Origin: Nitrososphaerota archaeon
GTDB taxonomy: Archaea; Thermoproteota; Nitrososphaeria; Nitrososphaerales; Gagatemarchaeaceae
Length of the DNA stretch: 64,000 nt
Reading direction: 5' to 3'
Assembly: GCA_027887005.1 (NCBI GenBank)
Contig: JAPCJI010000003.1
Location: 1-64,000 of the forward strand
Shown here: piece by piece, positions 1-64,000 of the stretch
How positions within the stretch are numbered: position 1 is the stretch's first letter
How the letters are laid out: every line of letters starts with the position of its first letter
The notes under the pieces: model-generated
Databases searched by the model: none
What the model was told of the DNA's origin: nothing
What the model saw: only the letters and a program-made list of their open reading frames with translations
Made by a program: the position numbers and the translations under genes

Positions 1-243
1 ACGAGCAATTTAGAATCCTGCACGGTCCTGTCTGCGGTTTGCGTGGCTACTATCTGTGCCATTCTCTCACTTGGATATTCGGGCTTTCGAATATGCTAAT
101 AAGACGAGGAGACAATTCTCATAGTTGGGAAAGCATGCGGGGATCCATGACCCAGGCTGGCGCGCTGACCGCAGCCCGAGACCCTGGACCGCAAGCGATA
201 TTATCGCGGTAAACCCCTCGTCACACGTCTGTCAGGGATTCGA
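1..243. other. Leading intergenic/partial region
   Basis: No complete gene is supported here. On the plus strand the first frame stays open from base 1 to a TAA at 97-99 and encodes about 32 residues with a hydrophobic stretch, which could be the tail of a membrane protein that begins outside the window. It could equally be chance. The rest holds the promoter of the thioesterase that starts at 244. No tRNA-like cloverleaf was found on either strand. Confidence 0.3.
195..207 (+). promoter_or_regulatory. Promoter/operator: TATA core inside inverted repeat
   Basis: The 13 bases GCGATATTATCGC form a perfect inverted repeat with 6-base arms around one central base, and the centre ATATTAT resembles an archaeal TATA box. 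It lies 36-48 bases before the TTG start at 244, which would leave a short leader. A protein binding the repeat would compete directly with TBP. This is inferred from sequence only. Confidence 0.4.
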
Positions 244-714
244 TTGGACTCTTTGGAGAACCTCCAAGACAAGTATGCGCCGAACAGCATCTGCTTTGGA
301 TGCGGGCCCAAGAACCCCAAGGGGCTTCACATCAAGACTGTACCCAATGGCGAGGAGCTGGTCGCAGAATGGAAGCCAGAGCCGCATCACGCGGCGTTCT
401 CAGACTTCGCCAGCGGGGGCATCATCTCCGTTCTTCTCGATTGCCTCGGTAATTGGACAGCGACCTACACTCTCATGACTTCGAGAGGCCTCAAGGCCCC
501 TCCAGGAACCGTGACCGCTGAGTACACCGTCCGCTTCCTGAGCCCGACGCCCATGAACGAGAAGTGGCACCTGAAGGCCTGGCCCACCAAGGTGGCCGGG
601 GACAAGGTCTACGTCGCAGGGAAGGTCGAGGCCGCTGGCAGGACGACTGCCACGATGACCGGGCTCTTTGTTGGGGTGAAGGAGGACCATCCCGCCTTCC
701 ACCGATGGCAATGA
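244..714 (+). CDS. PaaI/hotdog-fold acyl-CoA thioesterase
   Basis: A 156-residue protein of the size and pattern of PaaI-type hotdog thioesterases, which hydrolyse acyl-CoA thioesters in the cytoplasm. The N-terminus carries a CFGCGPKNPKGLH motif typical of the subgroup, followed by HHAAFSDFASGGIIS, the region that carries the catalytic helix in hotdog enzymes, and a central beta-rich stretch (TVTAEYTVRFLSP). The start is TTG, directly before the conserved N-terminus; no ATG fits. It stands alone, convergent with the membrane protein that follows. The substrate cannot be read from the sequence, but acyl-CoA genes are common elsewhere in the window. Confidence 0.75.
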   Translation: MDSLENLQDKYAPNSICFGCGPKNPKGLHIKTVPNGEELVAEWKPEPHHAAFSDFASGGIISVLLDCLGNWTATYTLMTSRGLKAPPGTVTAEYTVRFLSPTPMNEKWHLKAWPTKVAGDKVYVAGKVEAAGRTTATMTGLFVGVKEDHPAFHRWQ

Positions 715-738
715 GTCGAGCTCGTTCCCCTCAGCCCC

Positions 739-1308
739 CTAGACCGACCAATCATCCGACGGGTCCAGCTTCTCACGCCTGTCTAGGACGTAGGTCGCAA
801 GGAGAACGATTCCCCCTGCCAGGAGCACGTAGGGGCCCACGGAGGGGTCGACGGAGAAGTGCGGGGCCGCGGTGGTCGTGATTCCTGCCTGCTTGTTCGC
901 GATGATTTCCCAGGCTTCGAGCCTAGTCACTACCTGATTGCCTATCAGAGCCAATCCACCCGCCCACAGAGAGCCGCTGGCGGCCGCAAGCACCCCCGCG
1001 ACGACCACAAGCCTCAGCTTCACGAAAGCCAGGATGGCCGCGAATACCGCCACAGGAAACATCAGGATCCCCGGTGAGAGGACCCCTGGCGGAGTGACAG
1101 ACGGCAGCAATACCAGGACAAGTTCGCCCCCGAGTGACAGGTTGTCCGGGGGGCAGTGGCAGACGCCGTAGACCGAGCCCAACTGACCGTAGATGTCGAG
1201 CCCCGAGAAGACGGCCGAACTGTCTCCCGTCACCTCGAGCCACGGGATGCCTGTCGAGAGAAAGATCATGAAGACACCCACAGCGGACATCGTCCGGACT
1301 GAGACCAA
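739..1308 (-). CDS. Integral membrane protein, unknown function
   Basis: About 189 residues with at least four hydrophobic segments (one at the N-terminus, two adjacent in the middle around LVLVLLPS and FPVAVFAAILAF, one near the C-terminus), and a loop containing the pair CHC. I do not recognise the family. The reading frame extends up to a GTG at 1392, but a TATA-like CTATATCT centred near 1336 lies 28 bases before a TTG at 1308, which gives a leaderless start just ahead of the first membrane segment; the next ATG is at 1290. It is convergent with the thioesterase and divergent from the amidase. Confidence 0.5.
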   Translation of the reverse strand: MVSVRTMSAVGVFMIFLSTGIPWLEVTGDSSAVFSGLDIYGQLGSVYGVCHCPPDNLSLGGELVLVLLPSVTPPGVLSPGILMFPVAVFAAILAFVKLRLVVVAGVLAAASGSLWAGGLALIGNQVVTRLEAWEIIANKQAGITTTAAPHFSVDPSVGPYVLLAGGIVLLATYVLDRREKLDPSDDWSV

Positions 1309-1424
1309 CCGTCTCCGAGTCCTGGTGGGCTTAGATATAGATGCAGCCAGCCCCGTGAGAAACCCAGGTCGAAACCCCTCTGCCGGACTCACACTGATAA
1401 GGGGTTCACCTGCCCTCTTCGCCC

Positions 1425-2831
1425 ATGACGACCCTGAGGACCGCGAAGGAAATCTCAGACGCCTACGAATCCGGTTCCGCCTCCCCAGTCGGGCTCACAA
1501 CAGCCTACCTGCAAAGGGCCGAGAAGGTGAACGAGGGTCTGAACTGCTTCATCACCATCCTGGGAGACTCTGCCCTCGCTGCAGCAAAGGCTTCGGAGCT
1601 CCGCGCACGCGAGAAGCGGCGACTTGGCCCCCTGGACGGGGTGCCCATAGTGATCAAGGACCTGATCTACATCGAAGGGGTGAAGTGCACGGCTGGCTCA
1701 AAGATACTGGCGAAGAACGTCGCGCCCTACGACTCCACGGTGGCACAGAAGCTGAAGGCTGCAGGAGCCGTGATCCTCGGAACCACCAACCTCCACGAGT
1801 TCGCCTCGGGCGTGACCGGCGAGAATCCCCACTTCGGCGCGGTCCGCAATCCCTGGGACACTGAGAGGATGGCCGGAGGTTCGAGCAGCGGGTCGGCGGC
1901 TGCAGTCGCAGCGGGATTGGCCCCCCTTGGCCTCGGGACGGACACTGCCGGGTCCGTGCGGATCCCCGCTGCCCTCTGCGGCGTGCTCGGCCTGAAGCCC
2001 ACCTACGGCAGGATCAGCAGGCTTGGGGTCATCCCACTGGCGCCCTCCTTCGACACTGTCGGCACCCTCGCATCGAGTGCCTGGGACACTGCTGCCCTTC
2101 TTCAGGTTCTTGCCGGGCATGGCCAGGAGGACCTCACCACTGTATCGGCCGAGGTCCCGGACTACTTGAAAGACCTGGACGCTCCACTGGGGCACCCCAG
2201 GGTCGGCGTCCCCAGGCGGTTCTTCCACGACCAGATAGACCCGGCCGTGGAGGAGAAGTTCAACGGTTTCTTGGAGCGTCTGTCCGAACTCGGGTGCGAG
2301 GTGAAAGAGTCGAACCTGGACGGTGCGGAGGAGGCCTACAAACTATGGCTCCCCATCAGGAAGGCCGAGGCAACGGCATTCCACCTGAGTTGGCTCGAGG
2401 CCCACCCTGGGTTGTATGGCGAGGATACCAGGAGGCTGCTCGAAGAGGGGAAGAACGTCTCCGGCGTGGACTACGTGAGCGCCCAGAACGCGAGGCCGAC
2501 GTTGATGGAGAGGTTCATTTCTTCCATGAAAGAAGTCGACCTCGTCGCCGTTCCAACGACCTGCGTTCCCGCGCCCCTGCTCGGCCACTCGTCCGTGATG
2601 GCCGGTGCGAAGGAGATGGACGTCCGAACGGCCCTCCTCAGGCTCACCCTTCCGTTCAACACCGTCGGATTCCCCGCAATCTCGGTGGCGGCCGGCCTCT
2701 CCGACGGCCTCCCCGTGGGCGTACAGTTGGCCGCAAAGCCCTTCGACGAATCCGTCCTTCTGAGAGTCGTCAACGCGTTCGAAGGCCGCTTCGGTCCCTT
2801 TCCCGCCCCTCCCTCGAGCTGGCAGCCTTAG
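1425..2831 (+). CDS. Amidase signature family amidohydrolase
   Basis: A 468-residue amidase signature enzyme, which hydrolyses carboxamides through a Ser-cisSer-Lys triad. Lys78 (VPIVIKD), Ser153 (AGGSSSGS) and the nucleophile Ser177 (GTDTAGSVRIPA) are all in place with the family's 24-residue spacing between the two serines. The length suits GatA-like and catabolic amidases. It stands alone with no gatB or gatC nearby, so a catabolic amidase is more likely than the tRNA amidotransferase subunit. A TATA-like ACTGATAAGG near 1396 lies about 27 bases before the ATG, so the mRNA is probably leaderless. Given the ureide genes further on, an N-carbamoyl or biuret-type amide is a plausible substrate, but the sequence does not prove that. 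Confidence 0.85.
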   Translation: MTTLRTAKEISDAYESGSASPVGLTTAYLQRAEKVNEGLNCFITILGDSALAAAKASELRAREKRRLGPLDGVPIVIKDLIYIEGVKCTAGSKILAKNVAPYDSTVAQKLKAAGAVILGTTNLHEFASGVTGENPHFGAVRNPWDTERMAGGSSSGSAAAVAAGLAPLGLGTDTAGSVRIPAALCGVLGLKPTYGRISRLGVIPLAPSFDTVGTLASSAWDTAALLQVLAGHGQEDLTTVSAEVPDYLKDLDAPLGHPRVGVPRRFFHDQIDPAVEEKFNGFLERLSELGCEVKESNLDGAEEAYKLWLPIRKAEATAFHLSWLEAHPGLYGEDTRRLLEEGKNVSGVDYVSAQNARPTLMERFISSMKEVDLVAVPTTCVPAPLLGHSSVMAGAKEMDVRTALLRLTLPFNTVGFPAISVAAGLSDGLPVGVQLAAKPFDESVLLRVVNAFEGRFGPFPAPPSSWQP

Positions 2832-2899
2832 ACGCTCTCTCAGGACCGATATCAACGCATAATAATCGGGGTTGAGAAAGAAAGGGTGAGCAGATTTCA

Positions 2900-3271
2900 T
2901 TGAGACTTGGTTGGGGAGGCGGGGTAATCGTCTCCATCCTTGTCGCTGCAGCGGCTTTCTTTTTCGGCCTAGTCAATGGGACCTACGCGGTTTCCTATGC
3001 GCTTCTCTTCGTCGGCGTCTGGACCATCATCAGCGCGTTCTTCTTCGTTGACATCAAGGACAGGCACTACTATGCAGGCTGGGGGGTGGTGATGGCCGCG
3101 CTCTCTACTTTCGCCTACCTCTACTACACCTACACCATTGGCCTTCTGCTGGTTGCGATGGTCATCCTCATCCTGTTGTACATCTACGCAGGGCGCACCG
3201 CAAAGAACGTCACCGCAGCCATGAGTCCTACCTCGTCCCCTGGCGGAACACCCGCTACAAAACCTAGCTGA
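2900..3271 (+). CDS. Small membrane protein with four predicted helices
   Basis: A 123-residue protein made almost entirely of four hydrophobic helices (GVIVSILVAAAAFFFGLV, ALLFVGVWTIISAFFFV, AALSTFAYLYYTY, IGLLLVAMVILILLYIY), followed by a Ser/Thr/Pro-rich tail predicted to be exposed. The start is TTG; a TATA-like GCATAATAATC lies near 2860. I recognise no family. It overlaps the stop of the convergent amidohydrolase by a few bases. Confidence 0.55.
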   Translation: MRLGWGGGVIVSILVAAAAFFFGLVNGTYAVSYALLFVGVWTIISAFFFVDIKDRHYYAGWGVVMAALSTFAYLYYTYTIGLLLVAMVILILLYIYAGRTAKNVTAAMSPTSSPGGTPATKPS

Positions 3272-4541
3272 CCAGCTCGTAGTCGTCCAAAAGAACCTCG
3301 CCCCCTCTTATGGTCCATCTGACCCTCCCTGGGAACTCAATCCCTTCGTAGGGCGACCATCCGCATTTGCTGCGGACCTCCTCAGCGGTCACCTTCTCGG
3401 GGGAGCTTATGTCAAGGATGGCGAAGTCAGCCCTGAGCCCCTCCTCTATCCGCCCCCTGTCCGTGAGGCCCGAGTAGGATGCCGGCTTCCGTGACGTCGC
3501 CCGCGCAATCGCCGCAGGCTCGGTCCCTGCCGTCCTGATCAACCAGGAAACTATGTGCCCGTAATCGTCCAGGCCGGGGACCCCGCTCATCCCCCCGGAC
3601 GTCTTCTCCGCCTTGGAGTGTGGGGCATGGTCCGTGACAAGAAATGAGACCTTCCCGTTGCGGAGCCCCTCGACCAGGGACATTCTATCCGATTCATCCC
3701 GGAGCGGTGGATTGGTCTTCAGGAGTGGATTATCCAGCATCGCCTTCCTGTTGAAGTAGAGATGGTGGAGGGCCGCTTCGCATTCCAGTCGCAATCCTTC
3801 AGACCTCGCCGATTCTACCAGGGAAATCGTCTCCGATGTCGAGGCATGGCAGACGTTTGCATGCAGGCCTTTGGCTCCACGGAGCGCCTCAACCACCTTC
3901 GTGACCGACTCGATCTCGGCCTGGGGAGGGCGAATGTCGCAGTGGACGTCTGGCCTCCGCTTCCCTTCGAGCTTGCTCGCACACCCGTCAATCACCGTCT
4001 GGTCTTCGCAGTGGAGACTCACTGGCTTCCTCGTCCTGGCGATCAGGCCGAACGCTTTCCCTAGCTCTTCAGATGGAAATGTCAGCTCTCCCGTGGTCCT
4101 GGCGAGGTAGATCTTGTATCCTACCACTCCATCCTTGATCGTTTCCACGGACCCCAGGCTCTCGCTAGTCACCCCACCGTAGAACCGGACGTCGACACGA
4201 GCCTTGGACTGGGCGAGCTTCCTCTTCTCGTCCAGTGCTTCCCGGGTGGTCGTCGGGGTGGGGTTGTTCGGCATGTCCACCACCGTCGTCACCCCGCCGT
4301 GAATTGCAGCCTCGGAGCCAGTCCTGAAATCCTCCTTGTTCTCCCACCCCGGTTCCCTCATGTGGACGTGGACGTCGATGAATCCTGGGAAGATCAGGGA
4401 TCGCCCCGCGCTGATTCTGCGCCTGCCAACTAACCCCTGTTTCCTGATTTCAGAAATCCGGCCCTTGCTCACCCCGACCTCGAGAGAGCTAAGTCCTTCC
4501 GGGCCCACGACCGTGCCCTGAATCACTAGGTCGTGTTCCAA
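3264..4541 (-). CDS. Dihydroorotase-like cyclic amidohydrolase (in moa operon)
   Basis: A 425-residue member of the dihydroorotase/allantoinase/hydantoinase group, which opens cyclic amides or ureides with a two-metal site. Visible residues are His58 and His60 with Arg62 in DVHVHMREPG, the lysine expected to be carboxylated (Lys143 in GYKIYLA) and the late DHAPH metal/acid motif. MREPG is the dihydroorotase form of the motif, where allantoinases tend to have NEPG, so dihydroorotase is the first choice. The context argues for caution: it is the last gene of a tight moaC-moaB-transporter operon, only 5 bases after the transporter stop, and far from pyrBI at 34.7-36.2 kb. It could therefore act on a ureide ring in the purine-type pathway. 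The start is TTG. Confidence 0.8.
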   Translation of the reverse strand: MEHDLVIQGTVVGPEGLSSLEVGVSKGRISEIRKQGLVGRRRISAGRSLIFPGFIDVHVHMREPGWENKEDFRTGSEAAIHGGVTTVVDMPNNPTPTTTREALDEKRKLAQSKARVDVRFYGGVTSESLGSVETIKDGVVGYKIYLARTTGELTFPSEELGKAFGLIARTRKPVSLHCEDQTVIDGCASKLEGKRRPDVHCDIRPPQAEIESVTKVVEALRGAKGLHANVCHASTSETISLVESARSEGLRLECEAALHHLYFNRKAMLDNPLLKTNPPLRDESDRMSLVEGLRNGKVSFLVTDHAPHSKAEKTSGGMSGVPGLDDYGHIVSWLIRTAGTEPAAIARATSRKPASYSGLTDRGRIEEGLRADFAILDISSPEKVTAEEVRSKCGWSPYEGIEFPGRVRWTIRGGEVLLDDYELVS

Positions 4542-4546
4542 TGGCC

Positions 4547-5455
4547 CTACACTTTTCCATCGGGGAGAGGCATCTCCTCTTGCCTTTTCGTGTCGTCCCC
4601 AACCCTCCCACCCCGGACCACCTCCCAGGAGAGGGCGGCTACAGTGTAGGTGAGAATCAGCGCGAACAGGATTTCAATGTAGGTCGCCGGTATTCTCACG
4701 ACCAAAAAGCCACTTAGGACCGCGCCTGCGACCGACGGGGTTCCAAGGATCGCTGCCCCCCTAATGCTCCTCCGGGTGAAGGTGCTTTGACGCCTGTGTT
4801 TCCAAATCCCGACCACCATCGTGGGGAGGCTCACCAGCTGGCTCACCGTCCCAGCTACCTTGATCGGGAAGCCCAGTAGGTAGGTGAGGATCGGAATCCT
4901 ATACTCTCCTCCAGCTACACCCACGGAGCCGCTGACAACGCCCACGGCGAAGCCGGTCGTCAAGGAGAGCGCGAGTTCGAGGGAAAGGGCTGGGGCCCCA
5001 CTCCCGCTCGCAGGGAAGAGGAGCCCGTACACCACCCTGGCAACTACGAGGCTCAACACTAGGGAGATGAAGGCCTTGAGGGCCCGCTTGGACACCCTTT
5101 GGCTCATCACCGCCCCTGCATAGGCTCCTGGGAGCGATCCAGCCACCATTGCAACGGAGACAACCGCGGCATCCCCGGACCACAGCCCGGCGTTCGCCCG
5201 GACGGCGAGGTTGAAGGAGGAAGTTGCGAGACTGATGAGAAGGTTGACGACAATCATCTCCTCCAAACTCAAACGAAGGTAGTAGAGGATGAAGGGAATC
5301 CGCGGTTCGGCTCCACCGAGGCCAATGAGCCCGGCGAGGAACCCGGTGAGTGATCCGTAGACCACCGACGCAACCCTTCCGGTGAGGGTCTCGAGCCTAT
5401 CAGCTTGAGGCTCCTTTCCTGCTGGCTCACTTACGATTTGAACGCACACCGCCAT
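4547..5455 (-). CDS. TauE/SafE (TSUP) family anion permease
   Basis: A 302-residue membrane protein of the TauE/SafE family, whose members move sulfite, sulfonates or organic anions across the membrane. Two similar halves are visible, each opening with a Gly-rich segment (GFLAGLIGLGGAEPRIP and GVVSGSVGVAGGEYRIP), the internal duplication diagnostic of the family, with about eight hydrophobic helices in total. The N-terminus overlaps the end of moaB by 29 bases and the C-terminus abuts the amidohydrolase, so it is co-transcribed. A role exporting sulfite or importing a ring-opened acid are both possible; substrate is not readable. Confidence 0.85.
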   Translation of the reverse strand: MAVCVQIVSEPAGKEPQADRLETLTGRVASVVYGSLTGFLAGLIGLGGAEPRIPFILYYLRLSLEEMIVVNLLISLATSSFNLAVRANAGLWSGDAAVVSVAMVAGSLPGAYAGAVMSQRVSKRALKAFISLVLSLVVARVVYGLLFPASGSGAPALSLELALSLTTGFAVGVVSGSVGVAGGEYRIPILTYLLGFPIKVAGTVSQLVSLPTMVVGIWKHRRQSTFTRRSIRGAAILGTPSVAGAVLSGFLVVRIPATYIEILFALILTYTVAALSWEVVRGGRVGDDTKRQEEMPLPDGKV

Positions 5456-5993
5456 GTTTCATCGGTCCCCCCTCCCTCGCCACGGCAATCACATGGGGGA
5501 ACTCCGAGAGGAAATTCTTGAGAGCTGTGTCCACAGCGTCAGGGGAACCGGGCAGACAGACGATGAGCTTGCCCCTGGCCGTGCCAGCGGTTGCCCTGGT
5601 GAGCATCGCAGCGCTCCCAATCCTGCCGAAGCTGATGCTCCTCAACAGTTCCCCGAAGCCCACCAGTTCCTTGTCGAAGAAAGGAGCCACGCTTTCGACT
5701 GTGACATCACGCGGGGACACCCCCGTTCCTCCGACAAGGAGCAAGACGTCCCCCTTGCTTCGGAGGAATCCCCTCACAGCTGAACGAATCATCCTGCGGT
5801 CGTCGGAGATGAGCTTCCTCCCCAGGACCCTGTGGGACTCCTCCGAGATCCTCAGCTCAGCCATGTCCCCCGACTCGTCCGCGTACTGTGACCCTTCCTT
5901 CATCTTCGCAAACCTACTGGTGCTGACGGTGACCAGGTAGAACGAGAGCGTGCCCTTCCCCCTGGCCCTGTGTGCCCTGGGCGGATTGGTCAC
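5427..5993 (-). CDS. moaB: MoaB/MogA-type molybdopterin adenylyltransferase
   Basis: A 188-residue MoaB/MogA family protein that adenylylates molybdopterin before metal insertion. The nucleotide-binding motif VLLLVGGTGVSPRDVT and the later LPGSPDAV stretch are typical. It is slightly longer than the usual 165-180 residues because of N- and C-terminal extensions. Its start overlaps the moaC stop by 4 bases, and its end overlaps the following permease gene, so the three are translationally coupled. Confidence 0.9.
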   Translation of the reverse strand: MTNPPRAHRARGKGTLSFYLVTVSTSRFAKMKEGSQYADESGDMAELRISEESHRVLGRKLISDDRRMIRSAVRGFLRSKGDVLLLVGGTGVSPRDVTVESVAPFFDKELVGFGELLRSISFGRIGSAAMLTRATAGTARGKLIVCLPGSPDAVDTALKNFLSEFPHVIAVAREGGPMKHGGVRSNRK

Positions 5994-6496
5994 TTCGCCT
6001 TCCTCAGCACTTGCACATCATGGATTCGCGTCGTGGGGTACTGTCCCTTCTTGTCCTTCTCGTAGGCCTTGACAACGTCCCAGACGTTTAGGAGGGCTAC
6101 CAGGAGCCCCGTCAGCGCTTCCATCTCCACGCCTGTCTTCTCCGTTGCGGACACGGTAACAGAAACCTCCACGCCTGACGGCCCCAACGAAGCCTCTACA
6201 GTGGTACCCTCGATTCTCAGCGGGTGACAGAGGAGGACGAGTTCTGGCGTCATCTTCGCTGCCATGATCCCTGTGATCTTCGCAAGCGACAACGGGTCGC
6301 CCTTCTCGATGCGACCCCTGCGGATGAGGTCTACGGTCTTGCGCGTGAGCCGGATTCGCCCTACCGCGGTCGCCGTCCTTGCCGAGACAAGCTTCCTGGA
6401 AATGTCGACCTGCCTGTAACCCACGACAGCCGCGTCGCGCCAGCCGTGATATGAGGTTACCCTGAACCTCCTCGAAGGAAGCTTATTACCACGCAT
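5990..6496 (-). CDS. moaC: Cyclic pyranopterin monophosphate synthase MoaC
   Basis: A MoaC homologue, which with MoaA turns GTP into cyclic pyranopterin monophosphate. The signature blocks are present: VDIS near the N-terminus, KMTPELVLLCHPL with the catalytic histidine, TGVEMEALTG, and YEKDKKGQYP with the catalytic lysines. The 168-residue frame has about 25 residues ahead of the usual MoaC start; a GTG at 6424 directly before GYRQVDIS would give a standard-length protein, so the true start is uncertain. It begins a minus-strand operon and is divergent from moaA. Confidence 0.9.
   Translation of the reverse strand: MRGNKLPSRRFRVTSYHGWRDAAVVGYRQVDISRKLVSARTATAVGRIRLTRKTVDLIRRGRIEKGDPLSLAKITGIMAAKMTPELVLLCHPLRIEGTTVEASLGPSGVEVSVTVSATEKTGVEMEALTGLLVALLNVWDVVKAYEKDKKGQYPTTRIHDVQVLRKAK
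6480..6490 (+). promoter_or_regulatory. TATA box for leaderless moaA (possibly also moaC)
   Basis: The sequence GCTTATTACC lies about 27-30 bases before the TTG start of moaA, the standard archaeal spacing for a leaderless message. Read on the other strand it is GGTAATAAGC, which could also drive moaC from a start near 6458 or below. The moaC use is speculative. Confidence 0.45.
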
Positions 6497-6515
6497 ACGC
6501 CTGAATCCGAGGTAA

Positions 6516-7541
6516 TTGGATTCCGGTCAGTCCGTATCGCTCCCTGAAGGAAAGTTGCTGGACAAGAAGGGCAGGGTGGCGGGGAAACTCCGGATCTCGG
6601 TGACCGACCGGTGCAACTTTGCCTGCCTGTTCTGCATGCCGGACAAGGGATCCATCCGCTGGCTGCCCAGCGAGGACATACTCTCGTTCGAGGAGATCGA
6701 GCGCGTCGCCAGGGTCCTGGTCTCGCTCGGAATCAACAGGGTCCGAGTCACCGGAGGTGAGCCGCTCCTCAGAAAGGGGGTCGAAGGGCTCGTCGCCAGG
6801 CTCGCGCGCATAGAAGGACTCGACTCGGTCGACATGACCACGAACGGCTGGTTCCTTGCTGAGAAGGCCCAGGCGCTGAAGGCCGCAGGCCTGCGCGGAG
6901 TCACAGTCAGCCTGCACAGCCTCAGGGAGGACCGCTTCGCAAAGATCTCGGGAGCCAACGCCCTCCCGCGGGTCCTGCAGGGGATCTCCGAGGCCGTCCG
7001 TGCGGGCCTGAGGCCTCTGAAAATCAACGCGGTCGCAATCCGTGGCTACAACGACGACGAGATCCTCGAGCTAGTCGAGTTCGCCCGGGAGAGGAACATG
7101 TCAATAAGGTTCATCGAGTTCATGCCCCTCGACGGCCTGGGAATCTGGGGTCCAGAGAAGATTGTGAGCGGGGAGGAGATACTAGAAAAGGTCGCCTCCA
7201 AGTTCCCCTTGGTCCCAAGGGGGAGGAGCAAAGGAGAGACCGCCTCGGTCTGGCAGTTCGAAGACGGCAGGGGAGAACTGGGAGTCATCACTCCCATGAG
7301 CGCTCCCTTCTGCGACGACTGCGACAGGCTTCGCCTCACCTCCGACGGGAAGCTGCTTTCGTGCCTCTTCGACACCGAGTATCACGACCTGAAACCGATA
7401 GTTCGAAACGGGGGGTCAGACGCCCAACTCGCTTCCTTCCTCAAGCAGGCGGTCTGGAGGAAGCCCGACGGGGTAGGGTACATGCCATGGATAAAGGAAG
7501 GCTGGGAAAACCCCCGGAACATGAACGCGATAGGTGGGTAA
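6516..7541 (+). CDS. moaA: GTP 3',8-cyclase MoaA (radical SAM)
   Basis: A 341-residue radical SAM enzyme that starts molybdopterin synthesis from GTP. The N-terminal cluster motif CNFACLFC binds the SAM iron-sulfur cluster; the C-terminal cluster is carried by CDDC and the later Cys in LLSC; the protein ends in Gly-Gly, as MoaA does. TGGEPLLR is the usual SAM-contact motif. The TTG start at 6516 fits the TATA spacing. It heads the plus-strand run moaA-moaD-moaE, with the moaD frame beginning across its stop codon. Confidence 0.95.
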   Translation: MDSGQSVSLPEGKLLDKKGRVAGKLRISVTDRCNFACLFCMPDKGSIRWLPSEDILSFEEIERVARVLVSLGINRVRVTGGEPLLRKGVEGLVARLARIEGLDSVDMTTNGWFLAEKAQALKAAGLRGVTVSLHSLREDRFAKISGANALPRVLQGISEAVRAGLRPLKINAVAIRGYNDDEILELVEFARERNMSIRFIEFMPLDGLGIWGPEKIVSGEEILEKVASKFPLVPRGRSKGETASVWQFEDGRGELGVITPMSAPFCDDCDRLRLTSDGKLLSCLFDTEYHDLKPIVRNGGSDAQLASFLKQAVWRKPDGVGYMPWIKEGWENPRNMNAIGG

Positions 7542-7794
7542 TGCAGTGGCTCGCATCAGGGTCATCTACTTCGCACAGGCCCGAGAGGCTGCTGGGAAGC
7601 ATAGCGAGGTCGTCGACTTCGCCGGGACGCCGAGGGTAAGCGAAGCCCTCTTGCTCGTCTACGCGATTCATCCGGGCCTCAGGACGCTTCAGAAGGTGGT
7701 GAAGGTCGCAGTGAACGCCGAGGTCACCTTGGAGGACCCCTACCTCCAGGATGGGGACCGCGTTGCTCTCCTTCCCCCCGTGGTGGGTGGTTGA
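7534..7794 (+). CDS. moaD: Molybdopterin synthase sulfur carrier subunit MoaD
   Basis: An 86-residue ubiquitin-fold protein ending in VVGG, the C-terminal diglycine that becomes a thiocarboxylate and donates sulfur to molybdopterin. The core matches MoaD (IRVIYFAQAREAAG, LQDGDRVALLPPV). It starts either at GTG 7534, overlapping moaA, or at GTG 7546 directly ahead of ARIRVIYFA; the latter gives the normal length. The stop is followed without a gap by moaE. Confidence 0.9.
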   Translation: MGNAVARIRVIYFAQAREAAGKHSEVVDFAGTPRVSEALLLVYAIHPGLRTLQKVVKVAVNAEVTLEDPYLQDGDRVALLPPVVGG

Positions 7795-8262
7795 TTGACT
7801 AGCCTGAAATCAGGCATCACGAAGAAGCCGATCGACCCAGCGAAAGTCCTCGAATCAGTCCGGGACGACTCGGCCGGCGGATCCGTCATTTTTCTGGGCA
7901 CTGTCAGGAAGAGCAACCGGGGAAGGCATGTGATGGCCCTGGAATACGAGACCTACCGTTCGATGGCAGACCATCGGATTCTGCAGCTCGAGAAGGAGGT
8001 GCGCAAGAGGTGGCGCATCAAGGAGATACGGCTCGTCCATCGGGAGGGCACTCTAAACGTTGGCGAAGTGAGCGTTGCCGTGGCGGTCTCAGCAGCCCAC
8101 AGAGCCCAGGCCTTCGAGGCTGCGAGGTTCGCGATCGAAAGCATCAAGAAATCCCTCCCGATCTGGAAGCGCGAAACTCTGAAGGGGGGAAGACGGGTCT
8201 GGGTCGAAGGAAGACCCATTCGACCGATGGTCGGTCCTAGGGCTCGTTCAGGAACCTCTTGA
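7795..8262 (+). CDS. moaE: Molybdopterin synthase catalytic subunit MoaE
   Basis: A 155-residue MoaE, the catalytic half of molybdopterin synthase. It shows GSVIFLGTVRKSNRG near the N-terminus, LEYETYRSMA, LVHREGTLNVGE, and the KRE lysine in IWKRETLKGG that contacts the MoaD tail. Start is TTG immediately after the moaD stop, so the two subunits are made together. The last 26 bases overlap the tail of a broken gene on the other strand. Confidence 0.93.
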   Translation: MTSLKSGITKKPIDPAKVLESVRDDSAGGSVIFLGTVRKSNRGRHVMALEYETYRSMADHRILQLEKEVRKRWRIKEIRLVHREGTLNVGEVSVAVAVSAAHRAQAFEAARFAIESIKKSLPIWKRETLKGGRRVWVEGRPIRPMVGPRARSGTS

Positions 8263-8539
8263 TTCCTATACCGAACATGATCATCGCCAGCCAGAACCCT
8301 ACGAAGAGAGCGACCAGGGCGTAGCTGCTGCCCAAGTTCAAGACCGTCAGACTTCCAGCGATGACGGTCGCGACGATCAGATTAGAGACCCCCCAAATCA
8401 AATTCGTCCGCGGCGACTACCTCTGCCCGAAGGGGCTTCTGAAGACCTTCCCAGCGGCGCCAAAGACAAAATGAGGGACGCCGTTTCCAAAGAGGAACCC
8501 TGTCACGAGGTACGAGATTGGGAAAGACAGGAGTACCAA
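8237..8539 (-). pseudogene. Small membrane protein gene with one in-frame TAG
   Basis: On the minus strand a frame of 101 codons runs from a TTG at 8539 to a TAG at 8239-8237 and is interrupted only by a TAG at 8419-8417 (codon 41). Both sides read well: the first part gives FGNGVPHFVFGAAGK and FRSPFGQR, the second SPRTNLIWGVSNL followed by two hydrophobic helices ending in KRFLNEP. The pattern (two or three helices, GNGVPHFV, SPF, N..WG..N) looks like a conserved small membrane protein family. A single substitution of a Gln, Lys or Trp codon, a sequence error, or recent loss of function would explain it. It follows xdhC with no gap. Confidence 0.65.
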
Positions 8540-8540
8540 A

Positions 8541-9395
8541 CTATGCGCCCAGGGGCTTTCGTTCTAGGCCGCCCTTCTGGGGGAGCTTCCTCCCGTGTCT
8601 CGTTGCAACTACATCTGCAATAATGCTGAGGGCGATCTCTGCCGAGGTGATGCCTCCCAGGTCAGCTCCAGCTGGAGCCCTGATTGATCCGATGAATTCT
8701 TCACTCACCCCTCTCTTCCTCAAGCCTTCGATGTCCTCCTGGGCCCGCATCCTGCTCGCGACCAGGCCGACGTACCTCGGCCGGAACTTGGAAAGCGCCA
8801 CCAGGACCTCTTGGTCCCGCTCCCCCTTGGTCAGAACTATCACCGAATCCGCTTCGCCCACTCCGAGCTCCGAAAGATCGTAGTCGCTCCGGCTGATCAG
8901 CTCGTCCGGCTCTTCGGTCAGGAGGGGAGCATGGTCCACCACAATCACCTCGAAGTCCAAGGTCTTTCCCAGTTTCACGAGTTCATTCTCCACGTCGTCC
9001 TTCCCGCCCTGGCCGACGATGAAGAGTCTCTGTTGCGGCAGGTATGGCTCAACATAGACCTCCATCACCCCCCCGCAGTTGGTCTCTACGTGCACTTCGT
9101 CGTCAGTCTGACTCCTGATAGTCGCTTCGACCGCTTTTTCGACGCTCTCGAGGTACACCGTGATCACTTTCGGTGTGCCCGTACTTATGGCCGTCCTCAT
9201 CGCGTTCGCGATCGCAGACTCCGGGCACGCCCCTCCTAGGGACCCATACAGCGTCTCCCCGTCCTTTGAAATCAAGGCCTTGAATCCTGGCTTTCCGAGG
9301 CTTGACCCCTCAATCCTGACCACCGTCGCCAGGACGAAGGGTTCCCTATGTGATATCAGGCCGCTCAGCACCCTTGCGAACTCCCCCTGGTTCAA
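8541..9395 (-). CDS. xdhC: XdhC/CoxF family molybdenum hydroxylase maturation factor
   Basis: A 284-residue XdhC-family protein; members bind the molybdenum cofactor, help sulfurate it and insert it into xanthine-dehydrogenase-type enzymes. Seen here are the N-terminal domain with GSLGGACPE (usually GSVSGGCVE) and a CGG motif, a central Rossmann-like FIVGQGG, and the C-terminal IRAPAGADLGGITSAEIALSI, a recognised XdhC block. The TTG start at 9395 lies about 28 bases downstream of the TATA element at 9419-9428 on this strand. It is divergent from the MocA-like gene and presumably serves the enzyme at 29.8-33.6 kb. Confidence 0.85.
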   Translation of the reverse strand: MNQGEFARVLSGLISHREPFVLATVVRIEGSSLGKPGFKALISKDGETLYGSLGGACPESAIANAMRTAISTGTPKVITVYLESVEKAVEATIRSQTDDEVHVETNCGGVMEVYVEPYLPQQRLFIVGQGGKDDVENELVKLGKTLDFEVIVVDHAPLLTEEPDELISRSDYDLSELGVGEADSVIVLTKGERDQEVLVALSKFRPRYVGLVASRMRAQEDIEGLRKRGVSEEFIGSIRAPAGADLGGITSAEIALSIIADVVATRHGRKLPQKGGLERKPLGA

Positions 9396-9418
9396 GGAAG
9401 GGTTTTCTCCCTGTCTTG

Positions 9419-9428
9419 CTTATTTATC
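9419..9428. promoter_or_regulatory. Shared bidirectional TATA box (xdhC / MocA-like)
   Basis: CTTATTTATCC on the plus strand reads GGATAAATAAG on the minus strand, so both strands present a good TATA element. The xdhC start (9395, minus) is about 28 bases away and the MocA-like start (9458, plus) about 34 bases away. No other TATA-like sequence lies between the two genes. Confidence 0.6.
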
Positions 9429-9457
9429 CTTGGCCTCCCCTTGAGACGAATGAAGCA

Positions 9458-10048
9458 ATGATATCGGCGGTGGTACTCGGTGCGGGAAGTTCGACACGAT
9501 TCGGAGAGCCGAAACAGCTCCTGAAGGTTGGCAGTGAGACGATGCTGGAAACAATCGTCCGTCGCTTCCTCGAATCGCGGGTCGACGAAGTCGTCCTTGT
9601 CCTGGGGTTCCGCGCCGATGAGATCCTGAAGGATTCCAAGTTCGGCCGCGCACGGATTGTATTGAACCCCGCCTACGAGCAGGGCCTTGGATCCTCCCTT
9701 CGGGTGGGGATCGACGTTGTGGACCCCAGGGCTTCTGCCGCTGTCGTCGCCCTCGGCGACCAGCCCCTCGTCTCCGTAACCACGATAGATTCCATGCTCC
9801 AGAGATATTCCGAGACCAGGGGGCTCATAGTTGCACCCTACTTCCAGAGACGACGGGGGAACCCGGTTCTTTTCGACAGGAGGCTCTTTCCCGAACTCCG
9901 AAGAATCGGAGGAGACAGCGGGGCGAAGGGGCTGATCGAGCGCATGCAGAAAGAAGTCGTGAAGGTCCAGGTGGACGACATCGGTGTTGTGGCGGACGTC
10001 GACACAAAGGAAGACCTCCTCCGCCTCAGAGACAGGTTCGAAAAGTGA
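9458..10048 (+). CDS. MocA/MobA-like molybdenum cofactor nucleotidyltransferase
   Basis: A 196-residue nucleotidyltransferase of the MobA/MocA type, which joins molybdopterin to CMP or GMP to form dinucleotide cofactors. The N-terminal nucleotide loop GAGSSTRFGEPKQLL, the metal motif GDQPLV and the later GGDSGAKG are present. The frame is open further upstream, but the ATG at 9458 directly before ISAVVLGAG and its TATA spacing support this start. Pairing with xdhC is typical of the cytidylyltransferase that serves xanthine dehydrogenase family enzymes; the nucleotide (CTP or GTP) cannot be read. Confidence 0.85.
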   Translation: MISAVVLGAGSSTRFGEPKQLLKVGSETMLETIVRRFLESRVDEVVLVLGFRADEILKDSKFGRARIVLNPAYEQGLGSSLRVGIDVVDPRASAAVVALGDQPLVSVTTIDSMLQRYSETRGLIVAPYFQRRRGNPVLFDRRLFPELRRIGGDSGAKGLIERMQKEVVKVQVDDIGVVADVDTKEDLLRLRDRFEK

Positions 10049-10051
10049 CGC

Positions 10052-11332
10052 CTATCCTTCCTCGAGGAATCCTCCCTTGAGATAGGAGAATCCCGGCAGA
10101 AGCCTGACCTCCACATCAGCTCCTGCACGGAGGCTGACAGTGCGCTCAGGGACTAGCACAAAGCCGTTGGACTCAACAAGGATGCTCATCGACTCCGTGT
10201 CCCTGACCATGGGCTTCGCCACGAACACCTTCCCCCTTCTCCTGAGGCTGACGTACATGACCTTCGTGAAGTGCTGAAACCTCTTCCTGGCCTTCCATCC
10301 GGTCTCCAGCCTGGCGACAACGCTCGGTTCTCTGGCCCTTCTACTCCCGGCCAGTCTTGAAATCAAGGGAAGTGCTAGCAGGACGAACGCGTTCATGGCA
10401 CCCTGGACTGGTCCTGGGAGCATGACCACAGGTTTGCCTCTGGCCTCTGCTAATCCTGCGACCCTCCCTCTGTCCATTCCGATCCCGTGGATCATCTCCT
10501 CTCCCTTAGCCACGCGCCGCAGCGCCTTCTCCACGAGGTCCCTTTCGCCCACCGAGGTCCCTCCAAGAGTCAGCACCAGGTCGGAATTCCTGAGGGCAAG
10601 TTCCAGAGCAGATGCAATCCTGCCAACATCGTCAGGAACAATCCCGAAGACCACCGGCTCCCCGCCGTTTTCCCTTATCAGGTTCTCGAAGATCGGCGTA
10701 TGGCTTTCCCTCACCCTCGAGGGGTCGTCGGGACCGAAGGCGGAGACCAGCTCACTCCCCGTCGCGATCAGTGCGACCCGAGGCCTCGCCCATACAGCGA
10801 TCGTCTTCACTCCCAGTAGAGCCAGGAGGCCAATCTCTTGAGCCCTAATTGTTCTCCCGCGTCTCACCAGGATGTCTCCCTTCCTGACATCCGACCCGGC
10901 CTCGAAGCAGTGGTTGCCACGCCTACTCTTGGCAGTGAAGATGACTCTGCTTCCGACCATCTTGACCTCCTCTACGGGGACCACCGTGTCAGCGCCGAGT
11001 GGAAGCAGGCCCCCGGTGACCACGCTCGCCGTCTGACCGGACGAAACTCTGATCGCCCTCCTGTGACCTGTGCCCCTGGTTGGCTTCAGACTGAGGGCTT
11101 TGGGCGTGCGAGGCGAGGCTCCTCTGAGGTCTGAAGCCAGGGCCGCGTAACCATCCATGTGCGAACGCGTCCGATCGGGGACATCCGAAGGCGACGACAC
11201 ATCATCCGCTGCGACCCTGCCGTATGCATCCTTGACTCCTATTTCCTCCCTTCTGGACCGGTCCCGAGAGAGCCGCTCGACGGTTTCCAGGGCCCGGCCC
11301 AATGGCACGTAATCCCTGAACCCACGCACCAA
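10052..11332 (-). CDS. moeA: Molybdopterin molybdotransferase MoeA
   Basis: A 426-residue MoeA, which inserts molybdate into adenylylated molybdopterin. The N-terminal SHMDGYA motif, the central GGTSVGERD (a form of the MoeA GGVSVGDYD motif), LPGPVQGAMNAF and the C-terminal beta domain are visible. The start is a TTG at 11332, 29 bases from the shared TATA near 11361. It is convergent with the MocA-like gene, with only 3 bases between the stops. Confidence 0.93.
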   Translation of the reverse strand: MVRGFRDYVPLGRALETVERLSRDRSRREEIGVKDAYGRVAADDVSSPSDVPDRTRSHMDGYAALASDLRGASPRTPKALSLKPTRGTGHRRAIRVSSGQTASVVTGGLLPLGADTVVPVEEVKMVGSRVIFTAKSRRGNHCFEAGSDVRKGDILVRRGRTIRAQEIGLLALLGVKTIAVWARPRVALIATGSELVSAFGPDDPSRVRESHTPIFENLIRENGGEPVVFGIVPDDVGRIASALELALRNSDLVLTLGGTSVGERDLVEKALRRVAKGEEMIHGIGMDRGRVAGLAEARGKPVVMLPGPVQGAMNAFVLLALPLISRLAGSRRAREPSVVARLETGWKARKRFQHFTKVMYVSLRRRGKVFVAKPMVRDTESMSILVESNGFVLVPERTVSLRAGADVEVRLLPGFSYLKGGFLEEG

Positions 11333-11356
11333 GTTGAATCCATTCCCTCTTGTTTC

Positions 11357-11366
11357 ATTATATCCT
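11357..11366. promoter_or_regulatory. Shared bidirectional TATA box (moeA / osmC)
   Basis: The plus strand reads ATTATATCC and the minus strand GGATATAAT. It lies 29 bases from the moeA start on one side and about 48 bases from the preferred OsmC start (11410) on the other. It is the only TATA-like element between the two genes. Confidence 0.55.
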
Positions 11367-11409
11367 TTCTCGAATGGGCGGAGAACGTCCTGACGACCCT
11401 CAGAAACGG

Positions 11410-11976
11410 ATGGAATCGACTTCGGCCGGTGAAATCCTAAATAGAATCGGCCTAGCCGAACGGACGTTGACAGCGGACGAGCGCCTTATTGATACGATAA
11501 AGGAGCACGTGAGGAAGCGCCACGAGGCCTCCGACAAGGAATTCCTCTTCGGGGCCGAGCGCGTCGATCTCAGGCGGGTCGACCATCTGAAGATGGAGGC
11601 CCGAAAGCGAGACTTCGTGTTTATCGTCGACGAGCCGGCAGAGAGAGGCGGCACCGACCAGGGGCCGAACCCGCTGGCCTATTTCTTGGCTGGGGCAGCA
11701 TCCTGCCTGATGAACCAGTATTCCACTGCGGCGATTGCAAAGGGAATCTCCCTCGATGACTTGCAGATGACTGCCCGCGGCCATTTCGACAGGAGAATCG
11801 GAGGTGCGTTTGACGAGATGATCTACGACGTCAGGGTATCCAGCAATGCTCCAAGGGATGCAATCGTGGAGCTTGCGAAAGAGGCCCAGGACATGTGCTA
11901 CGCTCACAACACTCTCCGGAAGGCCGGCCTCACCCTGAAAACTAACCTCTATCTCAACGGGGACCTTCTGGACTAG
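11410..11976 (+). CDS. OsmC-family peroxiredoxin/hydrolase
   Basis: An OsmC/Ohr-fold protein of about 188 residues; the family reduces organic peroxides with two cysteines. The first conserved cysteine is in GAASCLMNQY, the second in MCYAHNTLRKAG, at the expected spacing. In-frame ATGs lie at 11374 and 11410; only 11410 is far enough from the TATA near 11361 to be on the transcript with a short leader, so it is preferred. It is divergent from moeA; a link to the molybdenum genes is not evident beyond the shared promoter. Confidence 0.8.
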   Translation: MESTSAGEILNRIGLAERTLTADERLIDTIKEHVRKRHEASDKEFLFGAERVDLRRVDHLKMEARKRDFVFIVDEPAERGGTDQGPNPLAYFLAGAASCLMNQYSTAAIAKGISLDDLQMTARGHFDRRIGGAFDEMIYDVRVSSNAPRDAIVELAKEAQDMCYAHNTLRKAGLTLKTNLYLNGDLLD

Positions 11977-11982
11977 CGCCGA

Positions 11983-13233
11983 TCAGAGGTAGAGCTTGCG
12001 CTCCGCCTTGGTCTCAGCGACGAGCTTCCCTCGGTGTATGACCGCCAGTCTTGCCGGCTGCATCCTGAGGGCTTCATGGACTGAGGTCGAATCCAGAAGC
12101 ACAAGGTCCGCCTCATCCCCCACCTGCATCCCGTACCCGGATAGGCGCATCCCCTTCGCCGGATTGGTGGTTATCATGTCGTAGGCCTTTTCGAGGTCTT
12201 CTGGGGTGCTCAGCTGCGCCGCGTGGGCCATAATCAGAGCCAGCTCCAGCATGTCTCCTCTGCCGAACGGGTAGTAGGGGTCGTCGATGTCGTCCTGACC
12301 GATGGCTACATTGACGCCTCCCTCAAGGAACTCCCGGACTCTCGTAACTCCTCTTCTCACCGGATGTTCGTCAGTCCTACCGTACATGAAGAGGCTGACG
12401 TGCGAATTCTCAACAACGGTTGCTCCTGCTTCCTTCGCCAGTCCAACGACCCGCCTCGCGTAGGCCGCGTCCGGCGAGTCCAGGGCTCCCCTGCAGTGCG
12501 AGGCCGCCACCCGTCCCTTGAAGCCCTCCCTGATCGTCTTCGAAAGCAGGTATTCTATGTTCTTCGAACCTGGGTCGGATGTGTCGTCTATCAGCGCATG
12601 TACATCCTTGCCGTGCCGCTTCGCCAGGTCGAATACGAAGTCAGTGTGATGCTCCGATGCCTCTCTTGTGCTCTCGTACCAGGGGATTCCCCCGACCACG
12701 TCCGCTCCGAGTTCGAGGGCCTGCTCGAGCAGCTCCTCGGTCCCTGCATCTCTAAGGATTCCCTCCTGTGGAAAGGCCACGACCTGCAGGTCGATCGCCT
12801 CTTTGAATGTGGCCTTGACTCGGAGCAGGCTCTTCACTGCTAGGAGCCCTCCGACCGTATCCACGTCTGCAAACGCCCTTACTGCGGTTGTGCCGGCTAG
12901 GATTGATGACTTCACCGCTTCACTGGCCCTGGAGACTATGTCGTCCTGTGTGAATCTCTCCTTGACCCTCGTCGCCCTGGGAATCACGTCAGGAGACCCC
13001 ACGTTCGGCCCAGCTCCGACGTCGGCCCAGGCCCCTGTCAGGCACTTGTCCAGGTGACAGTGGATGTTCACGTACCCCGGGGTCAGAAGCCTTCCGTTAG
13101 CGGGCAGTTCGAGCTCGGCCGAACCGGAAACCCTCTCCTGCACCTCAGAAATCTTTCCGTTCTCGATCCCCACGTCCCAGCGCCCCTTCCTGCCCCTCAC
13201 CGCTGCCTGCCGGACAATGATGTCCAACGCCAC
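11983..13233 (-). CDS. Cytosine-deaminase-like amidohydrolase (altered active site)
   Basis: A 416-residue amidohydrolase clearly built like bacterial cytosine deaminase CodA: IDLQVVAFPQEGIL, EALELGADVVGGIP, RRGVTRVREFLEGGVNVAIGQDDIDDPYYPFG and the closing DEADLVLLDS all have close CodA counterparts. Metal residues are retained as His58 and His60 in HCHLDK, His212, His246 and the QDD aspartate. However, the block that reads HCDE in E. coli CodA, where the glutamate shuttles protons, is HALI here, so the catalytic Glu is replaced by Ile215. The enzyme is therefore unlikely to be a standard cytosine deaminase; a different N-heterocycle or amide substrate is probable. Start is GTG 13233 or TTG 13227. 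Confidence 0.8.
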   Translation of the reverse strand: MALDIIVRQAAVRGRKGRWDVGIENGKISEVQERVSGSAELELPANGRLLTPGYVNIHCHLDKCLTGAWADVGAGPNVGSPDVIPRATRVKERFTQDDIVSRASEAVKSSILAGTTAVRAFADVDTVGGLLAVKSLLRVKATFKEAIDLQVVAFPQEGILRDAGTEELLEQALELGADVVGGIPWYESTREASEHHTDFVFDLAKRHGKDVHALIDDTSDPGSKNIEYLLSKTIREGFKGRVAASHCRGALDSPDAAYARRVVGLAKEAGATVVENSHVSLFMYGRTDEHPVRRGVTRVREFLEGGVNVAIGQDDIDDPYYPFGRGDMLELALIMAHAAQLSTPEDLEKAYDMITTNPAKGMRLSGYGMQVGDEADLVLLDSTSVHEALRMQPARLAVIHRGKLVAETKAERKLYL

Positions 13234-13253
13234 ATCCTCTTCCCCCCGAGCAG

Positions 13254-14363
13254 TTATCTGTCTTGGCTCGAGTTAGGAGGCGCCGCCCTCGAGGCCCTCC
13301 GGGCGAGGATCACAGCCACTACTACCCCCACGGCCAGGAGCAAGACAAGCAATGCGTCAGAAACAACCCCGGTCGTCCCACTTTGGGTCAGAGGGAAGAC
13401 ATCTATCTGGTGATAGACCGTGACATAGAGCTCCTGTGTATCCTGGTTCACCGCAAGTTCGTAGGCATCTGAACTCACGCTGAATCTCCCCCTGACCGTA
13501 TCCCCGGCGCCATCGACCTGAACGATGGTCGTTCCCGGTCCTGTCAGGACATAGACGCGGTCTGCCTTCTGGTCCAGTGCAATGGCAAGAGTGGAGTTGG
13601 AGGCCAGGGGTGCCACTGTCACACTCCCCAAGAAGCGGTTGGTCGAGGTATCGACGACGTCTATCGAGTTGATTCCCGTGGTGGAATAGAGCTTCCCCGT
13701 GTTCGAGTTCAAAACGATCTGCGCCGGATAGGAAAGGGCGGGAAGCTCTATGGTCGTCACCGGGGCTAGTCCATCGGCCCTCAATACCGATATCGAATCA
13801 GAAAGGTAGTCGGCGACATAGAGCTCTCCGCTTTTCTGGTCAAGCGCCATTCCCTCGGCCCCGTTCCCCACCGTGGCGCTCGCAAGGATCCTCCCCGACA
13901 GGGGGTCGACCTCGAAGACCTTGTTCAGGCCGTTGGAAACGAAGAGACTCCGGGAAGCGCTGTCGTATAGGACATAGAAGACCTGCACTCCTAGGAAGAT
14001 GTTCCTTGCGAACTCCTGGGTCCTCCCGTCGAAGACCTCGATCGAGTTGTACCCTGCCACGTATACGTCTCCGCTCGATTCGTCGATTGTCATTTCTCCC
14101 GACGTGACATTCAAGGGGAGCACCCTCTCCACCAGGTGGGTCGAGACGTTGACTATCCCGAAAGAGTAGCCGGTCGGAGGGTAGATCCCCGACATGCCGT
14201 CGACGTAGAGAATCCCTCTGGCGGGGTCGACCGTCATCGAACGGGGCCAGGAACGGCCGTAGTCGATGGTGGAATCTGCTTTCTGGCCCGAGGCGGTAGC
14301 AGCCGATAGCAGGAGGACAAGGAGAAGCAATAGGGCTGCAGACTTCAAGGCCAGCCTCCCCAC
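13254..14363 (-). CDS. Secreted/anchored YVTN-type beta-propeller protein
   Basis: A 369-residue protein with an N-terminal signal peptide (ALLLLLVLLLSAATASG), then a series of roughly 42-residue repeats with the pattern GxLYVxxxxSxxIxVxD typical of YVTN/NHL beta-propellers, then a C-terminal membrane helix (DALLVLLLAVGVVVAVIL) followed by arginines. It should sit on the outside of the cell membrane, held by the C-terminal helix. Propellers of this kind bind proteins or sugars; no catalytic residues are evident. It overlaps no neighbour and has its own GTG start. Confidence 0.75.
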   Translation of the reverse strand: MGRLALKSAALLLLLVLLLSAATASGQKADSTIDYGRSWPRSMTVDPARGILYVDGMSGIYPPTGYSFGIVNVSTHLVERVLPLNVTSGEMTIDESSGDVYVAGYNSIEVFDGRTQEFARNIFLGVQVFYVLYDSASRSLFVSNGLNKVFEVDPLSGRILASATVGNGAEGMALDQKSGELYVADYLSDSISVLRADGLAPVTTIELPALSYPAQIVLNSNTGKLYSTTGINSIDVVDTSTNRFLGSVTVAPLASNSTLAIALDQKADRVYVLTGPGTTIVQVDGAGDTVRGRFSVSSDAYELAVNQDTQELYVTVYHQIDVFPLTQSGTTGVVSDALLVLLLAVGVVVAVILARRASRAAPPNSSQDR

Positions 14364-14414
14364 CCCAGACTAGCGCCCTAAACCTTCTGCCCAGGTCAGA
14401 CCTGCACGCACGAC

Positions 14415-14432
14415 TCCCAGGCGCCACTGGGA
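14415..14432. repeat. Short inverted repeat upstream of the mutase
   Basis: TCCCAG and CTGGGA form a perfect 6-base inverted repeat around the spacer GCGCCA, in the gap between two divergent genes. The TATA-like AAGTTTAACAA of the mutase lies about 20 bases further on. It could be an operator or chance. Confidence 0.25.
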
Positions 14433-14505
14433 CCCCGAATCGGTAAGGAACCAAGTTTAACAATGCGACCCTGAGTTTGGCAAGATAGAGGCGGCAGCGC
14501 TCAAA

Positions 14506-16080
14506 ATGGACTCTTCGGAGCACAAGACCCTGTCGGGCATCGAGGTCTCGCCCGTCTACACAGCGGACGAGGGCCCGCCCATGGAAGAAGTTCCAGGCGA
14601 GTTCCCCTACACCAGGGGCATCCATCCCGAAATGTACCGGAAGAGGCTCTGGACGATGAGGGAGTACTCCGGCTTTGGTACCTCGTCGGAGACGAACAAG
14701 CGTCTCCGATACATGCTCGGCCAAGGTCAGACGGGCCTGAGCCTGGCCTTCGACCTTCCAACTCAGCTCGGTTTTGACTCAGACAACCCGCGCGCCCTTG
14801 GTGAGATAGGGAGGGTCGGAGTGGCGGTGAGCCTGCTGGACGACATGCGGGAGATTTTCGCTGGGGTAGACCTGGGGAAGGTGAGCACTTCCATGACGAT
14901 TAACGCCACTGCTCCTGTCCTCTTCTCGATGTACGTGGCGATAGCGGAGGAATCTGGCGTGCCCAAGAACGAAATTAGGGGAACCGTCCAGAACGACATA
15001 CTGAAGGAGTATCTGGCCCGGAACACCTACATCTACCCGCCAGCCTTCTCGTTGTCGCTCGCCATAGACTTGGTGGAGTTCTCGGTGAAGAACTATCCGA
15101 AGTGGCATCCCATCAGCATAAGCGGCTACCACATCCGGGAAGCTGGTTCCACCGCGGTCCAGGAGCTCGCCTTCACCTTCGCTGACGCCATGACCTACAC
15201 CCGTGCAGCTCTGGAGAGAGGACTGGACTTCGACCAGTTCGCACCACACCTCTCGTTCTTCTTCGCATGCAACAACGACTTCATGGAAGAAGTCGCGAAG
15301 TTCCGGGCGGCAAGGCGAATCTGGGCAAAGATAGCGCGGCAGGATTTCGGGGCGAAGGACGAGGAATCTATGAAACTCAGGTTCCACACACAGACGGCGG
15401 GCGAAACTCTCACAGCCCAGGACCCCATCAACAACGTCGTGAGGATCTCGATACAAGCTCTCGCCGCCGTGCTGGGCGGAACCCAATCACTCCACACCAA
15501 CTCAATGGACGAGGCCCTTTCGCTCCCCTCAGAGGAATCTGCCAGACTGGCCCTCAGGACCCAACAGCTCATCGCCCACGAATCGGGTGTGACGCTGACC
15601 ACGGACCCGCTCGGCGGCTCCTACTACCTCGAGTACCTGACAGACAAGCTCGAGAAACTGGCGTTCGAAGAGATAAGGAGAATCGAGAAGATCGGAGGGA
15701 TGTTGAAGGCCATCGAGAGCGGATACGTCAAGCGGGAGATCGTAAATGCGGCCTATGACAAGCAGCTCCAGATTGAAAGTAAACGGCGGATTGTCGTCGG
15801 CGTCAACGCTTTCCAGCCCGCCCGTAGGGGGCGTACCAAGGTCCAGCTCCTTCCCGAAAGGATCCAAGAGCAGAGGACGCGGAAGCTGAAGAGGCTGAAG
15901 AAGACCAGGGACGGTGGAACAGTCCAGGAGAAACTCGAGCGCCTGAAGAGTTCAGCCCAGGAGGGCGAGAACCTCCTTCCCGCTGTCGCTGAGGCGGTGC
16001 GGGCCAGGTGCACCGTAGGCGAGATCAGCGACGCCCTGCGATTGGTCTACGGCGTCTACAAGGCGTCCGCGGCCTTCTAG
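14506..16080 (+). CDS. mcmA1: Methylmalonyl-CoA mutase, large (catalytic) subunit
   Basis: A 524-residue TIM-barrel subunit of a coenzyme B12-dependent acyl-CoA mutase, which interconverts (R)-methylmalonyl-CoA and succinyl-CoA. The N-terminus has TRGIHPEMY and TMREYSGFGT, and the body has TISGYH-type SISGYHIREAG and SLHTNSMDEAL. Tyr54 and Ala81 hold the positions that are Ile and Asp in 2-hydroxyisobutyryl-CoA mutases, which favours methylmalonyl-CoA. The B12-binding domain is absent, as in archaeal split mutases, and the small subunit is not in the window. It is followed 10 bases later by the epimerase, so the two act in sequence in propionyl-CoA metabolism. Confidence 0.92.
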   Translation: MDSSEHKTLSGIEVSPVYTADEGPPMEEVPGEFPYTRGIHPEMYRKRLWTMREYSGFGTSSETNKRLRYMLGQGQTGLSLAFDLPTQLGFDSDNPRALGEIGRVGVAVSLLDDMREIFAGVDLGKVSTSMTINATAPVLFSMYVAIAEESGVPKNEIRGTVQNDILKEYLARNTYIYPPAFSLSLAIDLVEFSVKNYPKWHPISISGYHIREAGSTAVQELAFTFADAMTYTRAALERGLDFDQFAPHLSFFFACNNDFMEEVAKFRAARRIWAKIARQDFGAKDEESMKLRFHTQTAGETLTAQDPINNVVRISIQALAAVLGGTQSLHTNSMDEALSLPSEESARLALRTQQLIAHESGVTLTTDPLGGSYYLEYLTDKLEKLAFEEIRRIEKIGGMLKAIESGYVKREIVNAAYDKQLQIESKRRIVVGVNAFQPARRGRTKVQLLPERIQEQRTRKLKRLKKTRDGGTVQEKLERLKSSAQEGENLLPAVAEAVRARCTVGEISDALRLVYGVYKASAAF

Positions 16081-16090
16081 GTGGTCCGGT

Positions 16091-16492
16091 TTGAAGTTCG
16101 ATCATGTTGCCGTTGCGGTCAAGAGCATCGACGAGACACTCGCCATTTACCAAAGGATGGGGGACTTCGAAGTCAGGAGGACAGAGGTGGCAGGTCAGAA
16201 GGTGAAGATCGCCATCCTGAAGGCCGGGAGCGTTAGCCTTGAGCTCCTTGAGCCCCTCAGCGATGAAAGCAGCGTGGCGAAGTTCCTAAGGGAAAAGGGA
16301 GAGGGGCTGCATCATGTGGCTTACTCGGTCGAGGACATCGAAGCCAGCATGAAGGAACTGGCAGCGAAGGGGTTCCGCTTCCTCTACGAAAAGCCGGCGG
16401 ACGGAAAGTTCGGCAGCAAGATCAACTTCATGCACCCTAGGGACAGCGGACACGTCCTGGTCGAGCTGACGCAGAACAGCGCGGACGAATGA
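16091..16492 (+). CDS. mce: Methylmalonyl-CoA epimerase
   Basis: A 133-residue two-module VOC-fold protein matching methylmalonyl-CoA epimerase, which converts the (S) to the (R) isomer used by the mutase. Metal ligands are visible as the His in FDHVAVAV, the His in GLHHVAYSV and the Glu in VLVELTQ; ISLELLEP-like SVSLELLEP is also typical. The TTG start at 16091 is 10 bases after the mutase stop, and the pair forms an operon. Confidence 0.93.
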   Translation: MKFDHVAVAVKSIDETLAIYQRMGDFEVRRTEVAGQKVKIAILKAGSVSLELLEPLSDESSVAKFLREKGEGLHHVAYSVEDIEASMKELAAKGFRFLYEKPADGKFGSKINFMHPRDSGHVLVELTQNSADE

Positions 16493-16502
16493 GACGAACC
16501 GT

Positions 16503-17876
16503 TCACTTCGCGTCGGACGCCCGGAAGGCTGCCACCAGCTTCGCCCTGGTATCCGCCGGGTCTATGATCTCGTCGATGTATCCCAGCCTGACCCCTATGG
16601 ACGGGTCCATCTGCTTCAGGAACTCCAGTGACACCCTTTCGAGCTCCTTCGTCCTTTGCTCACCCTCAAGGGCCTCGAGTTTTCTCTTCTGGAAGATCTC
16701 AAGGAACGCCGGGAGACCCATTACCGAGATCCTCGCTCCGGGGTAGGCGAAGACCTTCTTCGCTCCCAGAGCCTTGCTCGCAAAACCCACGAAGACGCCT
16801 CCGTAGGCTTCCCCCGAAACGACTGTGACCTTCGGGCATCGGTCGGATGCGTATTCCCTGACTGCCTCCCCGCTCAACGCAATCAGGCCGGCCCTCTCCT
16901 GTTCTGCTGAGGGGTAGAATCCAGGGCTGTCGAGGAAGGTGACTAGAGGGACGGCCAGGGAGTTGCACATGGAGACGAACTTGGAGACTTTCTTGCATGA
17001 GTTGTTGTCCATGAACCCCCTGAGGGCCTTCCGGTTCGATGCGACTACCCCGACAGTCCTTCCCTCGAGCCGGGCGAGGCCCGTAGTCACGCTGGGCGCG
17101 AAGCCGCTCCTGAACTCCAGGAACGACGCCGCGTCGAAGGTTCCCTCGATGATGCCCAGCGGGTCTTCGGTTTTGACCGTGGCCCGTGGCATGACCGGAT
17201 TCCCTTGCCTCGACGCGAAGAAACCGACGACCCGTTTCACAAGCTCCAGACTTTCCTTCTCGCCCTCAGCCGCCAGAGACGCGGTCCCGTTGGCCACCTG
17301 CACATCCGCCCCTCCCAGTTCTTCCATGCCAACCTCCGCCCCGGTCTCAGCCTTCACGACTCCAGGGCCCCAGACGAACATCCTGCTCAATCCCCTCGTC
17401 ACTACGAGGACGTCGCCCATGTAGGCAGAGTAGGTTGCTGCCCCCGTGGTAGTCCCCATCACAGCGTTGACCACCGGCACCGCGTCCTTCGCCTTCATCA
17501 GCTGTCCTAGGAGAGCGCTCGCCTCCTCGAGGGAGTTCCCCCCTTCCTGGACCCTGACGCCCCCCGAGTCGTAGAGGCCGATGACCGGCAGACCCCTGTC
17601 CGTGGCGATGGCGACGAGTTTCTCGAGCCTCTTCGTGTGCTTTAGGCCCATGGACCCGCCCTTGTAGGAGGGCTCCTGGGCGAATATTGCGACCTCGTTC
17701 CCTCCCACGCGTGCCGTCCCAGCTATCACGCCGTCATCTTGGGCTATCGCTTCAGCGGACACTCCGTCCCTGAGGTCCACCGCGCTTCCGTCAACATCGA
17801 AGATCCTGCCGTCCTCGATCAACGAAAGAAGCCAACCCACCGAGGGGGGCTGAACTGTTACCATCCGGCTCTGCAC
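16503..17876 (-). CDS. Acyl-CoA carboxylase/decarboxylase carboxyltransferase subunit
   Basis: A 457-residue crotonase-fold carboxyltransferase related to propionyl-CoA carboxylase beta. Both halves are visible: N-terminal domain with LYDSGGVRVQEG and EELGGADVQV, C-terminal domain with VTFLDSPGFYPSAEQE, VSGEAYGG and ISVMGLPAFLEI. It is about 60 residues shorter than PccB at the N-terminus, and no biotin carboxylase or biotin carrier gene lies nearby. It could work with carboxylase subunits encoded elsewhere or be part of a decarboxylase. It follows the cyclase gene by 11 bases, and its end is convergent with the epimerase. Start GTG 17876; an ATG at 17864 is the alternative. Confidence 0.8.
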   Translation of the reverse strand: MQSRMVTVQPPSVGWLLSLIEDGRIFDVDGSAVDLRDGVSAEAIAQDDGVIAGTARVGGNEVAIFAQEPSYKGGSMGLKHTKRLEKLVAIATDRGLPVIGLYDSGGVRVQEGGNSLEEASALLGQLMKAKDAVPVVNAVMGTTTGAATYSAYMGDVLVVTRGLSRMFVWGPGVVKAETGAEVGMEELGGADVQVANGTASLAAEGEKESLELVKRVVGFFASRQGNPVMPRATVKTEDPLGIIEGTFDAASFLEFRSGFAPSVTTGLARLEGRTVGVVASNRKALRGFMDNNSCKKVSKFVSMCNSLAVPLVTFLDSPGFYPSAEQERAGLIALSGEAVREYASDRCPKVTVVSGEAYGGVFVGFASKALGAKKVFAYPGARISVMGLPAFLEIFQKRKLEALEGEQRTKELERVSLEFLKQMDPSIGVRLGYIDEIIDPADTRAKLVAAFRASDAK

Positions 17877-17887
17877 CGACCCCGCTC

Positions 17888-18688
17888 CTAGGTGAAGGCT
17901 ACGACCCTGGCGAAGGCAGCCTCCCCGCCCTTGAACAGGAACGGGAAGCAGCCGATCGTAGTGCGGACAGCCTTCTTGCCTCCGAGGACCTGTTCGATCT
18001 GACCGCCCAGGTTCTCGATGTGGATGCAGTCCTGAGGGAAGAGGACGTTGTGAGTGACCTGATAGTCTTCAGCCGGGAAGAGCTTGGGCAGGTTCTCAGC
18101 CCCGTATTTCTTGGCGGCGAAGGCGCTGACCTTCTCACTGACCCTGGGAAGGAACCGCCCGATGGGGAGGTTCATCGGATGGTCAGTGGAGACTGCGTCC
18201 ACTCCCCAGATGTGAATCTTCTTCCTGAGCAGGTAGTCGCAGAAGGCCCTCGTGGGTCCTGGGTGCATGTGAGTGTACCTCTCTTCGTCGGCCGTCCCCT
18301 TGGGCTTGGGGGGTTGGTACCAAGCGAACTTGCTCCAGCCTGTGTACAGCAACAGGAGGTCGCCGTCCTTGACCCCGCCCGCTTCCTTCGCGTTCCTCTC
18401 GACGATTTCCTCGGTATAGATTCCGAGGTCACCCACCTCGCTCACGTCGACGATAATGCCGGGACCGTACAACCATTCGAGGGGTATCTGATCGATGGTC
18501 TTCCCGTTCGTCACGAAGTGCAGGGGCGCGTCGAGGTGGGTCCCCATGTGCATCGACGTCATGATGTACATCGCGTTGACGCCGTGCTCCACCTTCCTTT
18601 TGATGAACTTCACTTCGAAAGGCGGATAGAGAGGCCAGAAAGGCGTCTCCTGATTCAGGGGCTGTGACAGATCATAAAGCTTGGTCAT
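17888..18688 (-). CDS. Cyclase-family metal-dependent hydrolase (kynurenine formamidase-like)
   Basis: A 266-residue member of the family that includes kynurenine formamidase and isatin hydrolase, which open amide or lactam bonds using a metal. The signature HMGTHLDAPLHF supplies three metal ligands, and the later VDAVSTDHPM and HIENLGG stretches are typical. A TATA element at 18711-18721 sits 27 bases before the ATG, so the mRNA is probably leaderless. It is first in an operon with the carboxyltransferase. Isatin- or formamide-like ring opening would fit a heterocycle degradation pathway; the substrate is not readable. Confidence 0.85.
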   Translation of the reverse strand: MTKLYDLSQPLNQETPFWPLYPPFEVKFIKRKVEHGVNAMYIMTSMHMGTHLDAPLHFVTNGKTIDQIPLEWLYGPGIIVDVSEVGDLGIYTEEIVERNAKEAGGVKDGDLLLLYTGWSKFAWYQPPKPKGTADEERYTHMHPGPTRAFCDYLLRKKIHIWGVDAVSTDHPMNLPIGRFLPRVSEKVSAFAAKKYGAENLPKLFPAEDYQVTHNVLFPQDCIHIENLGGQIEQVLGGKKAVRTTIGCFPFLFKGGEAAFARVVAFT

Positions 18689-18710
18689 CGCTTCTTCGCG
18701 CCCGCCAAGC

Positions 18711-18721
18711 GCTATAAAAGA
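18711..18721 (-). promoter_or_regulatory. TATA box for the cyclase operon
   Basis: On the minus strand CTTTTATAGCG lies about 27 bases upstream of the ATG at 18688, an ideal leaderless spacing. The plus-strand complement (GCTATAAAAG) has no gene downstream of it in range. Confidence 0.6.
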
Positions 18722-18801
18722 TAGGGGTCGTTTCTCACAAGTAGTAATCTGGCGATGTAGGAGGCTACGAACCCCTAACGCTGTTTGTCCCAGACGGGTG
18801 G

Positions 18802-19530
18802 CTAGACTTCCACTTCTGCGGGCACCACGACCTTCTCCGCCGAGGCGAGGAGGTCCGCAGGAGCAGGTCGGATCACAAGCCTGTCCTTAAGCATGGGCTT
18901 GGCGAACCTGTCCCAGTCCTCCTTCGTGGTGAAGAAGATCCTGGACCCCCCTAGCTCATGCTGCATCTGTGGATACGGCTTCTGGTACTGAGCGTACTTG
19001 ATTCCCCAGTATCGGAACCCAGTGTAGCTCTCATAGGTTGCCCACCATTCCTTCATGTTCATCAGGTCGAAGGCATACTCCGCCTTGGCGGCATACATTG
19101 TGGCACCAATGCCCGCCCTCCTCTTGAAGGTGAGAGTGTGGAGGCTGATGGCGACGTCGTTGTCCCAGAGCCTGAAGTTGCCTATCGCCGCGAGCTCCCC
19201 GTTGATCACCCCAATCAGCGACACATGGTCTTTCATCCTGTTCCTGTACCACCCAAGGAACTCCGCGTAGACTCTCGCCGACACTATGTCATAGAAGTCG
19301 GTGTCCCGGTCGAAGAACTTCAGGGCGGTCTTCATCACGATGGGGGCCTCCTCCTTCCTCGCTCTGCGGATCAGCATCTTCTCGCCATTGGGCAGGTTGA
19401 CATAGCCCGGCGGGTACTCGATTTTCAGGAGGGGCGACTCGAACCCGCGCAGTATTGGTTCTATGTCTTCGACATTGATCTTGACTTCCTTGAGGGTGAC
19501 GTTCTCAGGCGGCGACCAGTCCATGGACAT
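18802..19530 (-). CDS. GNAT-like acyltransferase paralogue 1
   Basis: About 242 residues with an N-terminal extension of 50 residues followed by a GNAT-like block (MLIRRARKEEAPIVMKTALKFF, GELAAIGNFRLWDNDVAISLHTL). A well conserved second half has MKEWWATYESYTGFRYWG and MQHELGGSRIFF. It is a clear paralogue of the protein at 28998-29738, with roughly 40-50 % identity by eye. The acetyl-CoA pyrophosphate loop (RxxGxG/A) is visible only weakly as RRAGIGATMY. In-frame ATGs lie at 19536, 19530 and 19524; 19530 is 28 bases from the TATA near 19558. The specific function is unknown; its location beside the cyclase and CoxG suggests a role in the same catabolic region. Confidence 0.6.
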   Translation of the reverse strand: MSMDWSPPENVTLKEVKINVEDIEPILRGFESPLLKIEYPPGYVNLPNGEKMLIRRARKEEAPIVMKTALKFFDRDTDFYDIVSARVYAEFLGWYRNRMKDHVSLIGVINGELAAIGNFRLWDNDVAISLHTLTFKRRAGIGATMYAAKAEYAFDLMNMKEWWATYESYTGFRYWGIKYAQYQKPYPQMQHELGGSRIFFTTKEDWDRFAKPMLKDRLVIRPAPADLLASAEKVVVPAEVEV

Positions 19531-19679
19531 GACCATCCGCGATTGACATTGTCGCTATAAGTCTGTCCCCTAACCAGATTCCCCAGATTCCTCTTTCGAC
19601 GAAAAGGGGCCACCTAATGGGTTTGGGAAATGGCCCGGTCAACCAATCCTTAAATCGCCTTGCTGGGAGAATTTCGAAC

Positions 19680-20117
19680 ATGCTACTGCAAGGAAAGTTT
19701 AGGTTGTCGAGCGACACGGAGAAGGTTTGGAGCTACGTCTCAGACCCAAGCAAGGTGATCGAGTGCGTCCCCGGCCTCCAGAGCTTCACCGTAGGAGAGA
19801 ACAAACGGATCTCCGCCACCGTCAAGGTCTCAATCGGGTTCATCAGGGGCACCTTCCAGACCACGACGAAGGTCGTGAAGGAAGACCCGGCAACTCATGT
19901 AGCCGTCCTGGAACTTTCTGGCTCAGGCGCCGGGAGCGGGTTCAACGCCCTAGTGAACATCGCGATTGCCCCCGTCGCAACCGAATCCGACCTCACCTGG
20001 GACGCCAACGTGACCATCAACGGGCCACTGGGGAGCCTCGCCAAACCACTTGTCGAGGGAAATATCAAGAAGATCGTGACTCAGCTCTTCGATTGCGTGA
20101 AAGCGAAGCTAAGCTAA
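19680..20117 (+). CDS. coxG: CoxG/SRPBCC-family protein
   Basis: A 145-residue START-like protein of the CoxG family (SRPBCC fold), with the typical N-terminus FRLSSDTEKVWSYVSDPSKVIECVPGL and the closing GPLGSLAKPLVEGNIKKI. CoxG proteins accompany molybdenum hydroxylases; work on mycobacterial CoxG indicates a quinone-binding role linking the enzyme to the respiratory chain. The ATG at 19680 is chosen because TTAAAT near 19650 is about 30 bases upstream and the conserved domain begins at once. A second homologue is at 62795. It precedes the BMP transporter operon. Confidence 0.85.
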   Translation: MLLQGKFRLSSDTEKVWSYVSDPSKVIECVPGLQSFTVGENKRISATVKVSIGFIRGTFQTTTKVVKEDPATHVAVLELSGSGAGSGFNALVNIAIAPVATESDLTWDANVTINGPLGSLAKPLVEGNIKKIVTQLFDCVKAKLS

Positions 20118-20138
20118 ACCTAACGGCTAAGCAAGTTA

Positions 20139-20150
20139 CCTTATATAACC
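20139..20150 (+). promoter_or_regulatory. TATA box for the BMP transporter operon
   Basis: CCTTATATAACC lies 28 bases upstream of the ATG at 20172 and is one of the strongest TATA matches in the window. It favours the ATG at 20172 over the GTG at 20163 as start of the binding protein. Confidence 0.6.
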
Positions 20151-20171
20151 AACAAGGCGTTTGTGACTACG

Positions 20172-21386
20172 ATGCAAGGAATGAAAAGAAATGGAATAAC
20201 TTCGCTCGTAATCTCACTCATCGTCATCATCCTTATCCTAGTCGGCGTCGCAGGATACGCCTTCCTCTATCCCCCTGCTGGCACGACCAGCACGGTCACC
20301 AACACAGTCACGACTACGGTGCAAGGCACCGCAGCTGCAAGTGGTCTGGCAGCCCTTAAGGTTGGGCTGATTGAACCTATCACACCCGCAGACAATTCGT
20401 GGAACTATCAGGCAGAATCGGAGCTCAAGGTCCTTCAAGCACAGTATGGCTTCACCCTCAGCTTCTCTGAGAACAAGGTTTCAGGAACAGACGCGCAGCC
20501 AGTTGCCCAGCAATGGGCGTCTTCAGGCTACGGCGTCATCTTCCTCCAAGGAATCCAGTATCAGGTCATGGCAAGCACAATTGCTCCTCAGTATCCGCAC
20601 ACCCTGTTCGTTTGTGTTGACTGTACAGCAGCCAACTCTTCCAACGTTTACAGAATCTGGCTGGACATCAGCGGCGGGGGCTTCGTCCTCGGTGCGATGG
20701 CAGGCATGGTCAGCCATAGCAACAAATTCGGCCTAATCGGCGGCGGCTTCGTACCATCGATTTGGGGTGGACACGAGGGATTCAAAGCCGGTGTTCTTTA
20801 CACCGACTCCAGCCCTGTGACCTTCTTCAACAAGTTCGAGGCGTTTGCCTGGTCAGACTCAGCCGGGGCTCAAACTGACGCAACCAACGACTACACCAAC
20901 GGGGCAGACGTCGTATTCTCGTCTGGTGACGGGATCGATGTCGGTGTACTCGGAGCAGCATTGGCACAACCAACAACAAGTCAGGTGTGGGCGACAAATG
21001 TCTACACGAACCTGACAGCGATCGCGCCCTCGGACAACAGAATTCTGTTGGGTTCAATCGTCGTCAACTGGGCAACTCTATTCAACAAAGTCTTGATAGA
21101 CTACGTGACACACAACTGGAACTTCGGATTCCTCACAGCCAACATGCAATCAGGTATTGTACAGGTGCAACCCGGACCAAATCTCCCAGCCAACGTGAAG
21201 GCTGCGGGACGTGCTCTGCAGAACGACATTACTCTGGGCTCCATCAACTTGTACTTCAAGACAAACCCTTCAACCGGCAACCCCTTCTGCTTCGACCATA
21301 CAACTGACGCCAGCTGCGCAGACACCAGTCTTTCGACTGCGGCTGCTCAGTTCAACTACCTGCCACCGGTTTCAAGTCTCCCGTAA
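20172..21386 (+). CDS. BMP-family nucleoside-type ABC transporter binding protein
   Basis: A substrate-binding protein of the BMP (PnrA/Med) family, which captures nucleosides or purine bases for an ABC importer. One N-terminal helix (SLVISLIVIILILVGVAGYAF) is followed by a Thr/Val-rich linker, the usual archaeal way of tethering a binding protein outside the membrane. The body shows KVGLIEPITPADNSWN, the hinge GIIGGG-like FGLIGGGFVP and WGGHEGFKAGV. About 404 residues. It is followed by two matching permeases on the same strand, and the ATPase lies convergently at 23366-24907. Confidence 0.85.
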   Translation: MQGMKRNGITSLVISLIVIILILVGVAGYAFLYPPAGTTSTVTNTVTTTVQGTAAASGLAALKVGLIEPITPADNSWNYQAESELKVLQAQYGFTLSFSENKVSGTDAQPVAQQWASSGYGVIFLQGIQYQVMASTIAPQYPHTLFVCVDCTAANSSNVYRIWLDISGGGFVLGAMAGMVSHSNKFGLIGGGFVPSIWGGHEGFKAGVLYTDSSPVTFFNKFEAFAWSDSAGAQTDATNDYTNGADVVFSSGDGIDVGVLGAALAQPTTSQVWATNVYTNLTAIAPSDNRILLGSIVVNWATLFNKVLIDYVTHNWNFGFLTANMQSGIVQVQPGPNLPANVKAAGRALQNDITLGSINLYFKTNPSTGNPFCFDHTTDASCADTSLSTAAAQFNYLPPVSSLP

Positions 21387-21459
21387 GGGTGCGAGCGACA
21401 TACAGGGCCTTCGATGGCTACGCGTAACGGCGTACAACGCCGCCGCAATTGCGCTCGGC

Positions 21460-22434
21460 GTGATAGCCGGGCTAGCGGTAGTGGCGTACGCCGGCGGTAA
21501 CGTCGAGGTCGCCCTGTCCACCCTTTTTCTGAATCCAATAACGACTTCCGGCGGTGTCGAGCAGATCTTCGTCAGGTTTGTAGTCTTTTACACGATGGCC
21601 ATGGGGATTGGAATTGCACTCAAGGCAGGCCTGTGGAACATCGGAGCCCAAGGTCAACTGATCGTCGGAATGCTCATGGTCTTCGTCGCCTATACCTACA
21701 TGGCCTTCCTTCCCTGGCCTGTCCTCTACGTTTCAATGATTCTTCTCGCAACCCTGGGCGGTCTCCTCTGGATAGTGGTCCCGGCGGTGCTGAGAATCAA
21801 GTTCGGGGCAAACGAAATCGTCGTCACTCTCCTGCTGAACGTGGTCGCTACGAACTTCGGGTACTACATGCTCAACGGACCAATCAAGAGCGCCCAGGCC
21901 GTCGGCTATCCGTACACGGCAACGCTCCCAGCGAAGTTCCAGATCCCCCAGATACTGAACGGAGTCCCGATCACCTACGCCGTGCCCTTCACGGTCGCCC
22001 TGGGGGTCGTCCTTTACTTCCTGGTCGAAAAGACGTCGTTTAGGCTAAAGGCTGACACCGTCGGTGAAAGTACTGAAACGGCGAAGTACGCTGGGATTAA
22101 CATCCCCCGTGTAATGGTCATCACGATGTTGTCCGCGGGAGCCCTCGCGGGTTTGGCTGGCGCGACCCTTCAGATGGGCTACCTTTACCACATCGACGCT
22201 GGCTCGTTCGGGACGAACTTCGGTTTCATCGCTGTAATCGCTGCGCTGGTGGGACGGAAGCACATGATAGGAATAGGGATTGCTTCACTCTTTTTCGCCT
22301 ACATGACGATTGGGGCGGAGGCCATGGCGCTCCTGTCAAACGTGACCACTTCCGTCGTCTTCGCAATGGAGGGAGTGATGATGATAGGAATTCTTCTAAG
22401 CGCATTCCTGGCTGAAAGGAGAGATAGGACGTGA
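21460..22434 (+). CDS. Nucleoside-type ABC transporter permease 1
   Basis: A branched-chain/nucleoside-type inner membrane permease with about nine hydrophobic helices. KAGLWNIGAQGQLIVGML and KFGANEIVVTLLLNVVATNFGYYM match the permease partner of BMP proteins (YufP-like). The start is a problem: the frame is open back to 21211, deep inside the preceding gene, and no ATG, GTG or TTG occurs between the end of that gene (21386) and a GTG at 21460, which falls in the middle of the expected first helix. Either that GTG is used or a non-standard codon such as ATA just after 21386 is used. The stop overlaps the next start as GTGA. Confidence 0.85.
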   Translation: MIAGLAVVAYAGGNVEVALSTLFLNPITTSGGVEQIFVRFVVFYTMAMGIGIALKAGLWNIGAQGQLIVGMLMVFVAYTYMAFLPWPVLYVSMILLATLGGLLWIVVPAVLRIKFGANEIVVTLLLNVVATNFGYYMLNGPIKSAQAVGYPYTATLPAKFQIPQILNGVPITYAVPFTVALGVVLYFLVEKTSFRLKADTVGESTETAKYAGINIPRVMVITMLSAGALAGLAGATLQMGYLYHIDAGSFGTNFGFIAVIAALVGRKHMIGIGIASLFFAYMTIGAEAMALLSNVTTSVVFAMEGVMMIGILLSAFLAERRDRT

Positions 22435-23369
22435 GCTTCCTCATCGCAGACGTCCTCCAAGGGATCTTCTCCACTGCCCTACTTCTTTCTCCCCTGTACC
22501 TTTTCGCCGGAATGGGGGAGATCGTGGCGGAGAAGTCAGGGGTGGCGAACATGGGCATCGAAGGAATCATGCTCATGGCCGCCTTCACAACCTACGCGAT
22601 CGATGTTACCACTGGCAATCCGTGGCTGGCGATATCGGCTGCCCTGGGCGTTGCCGGACTTATTGGAGGATTCTTCTCCTACCTCGCGGTGCGTCTGCGC
22701 CTCGGTCAGATAGTGTTGGGTCTCGCGGTCTACCTCTTCGGGCTCGGCCTGTCCTTCGTTCTGTTCAACAACCTCTCAACCGGTAGGAGCTTGGCCCCAT
22801 TCACCAACATCCCCAACATCTACATCCCTTACCTGAGCGATATTCCGGTCGTCGGGAGGGTGCTTTTCCAACAGAACATCCTGGTGTATCTCGCAATCGC
22901 CCTCGTAATCTTGACCTCCTTATTCCTGAACAGAACCTCCTATGGGCTTAGGGTGAAGGCTGTCGGCGAGAACCCAAAGGCTGCCGACAACATGGGGGTA
23001 AACGTCCTGAAGGTCCGGTTCCTTGCAGTCCTCTTCGGTGCCATCCTTGCAGGTCTAGCCGGAGCCTACTTCGAGATCGGTTTCCTTCAAAACTTCCAGT
23101 TTGACATTATCGCGGGGAGAGGGTTCATCGCACTCGCCATGATCTACCTGGCAAACTGGGGGCCGTACAAGACCCTCTTCGCCGCAATTTCCTTCAACGT
23201 TGTCTACGCGGCCCAATCGGAATACGTGCAACTTTCCGGAATCGCGACTGCTGGGAGTTCCCAGCTCTTCACGATGCTCCCCTACGTCTACCTACTCGCA
23301 CTTATCCCAATCCTGGGAAGGAGGGCAAGGCCGCCGAAGTACCTGCTGAAGCCCTACAGGAAGGGCTAG
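22431..23369 (+). CDS. Nucleoside-type ABC transporter permease 2
   Basis: A 312-residue second permease (YufQ-like) of the BMP importer, with about eight to nine helices and the motifs EKSGVANMGIEGIMLMAA, LRVKAVGENPKAADNMGVNV and GRGFIALAMIYLANWGP. The GTG start overlaps the stop of permease 1 by 4 bases, so the two are translationally coupled and likely form a heterodimeric channel. Its end overlaps the convergent ATPase gene by 4 bases. Confidence 0.9.
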   Translation: MSFLIADVLQGIFSTALLLSPLYLFAGMGEIVAEKSGVANMGIEGIMLMAAFTTYAIDVTTGNPWLAISAALGVAGLIGGFFSYLAVRLRLGQIVLGLAVYLFGLGLSFVLFNNLSTGRSLAPFTNIPNIYIPYLSDIPVVGRVLFQQNILVYLAIALVILTSLFLNRTSYGLRVKAVGENPKAADNMGVNVLKVRFLAVLFGAILAGLAGAYFEIGFLQNFQFDIIAGRGFIALAMIYLANWGPYKTLFAAISFNVVYAAQSEYVQLSGIATAGSSQLFTMLPYVYLLALIPILGRRARPPKYLLKPYRKG

Positions 23370-24907
23370 GCTAGCTCTTTCGGTCGACTCGTGGTCGTCA
23401 TCAGGGTCGCGAGTTCGTGGATGTCGGCGTCCTTGGTCTCGACGATCTTTGCAATCCTCCCCTGACTCATCACGGCTATCCTATCACTCATGTCGAGTAT
23501 CTCGTCCAGGTCGGCCGAAATCATCAGAATCGCCCTGCCAGCCTCTTTCTGCTTCATCAACACGTTCCGGATGTACTCGGCAGACCCTATGTCCAATCCC
23601 TTCGTCGGATTGTTGGCCACGATCACCTTGGGGCCCCAGAAGAGCTCCCGGGCAAGGAGGAATTTCTGCTTGTTTCCTCCGCTCAGAGTCCGGAGCTCCG
23701 CCATCTCGGAGGAAGCTACCACATTGTATTCTTTTAGGAGCTCTCTCGTTGTCTGACGCAACTTGGACTCGTCGAGGAACATCCCCTTCTTGAATCGGCC
23801 TGCCAGGAAAGGCGAGAGGATCAGGTTGTCCTTCAGCGAGAACTCAAAGATGAATCCGGTCTTGTGCTCCTCGCAGACGTGAGCCACCCCTGCCTTCCGC
23901 ATTTCGTCGGGGGTTTCTCGAGTGACGTCATTCCCCTCGAGGATGATTTTGCCAGAATCTGGCCTACGCATCCCGGTGACGACCTCGTCTAACTCCCTCT
24001 GACCGTTCCCTGAAACGCCTGCGACGCCCAGGATTTCACCGGCCCTAAGCTCGAAAGAGGCGTCCCGGACGGCCCGGATCCCGATGTCGTTGTCCGCTGA
24101 AACGTTGACGAGTTGCAAGACGGGTTTCCCGATTTGGGTCTGCACCTTTAGGACGTTGTACATTACCTCGCGACCGACGATGAGCATGGCAAGCTGGTCC
24201 TGGGTGACCTCGCTCCTGAGCTTGGTCGCAATGACCTTGCCGAGCTTCATCACAGTTATTCTGTCCGCTATCGCCATCACTTCGTCAATCCTGTGTGTGA
24301 CAAAGACGACTGACCTCCCCTCCCCGACCATTCGCTTGAGACTTGAGAAGAGCTTCTCTGTCTCGATTTCGGTCAGGAAGCTCGTGGGCTCGTCGAGCAG
24401 GAGTATGTTCGCTCCGATGAAGAGGCACTTCAGTATCTCAACCCTCTGTCTTTCGCCGACCGAAAGGTTCTCCACCAGCGCCTCAGGGTCGACCTCAAGT
24501 CCATAGGTCTCTTCCATTGCCATGAGCTTCTTCTTCAGTTCTCCAAGCTCGAGCATCGGCTTCGTCAGTTCCAGGTCGGTCATCAGGCTCATGTTCTGAA
24601 GCACGCTGATGTTGGGAATCAGCATCAGCTCCTGGTGAACCATCCCTATGCCTGCCCCCATGCCGTCCTTCGGGGATGTTAGTCTGACCCGCTGGCCCTT
24701 GACTGCTACCTCGCCTCCGTCCGGCTTGTAGTATCCGTAGAGGACGTTGCAGAGCGTCGACTTGCCCGCTCCGTTCTCCCCGAGCAGGGCGTGGATCTCG
24801 CCCTTGCGCAGCGTGAAATCAACTGCATTTACTGCGACTAGGCTCCCAAATCTCTTTGTGAGACTCCTGGTCTGGAGGACAGCTTGCCCTTGTGCACCAG
24901 CTTCCAT
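23366..24907 (-). CDS. Nucleoside-type ABC transporter ATPase (two NBDs)
   Basis: A 513-residue ATPase with two nucleotide-binding domains, as in sugar and nucleoside importers. The first half has a full Walker A (LLGENGAGKST), the signature NLSVGERQRVEI and Walker B (ILLLDEPTS). The second half has the altered P-loop GVAGVSGNGQRE and signature TLSGGNKQKFLLAREL common to this class. It is on the opposite strand to its permeases, with its own TATA (CCTTTAATCAAA near 24935) 28 bases before the ATG, so its expression is set separately from the membrane parts. Confidence 0.93.
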   Translation of the reverse strand: MEAGAQGQAVLQTRSLTKRFGSLVAVNAVDFTLRKGEIHALLGENGAGKSTLCNVLYGYYKPDGGEVAVKGQRVRLTSPKDGMGAGIGMVHQELMLIPNISVLQNMSLMTDLELTKPMLELGELKKKLMAMEETYGLEVDPEALVENLSVGERQRVEILKCLFIGANILLLDEPTSFLTEIETEKLFSSLKRMVGEGRSVVFVTHRIDEVMAIADRITVMKLGKVIATKLRSEVTQDQLAMLIVGREVMYNVLKVQTQIGKPVLQLVNVSADNDIGIRAVRDASFELRAGEILGVAGVSGNGQRELDEVVTGMRRPDSGKIILEGNDVTRETPDEMRKAGVAHVCEEHKTGFIFEFSLKDNLILSPFLAGRFKKGMFLDESKLRQTTRELLKEYNVVASSEMAELRTLSGGNKQKFLLARELFWGPKVIVANNPTKGLDIGSAEYIRNVLMKQKEAGRAILMISADLDEILDMSDRIAVMSQGRIAKIVETKDADIHELATLMTTTSRPKELA

Positions 24908-24948
24908 GTCGATTCTGCCACTCAGCGTGTTTGATTAAAGGATTGAGC

Positions 24949-25836
24949 CTAATGGGTCTGGACTGCCCTGAGGCATCTCTCCAAGGCCCCCTCTTTGGCT
25001 GCCCTGTCCCTGGTCGCGGCGGCCGCGAGCAGGACTCCCGTCGACATGTCGATGCCCGAAGTGTGACCTCGCTTCGCCACCTGGAGCAGGTCCTGGAAGA
25101 ACCTTTCACGCCTCCCCCCAAACGTCGAAACGATGAGGCGCTCGAGCTCCTCGTCCACGTAACCCCGTTGGGCATAGTGAATCAGCGCAGCGCTCTCGGG
25201 AACGGTACGTCCTGTGAGGGCGCTCCTTGAGAACAGAATCTCAGCCTCGCCGGTTGTGCGCGCGACGTGGTTGAGAGCAGCCGTAAAGCCGCCCACGAAG
25301 TCGTCGCCAGCGGGAGTGAACCCTCCGCCTGCCCCGATCAAGGGGAGGTAGTACCGAAGGGCATGGGCTTCATCCGGGTGGCCTCCGGCCAACGGGGAGA
25401 TGACGTCCTCCGCAAACTGTCGGAAGGCGCCTTCCGAGAAGATGTCAAGGTCTGACTTCGCTGCCCCGTAGAGCAGCCTGAGCATTTCGATTCCCTTGAC
25501 GAGGACGCTTCCGGCCACCGGAGATCCCGACCATGACGCTCCCAGGCCACTCCTGTAGACCTTCGCTCCCTTTGTTTTCACCGTCAGCTCCCCAAAGACG
25601 ATCCCCCCATCCACCAGGCTGCAGCTGTCTTCGACGGCGAGCAATTCCTCCAAGTTCTCGGAGGGGTTCAAATTGACATTGATGGGAGACCGCAACTCTC
25701 CGTGCAAGAGGAGCAAGAGTTCGTCTCCGGCTTCTATGTAGGCGGAATTCCTGAAGACCCTCGACACTCTGCCTTCAGACTGCCTGGATGGAAGTGAAAC
25801 CACCAGCTCCCCTACGTCTGTGGCGTTGATGATCAA
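24949..25836 (-). CDS. allH: Oxamate transcarbamylase subunit AllH (DUF2877)
   Basis: A 295-residue DUF2877 protein, homologous to E. coli YlbF, now AllH, a subunit of oxamic transcarbamylase with AllF and AllG. Recognisable parts are the central GAGGGFTPAGDDFVGGF motif and the alpha-helical C-terminus (FFQDLLQVAKRGHTSGIDMSTG) that define the family. It starts with TTG overlapping the allG stop as TTGA, so both are made from one message. The enzyme acts on carbamoyl-oxamate-type ureides and phosphate to give carbamoyl phosphate plus oxamate. It is convergent with nothing; the ATPase gene follows on the same strand after 41 bases. Confidence 0.85.
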   Translation of the reverse strand: MIINATDVGELVVSLPSRQSEGRVSRVFRNSAYIEAGDELLLLLHGELRSPINVNLNPSENLEELLAVEDSCSLVDGGIVFGELTVKTKGAKVYRSGLGASWSGSPVAGSVLVKGIEMLRLLYGAAKSDLDIFSEGAFRQFAEDVISPLAGGHPDEAHALRYYLPLIGAGGGFTPAGDDFVGGFTAALNHVARTTGEAEILFSRSALTGRTVPESAALIHYAQRGYVDEELERLIVSTFGGRRERFFQDLLQVAKRGHTSGIDMSTGVLLAAAATRDRAAKEGALERCLRAVQTH

Positions 25837-27095
25837 GCCCCGTATTCATCCACGTAGGCCCCGAACGCCTCCGTGAAGACCTGCATTGGGAAGGTTATGG
25901 TGCCAGCCCCCACCTGCCCTATGCCTGCCTTCTTGTGGGCGATTCCCGTATTGATTGTGGGCGCTATGCCTGTCTTCAGGACCTTCCTCAGGTCGATTCC
26001 CGTCGGCGTCCCCTTGAAGTCCAAGAATGGGATTAGGAAGTGCTTGTGCTGGGTCTGAGTAATCTCGTACATTCTGTTGGTTACATCCATGGCGGCCTGG
26101 ACGCTCCCGCCCACCCAGGATACAATCGCAGGTGCCGTGGCCATCGCAAATCCCCCGAAGCCCGCTGTCTCGGTTATCGAACTGTCTCCGATATCTGGAT
26201 TAGCGTCGGCTTCAGTGAATCCGGGGAACCAGAGTCCCCTGGGGACAGGCGCCTTGGCGGTGAACCATCGCCTGCCCAGGGCGCTCACCCATATGCCCGC
26301 ATCGGTCCCGTTTCTGGACATGACCGTTACTATGGTGCTGTGCTTGACGTTGTGTCCAGCCATGGTCATTGCCTTGGCTGCGGCCATTCCCATGTTCAGC
26401 ATGGTGAAGTTGTTCTCGTCGATGAACTTGCTGACCTTGGAGATCGTTTCCATGTCGAACCCAGTCCGGACGATGTGAGGAGCTATCTGCTTCGCGAAGA
26501 GCGACGTAGTGGCGACATACCGGTTGTGGCAGTCATCGCCCATGGTGAGCGCCTGGGCGATCATGGGTTTCAGGGGTAGGCCCCCCGACGACTTCATGTC
26601 CATCACCGTCGCCCTGAGCACAGGCGCCACGGTCTCCGACATCCACCGTAGCTTGTCCAGGACGTCCTTGCTGTAGGCCCCGTAGCGAAGGACCTTTCCC
26701 ACACCCTCGTTCATGTTCGAATACGTCTTGGTGCCAAACTTCCTATCCACCAGCTCATACACCGGCATGCTCGGGGAGATCACTCCTGCCATGGGACCCA
26801 CGGCATCATAGTGGTGGTCAGGTTCCAGAACGACCTCTCCCTCTTCCACGAGCTTCGTCGCCTGCGCTTCGGTCTCAGCCCATCCCTCGTAGATGCAGGC
26901 GCCGATTATCGCTCCCCTCAGAGGTCCGCTGGCGTCCCTCCAGCCTATCGGGGGTCCGGCGTGAAGGAGCGTCTTCTTCATTCCCAGGATCTTTTCCTTC
27001 GCCGGCGCTAGGTCCACCCAAACCGGCTCGGAATCCATCATCCTCTCCACCGCCGTGTTGTTTGCGGCTTCGATCTCTTCTCTTGAGACAGGCAA
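25833..27095 (-). CDS. allG: Oxamate transcarbamylase subunit AllG (DUF1116)
   Basis: A DUF1116 protein matching E. coli YlbE/AllG throughout: LLHAGPPIGWRDASGPLRGAI, AVGPMAGVISPSMPV, MGDDCHNRYVATTSL, MSRNGTDAGIWVSALG, DANPDIGDSSITETAGFGGFAMATAPAIV, GIDLRKVLKTGIAPTINTGIAH. The frame extends upstream to 27203, but a TTG at 27095 directly before PVSREEIEAANN gives 420 residues, close to E. coli AllG, and lies about 30 bases from a TATA-like TGTTTTAACG on this strand. The longer form would overlap the divergent allF promoter. It is coupled to allH. Confidence 0.92.
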   Translation of the reverse strand: MPVSREEIEAANNTAVERMMDSEPVWVDLAPAKEKILGMKKTLLHAGPPIGWRDASGPLRGAIIGACIYEGWAETEAQATKLVEEGEVVLEPDHHYDAVGPMAGVISPSMPVYELVDRKFGTKTYSNMNEGVGKVLRYGAYSKDVLDKLRWMSETVAPVLRATVMDMKSSGGLPLKPMIAQALTMGDDCHNRYVATTSLFAKQIAPHIVRTGFDMETISKVSKFIDENNFTMLNMGMAAAKAMTMAGHNVKHSTIVTVMSRNGTDAGIWVSALGRRWFTAKAPVPRGLWFPGFTEADANPDIGDSSITETAGFGGFAMATAPAIVSWVGGSVQAAMDVTNRMYEITQTQHKHFLIPFLDFKGTPTGIDLRKVLKTGIAPTINTGIAHKKAGIGQVGAGTITFPMQVFTEAFGAYVDEYGA

Positions 27096-27122
27096 AAGGC
27101 GTCGATTTCTCGGCCGCCGGCA

Positions 27123-27160
27123 CCCGTTAAAACATTTCCACTCCACAACGTTTATCATGA
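27123..27160. promoter_or_regulatory. Divergent promoters of allG and allF
   Basis: Two TATA-like elements lie in this gap. CGTTAAAACA at 27123-27132 reads TGTTTTAACG on the minus strand and serves allG at 27095. ACGTTTATCATG at 27149-27160 serves allF, whose TTG at 27181 is about 27 bases on. Both transcripts would be leaderless. The gap is only about 85 bases, so one regulator could control the two halves of the enzyme. Confidence 0.5.
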
Positions 27161-27180
27161 ATTGAAGAAACTTCCCTCTG

Positions 27181-28791
27181 TTGTCCGGAATCAACGTCGT
27201 CAAACGGAACTTCTTCAGAGACTCTCTTCAGCTGATGCGCCTAAGCGAGGAAGCGAAGAGTCTCCCAGGGGTCGAGGACGCCGTAGTTGCAATGGGCACG
27301 GAAACCAACAAACGGCTACTCGAAGACCTAGGGCTCCTAGGCCCGGAAGGCCGAGCAGCCAGTGAGGGCGACCTCATCTTGGCCGTCAGGGCGAAACCCG
27401 GGTCTGACGCGGAAGAAGCAATCAAAAGGATCGAAAGGATTGTGATGTCTCCCCCCTCGGCGCAGCTCGGACAGAAGTCTCCCACCTTCCATTCTCTGGA
27501 TTCAGCATTGTCTAGCCTGCCAGGAGCAAACCTGGCAGTGGTGTCAGTCCCTGGCACAATGGCGTTCGACCCTTCCATGGAACTCCTCAAGCGAGGGGTC
27601 AACGTCCATCTCTTCAGCGACCACGTGCCCCGCGACCAGGAATCCAAACTGAAACAATACGCTCACTCGCGGGGACTCCTGGTTCTGGGCCCGGGCGCAG
27701 GAACTTCGATTATCAACGGAGTAGGCCTGGGCTTCGCAAACGTTGTGCGGAGGGGGAGCGTAGGGATCGTGGCGTCCGCGGGGACCGGGATTCAGGAGGC
27801 GGCTGTCCTTCTCGACAGCGTGGGCCTAGGAGTTTCGCAGGCGCTAGGCGTCGGTGGATCAGACGTGTCTCAGGAAATAGGGGGCCTGATGATGAAGGAT
27901 TGTCTCGGGCTCCTGGAGTCGGACGCGGGAACCAAGATCGTAATGATCATCGCCAAGGCCCCGACCGACCAGGTGATGCGCGAAGTCATGGCCTATGCGG
28001 AGAACCAGACCACAAAGCCGGTCGTAGCCTGCTTCCTCGGACTCGACGCACCGAAGTCGTCTCAGAAACGAATCAAGTTCAGCAAGACCCTGCACTCGGC
28101 CGTCTCGGATGCTTCAAGAATCGCTGGTGGCGAGGCCAGGGCCGAGTTCGAAGATAAGGTCTCGATGCGCCTCGAAGACCTGAAATCGATGTCTGGAGCC
28201 CTCTCATCCCGCCTGTCGCAGGGCCAAAGCTTCGTAAGAGGCCTCTACAGCGGGGGAACTCTGGCCCATGAAACACTCTTGATCTTTAGAGAGCTTGTCG
28301 GAGAGGCATTCAGCAACACTCCGCTCTCCCCCAGATTCATGCTGGGGGACCCTGGCACCAGCAGGGAGAATTCGATAGTCGACATGGGGGACGAGTTCTT
28401 CACATCGGGGAGGGCACACCCAATGATCGACCCGACCCTGCGAAAGCTGCGAATCATACAGGAGGCGAAGGACCCTTCAGTCGCTGTCATCATGTTGGAC
28501 GTGGTCCTCGGATACGGCTCCTCCGCCGACCCCGGGGGGTCGTTGACGGCATCAATCGAAGAGGCCAAGGGGACTGCGAAGAGCAGAGGCGAGGAGTTGG
28601 TTGTCATGGCGCACGTATGCGGGACCGACTCCGACCCACAGTCACGCGGGGAGCAGAGTGAGAAGCTTTCAACCGCGGGCGTACTCTTGTTCTCGAGCAA
28701 TGCCCTGATGGCGGCAGCTGCCGCCCTGGTGGTCGGGGGGAACACGGCAGAATCTCGACTGAAAGAAAAGTGGGATGGCCTCCTTGGTTGA
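27181..28791 (+). CDS. allF: Oxamate transcarbamylase subunit AllF (FdrA family)
   Basis: A 536-residue FdrA-family protein, related to the succinyl-CoA ligase alpha fold and known in E. coli as AllF (formerly FdrA). Blocks typical of the family are SVPGTMAFDPSMELLKRG, VHLFSDHVPRDQE, LGPGAGTSIINGVGLGFANVVRRGSVGIVASAGTG, GVGGSDVSQEIGG and VRGLYSGGTL. The TTG start at 27181 fits the TATA spacing and the conserved N-terminus. The C-terminal end is unusual: the short NVGL domain that closes E. coli FdrA is missing and is instead encoded by a separate overlapping frame at 28775. Confidence 0.9.
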   Translation: MSGINVVKRNFFRDSLQLMRLSEEAKSLPGVEDAVVAMGTETNKRLLEDLGLLGPEGRAASEGDLILAVRAKPGSDAEEAIKRIERIVMSPPSAQLGQKSPTFHSLDSALSSLPGANLAVVSVPGTMAFDPSMELLKRGVNVHLFSDHVPRDQESKLKQYAHSRGLLVLGPGAGTSIINGVGLGFANVVRRGSVGIVASAGTGIQEAAVLLDSVGLGVSQALGVGGSDVSQEIGGLMMKDCLGLLESDAGTKIVMIIAKAPTDQVMREVMAYAENQTTKPVVACFLGLDAPKSSQKRIKFSKTLHSAVSDASRIAGGEARAEFEDKVSMRLEDLKSMSGALSSRLSQGQSFVRGLYSGGTLAHETLLIFRELVGEAFSNTPLSPRFMLGDPGTSRENSIVDMGDEFFTSGRAHPMIDPTLRKLRIIQEAKDPSVAVIMLDVVLGYGSSADPGGSLTASIEEAKGTAKSRGEELVVMAHVCGTDSDPQSRGEQSEKLSTAGVLLFSSNALMAAAAALVVGGNTAESRLKEKWDGLLG

Positions 28792-28963
28792 ACCTTCGAA
28801 GCATCCTCCCCTGTTGGATTCGGAGCTGGTCGTCCTGAACGTGGGGCTGGACATATTCAGGCAGGCGATGGAATCTCAGAAGGTCAGATGCGTCCAGGTC
28901 GACCTGATGAACGCCCCCAAACTCGAGAAGAGACTCGCGGACGCGCTCGACAGTCTCCTCTGA
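28775..28963 (+). CDS. Split-off C-terminal domain of AllF
   Basis: A 62-residue frame that starts with an ATG 17 bases before the allF stop, in the +1 frame. Its core LVVLNVGLDIFRQAMESQK followed by VQVDLMNAPKLEKRLADAL matches, from memory, the last 45 or so residues of E. coli FdrA (INIGLRSF... pattern). It could be a true separate subunit translated by coupling, a programmed frameshift product, or the result of a frameshift mutation or sequencing slip. The intact ATG and ordinary codon use favour a working coding sequence. Confidence 0.7.
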   Translation: MASLVEPSKHPPLLDSELVVLNVGLDIFRQAMESQKVRCVQVDLMNAPKLEKRLADALDSLL

Positions 28964-28997
28964 AGCATCCGCTCTCGAGTGGGAGACGTCCAGCCCG

Positions 28998-29738
28998 CTA
29001 GAATTCCACTTCGATCTTCGTGGTCGGCTTGAGGGGCATGGTCGAGGCGAGCGTGTCAGCAGGGACCGGTCTCGTCCCCATCCAGTTCTTCTCCTTCGCG
29101 AAGGGTCTCACATACTGCTCCCACTGCTGCCTGTTGATGTAGAAGATCCTGGCCCCTCCGAGCTCGTGCTGCATCTCAGGCCATGGTTTCGTCACGTGCT
29201 GGAACCTGAAGCCGAGTCTGAACCCAAACGGACTTTCAAAGGTCGCCCACCACTCGTTTACCCCTACCACGTCGAAAGCGTGCTCTATCTTGGAGAGGTA
29301 GAGGATCACTCCCACCCTCTCCGCTCTCTTGAGGACGAGGGTATGGAGGCTCACTGCGACGTCCTTGTCCCAGAACCTATGGTCGACCAGGCCCACCAGC
29401 TCCCCGTCCTTCTTCGTGGCTACGATCACGTAGGTGTCCTTGAGCCTGTTCTGGTGCCAGGCGAGCACCTCGGCGTAGGTCCTCGTCCCGACCAGGTGGT
29501 AGAAGTCCTTGTCGTACTTCGAATCAATCAACGGCTTCAGTGACTCGAGGATGGCGGGGGCCTCTGCTTTCCCTGCGGGTCTGATGATGATCTGCTCTCC
29601 GCTCTTCAGGGTGTACATCTTCGGCGCGAGGGCCTTCTGAAAAGCTGGGTCATCCGGGATGCCCCCGAGGTATCCTTCAATCTCCTCCACCGAAAACTGA
29701 AAGCTATCGAACGAAATCGGGACCGTTGGCTTTACCAT
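28998..29738 (-). CDS. GNAT-like acyltransferase paralogue 2
   Basis: A 246-residue paralogue of the protein at 18802-19530 with the same plan: about 50 N-terminal residues, a GNAT-like block (QIIIRPAGKAEAPAILESLK, GELVGLVDHRFWDKDVAVSLHTLVLKRA) and a shared distal half (VNEWWATFESPFGFRLGFRF, MQHELGGARIFYINRQQW). A TATA box (ACTATAAAC on this strand) lies 27 bases before the ATG, and a perfect inverted repeat sits between them, so it is probably regulated. It is convergent with allF and upstream-adjacent to the molybdenum hydroxylase operon on the same strand. Function unknown. Confidence 0.6.
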   Translation of the reverse strand: MVKPTVPISFDSFQFSVEEIEGYLGGIPDDPAFQKALAPKMYTLKSGEQIIIRPAGKAEAPAILESLKPLIDSKYDKDFYHLVGTRTYAEVLAWHQNRLKDTYVIVATKKDGELVGLVDHRFWDKDVAVSLHTLVLKRAERVGVILYLSKIEHAFDVVGVNEWWATFESPFGFRLGFRFQHVTKPWPEMQHELGGARIFYINRQQWEQYVRPFAKEKNWMGTRPVPADTLASTMPLKPTTKIEVEF

Positions 29739-29744
29739 GTTTCA

Positions 29745-29759
29745 AAACCGCTCCGGTTT
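29745..29759 (-). promoter_or_regulatory. Perfect inverted repeat at the GNAT-like 2 promoter
   Basis: AAACCG, the spacer CTC and CGGTTT form a perfect 15-base inverted repeat. On the minus strand it begins 3 bases after the TATAAA element (29763-29768) and covers the predicted transcription start. This is the position expected of a repressor site. The regulator is unknown. Confidence 0.5.
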
Positions 29760-29823
29760 CAGTTTATAGTTCTTGTCCCTAACCAGCCCTTGGTGCAATC
29801 CCGGCTGCTGCTCTTGGCGGCGG

Positions 29824-30321
29824 CTACCTTGCCCTCTGGACAATGGACTTTCGCGCTTTGGCGTAGGCCTTTGAAGCATCTGCGACAGCCTCTCTGATTT
29901 CGTTGTAGGTCCCGCACCGGCAAAGGAGCCCTCCCACCGCCTCCTCGACTTCTTTTTCACTCGGATTGGGATTCGCCTTCAGGAGTTCGTGGGTGGTCAG
30001 GACCCAGGCGGGGGTACAGAATCCGCACTGGGTCGCTCCGTGTTCGACGAATGCCTCCTGAATGGGGGTCAGCTTTTCGCCTTCAGAGATCCCTTCGACG
30101 GTCGTCACCTCCCCCCCGTTAGCCTCGGCTGCGAGGACGAGGCAGGACTTGACCAGGCTCCCGTTGAGCAGGACAGTGCAGAGGCCGCACTCTCCCCTCC
30201 AACAGGCAGCCTTCACGCTCCTGACCTCGAGGCCATCCCTGAGCAGGTCCAGGAGTAGCAGGTTGTCCTTCGCCCTCAGGCTCCTCGATTGGCCGTTGAC
30301 CATGAGCGCAAGGTCTCTCAT
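29824..30321 (-). CDS. Molybdenum hydroxylase small subunit (two [2Fe-2S])
   Basis: A 165-residue iron-sulfur subunit of the xanthine dehydrogenase/CoxS type. The plant-type cluster is bound by Cys40, Cys45, Cys48 and Cys60 (CWRGECGLC), the second by CGFC and CRC in GGLLCRCGTYNEI. It passes electrons from the molybdenum centre to FAD. The ATG at 30321 overlaps the stop of the FAD subunit by 4 bases; the frame is open further upstream but without family similarity. Last gene of the large-medium-small operon. Confidence 0.93.
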   Translation of the reverse strand: MRDLALMVNGQSRSLRAKDNLLLLDLLRDGLEVRSVKAACWRGECGLCTVLLNGSLVKSCLVLAAEANGGEVTTVEGISEGEKLTPIQEAFVEHGATQCGFCTPAWVLTTHELLKANPNPSEKEVEEAVGGLLCRCGTYNEIREAVADASKAYAKARKSIVQRAR

Positions 30322-31187
30322 TTCTGCAGCAGCCTCCCAAGGGCCTTGGTGGTTACGACCTTGACCAGATGCTTCCTGTAATCCGAGGACGCCAGGACGT
30401 CGCTCATGCATTCTACCTTGTCGGCTGCAGTGTCTGCCGCCCTCCTAATGGATGCCCTGCTCGTTTCCTGTTCAAGAACCTGTTCCACTTCCTGGCATCG
30501 AACGGGGGTCGAGTTCACGGCTCCATAGACCACTCTCGCAGTCCTCTTCCTTCCCTGGGACTGGAGAGTGACCGCGATGCTCGCGAGAGAGAACTCCGAG
30601 CCAGATGTGAACTTCTCGAAGGTGCTCCTCATGCCGCTGACGTCGGGGACTTCGACAGAAGCAACCATCTCCTCCGGGCCCAGGTCGATATCGACGGGGC
30701 CTTTGATGAAGCTGGCGACCGGGACCTTCCTCCTCCCCCCCGGCCCGACCACTTCGACTGTTGCGTCAAGCGAAATAAGTGCGGGCGGGCTGTCCACCCA
30801 GGGGATCGCTTCGCAGAGGTTGCCGACGAGGGTCGCCCGGCCCCTTATCATCTGGTCCGCCACTCTCGAGAGGGCCTCGTGAAGAACGGTGAACTTGTCC
30901 TGAATCAGGTCGTTCTGGCAGAGTTCAGCAATCGTCACTGAAGCCCCGATCCTGAGGCCCCTGCCAGGGACGTAGTCCGCCCCTCCGAGCTCCTTCACTC
31001 CCTTGATGTCGATGACGTGCGACGGCGACATCAACCTCTCCTTCATGAATGCCAGTAGGCCCACCCCGCCACCCATCACTTTCGCCTCGTCTCCGTGCTC
31101 CTTGAGGATCTTGAGCACTTCTTCTATCGTCGTCGGCCTGTGGTAGGTGAAGTCGGGGAGTGTCACATAGGGAGAGCCGAAGCTCAT
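30318..31187 (-). CDS. Molybdenum hydroxylase FAD-binding medium subunit
   Basis: A 289-residue FAD subunit of the CoxM/XdhB type. FAD-binding motifs appear as AKVMGGGVGLLAFMK (usually AGGTDLL) and RGRATLVGNLCEAIPWVDSPP (usually TIGGNxxxxxPxxDxxP), so both are somewhat divergent. The C-terminal domain (VARLETG-like lysine/alanine-rich end) is short but complete. Its ATG at 31187 overlaps the large-subunit stop as ATGA. It would transfer electrons from the iron-sulfur subunit to a quinone or other acceptor. Confidence 0.9.
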   Translation of the reverse strand: MSFGSPYVTLPDFTYHRPTTIEEVLKILKEHGDEAKVMGGGVGLLAFMKERLMSPSHVIDIKGVKELGGADYVPGRGLRIGASVTIAELCQNDLIQDKFTVLHEALSRVADQMIRGRATLVGNLCEAIPWVDSPPALISLDATVEVVGPGGRRKVPVASFIKGPVDIDLGPEEMVASVEVPDVSGMRSTFEKFTSGSEFSLASIAVTLQSQGRKRTARVVYGAVNSTPVRCQEVEQVLEQETSRASIRRAADTAADKVECMSDVLASSDYRKHLVKVVTTKALGRLLQK

Positions 31188-33583
31188 GATTTCACGCGCA
31201 CCGGGCTCTCGACCTTCGAGAAGCTGTCCATGGCCTGAGAGATTAGGTCGGGCCTCTGCTCCCTGATGGCCTCCCAAACTACTTCGGGGCTCATGGGCAG
31301 GTTGTTGAGCCTGATTCCGGTCGCGCGGTAGATAGCGTTCGATATGGCCGAGGCCACGGAGATCATGCTCAGTTCCCCAATGCCCCTTGCCCCCATGGGA
31401 CCGTCGAACTGCGGGGTCTCCACGAACCTCCCCACGAACTCCTTGGGGACGTCCTTCATTCGCGCGATGTAGTAGCTGGTGAAGTTGGGGTTCGTCACCC
31501 AGCCCTGTTCGTCGAACTTGATCTTCTCGAAGAGCGCCACGCTCATGCCCATGATGAAGCCGCCGTTCAGTTGCATCTTAAGGAGCAGCGGGTTGATGGC
31601 CTTGCCTACGTCGAAGACCTGGACAGCCTTGGCGACCTCGACAGCGCCAGTGACTAGGTCGAGCTCGACATCCACCGCCGTGCCGCCGAAGGTGTGGAAG
31701 ATTGTCGGGACCCCCTGGCCGGTCTGGGGGTCGAGGTAGGTGTTCAGGCTCGAGGAGAAGTATCCCCGACCTATCACTGGGCCGCCGACCGTATTCCCGT
31801 TGGGGTAGACGTATCCAAAGACAAGCTCCTTCAAAGGAATCGTCACCCAGGGCCTCCCTTTTGCCTTCACCGCCCCTTCCGATACCTCCAGTTCGTCCTT
31901 CGGCACTCGCAGGACCTGGGAGGCGAGCTCGAGAATCTGGTTCTTTGCGTCGTCGCAGGCCCTCAGTGTGGCCATGCCGTCCGTGAAGAGCCCCCTGCTC
32001 CCCACGGTCTGCCACGTGTAGGCGGACTTGCCAGTATCCCGTGTGGGGTCGACCCTGACCTTCTCGACGGGGATTCCGAACCTGTCGGCAACGAGCTGCG
32101 TGAGGGCAGTGGCAGTCCCCTGGCCGAAGTTCCCAGTCCCGACCACCAGGTCTATGGTCGAATCTTCGTTGAACTTGATTATCGCGGATGACGAGGCGTT
32201 CGGAGGCTGCGATGGACCCTTCACGCAGAGGGCAAACCCTCTGGCCCTCACCTTCCAGGGCTCGGACGGCGGTCCGACCTTCCCGTCCCATTCTATGCCT
32301 TCAAGGACCGTCTGCAGGACCTTCCTCGGGTCCCCGACGTCCTCCCTCAGCTTCTCGCCCGTCGCCGTGTGTGACTCCCCCGGTCTCAACAGGTTGATCC
32401 TCCTCAATTTCGCAGAATCGAGGCCCAATTTGTTGGCAGCCCGCTCGAAGACCTGCTCCAATACCCAGTTGCTCTCTGAGTAGCCGAAACCTCTCATGGC
32501 TGTGGTGGGTATCTTGTTGGTGTATACCGCGAGCGACTCACAATCCACGTTCGGGATCTCGTACACTCCCTCCGCCGAATACCCCATCGCCCGGGACACG
32601 TTCACCGTGTAGTCCGCGTAGGCTCCAGCGTCCAGCACAAACCTCACCTTGTACGCTACGCACTTCCCGTCCTTCTTGAATCCGGCTTTGACGTTCGCCA
32701 CGACCCCCTCCCGCGATGCGGCCGAGGCGAAGTTCTCCTTCCGAGAAAGGACAAGCTTGACCGGCCTGTACCCCACGGCCCTCGACGCGGTCGCCACCAG
32801 GGCTTCCCATCCGAGGCCAGCCTTCCCGCCAAACCCACCTCCCACGAAGGCGACCCGTACAGTGATCTTGTTTGCCGGGATCTTGAGGGATTCAGACATT
32901 ATCTGCCTTACTACGAAGGGTGATTGGCAGCTCGTCCAGACCTCGACGCTCCCGTCCCTAAGGAACTGAGCGACTACGTTCTGCGTCTCCATGTACGCGT
33001 GGCTGACGTGGGAGACCGTGAACTCATCCTCGATTATCTCGTCCGCCTCTGCGAAGCCCTTCTCCACATCTCCGTGTATCAGCCGGAATCGGTTCGCCAC
33101 GTTCGTCCCCGGGACCGGATAGAAAGCAGGGGCATGCTTGTACTCCTGCATGTTCTCATGGAGCAAGGGCGCGTCTGGCTTCAGTGATTCTATGGGGTCC
33201 AGGACAGCGGGCAGTGCCTCGTATTCCACGTCCACCAATTCCGAGGCCCTCTCGGCTGCTTCCAGTGATTCTGCCACCACCAGGGCGACGGGATGTCCAG
33301 CCCATCTTACCTTCTCCACGGCCAGAAGGTCCCTGTCACCGGCGTACATTCCCACCCGGAACGGCATGTCCCTGCCAGTCAGCACCGCGACCACGCCCGG
33401 GACTTCCTTCGCCTTCGCCGTGTTGATGTTCAAGATCTTCGCGTGGGGGACTGTGCTGGTTACGAGCTTGGAATGGAGCGTTCCAGGTAGGTCCCAGTCA
33501 TAGGTGTAGCTAGCAGTACCAGTGACCTTCAGCACCGAGTCCTGTGGCGGGACCGGCCTTCCTACCCAGCCTTCGCCTGTCAA
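31184..33583 (-). CDS. Molybdenum hydroxylase large subunit, xanthine dehydrogenase type
   Basis: A 799-residue catalytic subunit that binds the molybdenum cofactor. Cofactor motifs GGGFGGKAG, the Gln in SCQSPFVV and the catalytic Glu in GARGIGEL near the C-terminus are present. The substrate loop reads TTAMRGFGYSE, like the AFRGFG of xanthine dehydrogenases, and it lacks the Cys-containing AYxCSFR loop that defines form I CO dehydrogenase. Oxidation of a purine or related N-heterocycle is therefore more likely than CO oxidation. Start is TTG 33583, 27 bases from a TATA box. First of a three-gene operon; the Moco genes at 5.4-11.3 kb and xdhC would mature it. Confidence 0.9.
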   Translation of the reverse strand: MTGEGWVGRPVPPQDSVLKVTGTASYTYDWDLPGTLHSKLVTSTVPHAKILNINTAKAKEVPGVVAVLTGRDMPFRVGMYAGDRDLLAVEKVRWAGHPVALVVAESLEAAERASELVDVEYEALPAVLDPIESLKPDAPLLHENMQEYKHAPAFYPVPGTNVANRFRLIHGDVEKGFAEADEIIEDEFTVSHVSHAYMETQNVVAQFLRDGSVEVWTSCQSPFVVRQIMSESLKIPANKITVRVAFVGGGFGGKAGLGWEALVATASRAVGYRPVKLVLSRKENFASAASREGVVANVKAGFKKDGKCVAYKVRFVLDAGAYADYTVNVSRAMGYSAEGVYEIPNVDCESLAVYTNKIPTTAMRGFGYSESNWVLEQVFERAANKLGLDSAKLRRINLLRPGESHTATGEKLREDVGDPRKVLQTVLEGIEWDGKVGPPSEPWKVRARGFALCVKGPSQPPNASSSAIIKFNEDSTIDLVVGTGNFGQGTATALTQLVADRFGIPVEKVRVDPTRDTGKSAYTWQTVGSRGLFTDGMATLRACDDAKNQILELASQVLRVPKDELEVSEGAVKAKGRPWVTIPLKELVFGYVYPNGNTVGGPVIGRGYFSSSLNTYLDPQTGQGVPTIFHTFGGTAVDVELDLVTGAVEVAKAVQVFDVGKAINPLLLKMQLNGGFIMGMSVALFEKIKFDEQGWVTNPNFTSYYIARMKDVPKEFVGRFVETPQFDGPMGARGIGELSMISVASAISNAIYRATGIRLNNLPMSPEVVWEAIREQRPDLISQAMDSFSKVESPVRVKS

Positions 33584-33604
33584 GAACGGAAAGAACCTCT
33601 CAAA

Positions 33605-33616
33605 ATTATAAAAGGA
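33605..33616 (-). promoter_or_regulatory. TATA box for the molybdenum hydroxylase operon
   Basis: On the minus strand CTTTTATAATTT is an excellent TATA element centred about 27 bases upstream of the TTG start at 33583, implying a leaderless transcript for the whole operon. Confidence 0.65.
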
Positions 33617-33692
33617 TATTCCCTTACCCCGAAGTGTCTACTCTCAGCGTTCGAGGCGTCCTCTCGGTGCCTGCCTCACGTGGTTCTCGATC

Positions 33693-34637
33693 CTAACCTG
33701 GCGTGATTCTGGTTCCTGACCTTCCCGCCAGCGCGTCGACAGCTCCTGCAAGAGACGCTATGATCCCCCGGCCGCCCCGCCACTCGACGAACCGGAGGCA
33801 GGCCAGGACTTTCGGTCCCATTGTTCCCGGGGGGAACTCACCCTGGGCCAGGAGCCTCTTTGCCTCCTTGACAGTCAGGGAATCCAAGCTCTTTGCCTTG
33901 GGGGTCCCGTATCCGGCCATGAGCTTCTCCACATTTGTGAGTATCAGTAGGCAGTCGGCCCCTACCGCCTCCGCGATCTTCTCTGCACAAAGGTCCTTGT
34001 CGATGACAGCGTCGACCCCCTCGTATCTTCCTGAAGAGTTCTTGACGACAGGGATCCCGCCCCCTCCGCCCGCCACGACCACGTATCCTTCGCGAATCAT
34101 CCCTGCAATGACTCTCTCCTCTACAACGTGAACTGGGTCAGGAGAAGGAACAACCCTCCTGTAGGGCCTCCCAGGGTTTCTGTCCACCTTCTTCATTACA
34201 AACCCCTTCTCCTTTGCCAGCATCTTCGCCCGCGTCTCGTCGTAGAAAGGTCCGATCGGCTTGGAGGGACTATCGAAGGCGGGGTCTTTGACGTCCACGA
34301 GGACCTGGGTGACCACGGATGCGACTGAGAGCTTCACCCCGAGGGCTTCGAGGGCGTTGCCGAGTTCCCTCTGAATCAGGTATCCTATCTCCCCCTGGGT
34401 CATGGCATCGAGTACGTGCAAGGGAAGTTCGGGGACGTCTTTGGTGGCGCCCCCTTGAATCGCAAGGTTGCCCACCTGTGGCCCGTTTCCGTGAGTCACC
34501 ACCACCTGGTGGCCGTTCTTGATTATCTCCGCCAGCTGCCTACAAACGACCCGGACGTTTGCGACCTGCTCGTCATAGGTTCCCTCCTGCTCGGGTCTCG
34601 CCAGGGCGTTCCCTCCGAGGGCGATTACGATCTTCAA
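33693..34637 (-). CDS. arcC: Carbamate kinase
   Basis: A 314-residue carbamate kinase, which makes ATP from carbamoyl phosphate and ADP, releasing carbamate. KIVIALGGNALARPEQ at the N-terminus, VVTHGNGPQVGNLA and GGGGIPV are diagnostic, and the length is standard. The TTG start at 34637 lies about 28 bases after the TATA-like ATTTTTAAGAC on this strand. No arginine deiminase genes are nearby. Together with AllFGH it completes the oxamate route to ATP; it sits between the molybdenum hydroxylase and pyrBI, all on the minus strand. Confidence 0.95.
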   Translation of the reverse strand: MKIVIALGGNALARPEQEGTYDEQVANVRVVCRQLAEIIKNGHQVVVTHGNGPQVGNLAIQGGATKDVPELPLHVLDAMTQGEIGYLIQRELGNALEALGVKLSVASVVTQVLVDVKDPAFDSPSKPIGPFYDETRAKMLAKEKGFVMKKVDRNPGRPYRRVVPSPDPVHVVEERVIAGMIREGYVVVAGGGGGIPVVKNSSGRYEGVDAVIDKDLCAEKIAEAVGADCLLILTNVEKLMAGYGTPKAKSLDSLTVKEAKRLLAQGEFPPGTMGPKVLACLRFVEWRGGRGIIASLAGAVDALAGRSGTRITPG

Positions 34638-34723
34638 GGAACGGCTGGCCCAAGTGTGGTCTTAAAAATCATTCAATCAGGAACCCGAGGCCTCAATGCA
34701 TTGCCGCTGGGGGCCTCGACGGA

Positions 34724-35215
34724 CTACCCGCTTACGTGGTCAGGGACAGCGTCGAACCCGAGCAATGTGTCGCAGTAGTGGCACTGCAAGAGCCTCTCAC
34801 GCTTCAGGGTGATGAATTTGGTTACCACCGGCTCCCTCTCGGCATTCGATATGCAGGAGACCTCGGGGCACCTTATCCTCCCTTCGATAACGTCTGGCAC
34901 CCTCGCCTGATACTTGGACACCTTCCACTCGTTGACGTAATTGACCGAGATGCCCGGGAAGACTAGGGACAGGATGTCCGCATCCCTTTCGTCCACCTGC
35001 CATCTGTCTATCTTCACAATGTCCTTCCTGCCCAGGCTCTGACTCTTCACGTTCTGAAGTATCGCGACCGAAACATCGGCCTGCATCCGAGCCAGCTTGT
35101 CCAGCCTGAGGACCTTCGCGACGGTCTCGGCTTTCCAGTCAGGGATGTGGTCGATGACCGTCCCCTGTTCGATCTTTCTCACAAGCATCTCCTCGCCCGC
35201 TTCTCTCTTTGACAA
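34724..35215 (-). CDS. pyrI: Aspartate carbamoyltransferase regulatory chain
   Basis: A 163-residue regulatory chain that binds nucleotides and controls PyrB. The allosteric domain has the usual GTVIDHIP and the zinc domain has four cysteines in CPEVSC and LQCHYC. It starts directly after the pyrB stop, so the two subunits are made as a pair. Presence of PyrI means carbamoyl phosphate use for pyrimidines is feedback controlled. Confidence 0.95.
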   Translation of the reverse strand: MSKREAGEEMLVRKIEQGTVIDHIPDWKAETVAKVLRLDKLARMQADVSVAILQNVKSQSLGRKDIVKIDRWQVDERDADILSLVFPGISVNYVNEWKVSKYQARVPDVIEGRIRCPEVSCISNAEREPVVTKFITLKRERLLQCHYCDTLLGFDAVPDHVSG

Positions 35216-36151
35216 CTAGCTCGCCCCTCCCAGCATGAAGTTCATGAGTACCATTCTCAGGGGAAGGCCAGCGGCAGCTTGCACGAAATAGTGCGCGTAA
35301 TTCGTAGCGTCCAGCTCGGCAGCCAGCTCATCCACCCTCGGCATGGGATGGAGGACCTTGAGGGAGGGCTTCGCCCGGGCGAGGGCTTCAAGGTTCACCT
35401 GATAGAGCCCCTTCACCTTCTCGAACTCTGTGGGGTCAGGAATTCTCTCTTTCTGGATCCTCGTCACGTATAGAACGTCAAGGTCCCCGACCACGTTCTT
35501 CAGGTCGGTTTCAGACTTGGTGGTCGCGCCGCGCTGCTCCAGGTATTGCTCCACTTCCGGGCGCATCTTCAGGGCCTCGGGGGCAATGAAGGTCATTTCG
35601 ACGTCGTAGTTTGATAGGGCATAGGCAAGCGATGAGGCCGTCCTACCGTATCTCAGGTCTCCGAGTATCCCAACCTTGAGCCCATCCAACTTGCCGAACG
35701 CCTTCCTGATGGCGTACATGTCGGTCATCGCTTGGGTGGGGTGTTCCCTGCTCCCATCTCCGGCGTTGATCACGGGTACATCCGTTATTTCAGCAGCAAA
35801 CCGAAGGGATCCGGGCCTGGCGTGCCGTATGACGAAGAGATCGGCTCCGTAGCCTTCGAACATCCGTATCGTGTCGTGGAGCGTCTCCCCCTTGGAAACC
35901 GATGAGCCTGCGGCGCTGGCGAAACCTGTTACCTTCATCCCCAGGTTGTCTGCAGCTATGTGGAAGCTCGAGTAGGTCCGGGTCGACGGCTCAAAGAAGA
36001 GTATGACTGCGAGCTTTCCCTCAAGAATGTCGTTGAGGCTTCTGGGCTGCTTTTCCAGTGCTTCCACGGAATCGAAGAGGTGGTCAAGTTGGTCCCGCTC
36101 GAAGTCCCGTATGCTTACCACGTCTCTCCCGATGAAGTCTGATTTCTCCAT
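35216..36151 (-). CDS. pyrB: Aspartate carbamoyltransferase catalytic chain
   Basis: A catalytic chain of aspartate carbamoyltransferase, about 311 residues, forming N-carbamoyl-L-aspartate from carbamoyl phosphate and aspartate. The carbamoyl phosphate loop FEPSTRTYSSF, the HPTQAMTD stretch and LYVTRIQKER are conserved. The ATG at 36151 is preferred over the TTG one codon upstream. First gene of pyrBI. In this window it competes with carbamate kinase for carbamoyl phosphate. Confidence 0.96.
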   Translation of the reverse strand: MEKSDFIGRDVVSIRDFERDQLDHLFDSVEALEKQPRSLNDILEGKLAVILFFEPSTRTYSSFHIAADNLGMKVTGFASAAGSSVSKGETLHDTIRMFEGYGADLFVIRHARPGSLRFAAEITDVPVINAGDGSREHPTQAMTDMYAIRKAFGKLDGLKVGILGDLRYGRTASSLAYALSNYDVEMTFIAPEALKMRPEVEQYLEQRGATTKSETDLKNVVGDLDVLYVTRIQKERIPDPTEFEKVKGLYQVNLEALARAKPSLKVLHPMPRVDELAAELDATNYAHYFVQAAAGLPLRMVLMNFMLGGAS

Positions 36152-36283
36152 CAATTAGGCAACCCCATATCCGAGTCTGATGTGTGCTGATTCTTGGAGA
36201 AGGCAAGCGTTGCTCAATCGGGTTGGCCTGCGAGCAGCATAGTCCTGAATGGTGAGCCCGATTTGACGACATCATACTGACTT

Positions 36284-36293
36284 GTTATAAGTG
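36284..36293 (+). promoter_or_regulatory. TATA box for the Nudix gene
   Basis: CTTGTTATAAGTG lies about 30 bases before the GTG start at 36321, the leaderless spacing. The gap between pyrB and this gene (36152-36320) holds nothing else I can support. Confidence 0.45.
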
Positions 36294-36320
36294 TAATGCT
36301 GCAGGGGCGTCAGCAACTAG

Positions 36321-36875
36321 GTGAGGAGGTTGCCAGGAGATGAAGTGGTGGACGCCGTCGACGAGGACGACAGGGTCGTTGGAAAAGCCACCCTGGCCGA
36401 TTGCTTGAACGAAGGTCTCCTCCACAGGACAGTGGGTGTCATCGTCAGCAGGACCAACGGACGGGTGATTCTCCAACGGAGGAGCAGGGAAGACCTGTGG
36501 CACCCAGGCCTTTGGACCCTTTCAAGCACTGGGCATGTCAAGAAGGGTGAGAGCCGGACCAAAGCGGCACGGCGCGAACTCCTTGAGGAGCTTGGGCTCC
36601 GAGGCAAGCTGGTTCACCTGTCGAAGATCCTTCTCCCCGCCATTCGCAGCCGAGGTATGACTGAGCGTGAATGGGTTTCAGTCTATGGAACCCAAACGAA
36701 CGCCGAGGTAAAGATCAACCCCGTCGAGGTCGACTCTGTCCAGGAATTCACGAGTCAGGAGCTTAGGAGAATGCTGTCGGGCCATAGACTTACTCCCGAT
36801 GCCAGAATCATCCTGAGAGCTTACCTCGACGGAAAGATTCCTTCGGCGACTGCTCCGATGAAGAAGATTCGCTGA
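36321..36875 (+). CDS. Nudix hydrolase (IPP-isomerase-like layout)
   Basis: A 184-residue Nudix protein. The Nudix box reads GHVKKGESRTKAARRELLEELGL and fits GX5EX7REUXEEXGU exactly. The N-terminal EVVDAVDEDDRVVGKATLADC and LLHRTVGV resemble isopentenyl diphosphate isomerase type 1 and YfcD, but the isomerase's catalytic Cys motif is replaced by LSSTGHV, so hydrolysis of a nucleoside diphosphate derivative is more likely. GTG start, probably leaderless. Stands alone upstream of a small unknown gene. Confidence 0.85.
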   Translation: MRRLPGDEVVDAVDEDDRVVGKATLADCLNEGLLHRTVGVIVSRTNGRVILQRRSREDLWHPGLWTLSSTGHVKKGESRTKAARRELLEELGLRGKLVHLSKILLPAIRSRGMTEREWVSVYGTQTNAEVKINPVEVDSVQEFTSQELRRMLSGHRLTPDARIILRAYLDGKIPSATAPMKKIR

Positions 36876-36890
36876 CGCTTTTATAGCGTC
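36874..36890 (+). promoter_or_regulatory. TATA box enclosed by inverted repeat
   Basis: GACGC, TTTTATA and GCGTC make a perfect 5-base inverted repeat around a TATA box centred 27 bases before the ATG at 36909. It also begins at the stop codon of the Nudix gene, so it could fold as a hairpin at that transcript's end. Either way the two functions share the same bases. Confidence 0.45.
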
Positions 36891-36908
36891 TGCAGAAGGT
36901 CTCGCGAA

Positions 36909-37304
36909 ATGGATTCTTCGGCCGAACTCTCTTCTCTCATGTCCGGCGGTTCGAGGGTGATCCTGATCTCCGAGAAGGACGTGGACCTCAAGCCAGGGAC
37001 AGGAGACAATCGCCTCTTCCTCCTGAAGATGGCAGAGGGTTCCCTGGCCGCAGGGGGGCGCGGCGGCGGGTTCGGAGAAAGAAGGGTCGTCGCCGTCTTC
37101 CTATTCTCTCTCACCAGTGGCGTTTGGTCCAAGCTCTTCGAGACAGAAGACGCTTCCCGGCTCGCCGACTTCGAAGTCCCGTACTACGTCTCCCGACTGC
37201 CCATGACCCTAGCGGACGGCACGGAGACCATGGGCTACGGCGTGGTCGACCCAGAATTGGTCGGGCAGATGCTGGCGAAGGCCGGCGTTTCATCCTCAGC
37301 TTAA
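36909..37304 (+). CDS. Conserved-looking small protein, unknown
   Basis: A 131-residue soluble protein I do not recognise. A Gly-rich stretch (LAAGGRGGGFGERR) is followed by a beta-like strand VVAVFLFSL and a segment ending PMTLADGTETMGYGVVDPEL. No metal motif or membrane segment is seen. The ATG lies 27 bases after a clear TATA box, which supports a real, leaderless gene. Confidence 0.55.
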   Translation: MDSSAELSSLMSGGSRVILISEKDVDLKPGTGDNRLFLLKMAEGSLAAGGRGGGFGERRVVAVFLFSLTSGVWSKLFETEDASRLADFEVPYYVSRLPMTLADGTETMGYGVVDPELVGQMLAKAGVSSSA

Positions 37305-37331
37305 ATAGAAACTGGCAGAGTGCGGCGCCAC

Positions 37332-38225
37332 TTGAAGGTCCTCATCACAGGCGCCTCGGGAATGGTGGGGAGGAACCTTGTCTCCTACCTCACCGAGAAG
37401 GGGTTCGAACCAATCCCCACAGATCTCTCCGGGTGGGAAGTCTCGGGGGACATCCTCGACAGAGACTTCGTCTTCAAGAAGCTCGCATCTTTGGAATTCG
37501 AAGCGATCATACACCTCGCCGCAATCACCGAGATCAAGAGGACCGTAGATGACCCCCGACTCTGCTTCGAGGTCAACTGCGTCGGGACCCTGAACATGCT
37601 CGAGCTCGCAAACCGGAAGAAGGTGGAGAGGATAATCTGCGCATCGTCCGCAAACGTGTTCGGCGCGCCGAAGACAAACCCCGTTACAGAAGACGCCCCC
37701 TTCGACCCTCGCCTACCCTACGACTACTCGAAGGTGATATCCGAGAACCTGGCCATGAGCTTCCACAAGACGAAGGGCGTCCCGGTTTCCCTGACCAGGA
37801 GCTGGCTTCTCTTCGGAGAGTTCGACCAGCCCTCGAGGGCTACCAACCGCTTCATCCGGGCCTGCCTGAAGAACGAGCCTCTGACTCTGTTCAACGGAGG
37901 CAAGGACACCACCTCTCCCTCCCACGCCATCAACTACGCGAAGCTAGCGGTCCTGATCATGGAGAACGACAAGGCGGTCGGACAGGCATTCAACTTCGGG
38001 GGCGAAAGGCCCGTATCGATCAGGGAGCTGGCGGAAACGGTCAAGAACCTGACCGGCTCGAAGTCCGAGTTCACTCTCGCGCCTCCAAGGACGGAGCTTG
38101 AAAAGGAGCCGCAGATCAGCTATCCCTCGACCGAGAAGGTGAAATCGGTCCTGGGATACAAACACGAACTGAACCTTGAACAAGGGCTAACGCGAACGAT
38201 CGAATGGGTCAGGAAGCAGGCCTAG
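37332..38225 (+). CDS. NAD-dependent epimerase/dehydratase (extended SDR)
   Basis: A 297-residue extended short-chain dehydrogenase of the sugar-nucleotide epimerase type. The NAD loop is KVLITGASGMVGRN, the catalytic Tyr-Lys pair is YDYSK, and the Ser sits in CASSANVFG. It resembles UDP-glucose 4-epimerase relatives. A TTG at 37332 directly before KVLITG is chosen because TTAAATAG near 37303 is about 28 bases upstream; a GTG at 37320 is the alternative. The stop overlaps the rps10 stop region (convergent). Confidence 0.85.
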   Translation: MKVLITGASGMVGRNLVSYLTEKGFEPIPTDLSGWEVSGDILDRDFVFKKLASLEFEAIIHLAAITEIKRTVDDPRLCFEVNCVGTLNMLELANRKKVERIICASSANVFGAPKTNPVTEDAPFDPRLPYDYSKVISENLAMSFHKTKGVPVSLTRSWLLFGEFDQPSRATNRFIRACLKNEPLTLFNGGKDTTSPSHAINYAKLAVLIMENDKAVGQAFNFGGERPVSIRELAETVKNLTGSKSEFTLAPPRTELEKEPQISYPSTEKVKSVLGYKHELNLEQGLTRTIEWVRKQA

Positions 38226-38533
38226 GCCGTCAGTATCAGCTCTACCTTAACGTCCTCTGGAATTCTCATTTTCGTGATCTGCCTCATGGTCCTGTCGTCG
38301 GGCTGCACATCCAGAATCCTCCTGTGAACGCGAAGCTGCCAGTGGTCGAAGGTGTGACTCCCCTCCCCCGTCGGGGCCTTGCGGGTCGTAATCTTCAACC
38401 TCTTTGTCGGAAGCGGCTGGGGTCCTCTCACCTTCACGCCCGTCTTGTCGGCGATGTCTCTGATGTCCTTGGCCACCCTCTCAAGCTCGGGCAGGTTGGT
38501 GCTCGTCAACTTTATCCTCGCGAACTGAGGCAT
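38222..38533 (-). CDS. rps10: Ribosomal protein S10
   Basis: A 103-residue archaeal/eukaryotic-type uS10 with the characteristic LPTKRLKITTRKAPTGEG and WQLRVHRRILDVQPDD. The LTSTNL opening recalls Thaumarchaeota. In many archaea this gene follows the elongation factor 1-alpha gene; here it does not, standing alone with its own TATA-like CTAAATAG about 30 bases upstream of the ATG. It is the only translation gene in the window and the best single taxonomic marker. Confidence 0.97.
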   Translation of the reverse strand: MPQFARIKLTSTNLPELERVAKDIRDIADKTGVKVRGPQPLPTKRLKITTRKAPTGEGSHTFDHWQLRVHRRILDVQPDDRTMRQITKMRIPEDVKVELILTA

Positions 38534-38578
38534 TCTCTTGAAAGCGCGATTCCTGACTCTATTTAGAGCTTTACGAAT

Positions 38579-40042
38579 TCAGATCGGAAACGCCCATTTC
38601 TTGCCCTTCCCGTATTCCAAAACCTGGATGCTCTTGGTCTCGTAATAGGAGTCAAGACCTTCGAGCCCCAGCTCTCTCCCGAAACCGCTCTGCTTGAACC
38701 CGCCAAAGGGGACCTCCGCCCTCGAAATCGGGGGTGAGTTCACCCAGGTCGTGCCTGCCTCGATCCTCTCGGCCGCATGGTAAGCCCTCTCCACGTCCTT
38801 GGTCCAGACGGAGGAGCCGAGCCCGTAGATCGTGTCGTTCGCCCTCTCTATCGCTTCCTCCAAGTCCTTCACCCTGAATATGGGGAGCGCAGGCCCGAAG
38901 CACTCTTCCTTGGCCATCCTCGCGTCGTAGTCGACGTCCCCGAGGACCGTAGGGATGTAGAAGTTCCCCTTCTCGAGCTCCTTTTCCTTTGGCATCCCTC
39001 CTTTGACGATAGACTTCGCGCCCCTGTTCTCAGCATCTTCCACCATCTCCTCCACCTTCCTCCTCTGCTCGCTCGTGTGGACGGGGCCCATGTGAGTCCC
39101 CTGAGCCAGCCCATTCCCGACATGAATGGTCTTGACTTTCTCCGCGAACTTCTCCACAAACTGGTCAGCTATGGAATCGAAAAGGAAAAGACGTTTCACA
39201 GACGTGCACGACTGTCCGCAGTTCCTGAATCGTCCCCAGGTGGCACCCTCGACGGCCAGCTCGATGTCAGCATCGTCACACACGATCATCGGGTCAGAGC
39301 CCCCAAGCTCCAAAGTCAGCCTTTTGATCTGCTTCGAAGACCCTTCCATTATCCTCTTTCCTGTCGCCGTCTCACCCGTGAAGGCGATCTTGGCCACCTT
39401 CGGATTGTCTAGAAGCTCCTCTCCCACGACGCTCCCGGGACCCGTAACCACGTTCACAGCCCCGGCTGGCAGTCCGGCCTTGACGAGTAGCGCCGCGAGT
39501 TTCAAGTCGGTCAGGGGAGTTGTGCTCGACGGCTTCACTACGAAGGTATTCCCAGCTGCCAGGCCCGGACCGACCTTCCATCCCATCAGGGAGACCGGGA
39601 AGTTCCAAGGCAGAATCGCGCCCACGACGCCTAGCGGTCTCTTGGTCACGATGAAGAAACCCTCCCCGGTGGAGAAGGGAGTCTGAGCTCCCCTTTGCCT
39701 TCCGATCAATCCAGCGTAATACTCACAGGTGTTCGCAAAGGAGTTGACTTCGCTCCTCGACTCCCCCAGGGGCTTTCCCTGCTCCATGGTGAGGGTGGTG
39801 GCCAGCTCTTCGACGTTCGCCCTGACCGTATCTGCCAACTTCAGCAGGACCCTCGACCGCTCGATGGCGGGGCGCTCAGACCACTTCTCGTAGGATTCCT
39901 TCGCCGAGTCCACAGCTCTGCGTATGTCTTCTCTTCCACCCTTCGGCACCGAATCTATCTTCTCGCCGGTCGCAGGATTGAAGACCGGAAAAGTCTCGCC
40001 GCTGGCAGCGTCAGTCCATTCGCCATCGATGAACATCTTCAC
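38579..40042 (-). CDS. NAD(P)-dependent aldehyde dehydrogenase
   Basis: A 487-residue aldehyde dehydrogenase. The cofactor-binding LPWNFP and GETATGKRI (a form of FTGSTxxG), the general base Glu in LELGGSDP and the nucleophile Cys in FRNCGQSC are present. Overall it looks like succinate-semialdehyde, glycolaldehyde or lactaldehyde dehydrogenases, but the substrate cannot be assigned. GTG start; a TATA-like TTCTTATAGAGG lies near 40078. It follows the alcohol dehydrogenase gene on the same strand by 48 bases and may act with it. Confidence 0.92.
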   Translation of the reverse strand: MKMFIDGEWTDAASGETFPVFNPATGEKIDSVPKGGREDIRRAVDSAKESYEKWSERPAIERSRVLLKLADTVRANVEELATTLTMEQGKPLGESRSEVNSFANTCEYYAGLIGRQRGAQTPFSTGEGFFIVTKRPLGVVGAILPWNFPVSLMGWKVGPGLAAGNTFVVKPSSTTPLTDLKLAALLVKAGLPAGAVNVVTGPGSVVGEELLDNPKVAKIAFTGETATGKRIMEGSSKQIKRLTLELGGSDPMIVCDDADIELAVEGATWGRFRNCGQSCTSVKRLFLFDSIADQFVEKFAEKVKTIHVGNGLAQGTHMGPVHTSEQRRKVEEMVEDAENRGAKSIVKGGMPKEKELEKGNFYIPTVLGDVDYDARMAKEECFGPALPIFRVKDLEEAIERANDTIYGLGSSVWTKDVERAYHAAERIEAGTTWVNSPPISRAEVPFGGFKQSGFGRELGLEGLDSYYETKSIQVLEYGKGKKWAFPI

Positions 40043-40090
40043 GATTGATGCGGTATGAAGACGGCCACTGCCTCTATAAGAATTGCCCGT

Positions 40091-41242
40091 CTAGGCCGTC
40101 AGCGTCCCGTCCCACATCATCCTATAGAAGTGCGTCATGCTCTTCTCATCGAAGACGAGCGGGCTGTTGGGACGGGGGTACATGCTGACACACTCGCTTG
40201 CAAGGGGCTGTAATTCCTCTTCCTTGATCCCGAGTTCCTTCAGGGTGACTGGAATCTTCAGGTGCTGAGCGATCTCCAAGGCCTTGTTGGCCGCCTCCCC
40301 GCCATTCTGTACCGGGTCCGAACCCTGGCCACTCAACCCGAACGCATCCCCCAGGGCCTTCATCTTCGGAGCGCAGGCGATAGAGTAGTTGGCTATGATG
40401 TAGGGGAGGGGGAGCCCGCATGAAACCCCGTGGGGGAGCCTATAGCGGGTGGCGATTGTGTAGCCTATGGAGTGGCCGAAGACCATCTTGGCCTGGAGTG
40501 CGATTCCTCCCATGAGCGCTCCCAGGCTCATCGCCTCTCTCGCCCTCCTGTCGGCCCCGTCGTCGTAGGCCCTGACGAGGTTGGGGACGATCAACCTTAT
40601 CCCCTCGAGGGCTGCCGAGTCCGTTATCGGACTCGCGAGGGAGGAGAGGTAGGCCTCAGTGTTGTGACAGAGCGCGTCCATGCCGGTGGCCGCGGTAACG
40701 CTCTGTGGCATGCTCATCGTCAACTCCGGGTCCACTAGCGCGACCGAAGGAAGGAGCAGGGGGCTGTTGATCCACTGCTTGTGCCCTTCGACAGTGACCA
40801 TCGACGTCACCGTGAGTTCAGCCCCCGTCCCTGCCGTGGTCGGGAGCATTATCGAAGGGAGGGGCTTGTTCGTGAACTTGTTGGTCCCCACGAAATTCAA
40901 CGCGGGCCCGTCGTTGGTGGCGAACCCCGCGGCGACCTTCGCCATGTCCATCGAGCTCCCCCCGCCCACGCCGACGACCATGGTGTGGCTCCCTTTCCTC
41001 ACCCGGTCGGCGACCGCCTGGGCTACCTCTATCCTGGGTTCAGCCTCGACTTCATCGAACACCTCGACCGACACCCCCCCGAGCCGGTCGACCACTTTCT
41101 GGGCGATCCCGGTCTTGACCATCACCTTGTCGGTGACGACTAGCGCCTTCGTCCCCCCGAGATTCTCCGCCTCCTGGCGGAGTCCGTCTATGGCGCCGAA
41201 CCCGAAGACGAGCTTCGTGGGGAGGAAATAGGAAAACTTCAA
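40091..41242 (-). CDS. Iron-containing alcohol dehydrogenase
   Basis: A group III Fe-ADH of 383 residues. The NAD-binding GVGGGSSMDMAK, LPTTAGTGAE and the metal ligands in GMDALCHNTEA and VFGHSIGY...LPHGVSCG are visible. The frame continues up to 41422 over the neighbouring gene, but the TTG at 41242 directly before KFSYFLPTKLVFG gives the family's normal length and lies about 23 bases from the shared TATA. Likely partner of the aldehyde dehydrogenase next to it; physiological substrate unknown. Confidence 0.92.
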   Translation of the reverse strand: MKFSYFLPTKLVFGFGAIDGLRQEAENLGGTKALVVTDKVMVKTGIAQKVVDRLGGVSVEVFDEVEAEPRIEVAQAVADRVRKGSHTMVVGVGGGSSMDMAKVAAGFATNDGPALNFVGTNKFTNKPLPSIMLPTTAGTGAELTVTSMVTVEGHKQWINSPLLLPSVALVDPELTMSMPQSVTAATGMDALCHNTEAYLSSLASPITDSAALEGIRLIVPNLVRAYDDGADRRAREAMSLGALMGGIALQAKMVFGHSIGYTIATRYRLPHGVSCGLPLPYIIANYSIACAPKMKALGDAFGLSGQGSDPVQNGGEAANKALEIAQHLKIPVTLKELGIKEEELQPLASECVSMYPRPNSPLVFDEKSMTHFYRMMWDGTLTA

Positions 41243-41259
41243 CGGAGCGCGAGCGGAGA

Positions 41260-41270
41260 ACTGCTTTAAG
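41260..41270. promoter_or_regulatory. Shared bidirectional TATA box (Fe-ADH / aconitase X)
   Basis: The near-palindrome GCTTTAAGAAC reads GTTCTTAAAGC on the other strand, giving TTTAAG one way and CTTAAA the other. Start codons lie about 23 bases (TTG 41242, minus) and 21 bases (GTG 41286, plus) from its centre. The intergenic gap is only 43 bases, so no second promoter fits. Confidence 0.65.
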
Positions 41271-41285
41271 AACGATTCCCGGGCG

Positions 41286-42506
41286 GTGGGCACAGAATTG
41301 CATCTGGATTCGGCCCAGGAGAAGCTGTTCCGCGGTGAAGCGGGAGAGGCTAAACAACTTGCGATGGAGATTGCGACCAAGGTCGGCGATGCAGTTGGGG
41401 CCGATTCGCTGGTTCCCATCAAGTCTGCGCACGTGCTCGCCCATTACAGCAGCCTTCACGAAGCGGGCATCGAGGTCCTTGAGCGCTTCGCGAACGCAGG
41501 GGGAAAGTTCGGAGTCCCGACGACCGTGGACCCGGCGAGCATCGACCTCGAGAACTGGGCGAGCTTCGGGATCCCCGAAGAGTTCGCGCGCAAGCAACTG
41601 AGGCTCTGCCAGGCATACGCGAAGCTCGGTGGAATCCAGTGTTGGACCTGCGTTCAGTACCAAGTCTGCAACTTCCCCAAGCGGGGTGAGGCCGTTGCCT
41701 GGGCTGAATCGAGTTCGGTTGTCTTCGCCAACTCGATAATCGGCTGCCGGTCCAACAAGATCACGGCAGGGCTGGACATCGCCTGCGCCATTCTCGGGCT
41801 TACTCCGGAGTTCGGCATGTTGAAGGATGAGAACAGGGTGGCCAATCTTGCATTCAACCTATCGATTGACAGGCCGAGTGACCTTGACTACCGTTCCATA
41901 GGGTTCTTCATCGGGAGGAAGGCGGCGTCGCGCCTCCCCGCCCTCGGGGGCCTTCCTGGGAACGTCACCTCCGACGACCTCAAGCACCTGGGCGCCGGGG
42001 CAGCGGCTGCGGGCCCAGTCACCATGATCCACTTCCCGGGTATCACCCCTGGGTCCCCGTCCCTCAATGCCGCCGCTGGAGGTGAACACGTCGAGAAGAT
42101 CGATATTACAAGGTCAGACCTCAAGGCCGTGGAGGAAGAGCTGAACCAGACCTCGGAGACTCCCGACCTGGTTGCCCTCGGGGTGCCCCACCTGTCGATA
42201 ACCGAACTTGGCCAGCTCGCGAAGGCCCTGAAAGGGCGCAGGCTCAAGACGGGCTCGAAAATGTACGCCTACACCTCGTCCCAATCATACGACATGGCAA
42301 CGCGCACGGGCATCAGGGCCGACATCGAGGCATCTGGCGCCCGGCTCTCTCAGAGCACAGACGCGGAGATTTCCCCGCTGAAGGGGATGGGTTTCAACAT
42401 CGTCCTTACGAACTCGGCCAAGCTTGCGGAAATAATCTCCGCCGAGGGGGAAGTTAAGATGAGGTATGCCTCTCTGAGCGATATCCTGTCGGAGGTGACG
42501 CGTTGA
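41286..42506 (+). CDS. Aconitase X large subunit (AcnX; phosphomevalonate dehydratase-like)
   Basis: A 406-residue DUF521/AcnX catalytic subunit. The family N-terminus is GEAGEAKQLAMEIATKVGDAVGADSLVPIKSAHV; cysteines suited to a 4Fe-4S cluster appear in CWTCVQYQVC and NSIIGCRSNK. In archaea the two-subunit AcnX is mevalonate 5-phosphate dehydratase in the modified mevalonate pathway; other AcnX enzymes act on hydroxyproline derivatives. The archaeal setting and separate small subunit favour the former. GTG start at 41286, leaderless from the shared TATA. The small subunit follows with a 4-base overlap. Confidence 0.9.
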   Translation: MGTELHLDSAQEKLFRGEAGEAKQLAMEIATKVGDAVGADSLVPIKSAHVLAHYSSLHEAGIEVLERFANAGGKFGVPTTVDPASIDLENWASFGIPEEFARKQLRLCQAYAKLGGIQCWTCVQYQVCNFPKRGEAVAWAESSSVVFANSIIGCRSNKITAGLDIACAILGLTPEFGMLKDENRVANLAFNLSIDRPSDLDYRSIGFFIGRKAASRLPALGGLPGNVTSDDLKHLGAGAAAAGPVTMIHFPGITPGSPSLNAAAGGEHVEKIDITRSDLKAVEEELNQTSETPDLVALGVPHLSITELGQLAKALKGRRLKTGSKMYAYTSSQSYDMATRTGIRADIEASGARLSQSTDAEISPLKGMGFNIVLTNSAKLAEIISAEGEVKMRYASLSDILSEVTR

Positions 42507-42931
42507 CCCGAAGGGTCTTCAAAGGCCGGTGCCTCGTCGGCGGGAGCGCCAAAGGAGTGGCTCTTACTTCGCGAAGGGCGTTCACGTTCGCCCACGGCGT
42601 CGAACCAGCGACAGGGATTGTCACAGACCACCACAGCGAGATGAAGGGCTCCAAGGTCGCTGGCAAGGTTCTCTTCTACCCCTACGGAAAGGGCTCGACG
42701 ACTGGGTCTTCTTGGTTTCTGGAGACGGTCAGGCTGGGGAACGGGCCTGCAGCGATCGTGACCGAAGGGCCCGACCTGACCGCCGTTATAGGCTCGGTCA
42801 TGTCGAGAATCATCTACGGCAAGTCTATTCCCGTGCTCTCGGATTTCCCCCGCGAACTCTACTCCGCAGTCAAGACCGGAGCAGCAGTCGATGTGGATGG
42901 AGAGAAAGGGGAGGTAGTCTTGGAAGTATGA
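42503..42931 (+). CDS. Aconitase X small (swivel) subunit, DUF126
   Basis: A 142-residue DUF126 swivel domain, the partner of the AcnX large subunit. RCLVGGSAKGVALTS, GSTTGSSWFLETV and SGKxxPVLSDFP-like YGKSIPVLSDFP are typical. The TTG start overlaps the large-subunit stop, and its own stop overlaps the start of the HAD phosphatase as ATGA, so three genes are co-translated. Confidence 0.9.
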   Translation: MTRRVFKGRCLVGGSAKGVALTSRRAFTFAHGVEPATGIVTDHHSEMKGSKVAGKVLFYPYGKGSTTGSSWFLETVRLGNGPAAIVTEGPDLTAVIGSVMSRIIYGKSIPVLSDFPRELYSAVKTGAAVDVDGEKGEVVLEV

Positions 42932-43713
42932 AGCCAGAGTCTCTTCTGAGGGCCAAGGACCTATTCCTCTTCGACCTTGACGGGGTGTTCTACAAAGGGA
43001 AGGAGAGCAGGGTCAAGATTGGGGGCACAAAGGCGGTTGAAGCCCTGCGGAAGCGCGGAAAGAAGCTCTTCGTCCTCACCAACAACTCGACGGACTCAGT
43101 GGAGACTGTATATTCACGGCTCCGCAGTTTCGGCATCCCCATCAGAAAGGAGGAGGTGCTCACAAGCGGCCTACTGACCGCCGATTACCTACACCGGAAG
43201 CACGGCCGGGTGTCCTATTTTCTGGTAGGTGAAGCTGGTCTTGAAGAAGAAATGAGGAAGTTCGGTCACAGACGGACGCAAGGGGAAAAGGCGGATTTCG
43301 TCGTCGTTGGACTGGACCGGGCGCTCACCTACGACAAGCTCGACCATGCCGCCAGACTCGTCCGGACCGGGGCTCCGATAGTGGCCACCCACATTTCCAG
43401 GCGGTACATGTACAAGACCGGACCAGCAATCGCCACCGGCCCAATTGTCAAGGCAATAGAGTTCGCGACCGAGAAAAGGGCGATCGTCATCGGAAAGCCC
43501 TCGCCTCTGATGTTCAGAGTGGCGCTGGAACGCGCGGAATGCGACCCTGAGAAGGCAGTCATGATAGGAGACCAGGTCGACACCGATCTCATCGGAGCGA
43601 AGCGTGCCGGCATCGATTTCATACTCGTGACCTCAGGGGTCGACACCCAGGCTGGTGGTCTCACTCCCATCGCGACGATCTCCAACGTGGACGAACTCGT
43701 CGGGTTGCTCTAG
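42928..43713 (+). CDS. HAD superfamily phosphatase, NagD type
   Basis: A 261-residue class IIA HAD phosphatase. The nucleophile motif FLFDLDGVFYKG, motif II LTNNST, the lysine in GKPSPLMF and the acidic MIGDQVDTDLIGAKRAG are all conserved. Members dephosphorylate sugar phosphates, nucleotides or pyridoxal phosphate. The frame is open upstream, but the ATG at 42928 overlapping the DUF126 stop is the natural start. Co-transcribed with aconitase X; a role in isoprenoid metabolism is possible but not shown. Confidence 0.9.
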   Translation: MKPESLLRAKDLFLFDLDGVFYKGKESRVKIGGTKAVEALRKRGKKLFVLTNNSTDSVETVYSRLRSFGIPIRKEEVLTSGLLTADYLHRKHGRVSYFLVGEAGLEEEMRKFGHRRTQGEKADFVVVGLDRALTYDKLDHAARLVRTGAPIVATHISRRYMYKTGPAIATGPIVKAIEFATEKRAIVIGKPSPLMFRVALERAECDPEKAVMIGDQVDTDLIGAKRAGIDFILVTSGVDTQAGGLTPIATISNVDELVGLL

Positions 43714-43714
43714 T

Positions 43715-44368
43715 TTGGCTGAGAGCAGCCCGGCTTCGTCTCAGGATGCCAAAGTCATCCCACGTCCAAGAATCCAGACACTGTCCGACCTCATATTCGG
43801 GCTAGCGCTCTCGATTGGAGCAATCGCCCTGATCTCATCCAAGCCCAGCAATCTTTCCTCGCTTGTCGGCTCCCTGACCCTCTTCGGGTTCAGCTTCCTC
43901 ATACTGGCGTTCGTTTGGTTCAGGTACACCAACGCCATGTCAGTCCTTCCCGTCGAAACCGGGACGCTCGTCGCAGCAAATATGGTGCTCCTTTTCCTAG
44001 TTTCAATCGAGCCTTACCTCTTCAACCTAGTATCGTTCGCACCGCCTCCCGGCCAACTCGGAGCACCAATTTCGACTGCAGCCTACGCTCTCGACATTGG
44101 TCTGATGAACCTCATTCTCGCCTACTTCTATCACGAACTCTCTAGGGAGGGAACTGGACGACTATCGCAAAGATTCCTCAGGAGTTTTCGCTTGATGCGG
44201 AACTCCTTGCTGGTCAGCTCGGCCATGTTCTTCGTGTCGGTATTTCCAGTATTCTGGGACTTCACCATCTATGGTTCCCCTGTGAGGCTCCTTATCTGGA
44301 TCGCAACGTTCGCCGTGGCCTTCATCAGGCGAGGCGTGGAACTGAGAGGGGCCTCCACAGCCACATGA
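43715..44368 (+). CDS. TMEM175/DUF1211-like membrane protein
   Basis: About 217 residues with six hydrophobic segments. LSDLIFGLALSIGAIALIS at the N-terminus recalls the FSD-containing first helix of TMEM175 potassium channels (DUF1211), and the following FSFLILAFVWFRYTNAMSVLPVE also fits. The TTG at 43715 begins one base after the phosphatase stop and is preferred over the upstream ATG at 43655, which lies inside that gene. Ion selectivity cannot be read. Confidence 0.6.
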   Translation: MAESSPASSQDAKVIPRPRIQTLSDLIFGLALSIGAIALISSKPSNLSSLVGSLTLFGFSFLILAFVWFRYTNAMSVLPVETGTLVAANMVLLFLVSIEPYLFNLVSFAPPPGQLGAPISTAAYALDIGLMNLILAYFYHELSREGTGRLSQRFLRSFRLMRNSLLVSSAMFFVSVFPVFWDFTIYGSPVRLLIWIATFAVAFIRRGVELRGASTAT

Positions 44369-44466
44369 ATGTCGGAGAGTGGTGCGGTTAGATTCTTGGA
44401 CGAATGCGGGAGACTGGTTTATTTCTGGGCCAAGGGGGTCGATGTTTCCAGGGCTTCAGATTTCAA

Positions 44467-46389
44467 ATGGCTAACAATGGTTTCGACATCGACTACGACT
44501 TCCGGCTTCCCGTCGCTCCAGTGACCGGGATAGAGGCCGAGTCACCTTCAACTCCTGCAGGCAAGGAATCCACGCTCCCAATCTACTCGATCCTCGATTC
44601 GATAGATTTCTCCGACCACTTCGTGATAATCGGGGACGTAGGGACCGGTAAGAGCACCGTGACTCCAGTCCACGAATTCTCCTTGTCTAAGGGGAACAGG
44701 CAGATCGTCATTCGAGAGCCGTCCAGGGCAACCTGCAACGCCCTGTACTATTCGCTCAAGGCGCTCCATCCCGAACTCGAACGCGAATTCGCGGTCATCA
44801 CCAAGGACACGAAAATCAACATCGGCGGGAGGATAAAGATCGTCACCGACGGAGTCCTCCTCAGAATGCTCGCTGAGAATTCGATTTCAAACTCTTCAAT
44901 CTACTTCGACGAAAGCCACCAAATGTCCTCCCAACTCGAACTCTGCATGTCCCTCGCGAAGAAGGAGGAGGCCGCAGCAGGGAACCTCTTCCGGATAATG
45001 AGCGCCACAATCGACCCAAAGGAGTTCATGTCGTTCCTCGGAATCTCCAAACTCTACTCGATGACCGGCCGTAGGTTTCCGGTCAAGCTTGAGATGGAGC
45101 TGGTACGCGACCTCGATGAGATGTTCGCCGCCCTATCTTCCTATCTCTACACTCAGCCTCGGGATGAGTCATGGCTGGTCTTCCTCCCCACGAGGCGCCT
45201 GGTCGAGAAGTATGCCGGTAACTACGGCGGGGTCTTCATCCACGGAGGCCTGGCGGGCTCAGAGATCAACAAGATCCAGGAGCGGGCCGAACTCGACAAG
45301 AACCTGAGGATCTTCGCGACCAATGTGATAGCCTCCTCCGTCAACATCTATGTCGATAACGTCCTCATCTTCAACGATGTAATCGACAGCAAGGAAAGGC
45401 TGGGTCAGAAGACCCTCCGCTACCAGAAGCTTGACAACAACTCCCTCCTTCAGATGATGGGGAGGATCGGTCGTTTCAAACCGGGTCGGGCCGTCATCCT
45501 GACGGACACCCCGATCGCGCGGAAAATAACCCCCATACCGGTGCGGAAGGCCCTGGAGACTGAAACGCCGTTTGACCTTGTACTGCTCATGTCAAAGTAC
45601 GGTCTTAAGTTATCAGAGCTGGACTTCATGTCCCGAGTCGACCATCGGGAGGTTGCCTTCGCCGAAGACTGGCTGGTCGAGATTGGGGCCATCGACCGCC
45701 GCACCCGCAAGGCCACCTGGAAGGGGGTATTGATGAGCGAAATCCCCTACGAGCCCGACTTCGCGCATATGATTTCAAGCGCGCTGATCTCAGACGACTA
45801 TGACATGGCCCGATTCTTCCTAGCCTGCGGGGCCTTCGGCGACTCGCTCAACCACGCCTACAAGTCGGAGGCAGAAGGTCTAGCTCGCCAATTCTTGTAT
45901 GCCTTCGACAAGACCAACGAACTCAACATCAAAGCTCACCTTCTCAAGAAGTACACAGAGGACGCTGGGGGCTCTTTCATTTCAAAGCTCGTTGCAATCG
46001 GATTCTTCCCGGGGTTCGTGGAAGAGGCGTGGAAGAACTATGAAGCGGCACGAGACTCGCTCAACGACCTCCTCCGCACGTCCAATCTGGAGCCGATACC
46101 CAAGGAAGTGGTGGTGGACCCACCCATCTTCAAGCTCAAGCCATATCTCGAAGACTGTCTCTCGTTCGAGATGTACGACTCCAACGAGAGGAACGAGAAC
46201 GACCTGCGCGACATCGTTGTCCCGGGCCAGTTCTTTGCCAGGTCCTTCATGATGAACTACCGACGGATACTGTTCGACATGGTCGCCGTAGAACCTGCAC
46301 GGAAGCATCGCCACCAGAACAGACGACGCGAAAACAATCAGAGCTGGCGTTTCCGCGGAGGCCGGAGCAGGATCCGGTACTCAAGGTGA
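44467..46389 (+). CDS. DEAH-type RNA/DNA helicase (HrpA/HrpB-like)
   Basis: A 640-residue superfamily 2 helicase. Walker A GDVGTGKST (residues 56-64), the DExH box YFDESHQM, motif III MSATID, and motif VI QMMGRIGRFKPG are visible, with a helical C-terminal half like DEAH helicases and a basic, Arg-rich tail. The last 25 residues (RKHRHQNRRRENN) should bind nucleic acid. A TATA-like GGTTTATTTC near 44422 supports the ATG at 44467 over an ATG at 44404. It stands alone, so its pathway is unknown. DEAH helicases are uncommon in archaea, where DEAD and Ski2-like types prevail. Confidence 0.8.
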   Translation: MANNGFDIDYDFRLPVAPVTGIEAESPSTPAGKESTLPIYSILDSIDFSDHFVIIGDVGTGKSTVTPVHEFSLSKGNRQIVIREPSRATCNALYYSLKALHPELEREFAVITKDTKINIGGRIKIVTDGVLLRMLAENSISNSSIYFDESHQMSSQLELCMSLAKKEEAAAGNLFRIMSATIDPKEFMSFLGISKLYSMTGRRFPVKLEMELVRDLDEMFAALSSYLYTQPRDESWLVFLPTRRLVEKYAGNYGGVFIHGGLAGSEINKIQERAELDKNLRIFATNVIASSVNIYVDNVLIFNDVIDSKERLGQKTLRYQKLDNNSLLQMMGRIGRFKPGRAVILTDTPIARKITPIPVRKALETETPFDLVLLMSKYGLKLSELDFMSRVDHREVAFAEDWLVEIGAIDRRTRKATWKGVLMSEIPYEPDFAHMISSALISDDYDMARFFLACGAFGDSLNHAYKSEAEGLARQFLYAFDKTNELNIKAHLLKKYTEDAGGSFISKLVAIGFFPGFVEEAWKNYEAARDSLNDLLRTSNLEPIPKEVVVDPPIFKLKPYLEDCLSFEMYDSNERNENDLRDIVVPGQFFARSFMMNYRRILFDMVAVEPARKHRHQNRRRENNQSWRFRGGRSRIRYSR

Positions 46390-46461
46390 GATAGGAACCT
46401 GGCTCTCGTCGGGACGAACTCGCTTCCAGCAGCCGTTTGAAACGTCCAGCGCATTCGCGCT

Positions 46462-47550
46462 TCAGACGGCCGCAGCCTTTCTCACGAAACTCTCGTCCAC
46501 TTCAATCCCTAGGCCCGGCCCGGTCGGGACCCTCATGGCTCCGTTCTTCGCTGGGTGGAAACCGTGGGCCAGGTCATGGAGCAGAGGGTTGGGGAACGGG
46601 CTCGTCTCAACCCCAACAGTCGGAAACGCACAGGCAACCTGAAGGGAAGCAGCCAACGAGATCGCCGAGTTCGCCCCGGTCATTGGGGAGAAACCAAGGC
46701 CCTCACGCCGTGCCAGCTTCGCCGCATCTGCCAGGACTCCGATTCCTCCGCACCTGCTTACGCTCGGCTCTAGGATGTCAATGAGTTCATTCTCAACCGC
46801 GTACTGCAGGTCTCCGCCGAACCAAGCCTCTCCCGCCCCGATTGGGACTCCATTCCCCCTCAGCAGTCGGTAACCTTCCCAGTCGTCCGACGGCACAGGC
46901 TCCTCGAACCATTCCAGACCAAGCCGCTTCAGGAGCTCGCAGGCCTTCAGCGCTGATTTCGCGTCGTAGGCCCCGTTGGCGTCGGCGACGAGCATCCCAT
47001 CCGGCCAAGCCCTCCTCGCTAGCCTCATCAATCCTTCGTCTTTCTTGACACCGAACCCCACTTTCACCTTCGCCCCCTTCATCCCCGCATTTTTGGCGCG
47101 GGAGATCTGGCCTTCAAGCGGACCTCTCGATTGGAAAATCGAACCTGCGTAGACTTCGACACTGGACCGCGAATCTTTGAAAAGCAGTTTCGAGATCGGG
47201 CTTCGCTTCAGTTTTCCATAGCAGTCAAACAAGGCCATCTCGACCCCGCTCAGTGCCTCGACGTCGATCCCCCTCGTGTGGCCCCTGACCCTGAGTTCCT
47301 TCCACAGCTTCCCCCAGGCCACCCCCGGCGTGGCGAACTCGCTCCCCATAATCTGCCTGCCGAAGTACCTCACCAACAGGGCAGTCGCCTCCGGCTCGAA
47401 CCTAGTCATCGCCTCCCCCCAGCCTCCGACGCCGTCGCAGACGGCTTTCACGACAACAGTCTGGTACTGGGAGTAGGTGAACGTCCCGGCGCGGAGTTTC
47501 TCGTCTACCTTGACCACAATCGGAAACGCCTCAAGAGACTCCAGTCTCAT
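46462..47550 (-). CDS. Enolase-superfamily enzyme (mandelate racemase/muconate cycloisomerase group)
   Basis: A 362-residue enolase-superfamily protein. The KxK motif (GAKVKVGFG), metal ligands Asp (VADANGAYD), Glu (FEEPVPS) and Glu (IGAGEAW), and ILEPSVSRCGGI are present. At the end, where mandelate racemases have PH followed later by a His, the sequence is SPMTGANSAISLAASLQ, so the usual catalytic His is not evident. A dehydratase, racemase or epimerase of a sugar acid or dipeptide are possible. The ATG at 47550 is chosen for its spacing of about 28 bases to the TATA near 47578; the frame is open further upstream over the divergent gene. Confidence 0.85.
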   Translation of the reverse strand: MRLESLEAFPIVVKVDEKLRAGTFTYSQYQTVVVKAVCDGVGGWGEAMTRFEPEATALLVRYFGRQIMGSEFATPGVAWGKLWKELRVRGHTRGIDVEALSGVEMALFDCYGKLKRSPISKLLFKDSRSSVEVYAGSIFQSRGPLEGQISRAKNAGMKGAKVKVGFGVKKDEGLMRLARRAWPDGMLVADANGAYDAKSALKACELLKRLGLEWFEEPVPSDDWEGYRLLRGNGVPIGAGEAWFGGDLQYAVENELIDILEPSVSRCGGIGVLADAAKLARREGLGFSPMTGANSAISLAASLQVACAFPTVGVETSPFPNPLLHDLAHGFHPAKNGAMRVPTGPGLGIEVDESFVRKAAAV

Positions 47551-47572
47551 CCCAAGCCCGACTGGGCGAGGC

Positions 47573-47584
47573 AACCTTAAATTG
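47573..47584. promoter_or_regulatory. Shared bidirectional TATA box (enolase SF / zinc-ribbon)
   Basis: ACCTTAAATTGA on the plus strand and TCAATTTAAGGT on the minus strand both give a TATA element. Starts lie about 28 bases away (ATG 47550, minus) and 34 bases away (ATG 47612, plus). No other TATA-like sequence is in the 61-base gap. Confidence 0.6.
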
Positions 47585-47611
47585 ATTGGCGCCCGCTTTG
47601 CGTTCGACCAA

Positions 47612-48025
47612 ATGCAGCACACATCTTCGAAATCTCCTGCCAAGTGCGCGATCTGCGGGGCCGTCGAGACGGAGACGGGCACCTTCCCCCTGGTCATAGG
47701 TGTCGGGCGAGTCTGCATGACCGACGGGATGAAGAAGGTGAAGTGCGAAGCCTGCGGCAACGAGGTCAAGCTCATCACCTCCTCCCGGGTCCAGGGCAGG
47801 ACCCTCTGCCTAACCGACCACATGAAGGAGGTAGAGAAGTACAGGCAGCATATCGTCCTCAACTTCGACGAGGACTCCGAACCGGCCACCGCCATCCTGA
47901 CGAGGGCCTTCAAGGATGGGCCTGAGGGGTATACACTCCTGACCGTCAGGCGGGGGAGGAACAGCACTCACCTCTGGGAAGCCGAGTACGAGAAGACCGA
48001 GATCTTTCAGATGCGCTGCAGTTGA
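47612..48025 (+). CDS. Zinc-ribbon protein, unknown
   Basis: A 137-residue protein with two cysteine pairs of zinc-ribbon type, CAIC at residues 12-15 and CEAC further on, and a DGMKKVKCEAC / DHMKEVEKYR pseudo-repeat. The C-terminal half has no recognised motif. No membrane segment. It may bind nucleic acid or protein. The ATG at 47612 fits the shared TATA; an upstream frame extension overlaps the divergent gene and is rejected. Confidence 0.6.
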   Translation: MQHTSSKSPAKCAICGAVETETGTFPLVIGVGRVCMTDGMKKVKCEACGNEVKLITSSRVQGRTLCLTDHMKEVEKYRQHIVLNFDEDSEPATAILTRAFKDGPEGYTLLTVRRGRNSTHLWEAEYEKTEIFQMRCS

Positions 48026-48085
48026 CCACCTATGCTGAGACTCAACATCTCTTGACACCTTTTCTTTAAACGCCTGTCGCGCAAC

Positions 48086-48427
48086 TTGTTCTCAGACACT
48101 CAATTGGCCAACGAAGAGATGCTGGTCCTAAACAGGTTGCTGCAAGAGATCGAGAACCTGAAGCTTGGGCTTGACCCGAACGTTCTCGCCGGGTGGTACA
48201 ACAAGGTGGCGGACGACGCCAGGTCTGAGGCCCCGAGGCACCTCGTGGACTCGATCGACGTGGTCCAGGACCCGATCCTCCCGATGAAGTTTGAGTTCAA
48301 GACATCCAAGCGGGCGGTGAAGTATGTGCTCGAGGCGATAGACCGGAACCTCGATGACATGCCGACCGCCACTCGTCTGTACTTCCAGAAACTGTCAGAG
48401 CTTATTCAGGCTGAGATGCTGCGCTAG
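48086..48427 (+). CDS. Small helical protein, unknown
   Basis: A 113-residue, mostly helical and charged protein with no recognised family (LVLNRLLQEIENLKLGLD; KRAVKYVLEAIDRNLDDMP). Start is TTG 48086 or TTG 48104; the TATA-like CTTTAAACG near 48069 fits both, the second slightly better. Its stop overlaps the convergent cupredoxin gene by 4 bases. Confidence 0.5.
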   Translation: MFSDTQLANEEMLVLNRLLQEIENLKLGLDPNVLAGWYNKVADDARSEAPRHLVDSIDVVQDPILPMKFEFKTSKRAVKYVLEAIDRNLDDMPTATRLYFQKLSELIQAEMLR

Positions 48428-49392
48428 CCCGAGGCCTTCACCGTCACGGTCCCTATCATCCATGGATGGTAGGTGCAGTGATACTGGTACACTCCAGCCC
48501 TTGCGAAGGTATAGCTGAATGTCCCGCCCGGAGCCATGTTCCCTGAATAGAAGCTCCCGTCATTCGCCGTGACCGTGTGGGGAGAACTGTCGCCGTTGGT
48601 CCATTGTACTGTGTTGTTCACGCCAATGACCACGGTGATGCCGTCGGGGCTGTAGCCCGTGATCGACGTGTCGGTCCCTGCTCCGGAGACCATAGTGACC
48701 ATAGACGTCTTCGGGGACGTCCCTGGCCCTGTCCCTCCCCCGGTCGCGGTGCTGTTGTAGGCCGCATTGGGGAGCACGACGAGGTAGCCGATCATCCCAA
48801 CCTCCGCATGGTAAGTGCAGACGAACTCGTAGATTCCGGAGTATTTCGCGACGAAAGAATAGCCGGCCTGAACGCTCCCGGGTTTTCCAGTCACCGAAAC
48901 ACCCGGGCTGTTATTCTTCGCCGCCGTGGTGAAGGTCTGCCCTGTCAGATCGTTGACCAAACCTGGGACGGTAGCGTTCACGACGATGTTGTAGGGGGGT
49001 CCCACTACGAAGTCGTGGGCGACCGTGTCGTTATCAATCAGCGTGATGCGGACGTTGTCTCCTTGGTTCACGATCACGAAGGATGGGTCAAACCTGTCCT
49101 GGTGAGCCGCAGGAGTGAGGTACCACGTCTCTCTAATTGATCGAATCGTCGGTGTCTGATTCATTATGGGGAGGGTCAGGCGCGTGTTCCCAGACGAGCT
49201 CCCGCTGTTGACCTCAGCGACGAGCTGCTGGAGCTGTAGCTTCAGAGAGGCGATCTGCTGGCTCTGGGAGCTGAGCTGGTCGGAGCCCGATTGGGCCGAC
49301 GAGATGTAGACCGTCGACACTACCCCCACGCCGAGCATGAGAACGATTATCGCGGTCCCTGCCGTTGAAAGCCCCTTCCTCGGCGCTCCCAT
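48424..49392 (-). CDS. Membrane-anchored two-domain cupredoxin
   Basis: A 322-residue extracytoplasmic copper protein. An N-terminal membrane helix (AGTAIIVLMLGVGVVSTVYIS) and a short coiled stretch (SSQSQQIASLKLQLQQLVAEV) precede two cupredoxin domains. Each has a complete type 1 copper set: His in VAHDF with CTYHAEVGM, and His in SPHTVT with CTYHPWMIG. Domain 1 carries an insertion between its first His and Cys. Such proteins pass electrons at the outer face of archaeal membranes. A TATA near 49424 is about 32 bases from the ATG. It is divergent from the acetate transporter. Confidence 0.88.
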   Translation of the reverse strand: MGAPRKGLSTAGTAIIVLMLGVGVVSTVYISSAQSGSDQLSSQSQQIASLKLQLQQLVAEVNSGSSSGNTRLTLPIMNQTPTIRSIRETWYLTPAAHQDRFDPSFVIVNQGDNVRITLIDNDTVAHDFVVGPPYNIVVNATVPGLVNDLTGQTFTTAAKNNSPGVSVTGKPGSVQAGYSFVAKYSGIYEFVCTYHAEVGMIGYLVVLPNAAYNSTATGGGTGPGTSPKTSMVTMVSGAGTDTSITGYSPDGITVVIGVNNTVQWTNGDSSPHTVTANDGSFYSGNMAPGGTFSYTFARAGVYQYHCTYHPWMIGTVTVKASG

Positions 49393-49493
49393 TTAGGATG
49401 CCGTCCCCCTGGCTCTTCCTTTAAGGGCTTCGAAGCGTCCAACCAAACCAGTTCGGGACGGAGCTTATTATGATGCCCCAGGGCCTCAGCCTC

Positions 49494-50090
49494 ATGGCTG
49501 TTGCAGGGCCCGCTTCTTCCAACCCGATCCTTGCCAACCCTGCGCCCCTCGGCCTGATGGCCTTCGGCACCACGACTGTGCTGTTGAACCTAGCCAACGC
49601 CGGCGTCTATCCTCTGGACTCTGTGATCCTCACCATGGGGCTATTCTACGGGGGCGCGGCGCAAATCATCGCAGGTGCCTTCGAGTTCAGAAAGGGCAAC
49701 ACATTCGGCATGACGGCCTTCCTTTCCTACGGCTTCTTCTGGGAGTCCTTCGCAATGATCCAGATACTTCCAAAACTGGGCCTGGGGGCAGCTGCCAGTG
49801 CGGCCTCCCTGTCTTCCTACCTCTTCATCTGGGGTCTCTTTACGCTCTTCATGTTCTTCGGGACCCTGAGGATAAACGGCTCCCTGATGTTCGTGTTCGG
49901 TTCCCTCTTCATCCTATTCTTCATGCTCGCGGGCGGGTTCGCCTGGGGCAACTCGAGCCTCCTAACCTACGCAGGCTACGAGGGTGTGGTGTGTGGCCTG
50001 AGCGCGATGTATGCCTCAGTGGCATTGGTCCTGAACGAGGTATACGGCAAGACTGTCCTGCCCACGTTCCCCGTCCGTGCCAGGGCCTAG
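49494..50090 (+). CDS. GPR1/FUN34/SatP-type acetate transporter
   Basis: A SatP/AceTr-family membrane protein of about 198 residues with six helices. The family signature [19 protein letters not shown] (NPAPLGL motif) and [24 protein letters not shown] are present. These proteins carry acetate or succinate. A TATA-like GCTTATTATG near 49466 is 27 bases before the ATG at 49494; an earlier in-frame ATG at 49470 overlaps the TATA and is unlikely. It is convergent with acs, which would activate the acetate taken up. Confidence 0.9.
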
Positions 50091-50109
50091 CCCACCCCGC
50101 TGCAGATCC

Positions 50110-52140
50110 TCACTTTTCCTTTCCCTGGACCAGGTCTCTTATGCGCTCGACGACTTCCGCGTTCGCCAGTGTCGTGACGTCCCCATAATCTCGGTTCTCG
50201 GATATCGAAACAAGGATCCTTCGCATTATCTTTCCCGACCTCGTCTTCGGCAGGTCCGGGACGATGTAGACGCTCTTCGGCCTCGCGATAGGCCCTAGCT
50301 CCTTCGACACGTTGTCCCTAATCTTCGATGCCAGCTCCTTACTGGGCTCGTAGCCAGGCTTCAGGGACACGTAGATCACCGGGACGTGTCCCCTTAGCTC
50401 GTCCTCCACGGCGACGGCTGCGGCCTCCCCCACCTCTTCGGTAGTAAGCGCCGCGTTCTCAAGCTCCTTGGTGCCGAGCCTGTGCCCCGCGACCTTGATC
50501 ACGTCGTCGATTCTCCCCAGGATCCTGTAGTACCCATCAGCGCTCTCCATCGCGCCGTCCCCTGAGAAGTATGGCCAGTCTCTCCAGTCCTTGCTCTCCT
50601 TGTCCCTGCAGTATCTCTCGTAGTATACCTTGACGAACCTGTCAGGGTCTCCCCAGATGGTCTGCATGATCCCCGGCCACGGGTTCCTGATGCAGATGTT
50701 CCCTGCCCCAGCCCCTGCCTTCACCTCTCTTCCTTCGTCGTCCAGTATCACGGGGTAGATGCCGGGCATCCCCGGGCCTGCGCTCCCAGGTTTCATCGGA
50801 ATGACCGCGGGGACCGTGCTGCATAGAAAACCACCCGTCTCCGTCTGCCACCAGGTGTCCGTAATAGCAGCCTCCCCTTTGCCCACTTCGTCGTAGAACC
50901 AGTGCCAAGTCTCGGGTTCGATCGGCTCCCCTACAGTCGTCATGCACTTGAAGTGATAGCTGTGCTTGCGCGGTTCCTCCGGGCCTGCCTTCCTCATCAT
51001 CCTGATGGTGGTCGGGGCGGTGTGGAAGATGTTGACTCCGAGCCGCTCGGCGATGCGCCAGATCCTTCCGACGTCGGGGAACATCGGGACGCCTTCGTAC
51101 ATCACACTGGTCGCCGCGACCGCCAGCGGACCGTAGACAATGTACGAATGGCCGGTAATCCAGCCGATGTCGGCGAAGCACCAGTAGACGTCCTGAGGAT
51201 GGATGTCCTGGACGTATTTCGCAGTCCCTGCCACGTATGCCAGGTATCCTCCAGTCCTGTGCTGCGCACCCTTCGGGCGGCCCGTGGAACCGCTCGTGTA
51301 CATCAGGAAGAGAGGTGCTTCGGCGTCCATCGACACCGGCTTGACCGTCTTGCCCCTCTGCTCCTTCAGCAGGTCGTCCACGAAATGGTCGCGTCCCTCC
51401 ACCATGGGAGCATCCGAGACGTACTTCCCTCTGTGGCGCCTCCAGACCAGGACCTTGTCCAGAGTCCCTCCCAGCTTCTTGACCTCCTCCACTGTCTGGT
51501 CGGCGTCTTTCTTCTTGTCGAGCAGCTGTCCGTTTCGATAGTACGCGTCGCATGTTACCAGGATATGGCTCCCAGAACCCACAACCCTTTCGGCGCAAGC
51601 CTTAGCGCTGAACCCTCCGAACACCTCATTGTGGATTATCCCGAGCCTTGCGCAGGCCAGCATGGAAATGGGGAGCTCAGGGGTCATCGGCAGGTGGAAG
51701 GTGACCCTGTCTCCCGTCTTCAGACCCAGCGACTGAAGGACCAGCGCGAACTCGTTGACCCTGACGTACAGCTCCTGGTAGGTGATGGTCTGGATCTGCT
51801 CGTCTTCAGGCTCGGGAACCCAGACGATCGCTGCCTTGTTTCCATACTTTTCAAGGTGCCTGTCGACGCAGTTGTAGGCAACGTTCAGCTTCCCACCCAC
51901 GAACCACTTCCAGAAGGGGGGATTGCTCGCGTCGAGGGTGGTCTTCCAGGGCTCGTCCCAGGTCAGCATCTCAGCGTACTCTTTGTAGCACTCTGGGAAG
52001 TTCTTCTCGCTGAACCTTTTGTAGATGTCACCGTCGGCCATGTTGGCTTGGGCTACGAAACTCTTCGGCGGGTCGACAAGCGGCTCTTCCTTCCAGTGGA
52101 CGTCAATCTTTGACTCGGCGATTCCCTGTGATTCGGTCAT
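50110..52140 (-). CDS. acs: Acetyl-CoA synthetase, AMP-forming
   Basis: A 676-residue acetyl-CoA synthetase that makes acetyl-CoA from acetate, ATP and CoA. The P-loop YTSGSTGRPKGA, the acetate-pocket tryptophan in DTWWQTETGG, the hinge YRILGRIDDVIKVAG and the acetylatable lysine in RSGKIMRR are all visible. The frame runs up to 52290 but the ATG at 52140 starts the family's conserved N-terminus. Next to a SatP transporter and an ADP-forming synthetase, it suggests active acetate use. Confidence 0.95.
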   Translation of the reverse strand: MTESQGIAESKIDVHWKEEPLVDPPKSFVAQANMADGDIYKRFSEKNFPECYKEYAEMLTWDEPWKTTLDASNPPFWKWFVGGKLNVAYNCVDRHLEKYGNKAAIVWVPEPEDEQIQTITYQELYVRVNEFALVLQSLGLKTGDRVTFHLPMTPELPISMLACARLGIIHNEVFGGFSAKACAERVVGSGSHILVTCDAYYRNGQLLDKKKDADQTVEEVKKLGGTLDKVLVWRRHRGKYVSDAPMVEGRDHFVDDLLKEQRGKTVKPVSMDAEAPLFLMYTSGSTGRPKGAQHRTGGYLAYVAGTAKYVQDIHPQDVYWCFADIGWITGHSYIVYGPLAVAATSVMYEGVPMFPDVGRIWRIAERLGVNIFHTAPTTIRMMRKAGPEEPRKHSYHFKCMTTVGEPIEPETWHWFYDEVGKGEAAITDTWWQTETGGFLCSTVPAVIPMKPGSAGPGMPGIYPVILDDEGREVKAGAGAGNICIRNPWPGIMQTIWGDPDRFVKVYYERYCRDKESKDWRDWPYFSGDGAMESADGYYRILGRIDDVIKVAGHRLGTKELENAALTTEEVGEAAAVAVEDELRGHVPVIYVSLKPGYEPSKELASKIRDNVSKELGPIARPKSVYIVPDLPKTRSGKIMRRILVSISENRDYGDVTTLANAEVVERIRDLVQGKEK

Positions 52141-52222
52141 GCGTTTTCGACGCGTTCTTGCCCTGATAAATGACTTCTCCCGAAAGCATTCGGTTTGGGC
52201 CGCCAGAACCGATTCTTCGGGT

Positions 52223-54400
52223 CTATCGCTTGGCCGCACCCAAGGCTGGGGCACCCGAAGCCGGAGCGACTCGGACACGAGCATCCACAACCATCACCCC
52301 CTTTCCGTCTCCAAGCACCATCACAGGGTTGAGGTCCAGCTCCGCGATTTCGGGTATCTCTTCCACCAGCTGATTTACCCGGAGCAGTAGGTCCTCTAGG
52401 GCGCCGACGTCCCGCTTCGGCTCGCCCCTGTACCCGTCGAGCATGGGAAAGGTCCTCAGGGACCGCACCATCGACCCCGCGTCGGTATCGGTCAGGGGAG
52501 TAAGCCTCACGGCCACATCTCTGATCAGTTCGACGAAGGTGCCTCCAGCGCCGCAGGCCACCACCGGGCCGAAGTCGGAGTCATTTGTCACGCCCACGAA
52601 CATCTCGACCGCGTCGGTGACCATCTCCTGCACGATGAACGAAACATCCCCAATTCCTTTCCTCCTGAGCTTAGAGCCCATCTGGCGGGCCTGAGATTCA
52701 ACGTCCCCCGGATCCAGGCCGAGCTTCACTGCCCCAAGCTCGATCTTGTGGACTAGCGCAGGAGCGTTAGCCTTGAGAACCACCCTCCCGGAGAATCCGA
52801 GTGCGAGCCTCCCCGCCTCCTCGGAGCTTGTCGCCCTGGCCGTGTTGACCAGGGAGATGCCGTAGGACCGCAGGAGCTCGTCAACGGATCTGGCATCGAG
52901 CCAGCTTTGGCCCAGGCCAAGGGCCTTCAGAACAACCCCCTTTGCCTCCCCCCTCAAGACCTTCGGGAAGTCCTTGACCTTCCCTGTGGGCGCAGCCAGC
53001 CATTTCGAATAGCGCACTGCCTGGGAAAGTGCCTGGGCCGCAAGTTCAGGAAACGGATAGGATGGAATCCTGATGTTCCCTCCGGAAAGCTGCCCTGACA
53101 CTCCTTTGGTGGCCATGAAGTTCGTGATGATCGGAATGCGCCCCTTCAGGTCCTTTGCTGCCCCGAGGATGGCCGCCGCCACGTCCTCTGTCCTGACAGC
53201 GATTGGGGGGATGAAGATGACAATCAGCGAGTCCACGCTCGGGTCCTCTGCGACCACCCGTATCGCCTTCCCGTAGTCTTCGGCGTCCGCCACCGATGTC
53301 ATGTCAACAGGGTTCTTGGTCCCGGCTATGGGAAGCAGGAACTTCGCAAGCCTCCCTCTCGTCCTTTCGGAGAGCTCAGGCACGTGGACTCCGAGGCTCT
53401 CACAGGCGTCCGCCGCGAGGATCCCCGGTCCACCGGAGTTTGTCACAATGGCGACCCTGTTGCCTTTCGGCACCGGTTGAGTGGAAAGGAAAGCAGCTAC
53501 GTCGAACATCTCCTCCAATGAATCTGTTCTAATGACCCCCGCCTGGCTGAACAGGGCCTCCACCGCGGTCTCCGACGCAGCCACCAAAGCGCCTGTATGG
53601 GATTGCGTCGCCCTGAACCCCGCCGCTGACCTTCCCGCCTTGACCGCGACTATTGGCTTCATCCTCGAGATTCTTCGAGCCAGCCTGGCGAACTTCCTCG
53701 GGTTCCCGAAGGACTCCAGATGCAGCAAGATGAGGTCCGTGTTCTTGTCTTCCTCCCAGTATTGTATCAGGTCGTTCCCTGAAATGTCCGCCTTATTCCC
53801 CACGGAGATGAAACTGGACATTCCTAGTCCGAGCTTGTTCGCTTGGTCGATTATCACGTAGCCGAGAGCCCCTGACTGCGACAGGAATCCAATCCTGCCG
53901 AGACTTGAGACAGGAGCAGCGAACTGGCCGTTCAGGCGGACGGCCGGGTCGGTGTTGATGATCCCCATACAGTTAGGCCCTATGAGGCGCATTCCTGATT
54001 CCCTGCAGACCCCGACCAGCTCGTCCTGGAGCTTCGCGCCCTCGGGGCCTATCTCCGCGAACCCGGCGGAGATCACCACCAGCGCCTGGACTCCCTTCTT
54101 GGCACACTCCCTCGCAGTCTGGACTACGAACCTGGCGGGCACGACGATGAACGCGAGGTCTACGGGGTCAGGACACTCCGAGACCGACGGATACGCCTTC
54201 ACAGTCTGGACTACCTTGGAATCGCGATTGACTGGATAGACTGTACCGTTGAAGTCCGCCTCGACCAAGTTCCTAAAGAGGGCGCCGCCAATCGAGTCCC
54301 GTTCCCTCGACGCCCCGATTACCGCGATGCTCCTCGGCTCGAGAAAGCGCCTGACCGCCGCTCTCGAGGAATCAGCGCTTCCCTCAGGCTCGTCAATCAA
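52223..54400 (-). CDS. ADP-forming acyl-CoA synthetase (fused alpha-beta)
   Basis: A 725-residue NDP-forming acyl-CoA synthetase with the alpha part first (CoA-binding FLEPRSIAVIGASRE, then the phosphorylated His in ATQSHTGAL) and the ATP-grasp beta part last (VVLKANAPALVHKIELGAVKLG, ELDLNPVMV). It can make ATP from acyl-CoA or use ATP to activate an acid. Thaumarchaeal relatives activate 3-hydroxypropionate or 4-hydroxybutyrate, others act on acetate; the substrate cannot be decided from sequence. Start TTG 54400. It lies 82 bases upstream of acs on the same strand. Confidence 0.88.
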   Translation of the reverse strand: MIDEPEGSADSSRAAVRRFLEPRSIAVIGASRERDSIGGALFRNLVEADFNGTVYPVNRDSKVVQTVKAYPSVSECPDPVDLAFIVVPARFVVQTARECAKKGVQALVVISAGFAEIGPEGAKLQDELVGVCRESGMRLIGPNCMGIINTDPAVRLNGQFAAPVSSLGRIGFLSQSGALGYVIIDQANKLGLGMSSFISVGNKADISGNDLIQYWEEDKNTDLILLHLESFGNPRKFARLARRISRMKPIVAVKAGRSAAGFRATQSHTGALVAASETAVEALFSQAGVIRTDSLEEMFDVAAFLSTQPVPKGNRVAIVTNSGGPGILAADACESLGVHVPELSERTRGRLAKFLLPIAGTKNPVDMTSVADAEDYGKAIRVVAEDPSVDSLIVIFIPPIAVRTEDVAAAILGAAKDLKGRIPIITNFMATKGVSGQLSGGNIRIPSYPFPELAAQALSQAVRYSKWLAAPTGKVKDFPKVLRGEAKGVVLKALGLGQSWLDARSVDELLRSYGISLVNTARATSSEEAGRLALGFSGRVVLKANAPALVHKIELGAVKLGLDPGDVESQARQMGSKLRRKGIGDVSFIVQEMVTDAVEMFVGVTNDSDFGPVVACGAGGTFVELIRDVAVRLTPLTDTDAGSMVRSLRTFPMLDGYRGEPKRDVGALEDLLLRVNQLVEEIPEIAELDLNPVMVLGDGKGVMVVDARVRVAPASGAPALGAAKR

Positions 54401-54454
54401 GGCAACCGCCCTTCATGCCCGCAACCCGACTGGGGATCGGGGACCAATCCGACC

Positions 54455-54730
54455 CTAGTCCTTGGTCTGTGTCAGCGAAAACACTATGATGAAGAAACCT
54501 ATCGCTTGGCTCGCAGCCTGAAGCGATTCCACCGTGGTAAGGTCCTCGCCGGCCACGTTGAAGAGCACACCTGCAATCGCCGCGCCCGCAGTCACAAAGC
54601 CGAAGCCAAGTCCCAACAGAAGCATTGCACGACTCTTGGTCCTAGAGTAGGACCGAAGGGCGTAGAAGACGACGACGCCACCAAGTACAAGTATGAGCCC
54701 CTGCGCAGCGCTAAGGTAGACTAAGTCCAA
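54455..54730 (-). CDS. Small three-helix membrane protein
   Basis: A 91-residue protein with three hydrophobic helices (LSAAQGLILVLGGVVVFYAL, AMLLLGLGFGFVTAGAAIAGVLF, AASQAIGFFIIVFSL). A TATA-like GCTTTAAAG near 54763 lies about 33 bases before the TTG start. It sits just downstream of a small winged-helix gene, an arrangement often seen in archaea, and may sense a membrane signal for it. Function unknown. Confidence 0.6.
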   Translation of the reverse strand: MDLVYLSAAQGLILVLGGVVVFYALRSYSRTKSRAMLLLGLGFGFVTAGAAIAGVLFNVAGEDLTTVESLQAASQAIGFFIIVFSLTQTKD

Positions 54731-54793
54731 TTCTCATCGTTCACCCCCTCTTCTGGTCTTTAAAGCTTGGAAGCCGAGATTCATCGTGAACAA

Positions 54794-55156
54794 TCATTTC
54801 GCCACCCTCATGCTCAGCCATAGCCGCCTGAGCTTCTCGGCGACGTCTTCGTTGACGGTGGCATCCACCTTCATTACGCCCCCTTCGAAGCTGATGCTCA
54901 CAGCCCTGAACGCGCTTCTGAGGAGCTCGTACTTTTTCCCGTCGGGGGTCACGATTATCTTCTCGACCACGAGGATCTGCGCGTCCAGCAACTCGTGGAC
55001 CCTCCTGTAGCAAGTGCTGAGTGGGATGTCATTCTCCCTGCTCATGTCCTCGACCGACTTGGCCGCCGGGATGGCAGAAAGAAGTATCTTCCTGGAGTAC
55101 TCGTCGGCGAGCCCCTGCACCAGCGACTGGGTCCTAGCAGGGTCTGTGATTTCCAA
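54794..55156 (-). CDS. Winged-helix transcriptional regulator
   Basis: About 120 residues with an ArsR/wHTH-type DNA-binding fold: a helical N-terminus (ADEYSRKILLSAIPAAKSVEDMS), the recognition segment DIPLSTCYRRVHELLDAQIL, and a wing (VVEKIIVTPDGKKYELLR), followed by a small beta-rich tail. The TTG at 55156 is 28 bases from the TATA-like TCAAATAAGG, so it is preferred to the ATG at 55174, which is only about 10 bases away. It may regulate itself and the membrane protein that follows. Confidence 0.75.
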   Translation of the reverse strand: MEITDPARTQSLVQGLADEYSRKILLSAIPAAKSVEDMSRENDIPLSTCYRRVHELLDAQILVVEKIIVTPDGKKYELLRSAFRAVSISFEGGVMKVDATVNEDVAEKLRRLWLSMRVAK

Positions 55157-55189
55157 ACGCGATGAAAGCCACATTTACCTTATTTGAGT

Positions 55190-56191
55190 CTATTCAGGAT
55201 TCTCGGTGGAAGGCTCGCCGTCCCGGGGCTCGGCTTCTGGCCTCTCATTTCTGAGAAATCGCCAGGCCGCCACCGCTCCGATCGCTACCGCCGCAACGGT
55301 CGTGACCACCAAAAGGGTCCAGGCGCCGAACGGATACTCCTGGCTGACCCCGCTCCATCCCCCCCTGTAGGTCCAGGATCCAAGTGCGTTCTGACCCTTG
55401 GTGAAGGCAATAAACTGGGGGGGCGTCGCGCCTCCCACCACCACCAGGGGGTTGTGTCTTGCGTCCCAGTCGCCGTAGGAGTACCAACCTCCTACAAGGT
55501 CCCTTCCGTCGAGCATAACGGAAACAAGTGTAAGGTTCCCCATCTTCTCGAAGGTGGCTGCGTCCCTGGCATAGGATTCCAGGGCGAAGACCTCCTGGTC
55601 CCCGCTCCTGACAGCCTGGACCGCTCCGGCGCCGAAATCTTGCTGGACCATGGACCCCCGGTCGAGGTTCCTGACCATGAAGCTCCATCCCTCAGTCTGC
55701 GAAAGGAAGATTGAGATTGCCACCTTGTCGCCAGGGTACATCCGCGGGAGGCTCGAGTTGAGGACCCAGTGATAGGTCTGGGGATTCGCTTTGACCTCGG
55801 CGATGAACATCGAGTAGGCAAGCCAAGTGGAGTTGCCAGGGTACACTCCGACCGCAGCCTGGAGGACGAAGCCGTCCTGTGTCATAAGGGAGACAATCGC
55901 ATAGGTCACAGCTGTAACGTTGACGAGGCTGGGGATTTGCACGACCGCTGTCAGGTTCCTCGTGCTCGCCCAGGACACCGCCGCACCACCGGAGAGACCC
56001 GCCCCGTCCGGTACGACGACCCCCACCCCCCAGGAGGCACCAGAGTATTGGTTTCCTTCGGACTTGGGCACTATCGCGCTGACGCCCGCAACTGTAGCAA
56101 GCGAGACTGCACACCAGAGAGTCAGGGCTAACCTGAAGAGCCTTGCTAGTGGGTCCCGGCGCCCCGCATGCAATTCAAGGGCCCCTAGCAC
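55190..56191 (-). CDS. Membrane-anchored extracellular protein, unknown
   Basis: A 333-residue protein with an N-terminal hydrophobic segment (LALTLWCAVSLATVAGVSAIV), a long extracellular region rich in Trp, Tyr and beta strands, several N-glycosylation sequons (NLT, NVT, NST, NSS), and a C-terminal helix (GAWTLLVVTTVAAVAIGAVAAW) with a charged cytoplasmic tail. I recognise no family. Start GTG 56191 overlaps the previous gene by 17 bases; a TTG at 56173 is the alternative. Likely co-transcribed with the membrane protein upstream of it. Confidence 0.55.
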   Translation of the reverse strand: MLGALELHAGRRDPLARLFRLALTLWCAVSLATVAGVSAIVPKSEGNQYSGASWGVGVVVPDGAGLSGGAAVSWASTRNLTAVVQIPSLVNVTAVTYAIVSLMTQDGFVLQAAVGVYPGNSTWLAYSMFIAEVKANPQTYHWVLNSSLPRMYPGDKVAISIFLSQTEGWSFMVRNLDRGSMVQQDFGAGAVQAVRSGDQEVFALESYARDAATFEKMGNLTLVSVMLDGRDLVGGWYSYGDWDARHNPLVVVGGATPPQFIAFTKGQNALGSWTYRGGWSGVSQEYPFGAWTLLVVTTVAAVAIGAVAAWRFLRNERPEAEPRDGEPSTENPE

Positions 56192-56675
56192 GAATCATTG
56201 CTAGGAGCGCGAGAAACGCACCGAATACCCCAGTCAGGACGGTCAATGTCACCGGATTCAGGAATGGCGAGAGGACGTCGTGGACCTGGTTGATTGGCCC
56301 TCCGCTGAGGGTCGAATCGTACCCGCCGATTGCGCCCGCGAAGCCAAGGAGAGCACAACTTGCCGTTACTCCAAAATACATCAGGACAAACCCGGGCCAC
56401 ATCAAAGACGGTTCGACACGGCGGCTCTCTTCGATCTCAATTGTCCGCAGGAGCCCGGCGAGCCAGGCGAACCCACCCGCTCCCACCGAGACGAAGAGGA
56501 CGTAGGCGACGACAAGCCACTGGCCGGGCCCTCCCGCGACCATTATGGGAGGCAGGTAAGTGAAAGGGGCGAACGGCAAGACCATGAGCACCGTCCACAC
56601 GAGCGCTCCGAAGGCATTGACGTAGAAGGCGACTCTGAATCTTGCGTGCCAAGGTCCTCTCGGGGTCGCGATCAA
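56175..56675 (-). CDS. Four-helix membrane protein A
   Basis: A 166-residue protein with four hydrophobic helices and the stretch PPIMVAGGPGQWLVVAYVLFVSVGAGGFAWL. That stretch is echoed in the protein at 56840-57385 (ARVIAGGSGGTWFFTGYISYMVVGV), so the two are distant paralogues. TTG start with TATA-like CCTTATATCG near 56718. Family and function unknown. Confidence 0.55.
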   Translation of the reverse strand: MIATPRGPWHARFRVAFYVNAFGALVWTVLMVLPFAPFTYLPPIMVAGGPGQWLVVAYVLFVSVGAGGFAWLAGLLRTIEIEESRRVEPSLMWPGFVLMYFGVTASCALLGFAGAIGGYDSTLSGGPINQVHDVLSPFLNPVTLTVLTGVFGAFLALLAMIRARGP

Positions 56676-56830
56676 ACTCTTTCGGCCAAAACAGACAGAT
56701 TCCTTTGGTCGATATAAGGACCCCTCATGATTGCCACCCCTGGGAACCGATACGAATGGAGGGATGAATTCCGGGACCCAGAATGTCCTCTTGAAACGTA
56801 TCTGTCAAGCTTTCGCGGAAAAACAAAGAG

Positions 56831-56856
56831 GAAGCAGGACTACTTTGTCCTGCTTC
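56831..56856 (-). terminator. Hairpin with T-rich tract at gene end
   Basis: GAAGCAGGAC and GTCCTGCTTC are a perfect 10-base inverted repeat around a 6-base loop. On the minus strand the repeat closes the gene at 56840-57385, whose stop codon lies in the loop, and is followed within 12 bases by CTTTGTTTTTCC, so it looks like an intrinsic terminator. It is the longest perfect hairpin I noticed in the window. Confidence 0.6.
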
Positions 56857-57385
56857 TGATTATGTATCCCAGTCCGCCGAGAAGGGCACCAACTGCAGCG
56901 AGCAGTATGAATGCGCCTATCGGCTGAGTCATCCATCCAAGTATCTGTTCGTGGACCTGCCCAGGGTTGAGACCTCCGCCGCCTGAGGTCGCAGCAGTCA
57001 TTCCCCACCCTGCCATGTAGCCCCCATACATCATCAGGAACATCGCGCCCGCGACTCCGATGTTCATGAAGAGAAGGTGACCCCAGGCAAGAAGGTTAGT
57101 GTAGCCCCTGTAGACTCTGCCCTTGATCCCTTCAATGTAGAAGTAGAAGATGGCAGTGACCGCAGTGGCGACCACTCCGACGACCATGTAGGAGATGTAG
57201 CCTGTGAAGAACCAGGTTCCCCCGCTGCCGCCGGCGATTACCCTTGCTGGCGAGAAGTAGCTAGCTGTACCAGTGACGTACTGGAGGGGGTCGAGGACCA
57301 TGATGGTGATGATGGTTGCTGCAAGTCCTTGGATGACGGCGGCCCAGATGAATCTGCCCGCCCATTTGCCTTGTATTTCTTGCAT
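56840..57385 (-). CDS. Four-helix membrane protein B
   Basis: A 181-residue membrane protein with four to five helices. LAWGHLLFMNIGVAGAMFLMMYGGYMAG and the Gly-rich loop ATSGGGGLNPGQVHEQILGWM are notable; the HxxxM and HEQ residues could hold a cofactor, though no family is assigned. Paralogous in part to protein A. TATA-like GTCTTAAATATG near 57430 would leave a leader of about 18 bases. Ends in a terminator-like hairpin. Confidence 0.6.
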   Translation of the reverse strand: MQEIQGKWAGRFIWAAVIQGLAATIITIMVLDPLQYVTGTASYFSPARVIAGGSGGTWFFTGYISYMVVGVVATAVTAIFYFYIEGIKGRVYRGYTNLLAWGHLLFMNIGVAGAMFLMMYGGYMAGWGMTAATSGGGGLNPGQVHEQILGWMTQPIGAFILLAAVGALLGGLGYIIRSRTK

Positions 57386-57551
57386 TTTCTATTTCGTTCC
57401 TATAGGCCATATTCGAATGTCTGCATATTTAAGACGGGAAGACGATTTTCCTCCTTGATAATCAGGTCTGGGATTTCGCCTTCGATGAGACGTTTTCCAT
57501 CCTTGGGAATCGGGTTTACTCGTTAAATATGAACGACCGAATCAGCGAACC

Positions 57552-58010
57552 ATGGACATTCGCGAGCCGCACATCGAAAGGATACTGGTAGCCTTCGATG
57601 GCTCGAGTGACTCCCTCCGGGCACTCAACATAGGGTGCTCCCTCGCGGAGAAGTACGGGGCGTCCCTGATCATCGCCCACGTCTACACCGTCCCCATCCC
57701 TGTTTACGCCAGCGGGTCCACCATGCCCCTTCCAGAAATGGGTGAGGCCGCCGACCTTGCAAAACAGGATGGGCTCGTCGTCCTCAGCGAAGGCCTCGAA
57801 GTTGCCGAGACCTGGCACGTGAAGGCCAAAGGGGAGCTTCTCGAGGCCCGCTCAACCCTCTCTGCGCTGGTAGAGTATTCCACGAACGAGAAGGTGGACC
57901 TCATAGTCGTCGGCAACCGCGGGATGTCAGGCTTCAAGCGGCTCATCATGGGGAGCGTCTCCAGCGGTCTTGTCCACGACGCCGAGTGCCCCGTCCTGGT
58001 GGTCCGGTAG
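57552..58010 (+). CDS. Universal stress protein (UspA family)
   Basis: A 152-residue UspA-family protein. IERILVAFDGSSDSLRAL at the N-terminus and the ATP-binding motif GNRGMSGFKRLIMGSVSSGLVHDAECPVLVV at the C-terminus are complete (G-x2-G-x9-G-S pattern). ATG at 57552 is 27 bases after the TATA CTCGTTAAATATG. The CBS protein follows 4 bases after its stop, so both are likely on one message and both may sense adenylates. Confidence 0.93.
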   Translation: MDIREPHIERILVAFDGSSDSLRALNIGCSLAEKYGASLIIAHVYTVPIPVYASGSTMPLPEMGEAADLAKQDGLVVLSEGLEVAETWHVKAKGELLEARSTLSALVEYSTNEKVDLIVVGNRGMSGFKRLIMGSVSSGLVHDAECPVLVVR

Positions 58011-58014
58011 TATC

Positions 58015-58443
58015 TTGATCTACGTGCGGGACGTCATGACCTCCTCAGTGCGCACCATATCCTCCGAGTCTAACATGGTCGAGGCCGCCAAGGCAATGGC
58101 GAAGTGGAAGATCGGGTCCCTGGTGATCGTCCAAGGCAAGAAGCCGGTCGGTATCATAACCGAGGGCGATGTCTCGAAGTTCGTCTCAAAGGGTGCCGAC
58201 CCCACCAAGACTCCGCTTGCCGCGATGAGGAAGAAGCTCGTGACCGTCGAACCCGGAGAAAGACTTGAGGTCGCAGCCAAGCTGATGGCAACGGCTGGTG
58301 TGAAGAAGCTTCCAGTGATGGATGGGGACACGCTCGTCGGGATTGTCACCCAGACTGACATCGTGAATTCCAGCTTCGCCCTCGTCACCTCTCTCAAGGA
58401 GATGGTGCAGGCCCGCTACAGGCCTCCCGACTTCGAGATGTAA
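58015..58443 (+). CDS. CBS-domain pair protein
   Basis: A 142-residue protein consisting of two CBS domains (VRDVMTSSVRTIS...KPVGIITEGDVSK; MRKKLVTVEPGERL...LVGIVTQTDIV), which bind adenosine nucleotides. The TTG at 58015, 4 bases after the universal stress gene, is preferred; GTG 58024 is possible. It probably acts as an energy sensor for another protein; partner unknown. Confidence 0.9.
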   Translation: MIYVRDVMTSSVRTISSESNMVEAAKAMAKWKIGSLVIVQGKKPVGIITEGDVSKFVSKGADPTKTPLAAMRKKLVTVEPGERLEVAAKLMATAGVKKLPVMDGDTLVGIVTQTDIVNSSFALVTSLKEMVQARYRPPDFEM

Positions 58444-58491
58444 CCGCGCGAAACTTGATTTAAAGCGCTGCACGGCGGGGCTAAGGAGAAG

Positions 58492-58806
58492 TTGAGCCTT
58501 CCCAGTTACAACATCGTGATTGACTACGTCAGCGAGGGCGAGGTGGCCAACCTGATAAGAGGCTATGTCGAGCTGGACGGCAACCGCGTCCGGTTCTCCG
58601 GTGTCGCCTACGGCCGGTTCGGAGGTCAGAATTTCTCGCCGCAGTTCTCACCTGCCGCAAAGAAGATACTCTCGTCGATGGTGGGTGACTTCAACAAATT
58701 TGAGGAAGACGTCCAGCTCAGACTTGTACGGGGCGATTTCGATGCCAGGCCGGGCAAGAATGAACACCATCATCACAAGCACATGGGCGTAAGCCCGGAG
58801 CGGTGA
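58492..58806 (+). CDS. Small protein with His-rich tail
   Basis: A 104-residue soluble protein with no recognised family. A beta-rich N-terminal half (YNIVIDYVSEGEVANLIRGYVEL) is followed by a tail with NEHHHHKHMG, six histidines that could bind metal. TTTAAAGCG near 58460 lies about 30 bases before the TTG, so the message is leaderless. It precedes the epimerase by 6 bases. Confidence 0.6.
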   Translation: MSLPSYNIVIDYVSEGEVANLIRGYVELDGNRVRFSGVAYGRFGGQNFSPQFSPAAKKILSSMVGDFNKFEEDVQLRLVRGDFDARPGKNEHHHHKHMGVSPER

Positions 58807-58812
58807 ATCCGA

Positions 58813-59736
58813 TTGAACCTACTCGTGGGCGCGACTGGCTTCGTCGGCGGTCATATCGTTGAGTACCTATTCCAGCAAGGGGAGATCTCGAAGGGGACCT
58901 TCAGGAAGGGTTCGCACCTCAAGATCATGGACGCGAGCGGAGTTCAGGGGATGGAGGCCGACCTGCTCGACCACCACTCACTCCACGAGGCGATGGAGGG
59001 CGCGGACACGATCTACAACATAGCGTCCCCGATGCCCGACTCTGACACGGATTTTGTGGAGGTCAACACCGAAGGTCTGTTGAACCTCCTGGAAGTCGCG
59101 ACAGAGCTGGGAGTCAAGACCCTCATCCACCTAAGCACATTGGACGTCTGCGGCTTCGGTACGAGGGAGCTTTCAGAATCCAGCCCAGTCAAGCCCGTCA
59201 CTGAATACCAAAAGGGGAAGGCCGAAGCGGAGCGCATCCTGGGCGAGTCTGCGAAGAGGACCCCGTCCCTGAGGGTGGTCATCATCCGTGCGGCAAGGGC
59301 CGTCGGCTCCCGCGATGAGTCCCTCACTATCCCCCTGCTTCGCATGATCGAGTCGGGGAAGGTGGTGCTCCCGGGGTCGAGTTCCATGTCCTTCTCTCAT
59401 CCGCAGGACATTGCTCAGGCGATGTACAAGGCAGCCACCGGCCAGGTTCCATCCGGCTCCCTGTACCTGGTGAAGTCATTCGACGCTACCCCCGAGGCCT
59501 TGTCCCGGGAGCTAGTCACCGCGGTGGGGGCAGAGGCCGAAGTGCGCAAAGAGGGCCTGTTCTCGAAGTCTCTCCTTGGCAGTTACGCCTCTGAACAGCT
59601 CAAGGCGTCCCTTGCAATCGAAGCGCAGTCTGGCTGGAAGCAACTCGGCTATTCCCCTGTCTTCAACAGCAGGACGACCTGTGAAGAAATCGCAAGATGG
59701 TACAAGAAGGAGCCTTGGGCCACAGACAGAGCCTGA
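58813..59736 (+). CDS. NAD-dependent epimerase/dehydratase family protein
   Basis: A 307-residue extended SDR. The dinucleotide loop is [13 protein letters not shown], and [10 protein letters not shown] holds the Tyr-Lys pair; [11 protein letters not shown] is the usual Ser region. It resembles 3-beta-hydroxysteroid dehydrogenase/dihydroflavonol reductase-like members more than sugar epimerases. TTG start right before NLLVGATG. It is transcribed with the small His-rich protein ahead and overlaps endonuclease III. Confidence 0.85.
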
Positions 59737-60443
59737 ACATCCCGACCACACTCCGGAAGATTAGGATGATGGTCTACGGCTCAAAGGATAAGCGGGCGAC
59801 TGCCCTGGCGGAGCTGAAGGACGTCGAGGAGGGAGACCCCTTCCGGGTACTGATAGGCACGATCCTTTCGCAGAGGACGAGAGATGAAAACACTGCCAAG
59901 GCTTCTGAAAACCTGTTTTCAAGGTACAGGACGGCCGAAGAGCTGGCCCACGCCGACCCGCGCGCCGTCAGGAAACTCATACGGCCGTCGGGTTTCTACA
60001 ACGTGAAGACGAAGAGCATTATCAGGGTCTCAAGACAGCTCATCAAGGAATTCGGAGGGGTGGTCCCGCACAGGATGGATGACCTGCTCAAGCTTCACTC
60101 AGTCGGGAGGAAGACCGCCAACTGCGTTCTGGTCTACGCCTTCAACGAGCCCGCGATACCAGTCGACACTCACGTCCACAGGATTTCAAACAGGCTGGGC
60201 CTGGTCAGCACAAGAGAGCCCGAAGACACAGAAGCCGAGCTTGTCAAGACGGTTCCAAAGAAGTACTGGTTGGACCTGAACGACCTATTCGTGAGGTTCG
60301 GCCAGACCACCTGCAAGCCTGTCGGACCTCACTGCGGCTCCTGCACACTGACAGGAGTCTGTCGTTACTACCAACAGGTAGTTGCTCCCAGGCGCGAAGC
60401 TGTTGAGTTCCGAGAGCATAAGCACTCAAACCTCCAGTCCTGA
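59697..60443 (+). CDS. nth: Endonuclease III
   Basis: A DNA glycosylase/AP lyase that removes oxidised pyrimidines. The helix-hairpin-helix with catalytic lysine is [16 protein letters not shown], the catalytic Asp is in [13 protein letters not shown], and the C-terminal 4Fe-4S loop is [17 protein letters not shown] with the exact Cys-x6-Cys-x2-Cys-x5-Cys spacing. [11 protein letters not shown] is the archaeal form of the ILSAQATD block. The frame starts at ATG 59697 inside the previous gene; TTG 59715 is an alternative and the ATGs at 59766 and 59769 would cut the first helix. Confidence 0.95.
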
Positions 60444-60545
60444 GGAAGGAAATAGTTTCGCGTAAGTCCCCTGGTGCAATTATTACCTCTATCTGAATCC
60501 TGATAAGCGCGTTAGCACGGCTACAAACAGAAGCGTGGCTCATCT
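60444..60545. other. Intergenic gap before the HNH gene
   Basis: About 100 bases, clearly more AT-rich than the surroundings. No tRNA or clear TATA box was found, and no long repeat flanks the following gene. Confidence 0.4.
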
Positions 60546-60917
60546 GTGGCGAGAAGGGGATGGAAGTGTCCGTCATGTCAACGTCTGGGACGCCAACCTT
60601 CATGCCCAAGTCCAGGTCACATCGAACACTACCAAGTGTGGCTCAGAACTCGCCGACGCAACTACGACAAAGTACGCCACCAGGCAGTTGGGATACTAGG
60701 TGGAGTCTGCAGCAATTGTGGTATTTGTGACATTCGACTCCTACAGATCAACCATAAGTATGGTGGTGGGACGAAAGACTTCAAGAATAACCCCGTACAA
60801 GCATATAGAGATATCATAAAGGGCAAGCGAAACAGGGCAGACTTCGACATCAGGTGCGCGAATTGCAACATCCTTTATGAATATGAACGCAAGAGCCGGG
60901 GTGTGTTACCGAGGTGA
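60546..60917 (+). CDS. HNH-type endonuclease-like protein
   Basis: A 123-residue basic protein with CPSCQRLG near the N-terminus and a C-terminal HNH-like module: CSNCG, then LQINHKYGGG, then RCANCN. The two CxxC pairs form a zinc site and INH supplies the catalytic His. GTG start. Its base composition is visibly lower in GC than the neighbours, and the codons in GGVCSNCGICDIRLLQINH are AT-ending, so it may be acquired from a virus or plasmid. Could be a free-standing nuclease or a remnant. Confidence 0.75.
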   Translation: MARRGWKCPSCQRLGRQPSCPSPGHIEHYQVWLRTRRRNYDKVRHQAVGILGGVCSNCGICDIRLLQINHKYGGGTKDFKNNPVQAYRDIIKGKRNRADFDIRCANCNILYEYERKSRGVLPR

Positions 60918-60921
60918 TGCC

Positions 60922-61245
60922 ATGCCGACATTAGAAGAGGCGAAGGCCCTTGTTCGAAAACTCGTCGAGGAGAAGAGCTTCGGCAACACGCCTGACGAGA
61001 TCCCGAACAAGCTTCTCTTCGCATTCATCGAGCTCGGTGAAGCGGGAGACTCCTGGAAGAAGGGCAGGCCCAAGGAGGAGACAATCGAGGAACTGATAGA
61101 CGTCATATTCTACGTCCTCGATGCGTCGCGCTTGATTGACCCGAAGGCAAACCTAGATGAGGTGTTCGAGAAGAAGCTGGCCAAGAACCTGTCCAGGCCC
61201 CACAGGTACGGAGAGGGGTTCAGGGAGGGCCCCACGGGCGCCTAG
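60922..61245 (+). CDS. MazG-like nucleoside triphosphate pyrophosphohydrolase
   Basis: A 107-residue all-helical MazG-family protein. The metal-binding glutamates are in FAFIELGEAGDSWKKG and EELIDVIFYVLD, the EExxE/ExxD arrangement of the family. It would cleave non-standard or excess NTPs to NMP and pyrophosphate. ATG 60922 is chosen; an upstream ATG at 60877 lies inside the HNH gene. Its stop overlaps the convergent small gene by 4 bases. Confidence 0.85.
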   Translation: MPTLEEAKALVRKLVEEKSFGNTPDEIPNKLLFAFIELGEAGDSWKKGRPKEETIEELIDVIFYVLDASRLIDPKANLDEVFEKKLAKNLSRPHRYGEGFREGPTGA

Positions 61246-61451
61246 CCCGCTCTAATCCAGATCAGCCGCTTGTCCTTATGGCACACGTATCCGTCGTAGG
61301 CCTGTCCCTTCGAATCGACGGCCTGTTCGGACTTGTTCATCATCGTCCCGCACTCTGCACACCTCTGGTCCGAAGGACTCTGCTTTACCTTCTGCCAATC
61401 TATCATGAAGTACGTCCAGAAGATCAAGTCTCCCGCCTTCTCAATCTTCAT
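61242..61451 (-). CDS. Small zinc-ribbon-like protein
   Basis: A 69-residue protein with CAEC and a later Cys (YVCHKDK), preceded by an aromatic stretch DLIFWTYFMIDW. The frame is open far upstream into the acyl-CoA dehydrogenase, but the ATG at 61451 lies about 27 bases after TTTTCTATAGG on this strand. Function unknown. Confidence 0.55.
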   Translation of the reverse strand: MKIEKAGDLIFWTYFMIDWQKVKQSPSDQRCAECGTMMNKSEQAVDSKGQAYDGYVCHKDKRLIWIRAG

Positions 61452-61539
61452 GGTCGCAACTCGGCCTTCACCTATAGAAAAGCCTGCTTCGCAATCCGCG
61501 ATGGTTAAAGAGACGACTCGTTCGGCTTGTAGCACCGGC

Positions 61540-62763
61540 ATGGAACCTCTCTTTCGGGCATCCGTTGACGAGGTCTCCAGGCTCATCGGCCTCAAGGAGA
61601 AGGAGCTGGCCATCCTGGAGGACGCCGACGCGGCCGCAAACGACCTCGTCACCTCGGAGTTCGAGTCCTATGTCGCACGGAAGTACAACCCGGAAACTGC
61701 TCTGGTCCTCAAGAAGCACAACCTGATGGGAGTGCCCATCGCCGAGGAGTACGGCGGGAGGGGGGCGAGGCAGCTCGTCCAGTCGCTCTTCCTTGAGCGT
61801 ATGGGGCAAACGGGCATGGGAGTGATCACCTTCGCCGACGTCCATCAGTGCCTGGGCAGCCTCGCCATCCAGGACTGGGGGTCCGAAGAGCAGAAACAGC
61901 GTCATCTTCCGAAGGCTGCCTCGGGGGAGGCCGTGCTTGCCTACGGTCTGACCGAGCCCGAAGCGGGGAGCGACCCTACTTCGATGAAGACAACCTACGC
62001 CGAAGACGGAGCGGGCTATCGACTGACGGGCTCGAAGTACCTCATCTCAAACGGGTCAATCGCGACCAACGTAATCATTTTCGCCTACCCGAAACAGGGA
62101 GGCGGGGGTCCCAGTGCCTTCATCGTCGACACCAAGCAGAAGGGATTCTACGTAGACATGAGGTTGGACGAGAAGATTGGGCTCTTCACCTCGGACACCT
62201 CGTTGCTATCGCTGGAGGACGTCTTCGTCGCCAGCGAGGACCTGCTGGGGCAGGAAGGAAAAGGGCTCGCGGTTGCCTACTCCGCCCTCCTCAACGGGAG
62301 GATAGGGATCGGCTCGGGGTGCATCGGCGTGATGGAGGATTGTCTCAACCAAGTCAAAGAGAGGGCGTCCTCGAGAGTACAGCATGGTAAGCAGATCGGG
62401 AAGCACCAGCTGGTTCAGAAGCACATAGCTTTCATCGAATCGAATCTGGAGGCATGTAGGTGGCTCGTCTACAGGGCCGCGATCAAGAAGGACGAATACG
62501 AAAAGGACACAAAGAACCTTGCCCTGAGGGGGGACGCAGACCGGCTCTCAGCCGTTGCGAAGTACATGGCCTCGAAGGGAGCGTTCGAGTCCGCGGACAG
62601 GGCGGTACAGGTCTTCGGTGGCTTCGGATACTCGATAATGTCTCCCGTGGCCAAGCATTTCCTCGACGCCCGGGTCGCGCGCATCTACGAGGGGACCGAC
62701 GAGATCATGGAGCTGAAGATCGCCTCCTCGATCCTAGGCAAGGACTTCGAAGCCTACAAGTAG
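61540..62763 (+). CDS. Acyl-CoA dehydrogenase
   Basis: A 407-residue FAD-dependent acyl-CoA dehydrogenase. LTEPEAGSDPTSMKTTY and YLISNGSIATNVIIFA match the substrate and FAD-binding signatures, the C-terminal QVFGGFGYSIMSPVAKHFLDARVARIYEGTDEI contains the catalytic-base Glu in YEGT. The ATG at 61540 is about 36 bases after TGGTTAAAG and starts the conserved N-terminus; upstream frame is spurious. Electron transfer flavoprotein genes are not in the window. It probably oxidises short or branched acyl-CoA that ends in the methylmalonyl-CoA pathway. Confidence 0.93.
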   Translation: MEPLFRASVDEVSRLIGLKEKELAILEDADAAANDLVTSEFESYVARKYNPETALVLKKHNLMGVPIAEEYGGRGARQLVQSLFLERMGQTGMGVITFADVHQCLGSLAIQDWGSEEQKQRHLPKAASGEAVLAYGLTEPEAGSDPTSMKTTYAEDGAGYRLTGSKYLISNGSIATNVIIFAYPKQGGGGPSAFIVDTKQKGFYVDMRLDEKIGLFTSDTSLLSLEDVFVASEDLLGQEGKGLAVAYSALLNGRIGIGSGCIGVMEDCLNQVKERASSRVQHGKQIGKHQLVQKHIAFIESNLEACRWLVYRAAIKKDEYEKDTKNLALRGDADRLSAVAKYMASKGAFESADRAVQVFGGFGYSIMSPVAKHFLDARVARIYEGTDEIMELKIASSILGKDFEAYK

Positions 62764-62794
62764 CCTTATACTGCGAAGGAGTCGACTGGGAGAT

Positions 62795-63241
62795 ATGCAA
62801 ATCCACCTGGAGGGCTCCAACACAATGAAGTCGAGCCGCGAAACGGTCTTCGGTCTCCTGACCGACCCGAACTTCCTCGCGAAGACCCTTCCCGACGCAG
62901 AAGACGTCCATGTCCTTGACGGGTCGAGCCTTGAAGCGAAACTCAAACTCAGGTTGGCCGTGGTGAGCAGTAGGCTCAACGTGAAGCTTAGGCTGACGGA
63001 CATGCAACCGCCCTCTAAGGCGACCCTGATGGCGGAGGGGTCAGGAAGCGGAAGCACCATGAAGATCACCAGTGTCTTCAATCTTGAAGGTGAGAGCCCT
63101 ACGACCATGAGATGGTCTGCCGATGCCGAAATCGGCGGCGTCATGGCCGGTCTCGGTTCGACTGTCCTTCGAGGATTCGCAGCAAAGAAGGTGGGCGAGA
63201 TATTCGAGGGCATAACCCGCGCCGTAGAAGCCAGCACCTAG
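62795..63241 (+). CDS. CoxG-like SRPBCC protein, second copy
   Basis: A 148-residue START-like protein of the CoxG family with the plan of the one at 19680: SSRETVFGLLTDPNFLAKTLPDAEDVHVLDG, a beta-rich middle and FAAKKVGEIFEGITRAVEA at the end. CCTTATACTG near 62768 is 27 bases before the ATG. It is not next to a molybdenum hydroxylase; it follows the acyl-CoA dehydrogenase. It may bind a hydrophobic ligand such as quinone. Confidence 0.8.
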   Translation: MQIHLEGSNTMKSSRETVFGLLTDPNFLAKTLPDAEDVHVLDGSSLEAKLKLRLAVVSSRLNVKLRLTDMQPPSKATLMAEGSGSGSTMKITSVFNLEGESPTTMRWSADAEIGGVMAGLGSTVLRGFAAKKVGEIFEGITRAVEAST

Positions 63242-63274
63242 GGGGCCGAGGGTCTGGCCAATCTAGCAGGTGAC

Positions 63275-64000
63275 ATGTTCGGCCGCGCTCTGGACGTTCT
63301 CCACAAGAACGCAGTGGAGAAAGGGCTGAGGACATCAGCGGCATACTACAACCAAATCTGGGCGAGGGACGCGTTCATCAGCTTCCTGGGGGCGAACTTG
63401 ATAGGAGACCCAAGACTGATGAGGTGCGCCAAAACCACTGTCTCCACCTTCGCAAAGACCGCCTCGCCCATGGGCCAGATCGCCAACTTCTACGACCTGG
63501 TCACCGATGGCCCGGAGTACGGGTACTCCGGCTCCACTGACTCGACCTGCTGGTACATCATTGGTCTCGCAAGCCTCTACCGCGCGACCGAGGACCGGGC
63601 CCTCCTCGAGGAGCCTCTCGACGCTGCAGTCGCTGCTTTCAAGTGGCTCAGGTACCAGGATGCCAACAACTCATGGCTGATCGACTCTCCCCCGGGGGCC
63701 GACTGGATGGACGCTTCCGTCCAGCGGGCGGGGAAGACCCTCTACAACAACTCGCTTTTCCTGATCGCCGCTCACTCCATGGCGCTCCTCCTTTCGGCCT
63801 CCAGGCTATCCATCGCGAAGCCGTACTGGATTGACCCGTCAGAACTCAAGAAGAGGTTCAACGACGTCTTCCTGCCGGAATTCGAGAGCCCTGCGAGGAT
63901 CGCAGCCTATTGGCCGAGGCTGTCGGGCGCGTTCAGGGGAGCCAAGCCTCTGAACTTCTCCCAAAGCTACTACCTTCACTACGTCTCCTTCTCCAGGGTT
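63275..64000 (+). CDS. Glycoside hydrolase with (alpha/alpha)6 barrel, partial
   Basis: The frame starts at ATG 63275 and stays open to the end of the window (242 codons), so only the N-terminal part is seen. YYNQIWARDAFISFLG, GYSGSTDSTCWYIIGLASLY and PPGADWMDAS resemble amylo-alpha-1,6-glucosidase/glycogen debranching and related (alpha/alpha)6 glycosidases, where WxRDxF carries a conserved Asp. No signal peptide is visible, so it should act in the cytoplasm, on glycogen or a similar glucan. It begins 33 bases after the CoxG-like stop in the same frame. Confidence 0.75.
   Translation, partial: MFGRALDVLHKNAVEKGLRTSAAYYNQIWARDAFISFLGANLIGDPRLMRCAKTTVSTFAKTASPMGQIANFYDLVTDGPEYGYSGSTDSTCWYIIGLASLYRATEDRALLEEPLDAAVAAFKWLRYQDANNSWLIDSPPGADWMDASVQRAGKTLYNNSLFLIAAHSMALLLSASRLSIAKPYWIDPSELKKRFNDVFLPEFESPARIAAYWPRLSGAFRGAKPLNFSQSYYLHYVSFSRV

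Follow-up and report, generated by a model that had tools for sequence, protein, structure and literature searches.

The window, by which we mean the whole stretch of 64,000 nucleotides that was analyzed, comes from a Nitrososphaerota archaeon, described as of soil type, whose genome is 96% complete. It encodes all three subunits of an AllFGH transcarbamylase: AllH (24949..25836, minus strand; PF11392, 72.6 bits against a cut-off of 25), AllG (25833..27203, minus strand; PF06545, 286 bits against 27), and, divergently, the FdrA/YahF-like AllF (27181..28791, plus strand). The last has the Pfam CoA-ligase and CoA-binding domains, scores slightly below the cut-off of NCBIfam NF004760 (421 against 433 bits), and matches E. 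coli FdrA (3dmy) with E = 5.6e-71. To one side lies a nucleoside-type importer (20163-24907), made up of a BMP/PnrA-type substrate-binding protein (20163..21386, plus strand; PF02608, with solved relatives), two ABC permeases (21211-22434 and 22431-23369, plus strand; PF02653 each), and an ABC ATPase (23366..24907, minus strand; PF00005 twice). To the other side lie a three-subunit molybdenum hydroxylase (29824-33583) and carbamate kinase (33693..34637, minus strand; TIGR00746, 383 bits against a cut-off of 358).

Genes for biosynthesis and maturation of the molybdenum cofactor (Moco) form a block at 5430..11332, on both strands, identified through Pfam: MoCF (5430-6017, minus), MoaC (5993-6526, minus), MoaA (6516-7538, plus), MoaE (7795-8259, plus), XdhC/CoxI (8544-9419, minus), a MobA/MocA-like protein (9320-10045, plus), and MoeA (10052-11332, minus). 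A CoxG-like accessory protein of molybdenum hydroxylases is found at 19617..20117 (plus strand; PF06240). A hydrolase of PF04199, the kynurenine formamidase/isatin hydrolase family (17888..18688, minus strand; 129.7 bits against 23.1, with PDB matches), carries an HxGTHxD metal motif that is invariant in nine relatives. The CodA/YahJ-like amidohydrolase of the cytosine-deaminase family (11983..13233, minus strand; PF07969) scores 350 bits with NF005748, below the cut-off of 438. There are also two GNAT-fold paralogs. The first (18802..19536, minus strand) matches no family, but its AF2 model (pLDDT 78) matches GNATs in Foldseek with probability 1.00 and a TM of about 0.5; the second (28998..29738, minus strand) is 41% identical to the first and has a 72% ortholog at a related locus (L041). 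An earlier, sequence-only reading of this DNA had named the AllFGH subunits, the importer, carbamate kinase, the Moco genes, xdhC, the CodA-like enzyme, and a cyclase-family hydrolase, and all are present.

Boundaries of the island

The same reading counted pyrBI, a dihydroorotase-like enzyme, and an amidase as parts of the island. The genes are there: a GatA-like amidase (1401..2828, plus strand; PF01425), the dihydroorotase PyrC (3267..4673, minus strand; TIGR00857, 305 bits against a cut-off of 279), PyrI (34724-35215), and PyrB (35216-36154), the last two on the minus strand. In congeners, however, amidase-pyrC-pyrI-pyrB is a contiguous run at one locus (the amidase adjoins pyrC in three of them), and in the window an island of about 30 kb lies between pyrC and pyrI. 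PyrC and PyrI-PyrB mark the left and right edges of the island, the amidase belongs to the left core flank, and all are core-genome genes outside the island, their membership in the pathway being ruled out by the synteny. There is no island-specific amidase.

Insertion by a mobile element that leaves repeats or a tRNA at the edges was considered and rejected, as the two edges have no 13-mers in common and no tRNA, and the GC content is similar. In a sister genus (G163), the module has the same epimerase and aldehyde-dehydrogenase genes as neighbors, so vertical descent followed by loss in the congeners is as likely as gain. One congener (G240) also has a carbamate kinase near this locus, yet its genome has no match to AllG.

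The molybdenum hydroxylase and the question of purines

The hydroxylase consists of a 2Fe-2S subunit (29824..30411; PF01799, PF00111), an FAD subunit (30318..31277; PF00941, PF03450), and a Moco subunit (31184..33583; PF02738, PF20256), all on the minus strand. This architecture resembles that of XdhABC, XdhA is the top NCBIfam model for the large subunit, and the importer is of the nucleoside type. Perhaps, then, the enzyme is a xanthine dehydrogenase, and hypoxanthine or xanthine is degraded through an unknown urate route. But the XdhA score is 470 bits, far under the cut-off of 780, and the best solved relative across the entire Moco subunit is 4-hydroxybenzoyl-CoA reductase. Moreover, the residues that recognize xanthine are absent. 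At the columns of Glu802 and Arg880 (bovine numbering), placed via residues of human AOX1 that we take to be equivalent, all 20 relatives have Ala in the former and Thr, Ala, or Ser in the latter (with Arg or Lys one residue earlier); the Phe914 column is Phe in 20 of 20. A conserved Glu in the motif Y-M/L-E-T-Q was rejected as the counterpart of Glu802, because in the alignment with AOX1 that column falls on the Ala following GGK.

Judged by sequence, the enzyme is a member of the xanthine-oxidase superfamily and not a xanthine dehydrogenase; of the earlier description as a three-subunit enzyme of xanthine-dehydrogenase type, the subunits and the superfamily stand and the identity does not. 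The enzyme has its fold family, cofactors, and three-subunit layout in common with xanthine dehydrogenase, 4-hydroxybenzoyl-CoA reductase, CODH, and quinoline oxidoreductase but belongs to an archaeal subfamily of its own, marked by the signature DYTVNVxR and by Ala in the Glu802 column. A search of the window's genome found no uricase, AllD, or AllC-type enzyme (no PF01014, no PF02615, and no TIGR01879 above cut-off), and uricase is absent from the 12 genomes searched. Purine catabolism is thus highly improbable. The label of a purine/ureide island finds no support; the doubt that the sequence-only reading itself expressed about a purine as the substrate does.

AllFGH clades and their gene company

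Within the class, the molybdenum hydroxylase subfamily (at least 52% identity) occurs in 15 of 300 genomes, all 15 of which have AllG (Fisher p about 1e-17, uncorrected). The AllG of the window belongs to an archaeal clade (support 100/99) that includes neither AllG nor YahG of E. coli; a gene of the hydroxylase subfamily lies near AllG in 10 of the clade's 11 loci, the remaining locus being on a 4.6-kb contig. Linkage in related archaea, on which the earlier reading had made its claim depend, gives a mixed picture: the two are linked in families f1, f18, f19, f21, and AUK008 and in Desulfurococcales, co-present but unlinked in family f20, and in the ammonia oxidizers the hydroxylase is absent. 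The linkage of AllFGH, molybdenum hydroxylase, and carbamate kinase proposed earlier for a catabolic cluster is far from chance, because it recurs in other archaeal families, and a distinct module combining AllFGH with this hydroxylase subfamily does exist. The PF04199 hydrolase (at least 46% identity) is likewise found in AllG-carrying genomes, including where it is unlinked.

Part of this gene set has been published. Nitrososphaerales have been reported to carry allFGHK with BMP importers: allFGHK with bmpA-nupABC occurs in ammonia-oxidizing archaea, comammox, and one non-ammonia-oxidizing Nitrososphaerales MAG (PMC12625717), so that the earlier statement that such a complete route was, to its author's knowledge, undescribed in the lineage does not hold as it stands. 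Those loci agree with the window in AllFGH, carbamate kinase, BMP importer, and archaeal order. However, AllG of the ammonia-oxidizing archaea forms its own clade (100/100) apart from that of the window, and the hydroxylase subfamily is absent from the ammonia-oxidizer genomes in the sample. Since AllFGH is retained there, it must have further substrates. There are, then, at least two archaeal allFGH clades, in different gene company. The main text of PMC12625717 nowhere mentions "molybd", and we could find no description in the literature of the link of AllFGH to the hydroxylase subfamily, the PF04199 hydrolase, and methylmalonyl-CoA enzymes.

Is the module an oxalurate module, as in E. coli? 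If so, AllFGH would act on imported ureides (oxalurate itself, or parabanate or hydantoin oxidized by the molybdenum enzyme and opened by the PF04199 enzyme), splitting them into oxamate plus carbamoyl phosphate, and the methylmalonyl-CoA genes would be unrelated neighbors. The chemistry of E. coli AllFGH is established for oxalurate/oxamate (PMC11326118); ammonia oxidizers of the same order, with allFGHK and without upstream purine genes, are read as oxalurate users (PMC12625717); and the identity of the window's AllG to its E. coli namesake (46%) slightly exceeds that to YahG (43%). E. coli AllFGH and AllK (PMC11326118, PMC9843812) are of the same three subunit families, plus carbamate kinase, as in the window, and acylurea phosphorolysis is the chemistry to be expected of both. 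Against this, the tree does not group the window's AllG with that of E. coli, to which it does not appear to be orthologous, AllF is nearer to YahF (43%) than to E. coli AllF (35%), no allantoin genes accompany AllFGH, and searches of the genome for AllD, uricase, and an AllC-type enzyme found none. The system of the window further differs in its linkage to methylmalonyl-CoA enzymes (whose recurrence an oxalurate module leaves unexplained), to a PF04199 hydrolase, and to a molybdenum hydroxylase, and it is probably aerobic. We consider an oxalurate module unlikely. The E. coli yahEFG-yahI-yahJ locus, as in the window, brings together DUF2877-FdrA-DUF1116, carbamate kinase, and a CodA-related amidohydrolase, but it has no molybdenum hydroxylase or methylmalonyl-CoA genes, and YahG falls outside the window's clade.

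A possible oxidative route for pyrimidines

Since AllFGH, the molybdenum hydroxylase, and carbamate kinase are linked, ATP gain from a carbamoyl-bearing heterocycle is probable. We infer every reaction given here for the molybdenum enzyme, the PF04199 hydrolase, and the AllFGH clade of the window. A nucleobase or nucleoside would enter through the BMP importer (in relatives, through NCS1, in L041, or NCS2, in L058, carriers), and the CodA-like deaminase, whose relatives lie near AllF in L044, L054, and L058, may first strip an amino group. The hydroxylase would then oxidize a ring carbon adjoining nitrogen, and the ring would be opened, probably by the PF04199 enzyme, to an acylurea (R-CO-NH-CO-NH2). 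Phosphorolysis by AllFGH would yield an amide and carbamoyl phosphate, from which carbamate kinase would produce ATP, NH3, and CO2, and, after a hydrolysis of the amide to which no enzyme is assigned, the residual acid would pass by way of its CoA ester to (methyl)malonyl-CoA.

In the window's genome, that product would be used by a mutase and an epimerase. The large subunit of methylmalonyl-CoA mutase (14506..16080, plus strand; TIGR00641, 746 bits against 304), in which motifs of what are presumably the Tyr89/Arg207/His244 type are legible, is followed by methylmalonyl-CoA epimerase (16091..16492, plus strand; TIGR03081, 131 against 115) and by a divergent acyl-CoA carboxyltransferase/MmdA-like subunit (16503..17876, minus strand; PF01039, 293 bits; TIGR01117, 294 bits, well under cut-off). 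The latter was rejected as part of a Na+-pump methylmalonyl-CoA decarboxylase, as the genome has no beta subunit (G027 and G012 have one), and the neighboring aldehyde dehydrogenase was rejected as methylmalonate-semialdehyde dehydrogenase, which is absent among its 25 best models. Mutase genes lie beside the module in the window and in L040, L043, L046, and L150; near it are also found epimerase, MmdA, and Na+-pump decarboxylase beta (L150), an MmdA-like subunit with prpB, prpD, and 2-methylcitrate synthase (L041), and a dicarboxylate-type CoA-transferase (L033). The carboxyltransferases are 26-61% identical and not all orthologous. Genes suited to the expected (methyl)malonyl product of oxidative pyrimidine catabolism thus appear to be at hand, though they could instead belong to the metabolism of propionate or of branched-chain amino acids, as neighbors by chance or co-regulation.

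With C3/C4 dicarboxyl-CoA on the product side, pyrimidines (thymine and uracil) are the likeliest substrates. Accompanying genes of a pyrimidine kind speak for this as well: the CodA-like enzymes of the window, L044, L054, and L058, the NCS1 and NCS2 carriers, and a dihydropyrimidinase in L040, whose sister locus L043 has the PF04199 hydrolase. That the island is an aerobic module splitting a ureide ring by oxidation and then phosphorolysis, with pyrimidines foremost, is our tentative reading, held at somewhat less than even confidence. The logic of the module does not depend on the identity of the ring, and acylurea chemistry also includes biuret, allophanate, and hydantoin derivatives. That some non-pyrimidine ureide ring is taken through the same steps, to a carbon skeleton not predicted here, is nonetheless decidedly unlikely, as the methylmalonyl-CoA genes would not be expected from it. 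Those genes are equally well explained by a reductive route, in which thymine or uracil is reduced and opened by dihydropyrimidinase, AllFGH removes the carbamoyl group from an N-carbamoyl beta-amino acid, and methylmalonate semialdehyde is the substrate of the molybdenum enzyme, which would be an aldehyde oxidoreductase. The FAD subunit finds its nearest match in glyceraldehyde dehydrogenase beta (204 bits, under a cut-off of 350), and in L040 a dihydropyrimidinase (TIGR02033, 530 against 393) adjoins the molybdenum enzyme. That is so at a single locus, however; no beta-ureidopropionase-type enzyme scores above cut-off, and the known substrate of AllFGH belongs to the acylureas and not to the alkylureas (PMC11326118). 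A reductive route is very doubtful.

Under the oxidative reading, thymine would become 5-methylbarbiturate and then ureido-methylmalonate, which AllFGH would split to methylmalonamate and carbamoyl phosphate; methylmalonamate would proceed to methylmalonyl-CoA and succinyl-CoA. Uracil would follow a parallel route through barbiturate. The actinobacterial oxidative pathway uses uracil/thymine dehydrogenase, barbiturase, and ureidomalonase. In the proposed route, too, the ring would be oxidized to (5-methyl)barbiturate and opened to give ureido(methyl)malonate, with (methyl)malonate as the product in which the carbon ends up, but the carbamoyl group would be removed by phosphorolysis with a gain of ATP, not by hydrolysis to urea. 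PF09663 (AtzD/TrzD-type barbiturase) had zero matches in 12 genomes, in a search without a positive control; the PF04199 hydrolase is probably the ring opener. The proposal in full, an aerobic pathway new to the literature with a new molybdenum-dependent pyrimidine hydroxylase, a PF04199 opener of (methyl)barbiturate, and an AllFGH acting on ureido(methyl)malonate, so that ATP is conserved and methylmalonyl-CoA delivered, is somewhat unlikely to be right.

The existence of at least two clades in different company cautions against taking archaeal allFGH as a sign of purine or allantoin catabolism. If the proposal is true, candidates would be in hand for the genes of oxidative pyrimidine breakdown in archaea, and the AllFGH transcarbamylase family would be one of acylurea phosphorylases in general, not of oxalurate enzymes. 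It would also account for a non-ammonia-oxidizing Nitrososphaerales lineage that may live on nucleobases.

Gene content and edges of the island

The window (C3:1-64000) belongs to a 1.6-Mb, 96%-complete archaeal genome whose G+C content, about 59%, falls inside the 54-62% range of the Gagatemarchaeaceae (PMC10640624). Archaeal AmoA is present in some genomes of the same order, but none was found in the window's genome, one congener or one sister genus, so the organism is a non-ammonia-oxidizing member of an order that also includes ammonia oxidizers.

Family matches confirmed the positions given by the sequence-only reading for AllH, AllG, the divergent AllF, the BMP importer, the three-subunit Mo hydroxylase, carbamate kinase and PyrBI. 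The wider region also carries Moco-type genes (MoaA, MoaC, MoaE, an MoCF protein, MoeA, a MobA/MocA-like protein and XdhC) together with a CodA-like amidohydrolase, methylmalonyl-CoA mutase, methylmalonyl-CoA epimerase (TIGR03081, above cut-off), a divergent carboxyltransferase, a PF04199 hydrolase and CoxG. Two paralogues (18802-19536 and 28998-29738) match no Pfam family and are predicted to adopt a GNAT fold; the pair recurs with the module at five other loci (L041, L053, L054, L058 and L150). Malonyl-CoA decarboxylases are also built on this fold (PMC3701320), and by analogy a similar role is a possible candidate for the pair. Elsewhere in the window, an Aconitase-X family protein resembling cis-3-hydroxy-L-proline dehydratase (41286-42506) lies between an iron alcohol dehydrogenase and a HAD phosphatase. 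The contig encodes another Mo hydroxylase large subunit (35% identical) about 100 kb further downstream, at G000:C3:167689-169965.

The genes for the amidase, pyrC and pyrI are consecutive in three congeners (G096, G217 and G169), and in G096 they are followed by pyrB. In the window, the entire catabolic set separates the end of pyrC (4673) from the start of pyrI (34724). The amidase, the "dihydroorotase" (which clears the dihydroorotase subfamily cut-off) and PyrBI, previously counted as parts of the cluster, are therefore housekeeping flanks. AllG is absent from all other sampled members of the genus. The sister genus G163 carries the module, with the same epimerase and aldehyde-dehydrogenase genes alongside. 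The congeners may therefore just as plausibly have lost the module as the window's lineage recently gained it. One congener with no AllG match, G240, has a 59%-identical carbamate kinase (L159, 2587-3540) near the nudix and pyrB genes; carbamate kinase at this locus may thus predate or outlive the module.

The AllG clade and its partners

AllG was found in 28 of 300 genomes of the class. In a tree of 43 rows, the window's sequence falls within an archaeal clade of 11 members (support 100/99). These come from four families of the class, from two Desulfurococcales and from two MAGs, one of a thaumarchaeon and the other (L053, 77% identical) labelled 'bacterium'. The ammonia-oxidizer sequences form a separate clade (100/100), and neither clade includes E. 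coli AllG or YahG.

The Mo hydroxylase is beside or near AllG at 10 of the clade's 11 loci. The eleventh is on a 4.6-kb contig, and another contig of that genome (L150) brings together the Mo enzyme, AllF, AllH, carbamate kinase, the PF04199 hydrolase, both GNAT-fold proteins, mutase, epimerase and carboxyltransferase. The close Mo subfamily (at least 52% identity) occurs in 15 of the 300 genomes, all of which have AllG (Fisher p ~1e-17, uncorrected and ignoring kinship). The table behind this p value has one cell wrong by one, too little to alter the conclusion. In family f20, the module genes are unlinked but present together, the hydrolase at 66-76% identity.

Some copies have other surroundings. 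In f20 genomes (L143, L152), a second Mo-hydroxylase copy adjoins CoxG and malic enzyme, in L152 with an OrfB/IS605-type transposase nearby. The window's genome has a second, divergent AllG (43%, on a long branch) at L003 (G000:C16, 3254-13528), with no AllF or AllH nearby; it is accompanied by a bacterial-type acetate/propionate kinase, a second BMP importer, a TRZ/ATZ-like amidohydrolase and an M24 peptidase-like protein. AllG-type loci in Devosia, Kaistia and Mesorhizobium (L073, L078, L081) have an adjoining amidase, again without AllF or AllH nearby, and those of Devosia and Mesorhizobium also have an arylmalonate-decarboxylase-like protein. These bacterial relatives represent another AllG lifestyle.

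Purine or pyrimidine

The sequence-only reading labelled the cluster as ureide/purine-type catabolism, with the reservation that the true substrate may not be a purine. Within the window's genome, we found no uricase, no AllD-family dehydrogenase and nothing above cut-off for an allantoate-amidohydrolase/N-carbamoylase. Against the XdhA equivalog, with its cut-off of 780 bits, the Mo subunit reaches 470, and among solved structures its best full-length match is 4-hydroxybenzoyl-CoA reductase. In all 20 Mo-subfamily sequences, the column of bovine XDH Glu802 holds Ala and that of Arg880 holds T, A or S (with Arg or Lys one residue earlier), while the Phe914 column is retained. The columns were assigned by alignment to human AOX1, using what we take to be the equivalent residues. 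The missing enzymes, the low XdhA score and the changed xanthine-site columns speak against purine catabolism, and the purine label was abandoned.

Acylurea phosphorolysis requires a ring having an N-CO-N unit. Which ring it was can be told from the carbon that remains: C2 units from purines and imidazoles, malonate from uracil and methylmalonate from thymine. Neighbors of the methylmalonyl-CoA type point to a pyrimidine substrate. The mutase accompanies the module at L040, L043, L046, L150 and in the window, and the epimerase at L150 and in the window. L150 has MmdA with a Na+-pump decarboxylase beta subunit; L041 has an MmdA-like protein with methylisocitrate lyase, PrpD and 2-methylcitrate synthase, the beta subunit lying about 13 kb off; and L033 has a CoA-transferase of the dicarboxylate type. 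CodA-like deaminases, NCS1 and NCS2 nucleobase carriers and one dihydropyrimidinase at related loci agree with a pyrimidine substrate.

The ring-opening step may fall to the PF04199 hydrolase, which keeps its metal motif and belongs to the same family as isatin hydrolase, an enzyme that opens a cyclic amide. At L040, a dihydropyrimidinase takes the position that the hydrolase holds in the sister locus L043; the genome of L040 has its PF04199 hydrolase on another contig.

AllFGH of the island probably acts as an acylurea phosphorylase supplying carbamate kinase, that is, in the direction of carbamoyl phosphate. The whole scheme, in which the Mo hydroxylase would oxidize thymine or uracil, the hydrolase open the ring, AllFGH release carbamoyl phosphate, a further enzyme hydrolyze the amide left behind and the remaining acid pass to (methyl)malonyl-CoA, is more tentative, and we put its chances somewhat short of even.

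Relation to known allFGHK loci

The allFGHK genes with bmpA-nupABC were reported earlier from ammonia-oxidizing archaea, comammox bacteria and one non-ammonia-oxidizing Nitrososphaerales MAG, in a text that does not mention molybdenum (PMC12625717). The earlier claim that such a route had not been described in this lineage must therefore be narrowed, as it fails for allFGHK and bmpA-nupABC. Within the literature searched, we found no paper describing the partnership of the Mo hydroxylase with methylmalonyl-CoA genes. That partnership offers a testable route toward something newer than the known allFGHK loci.
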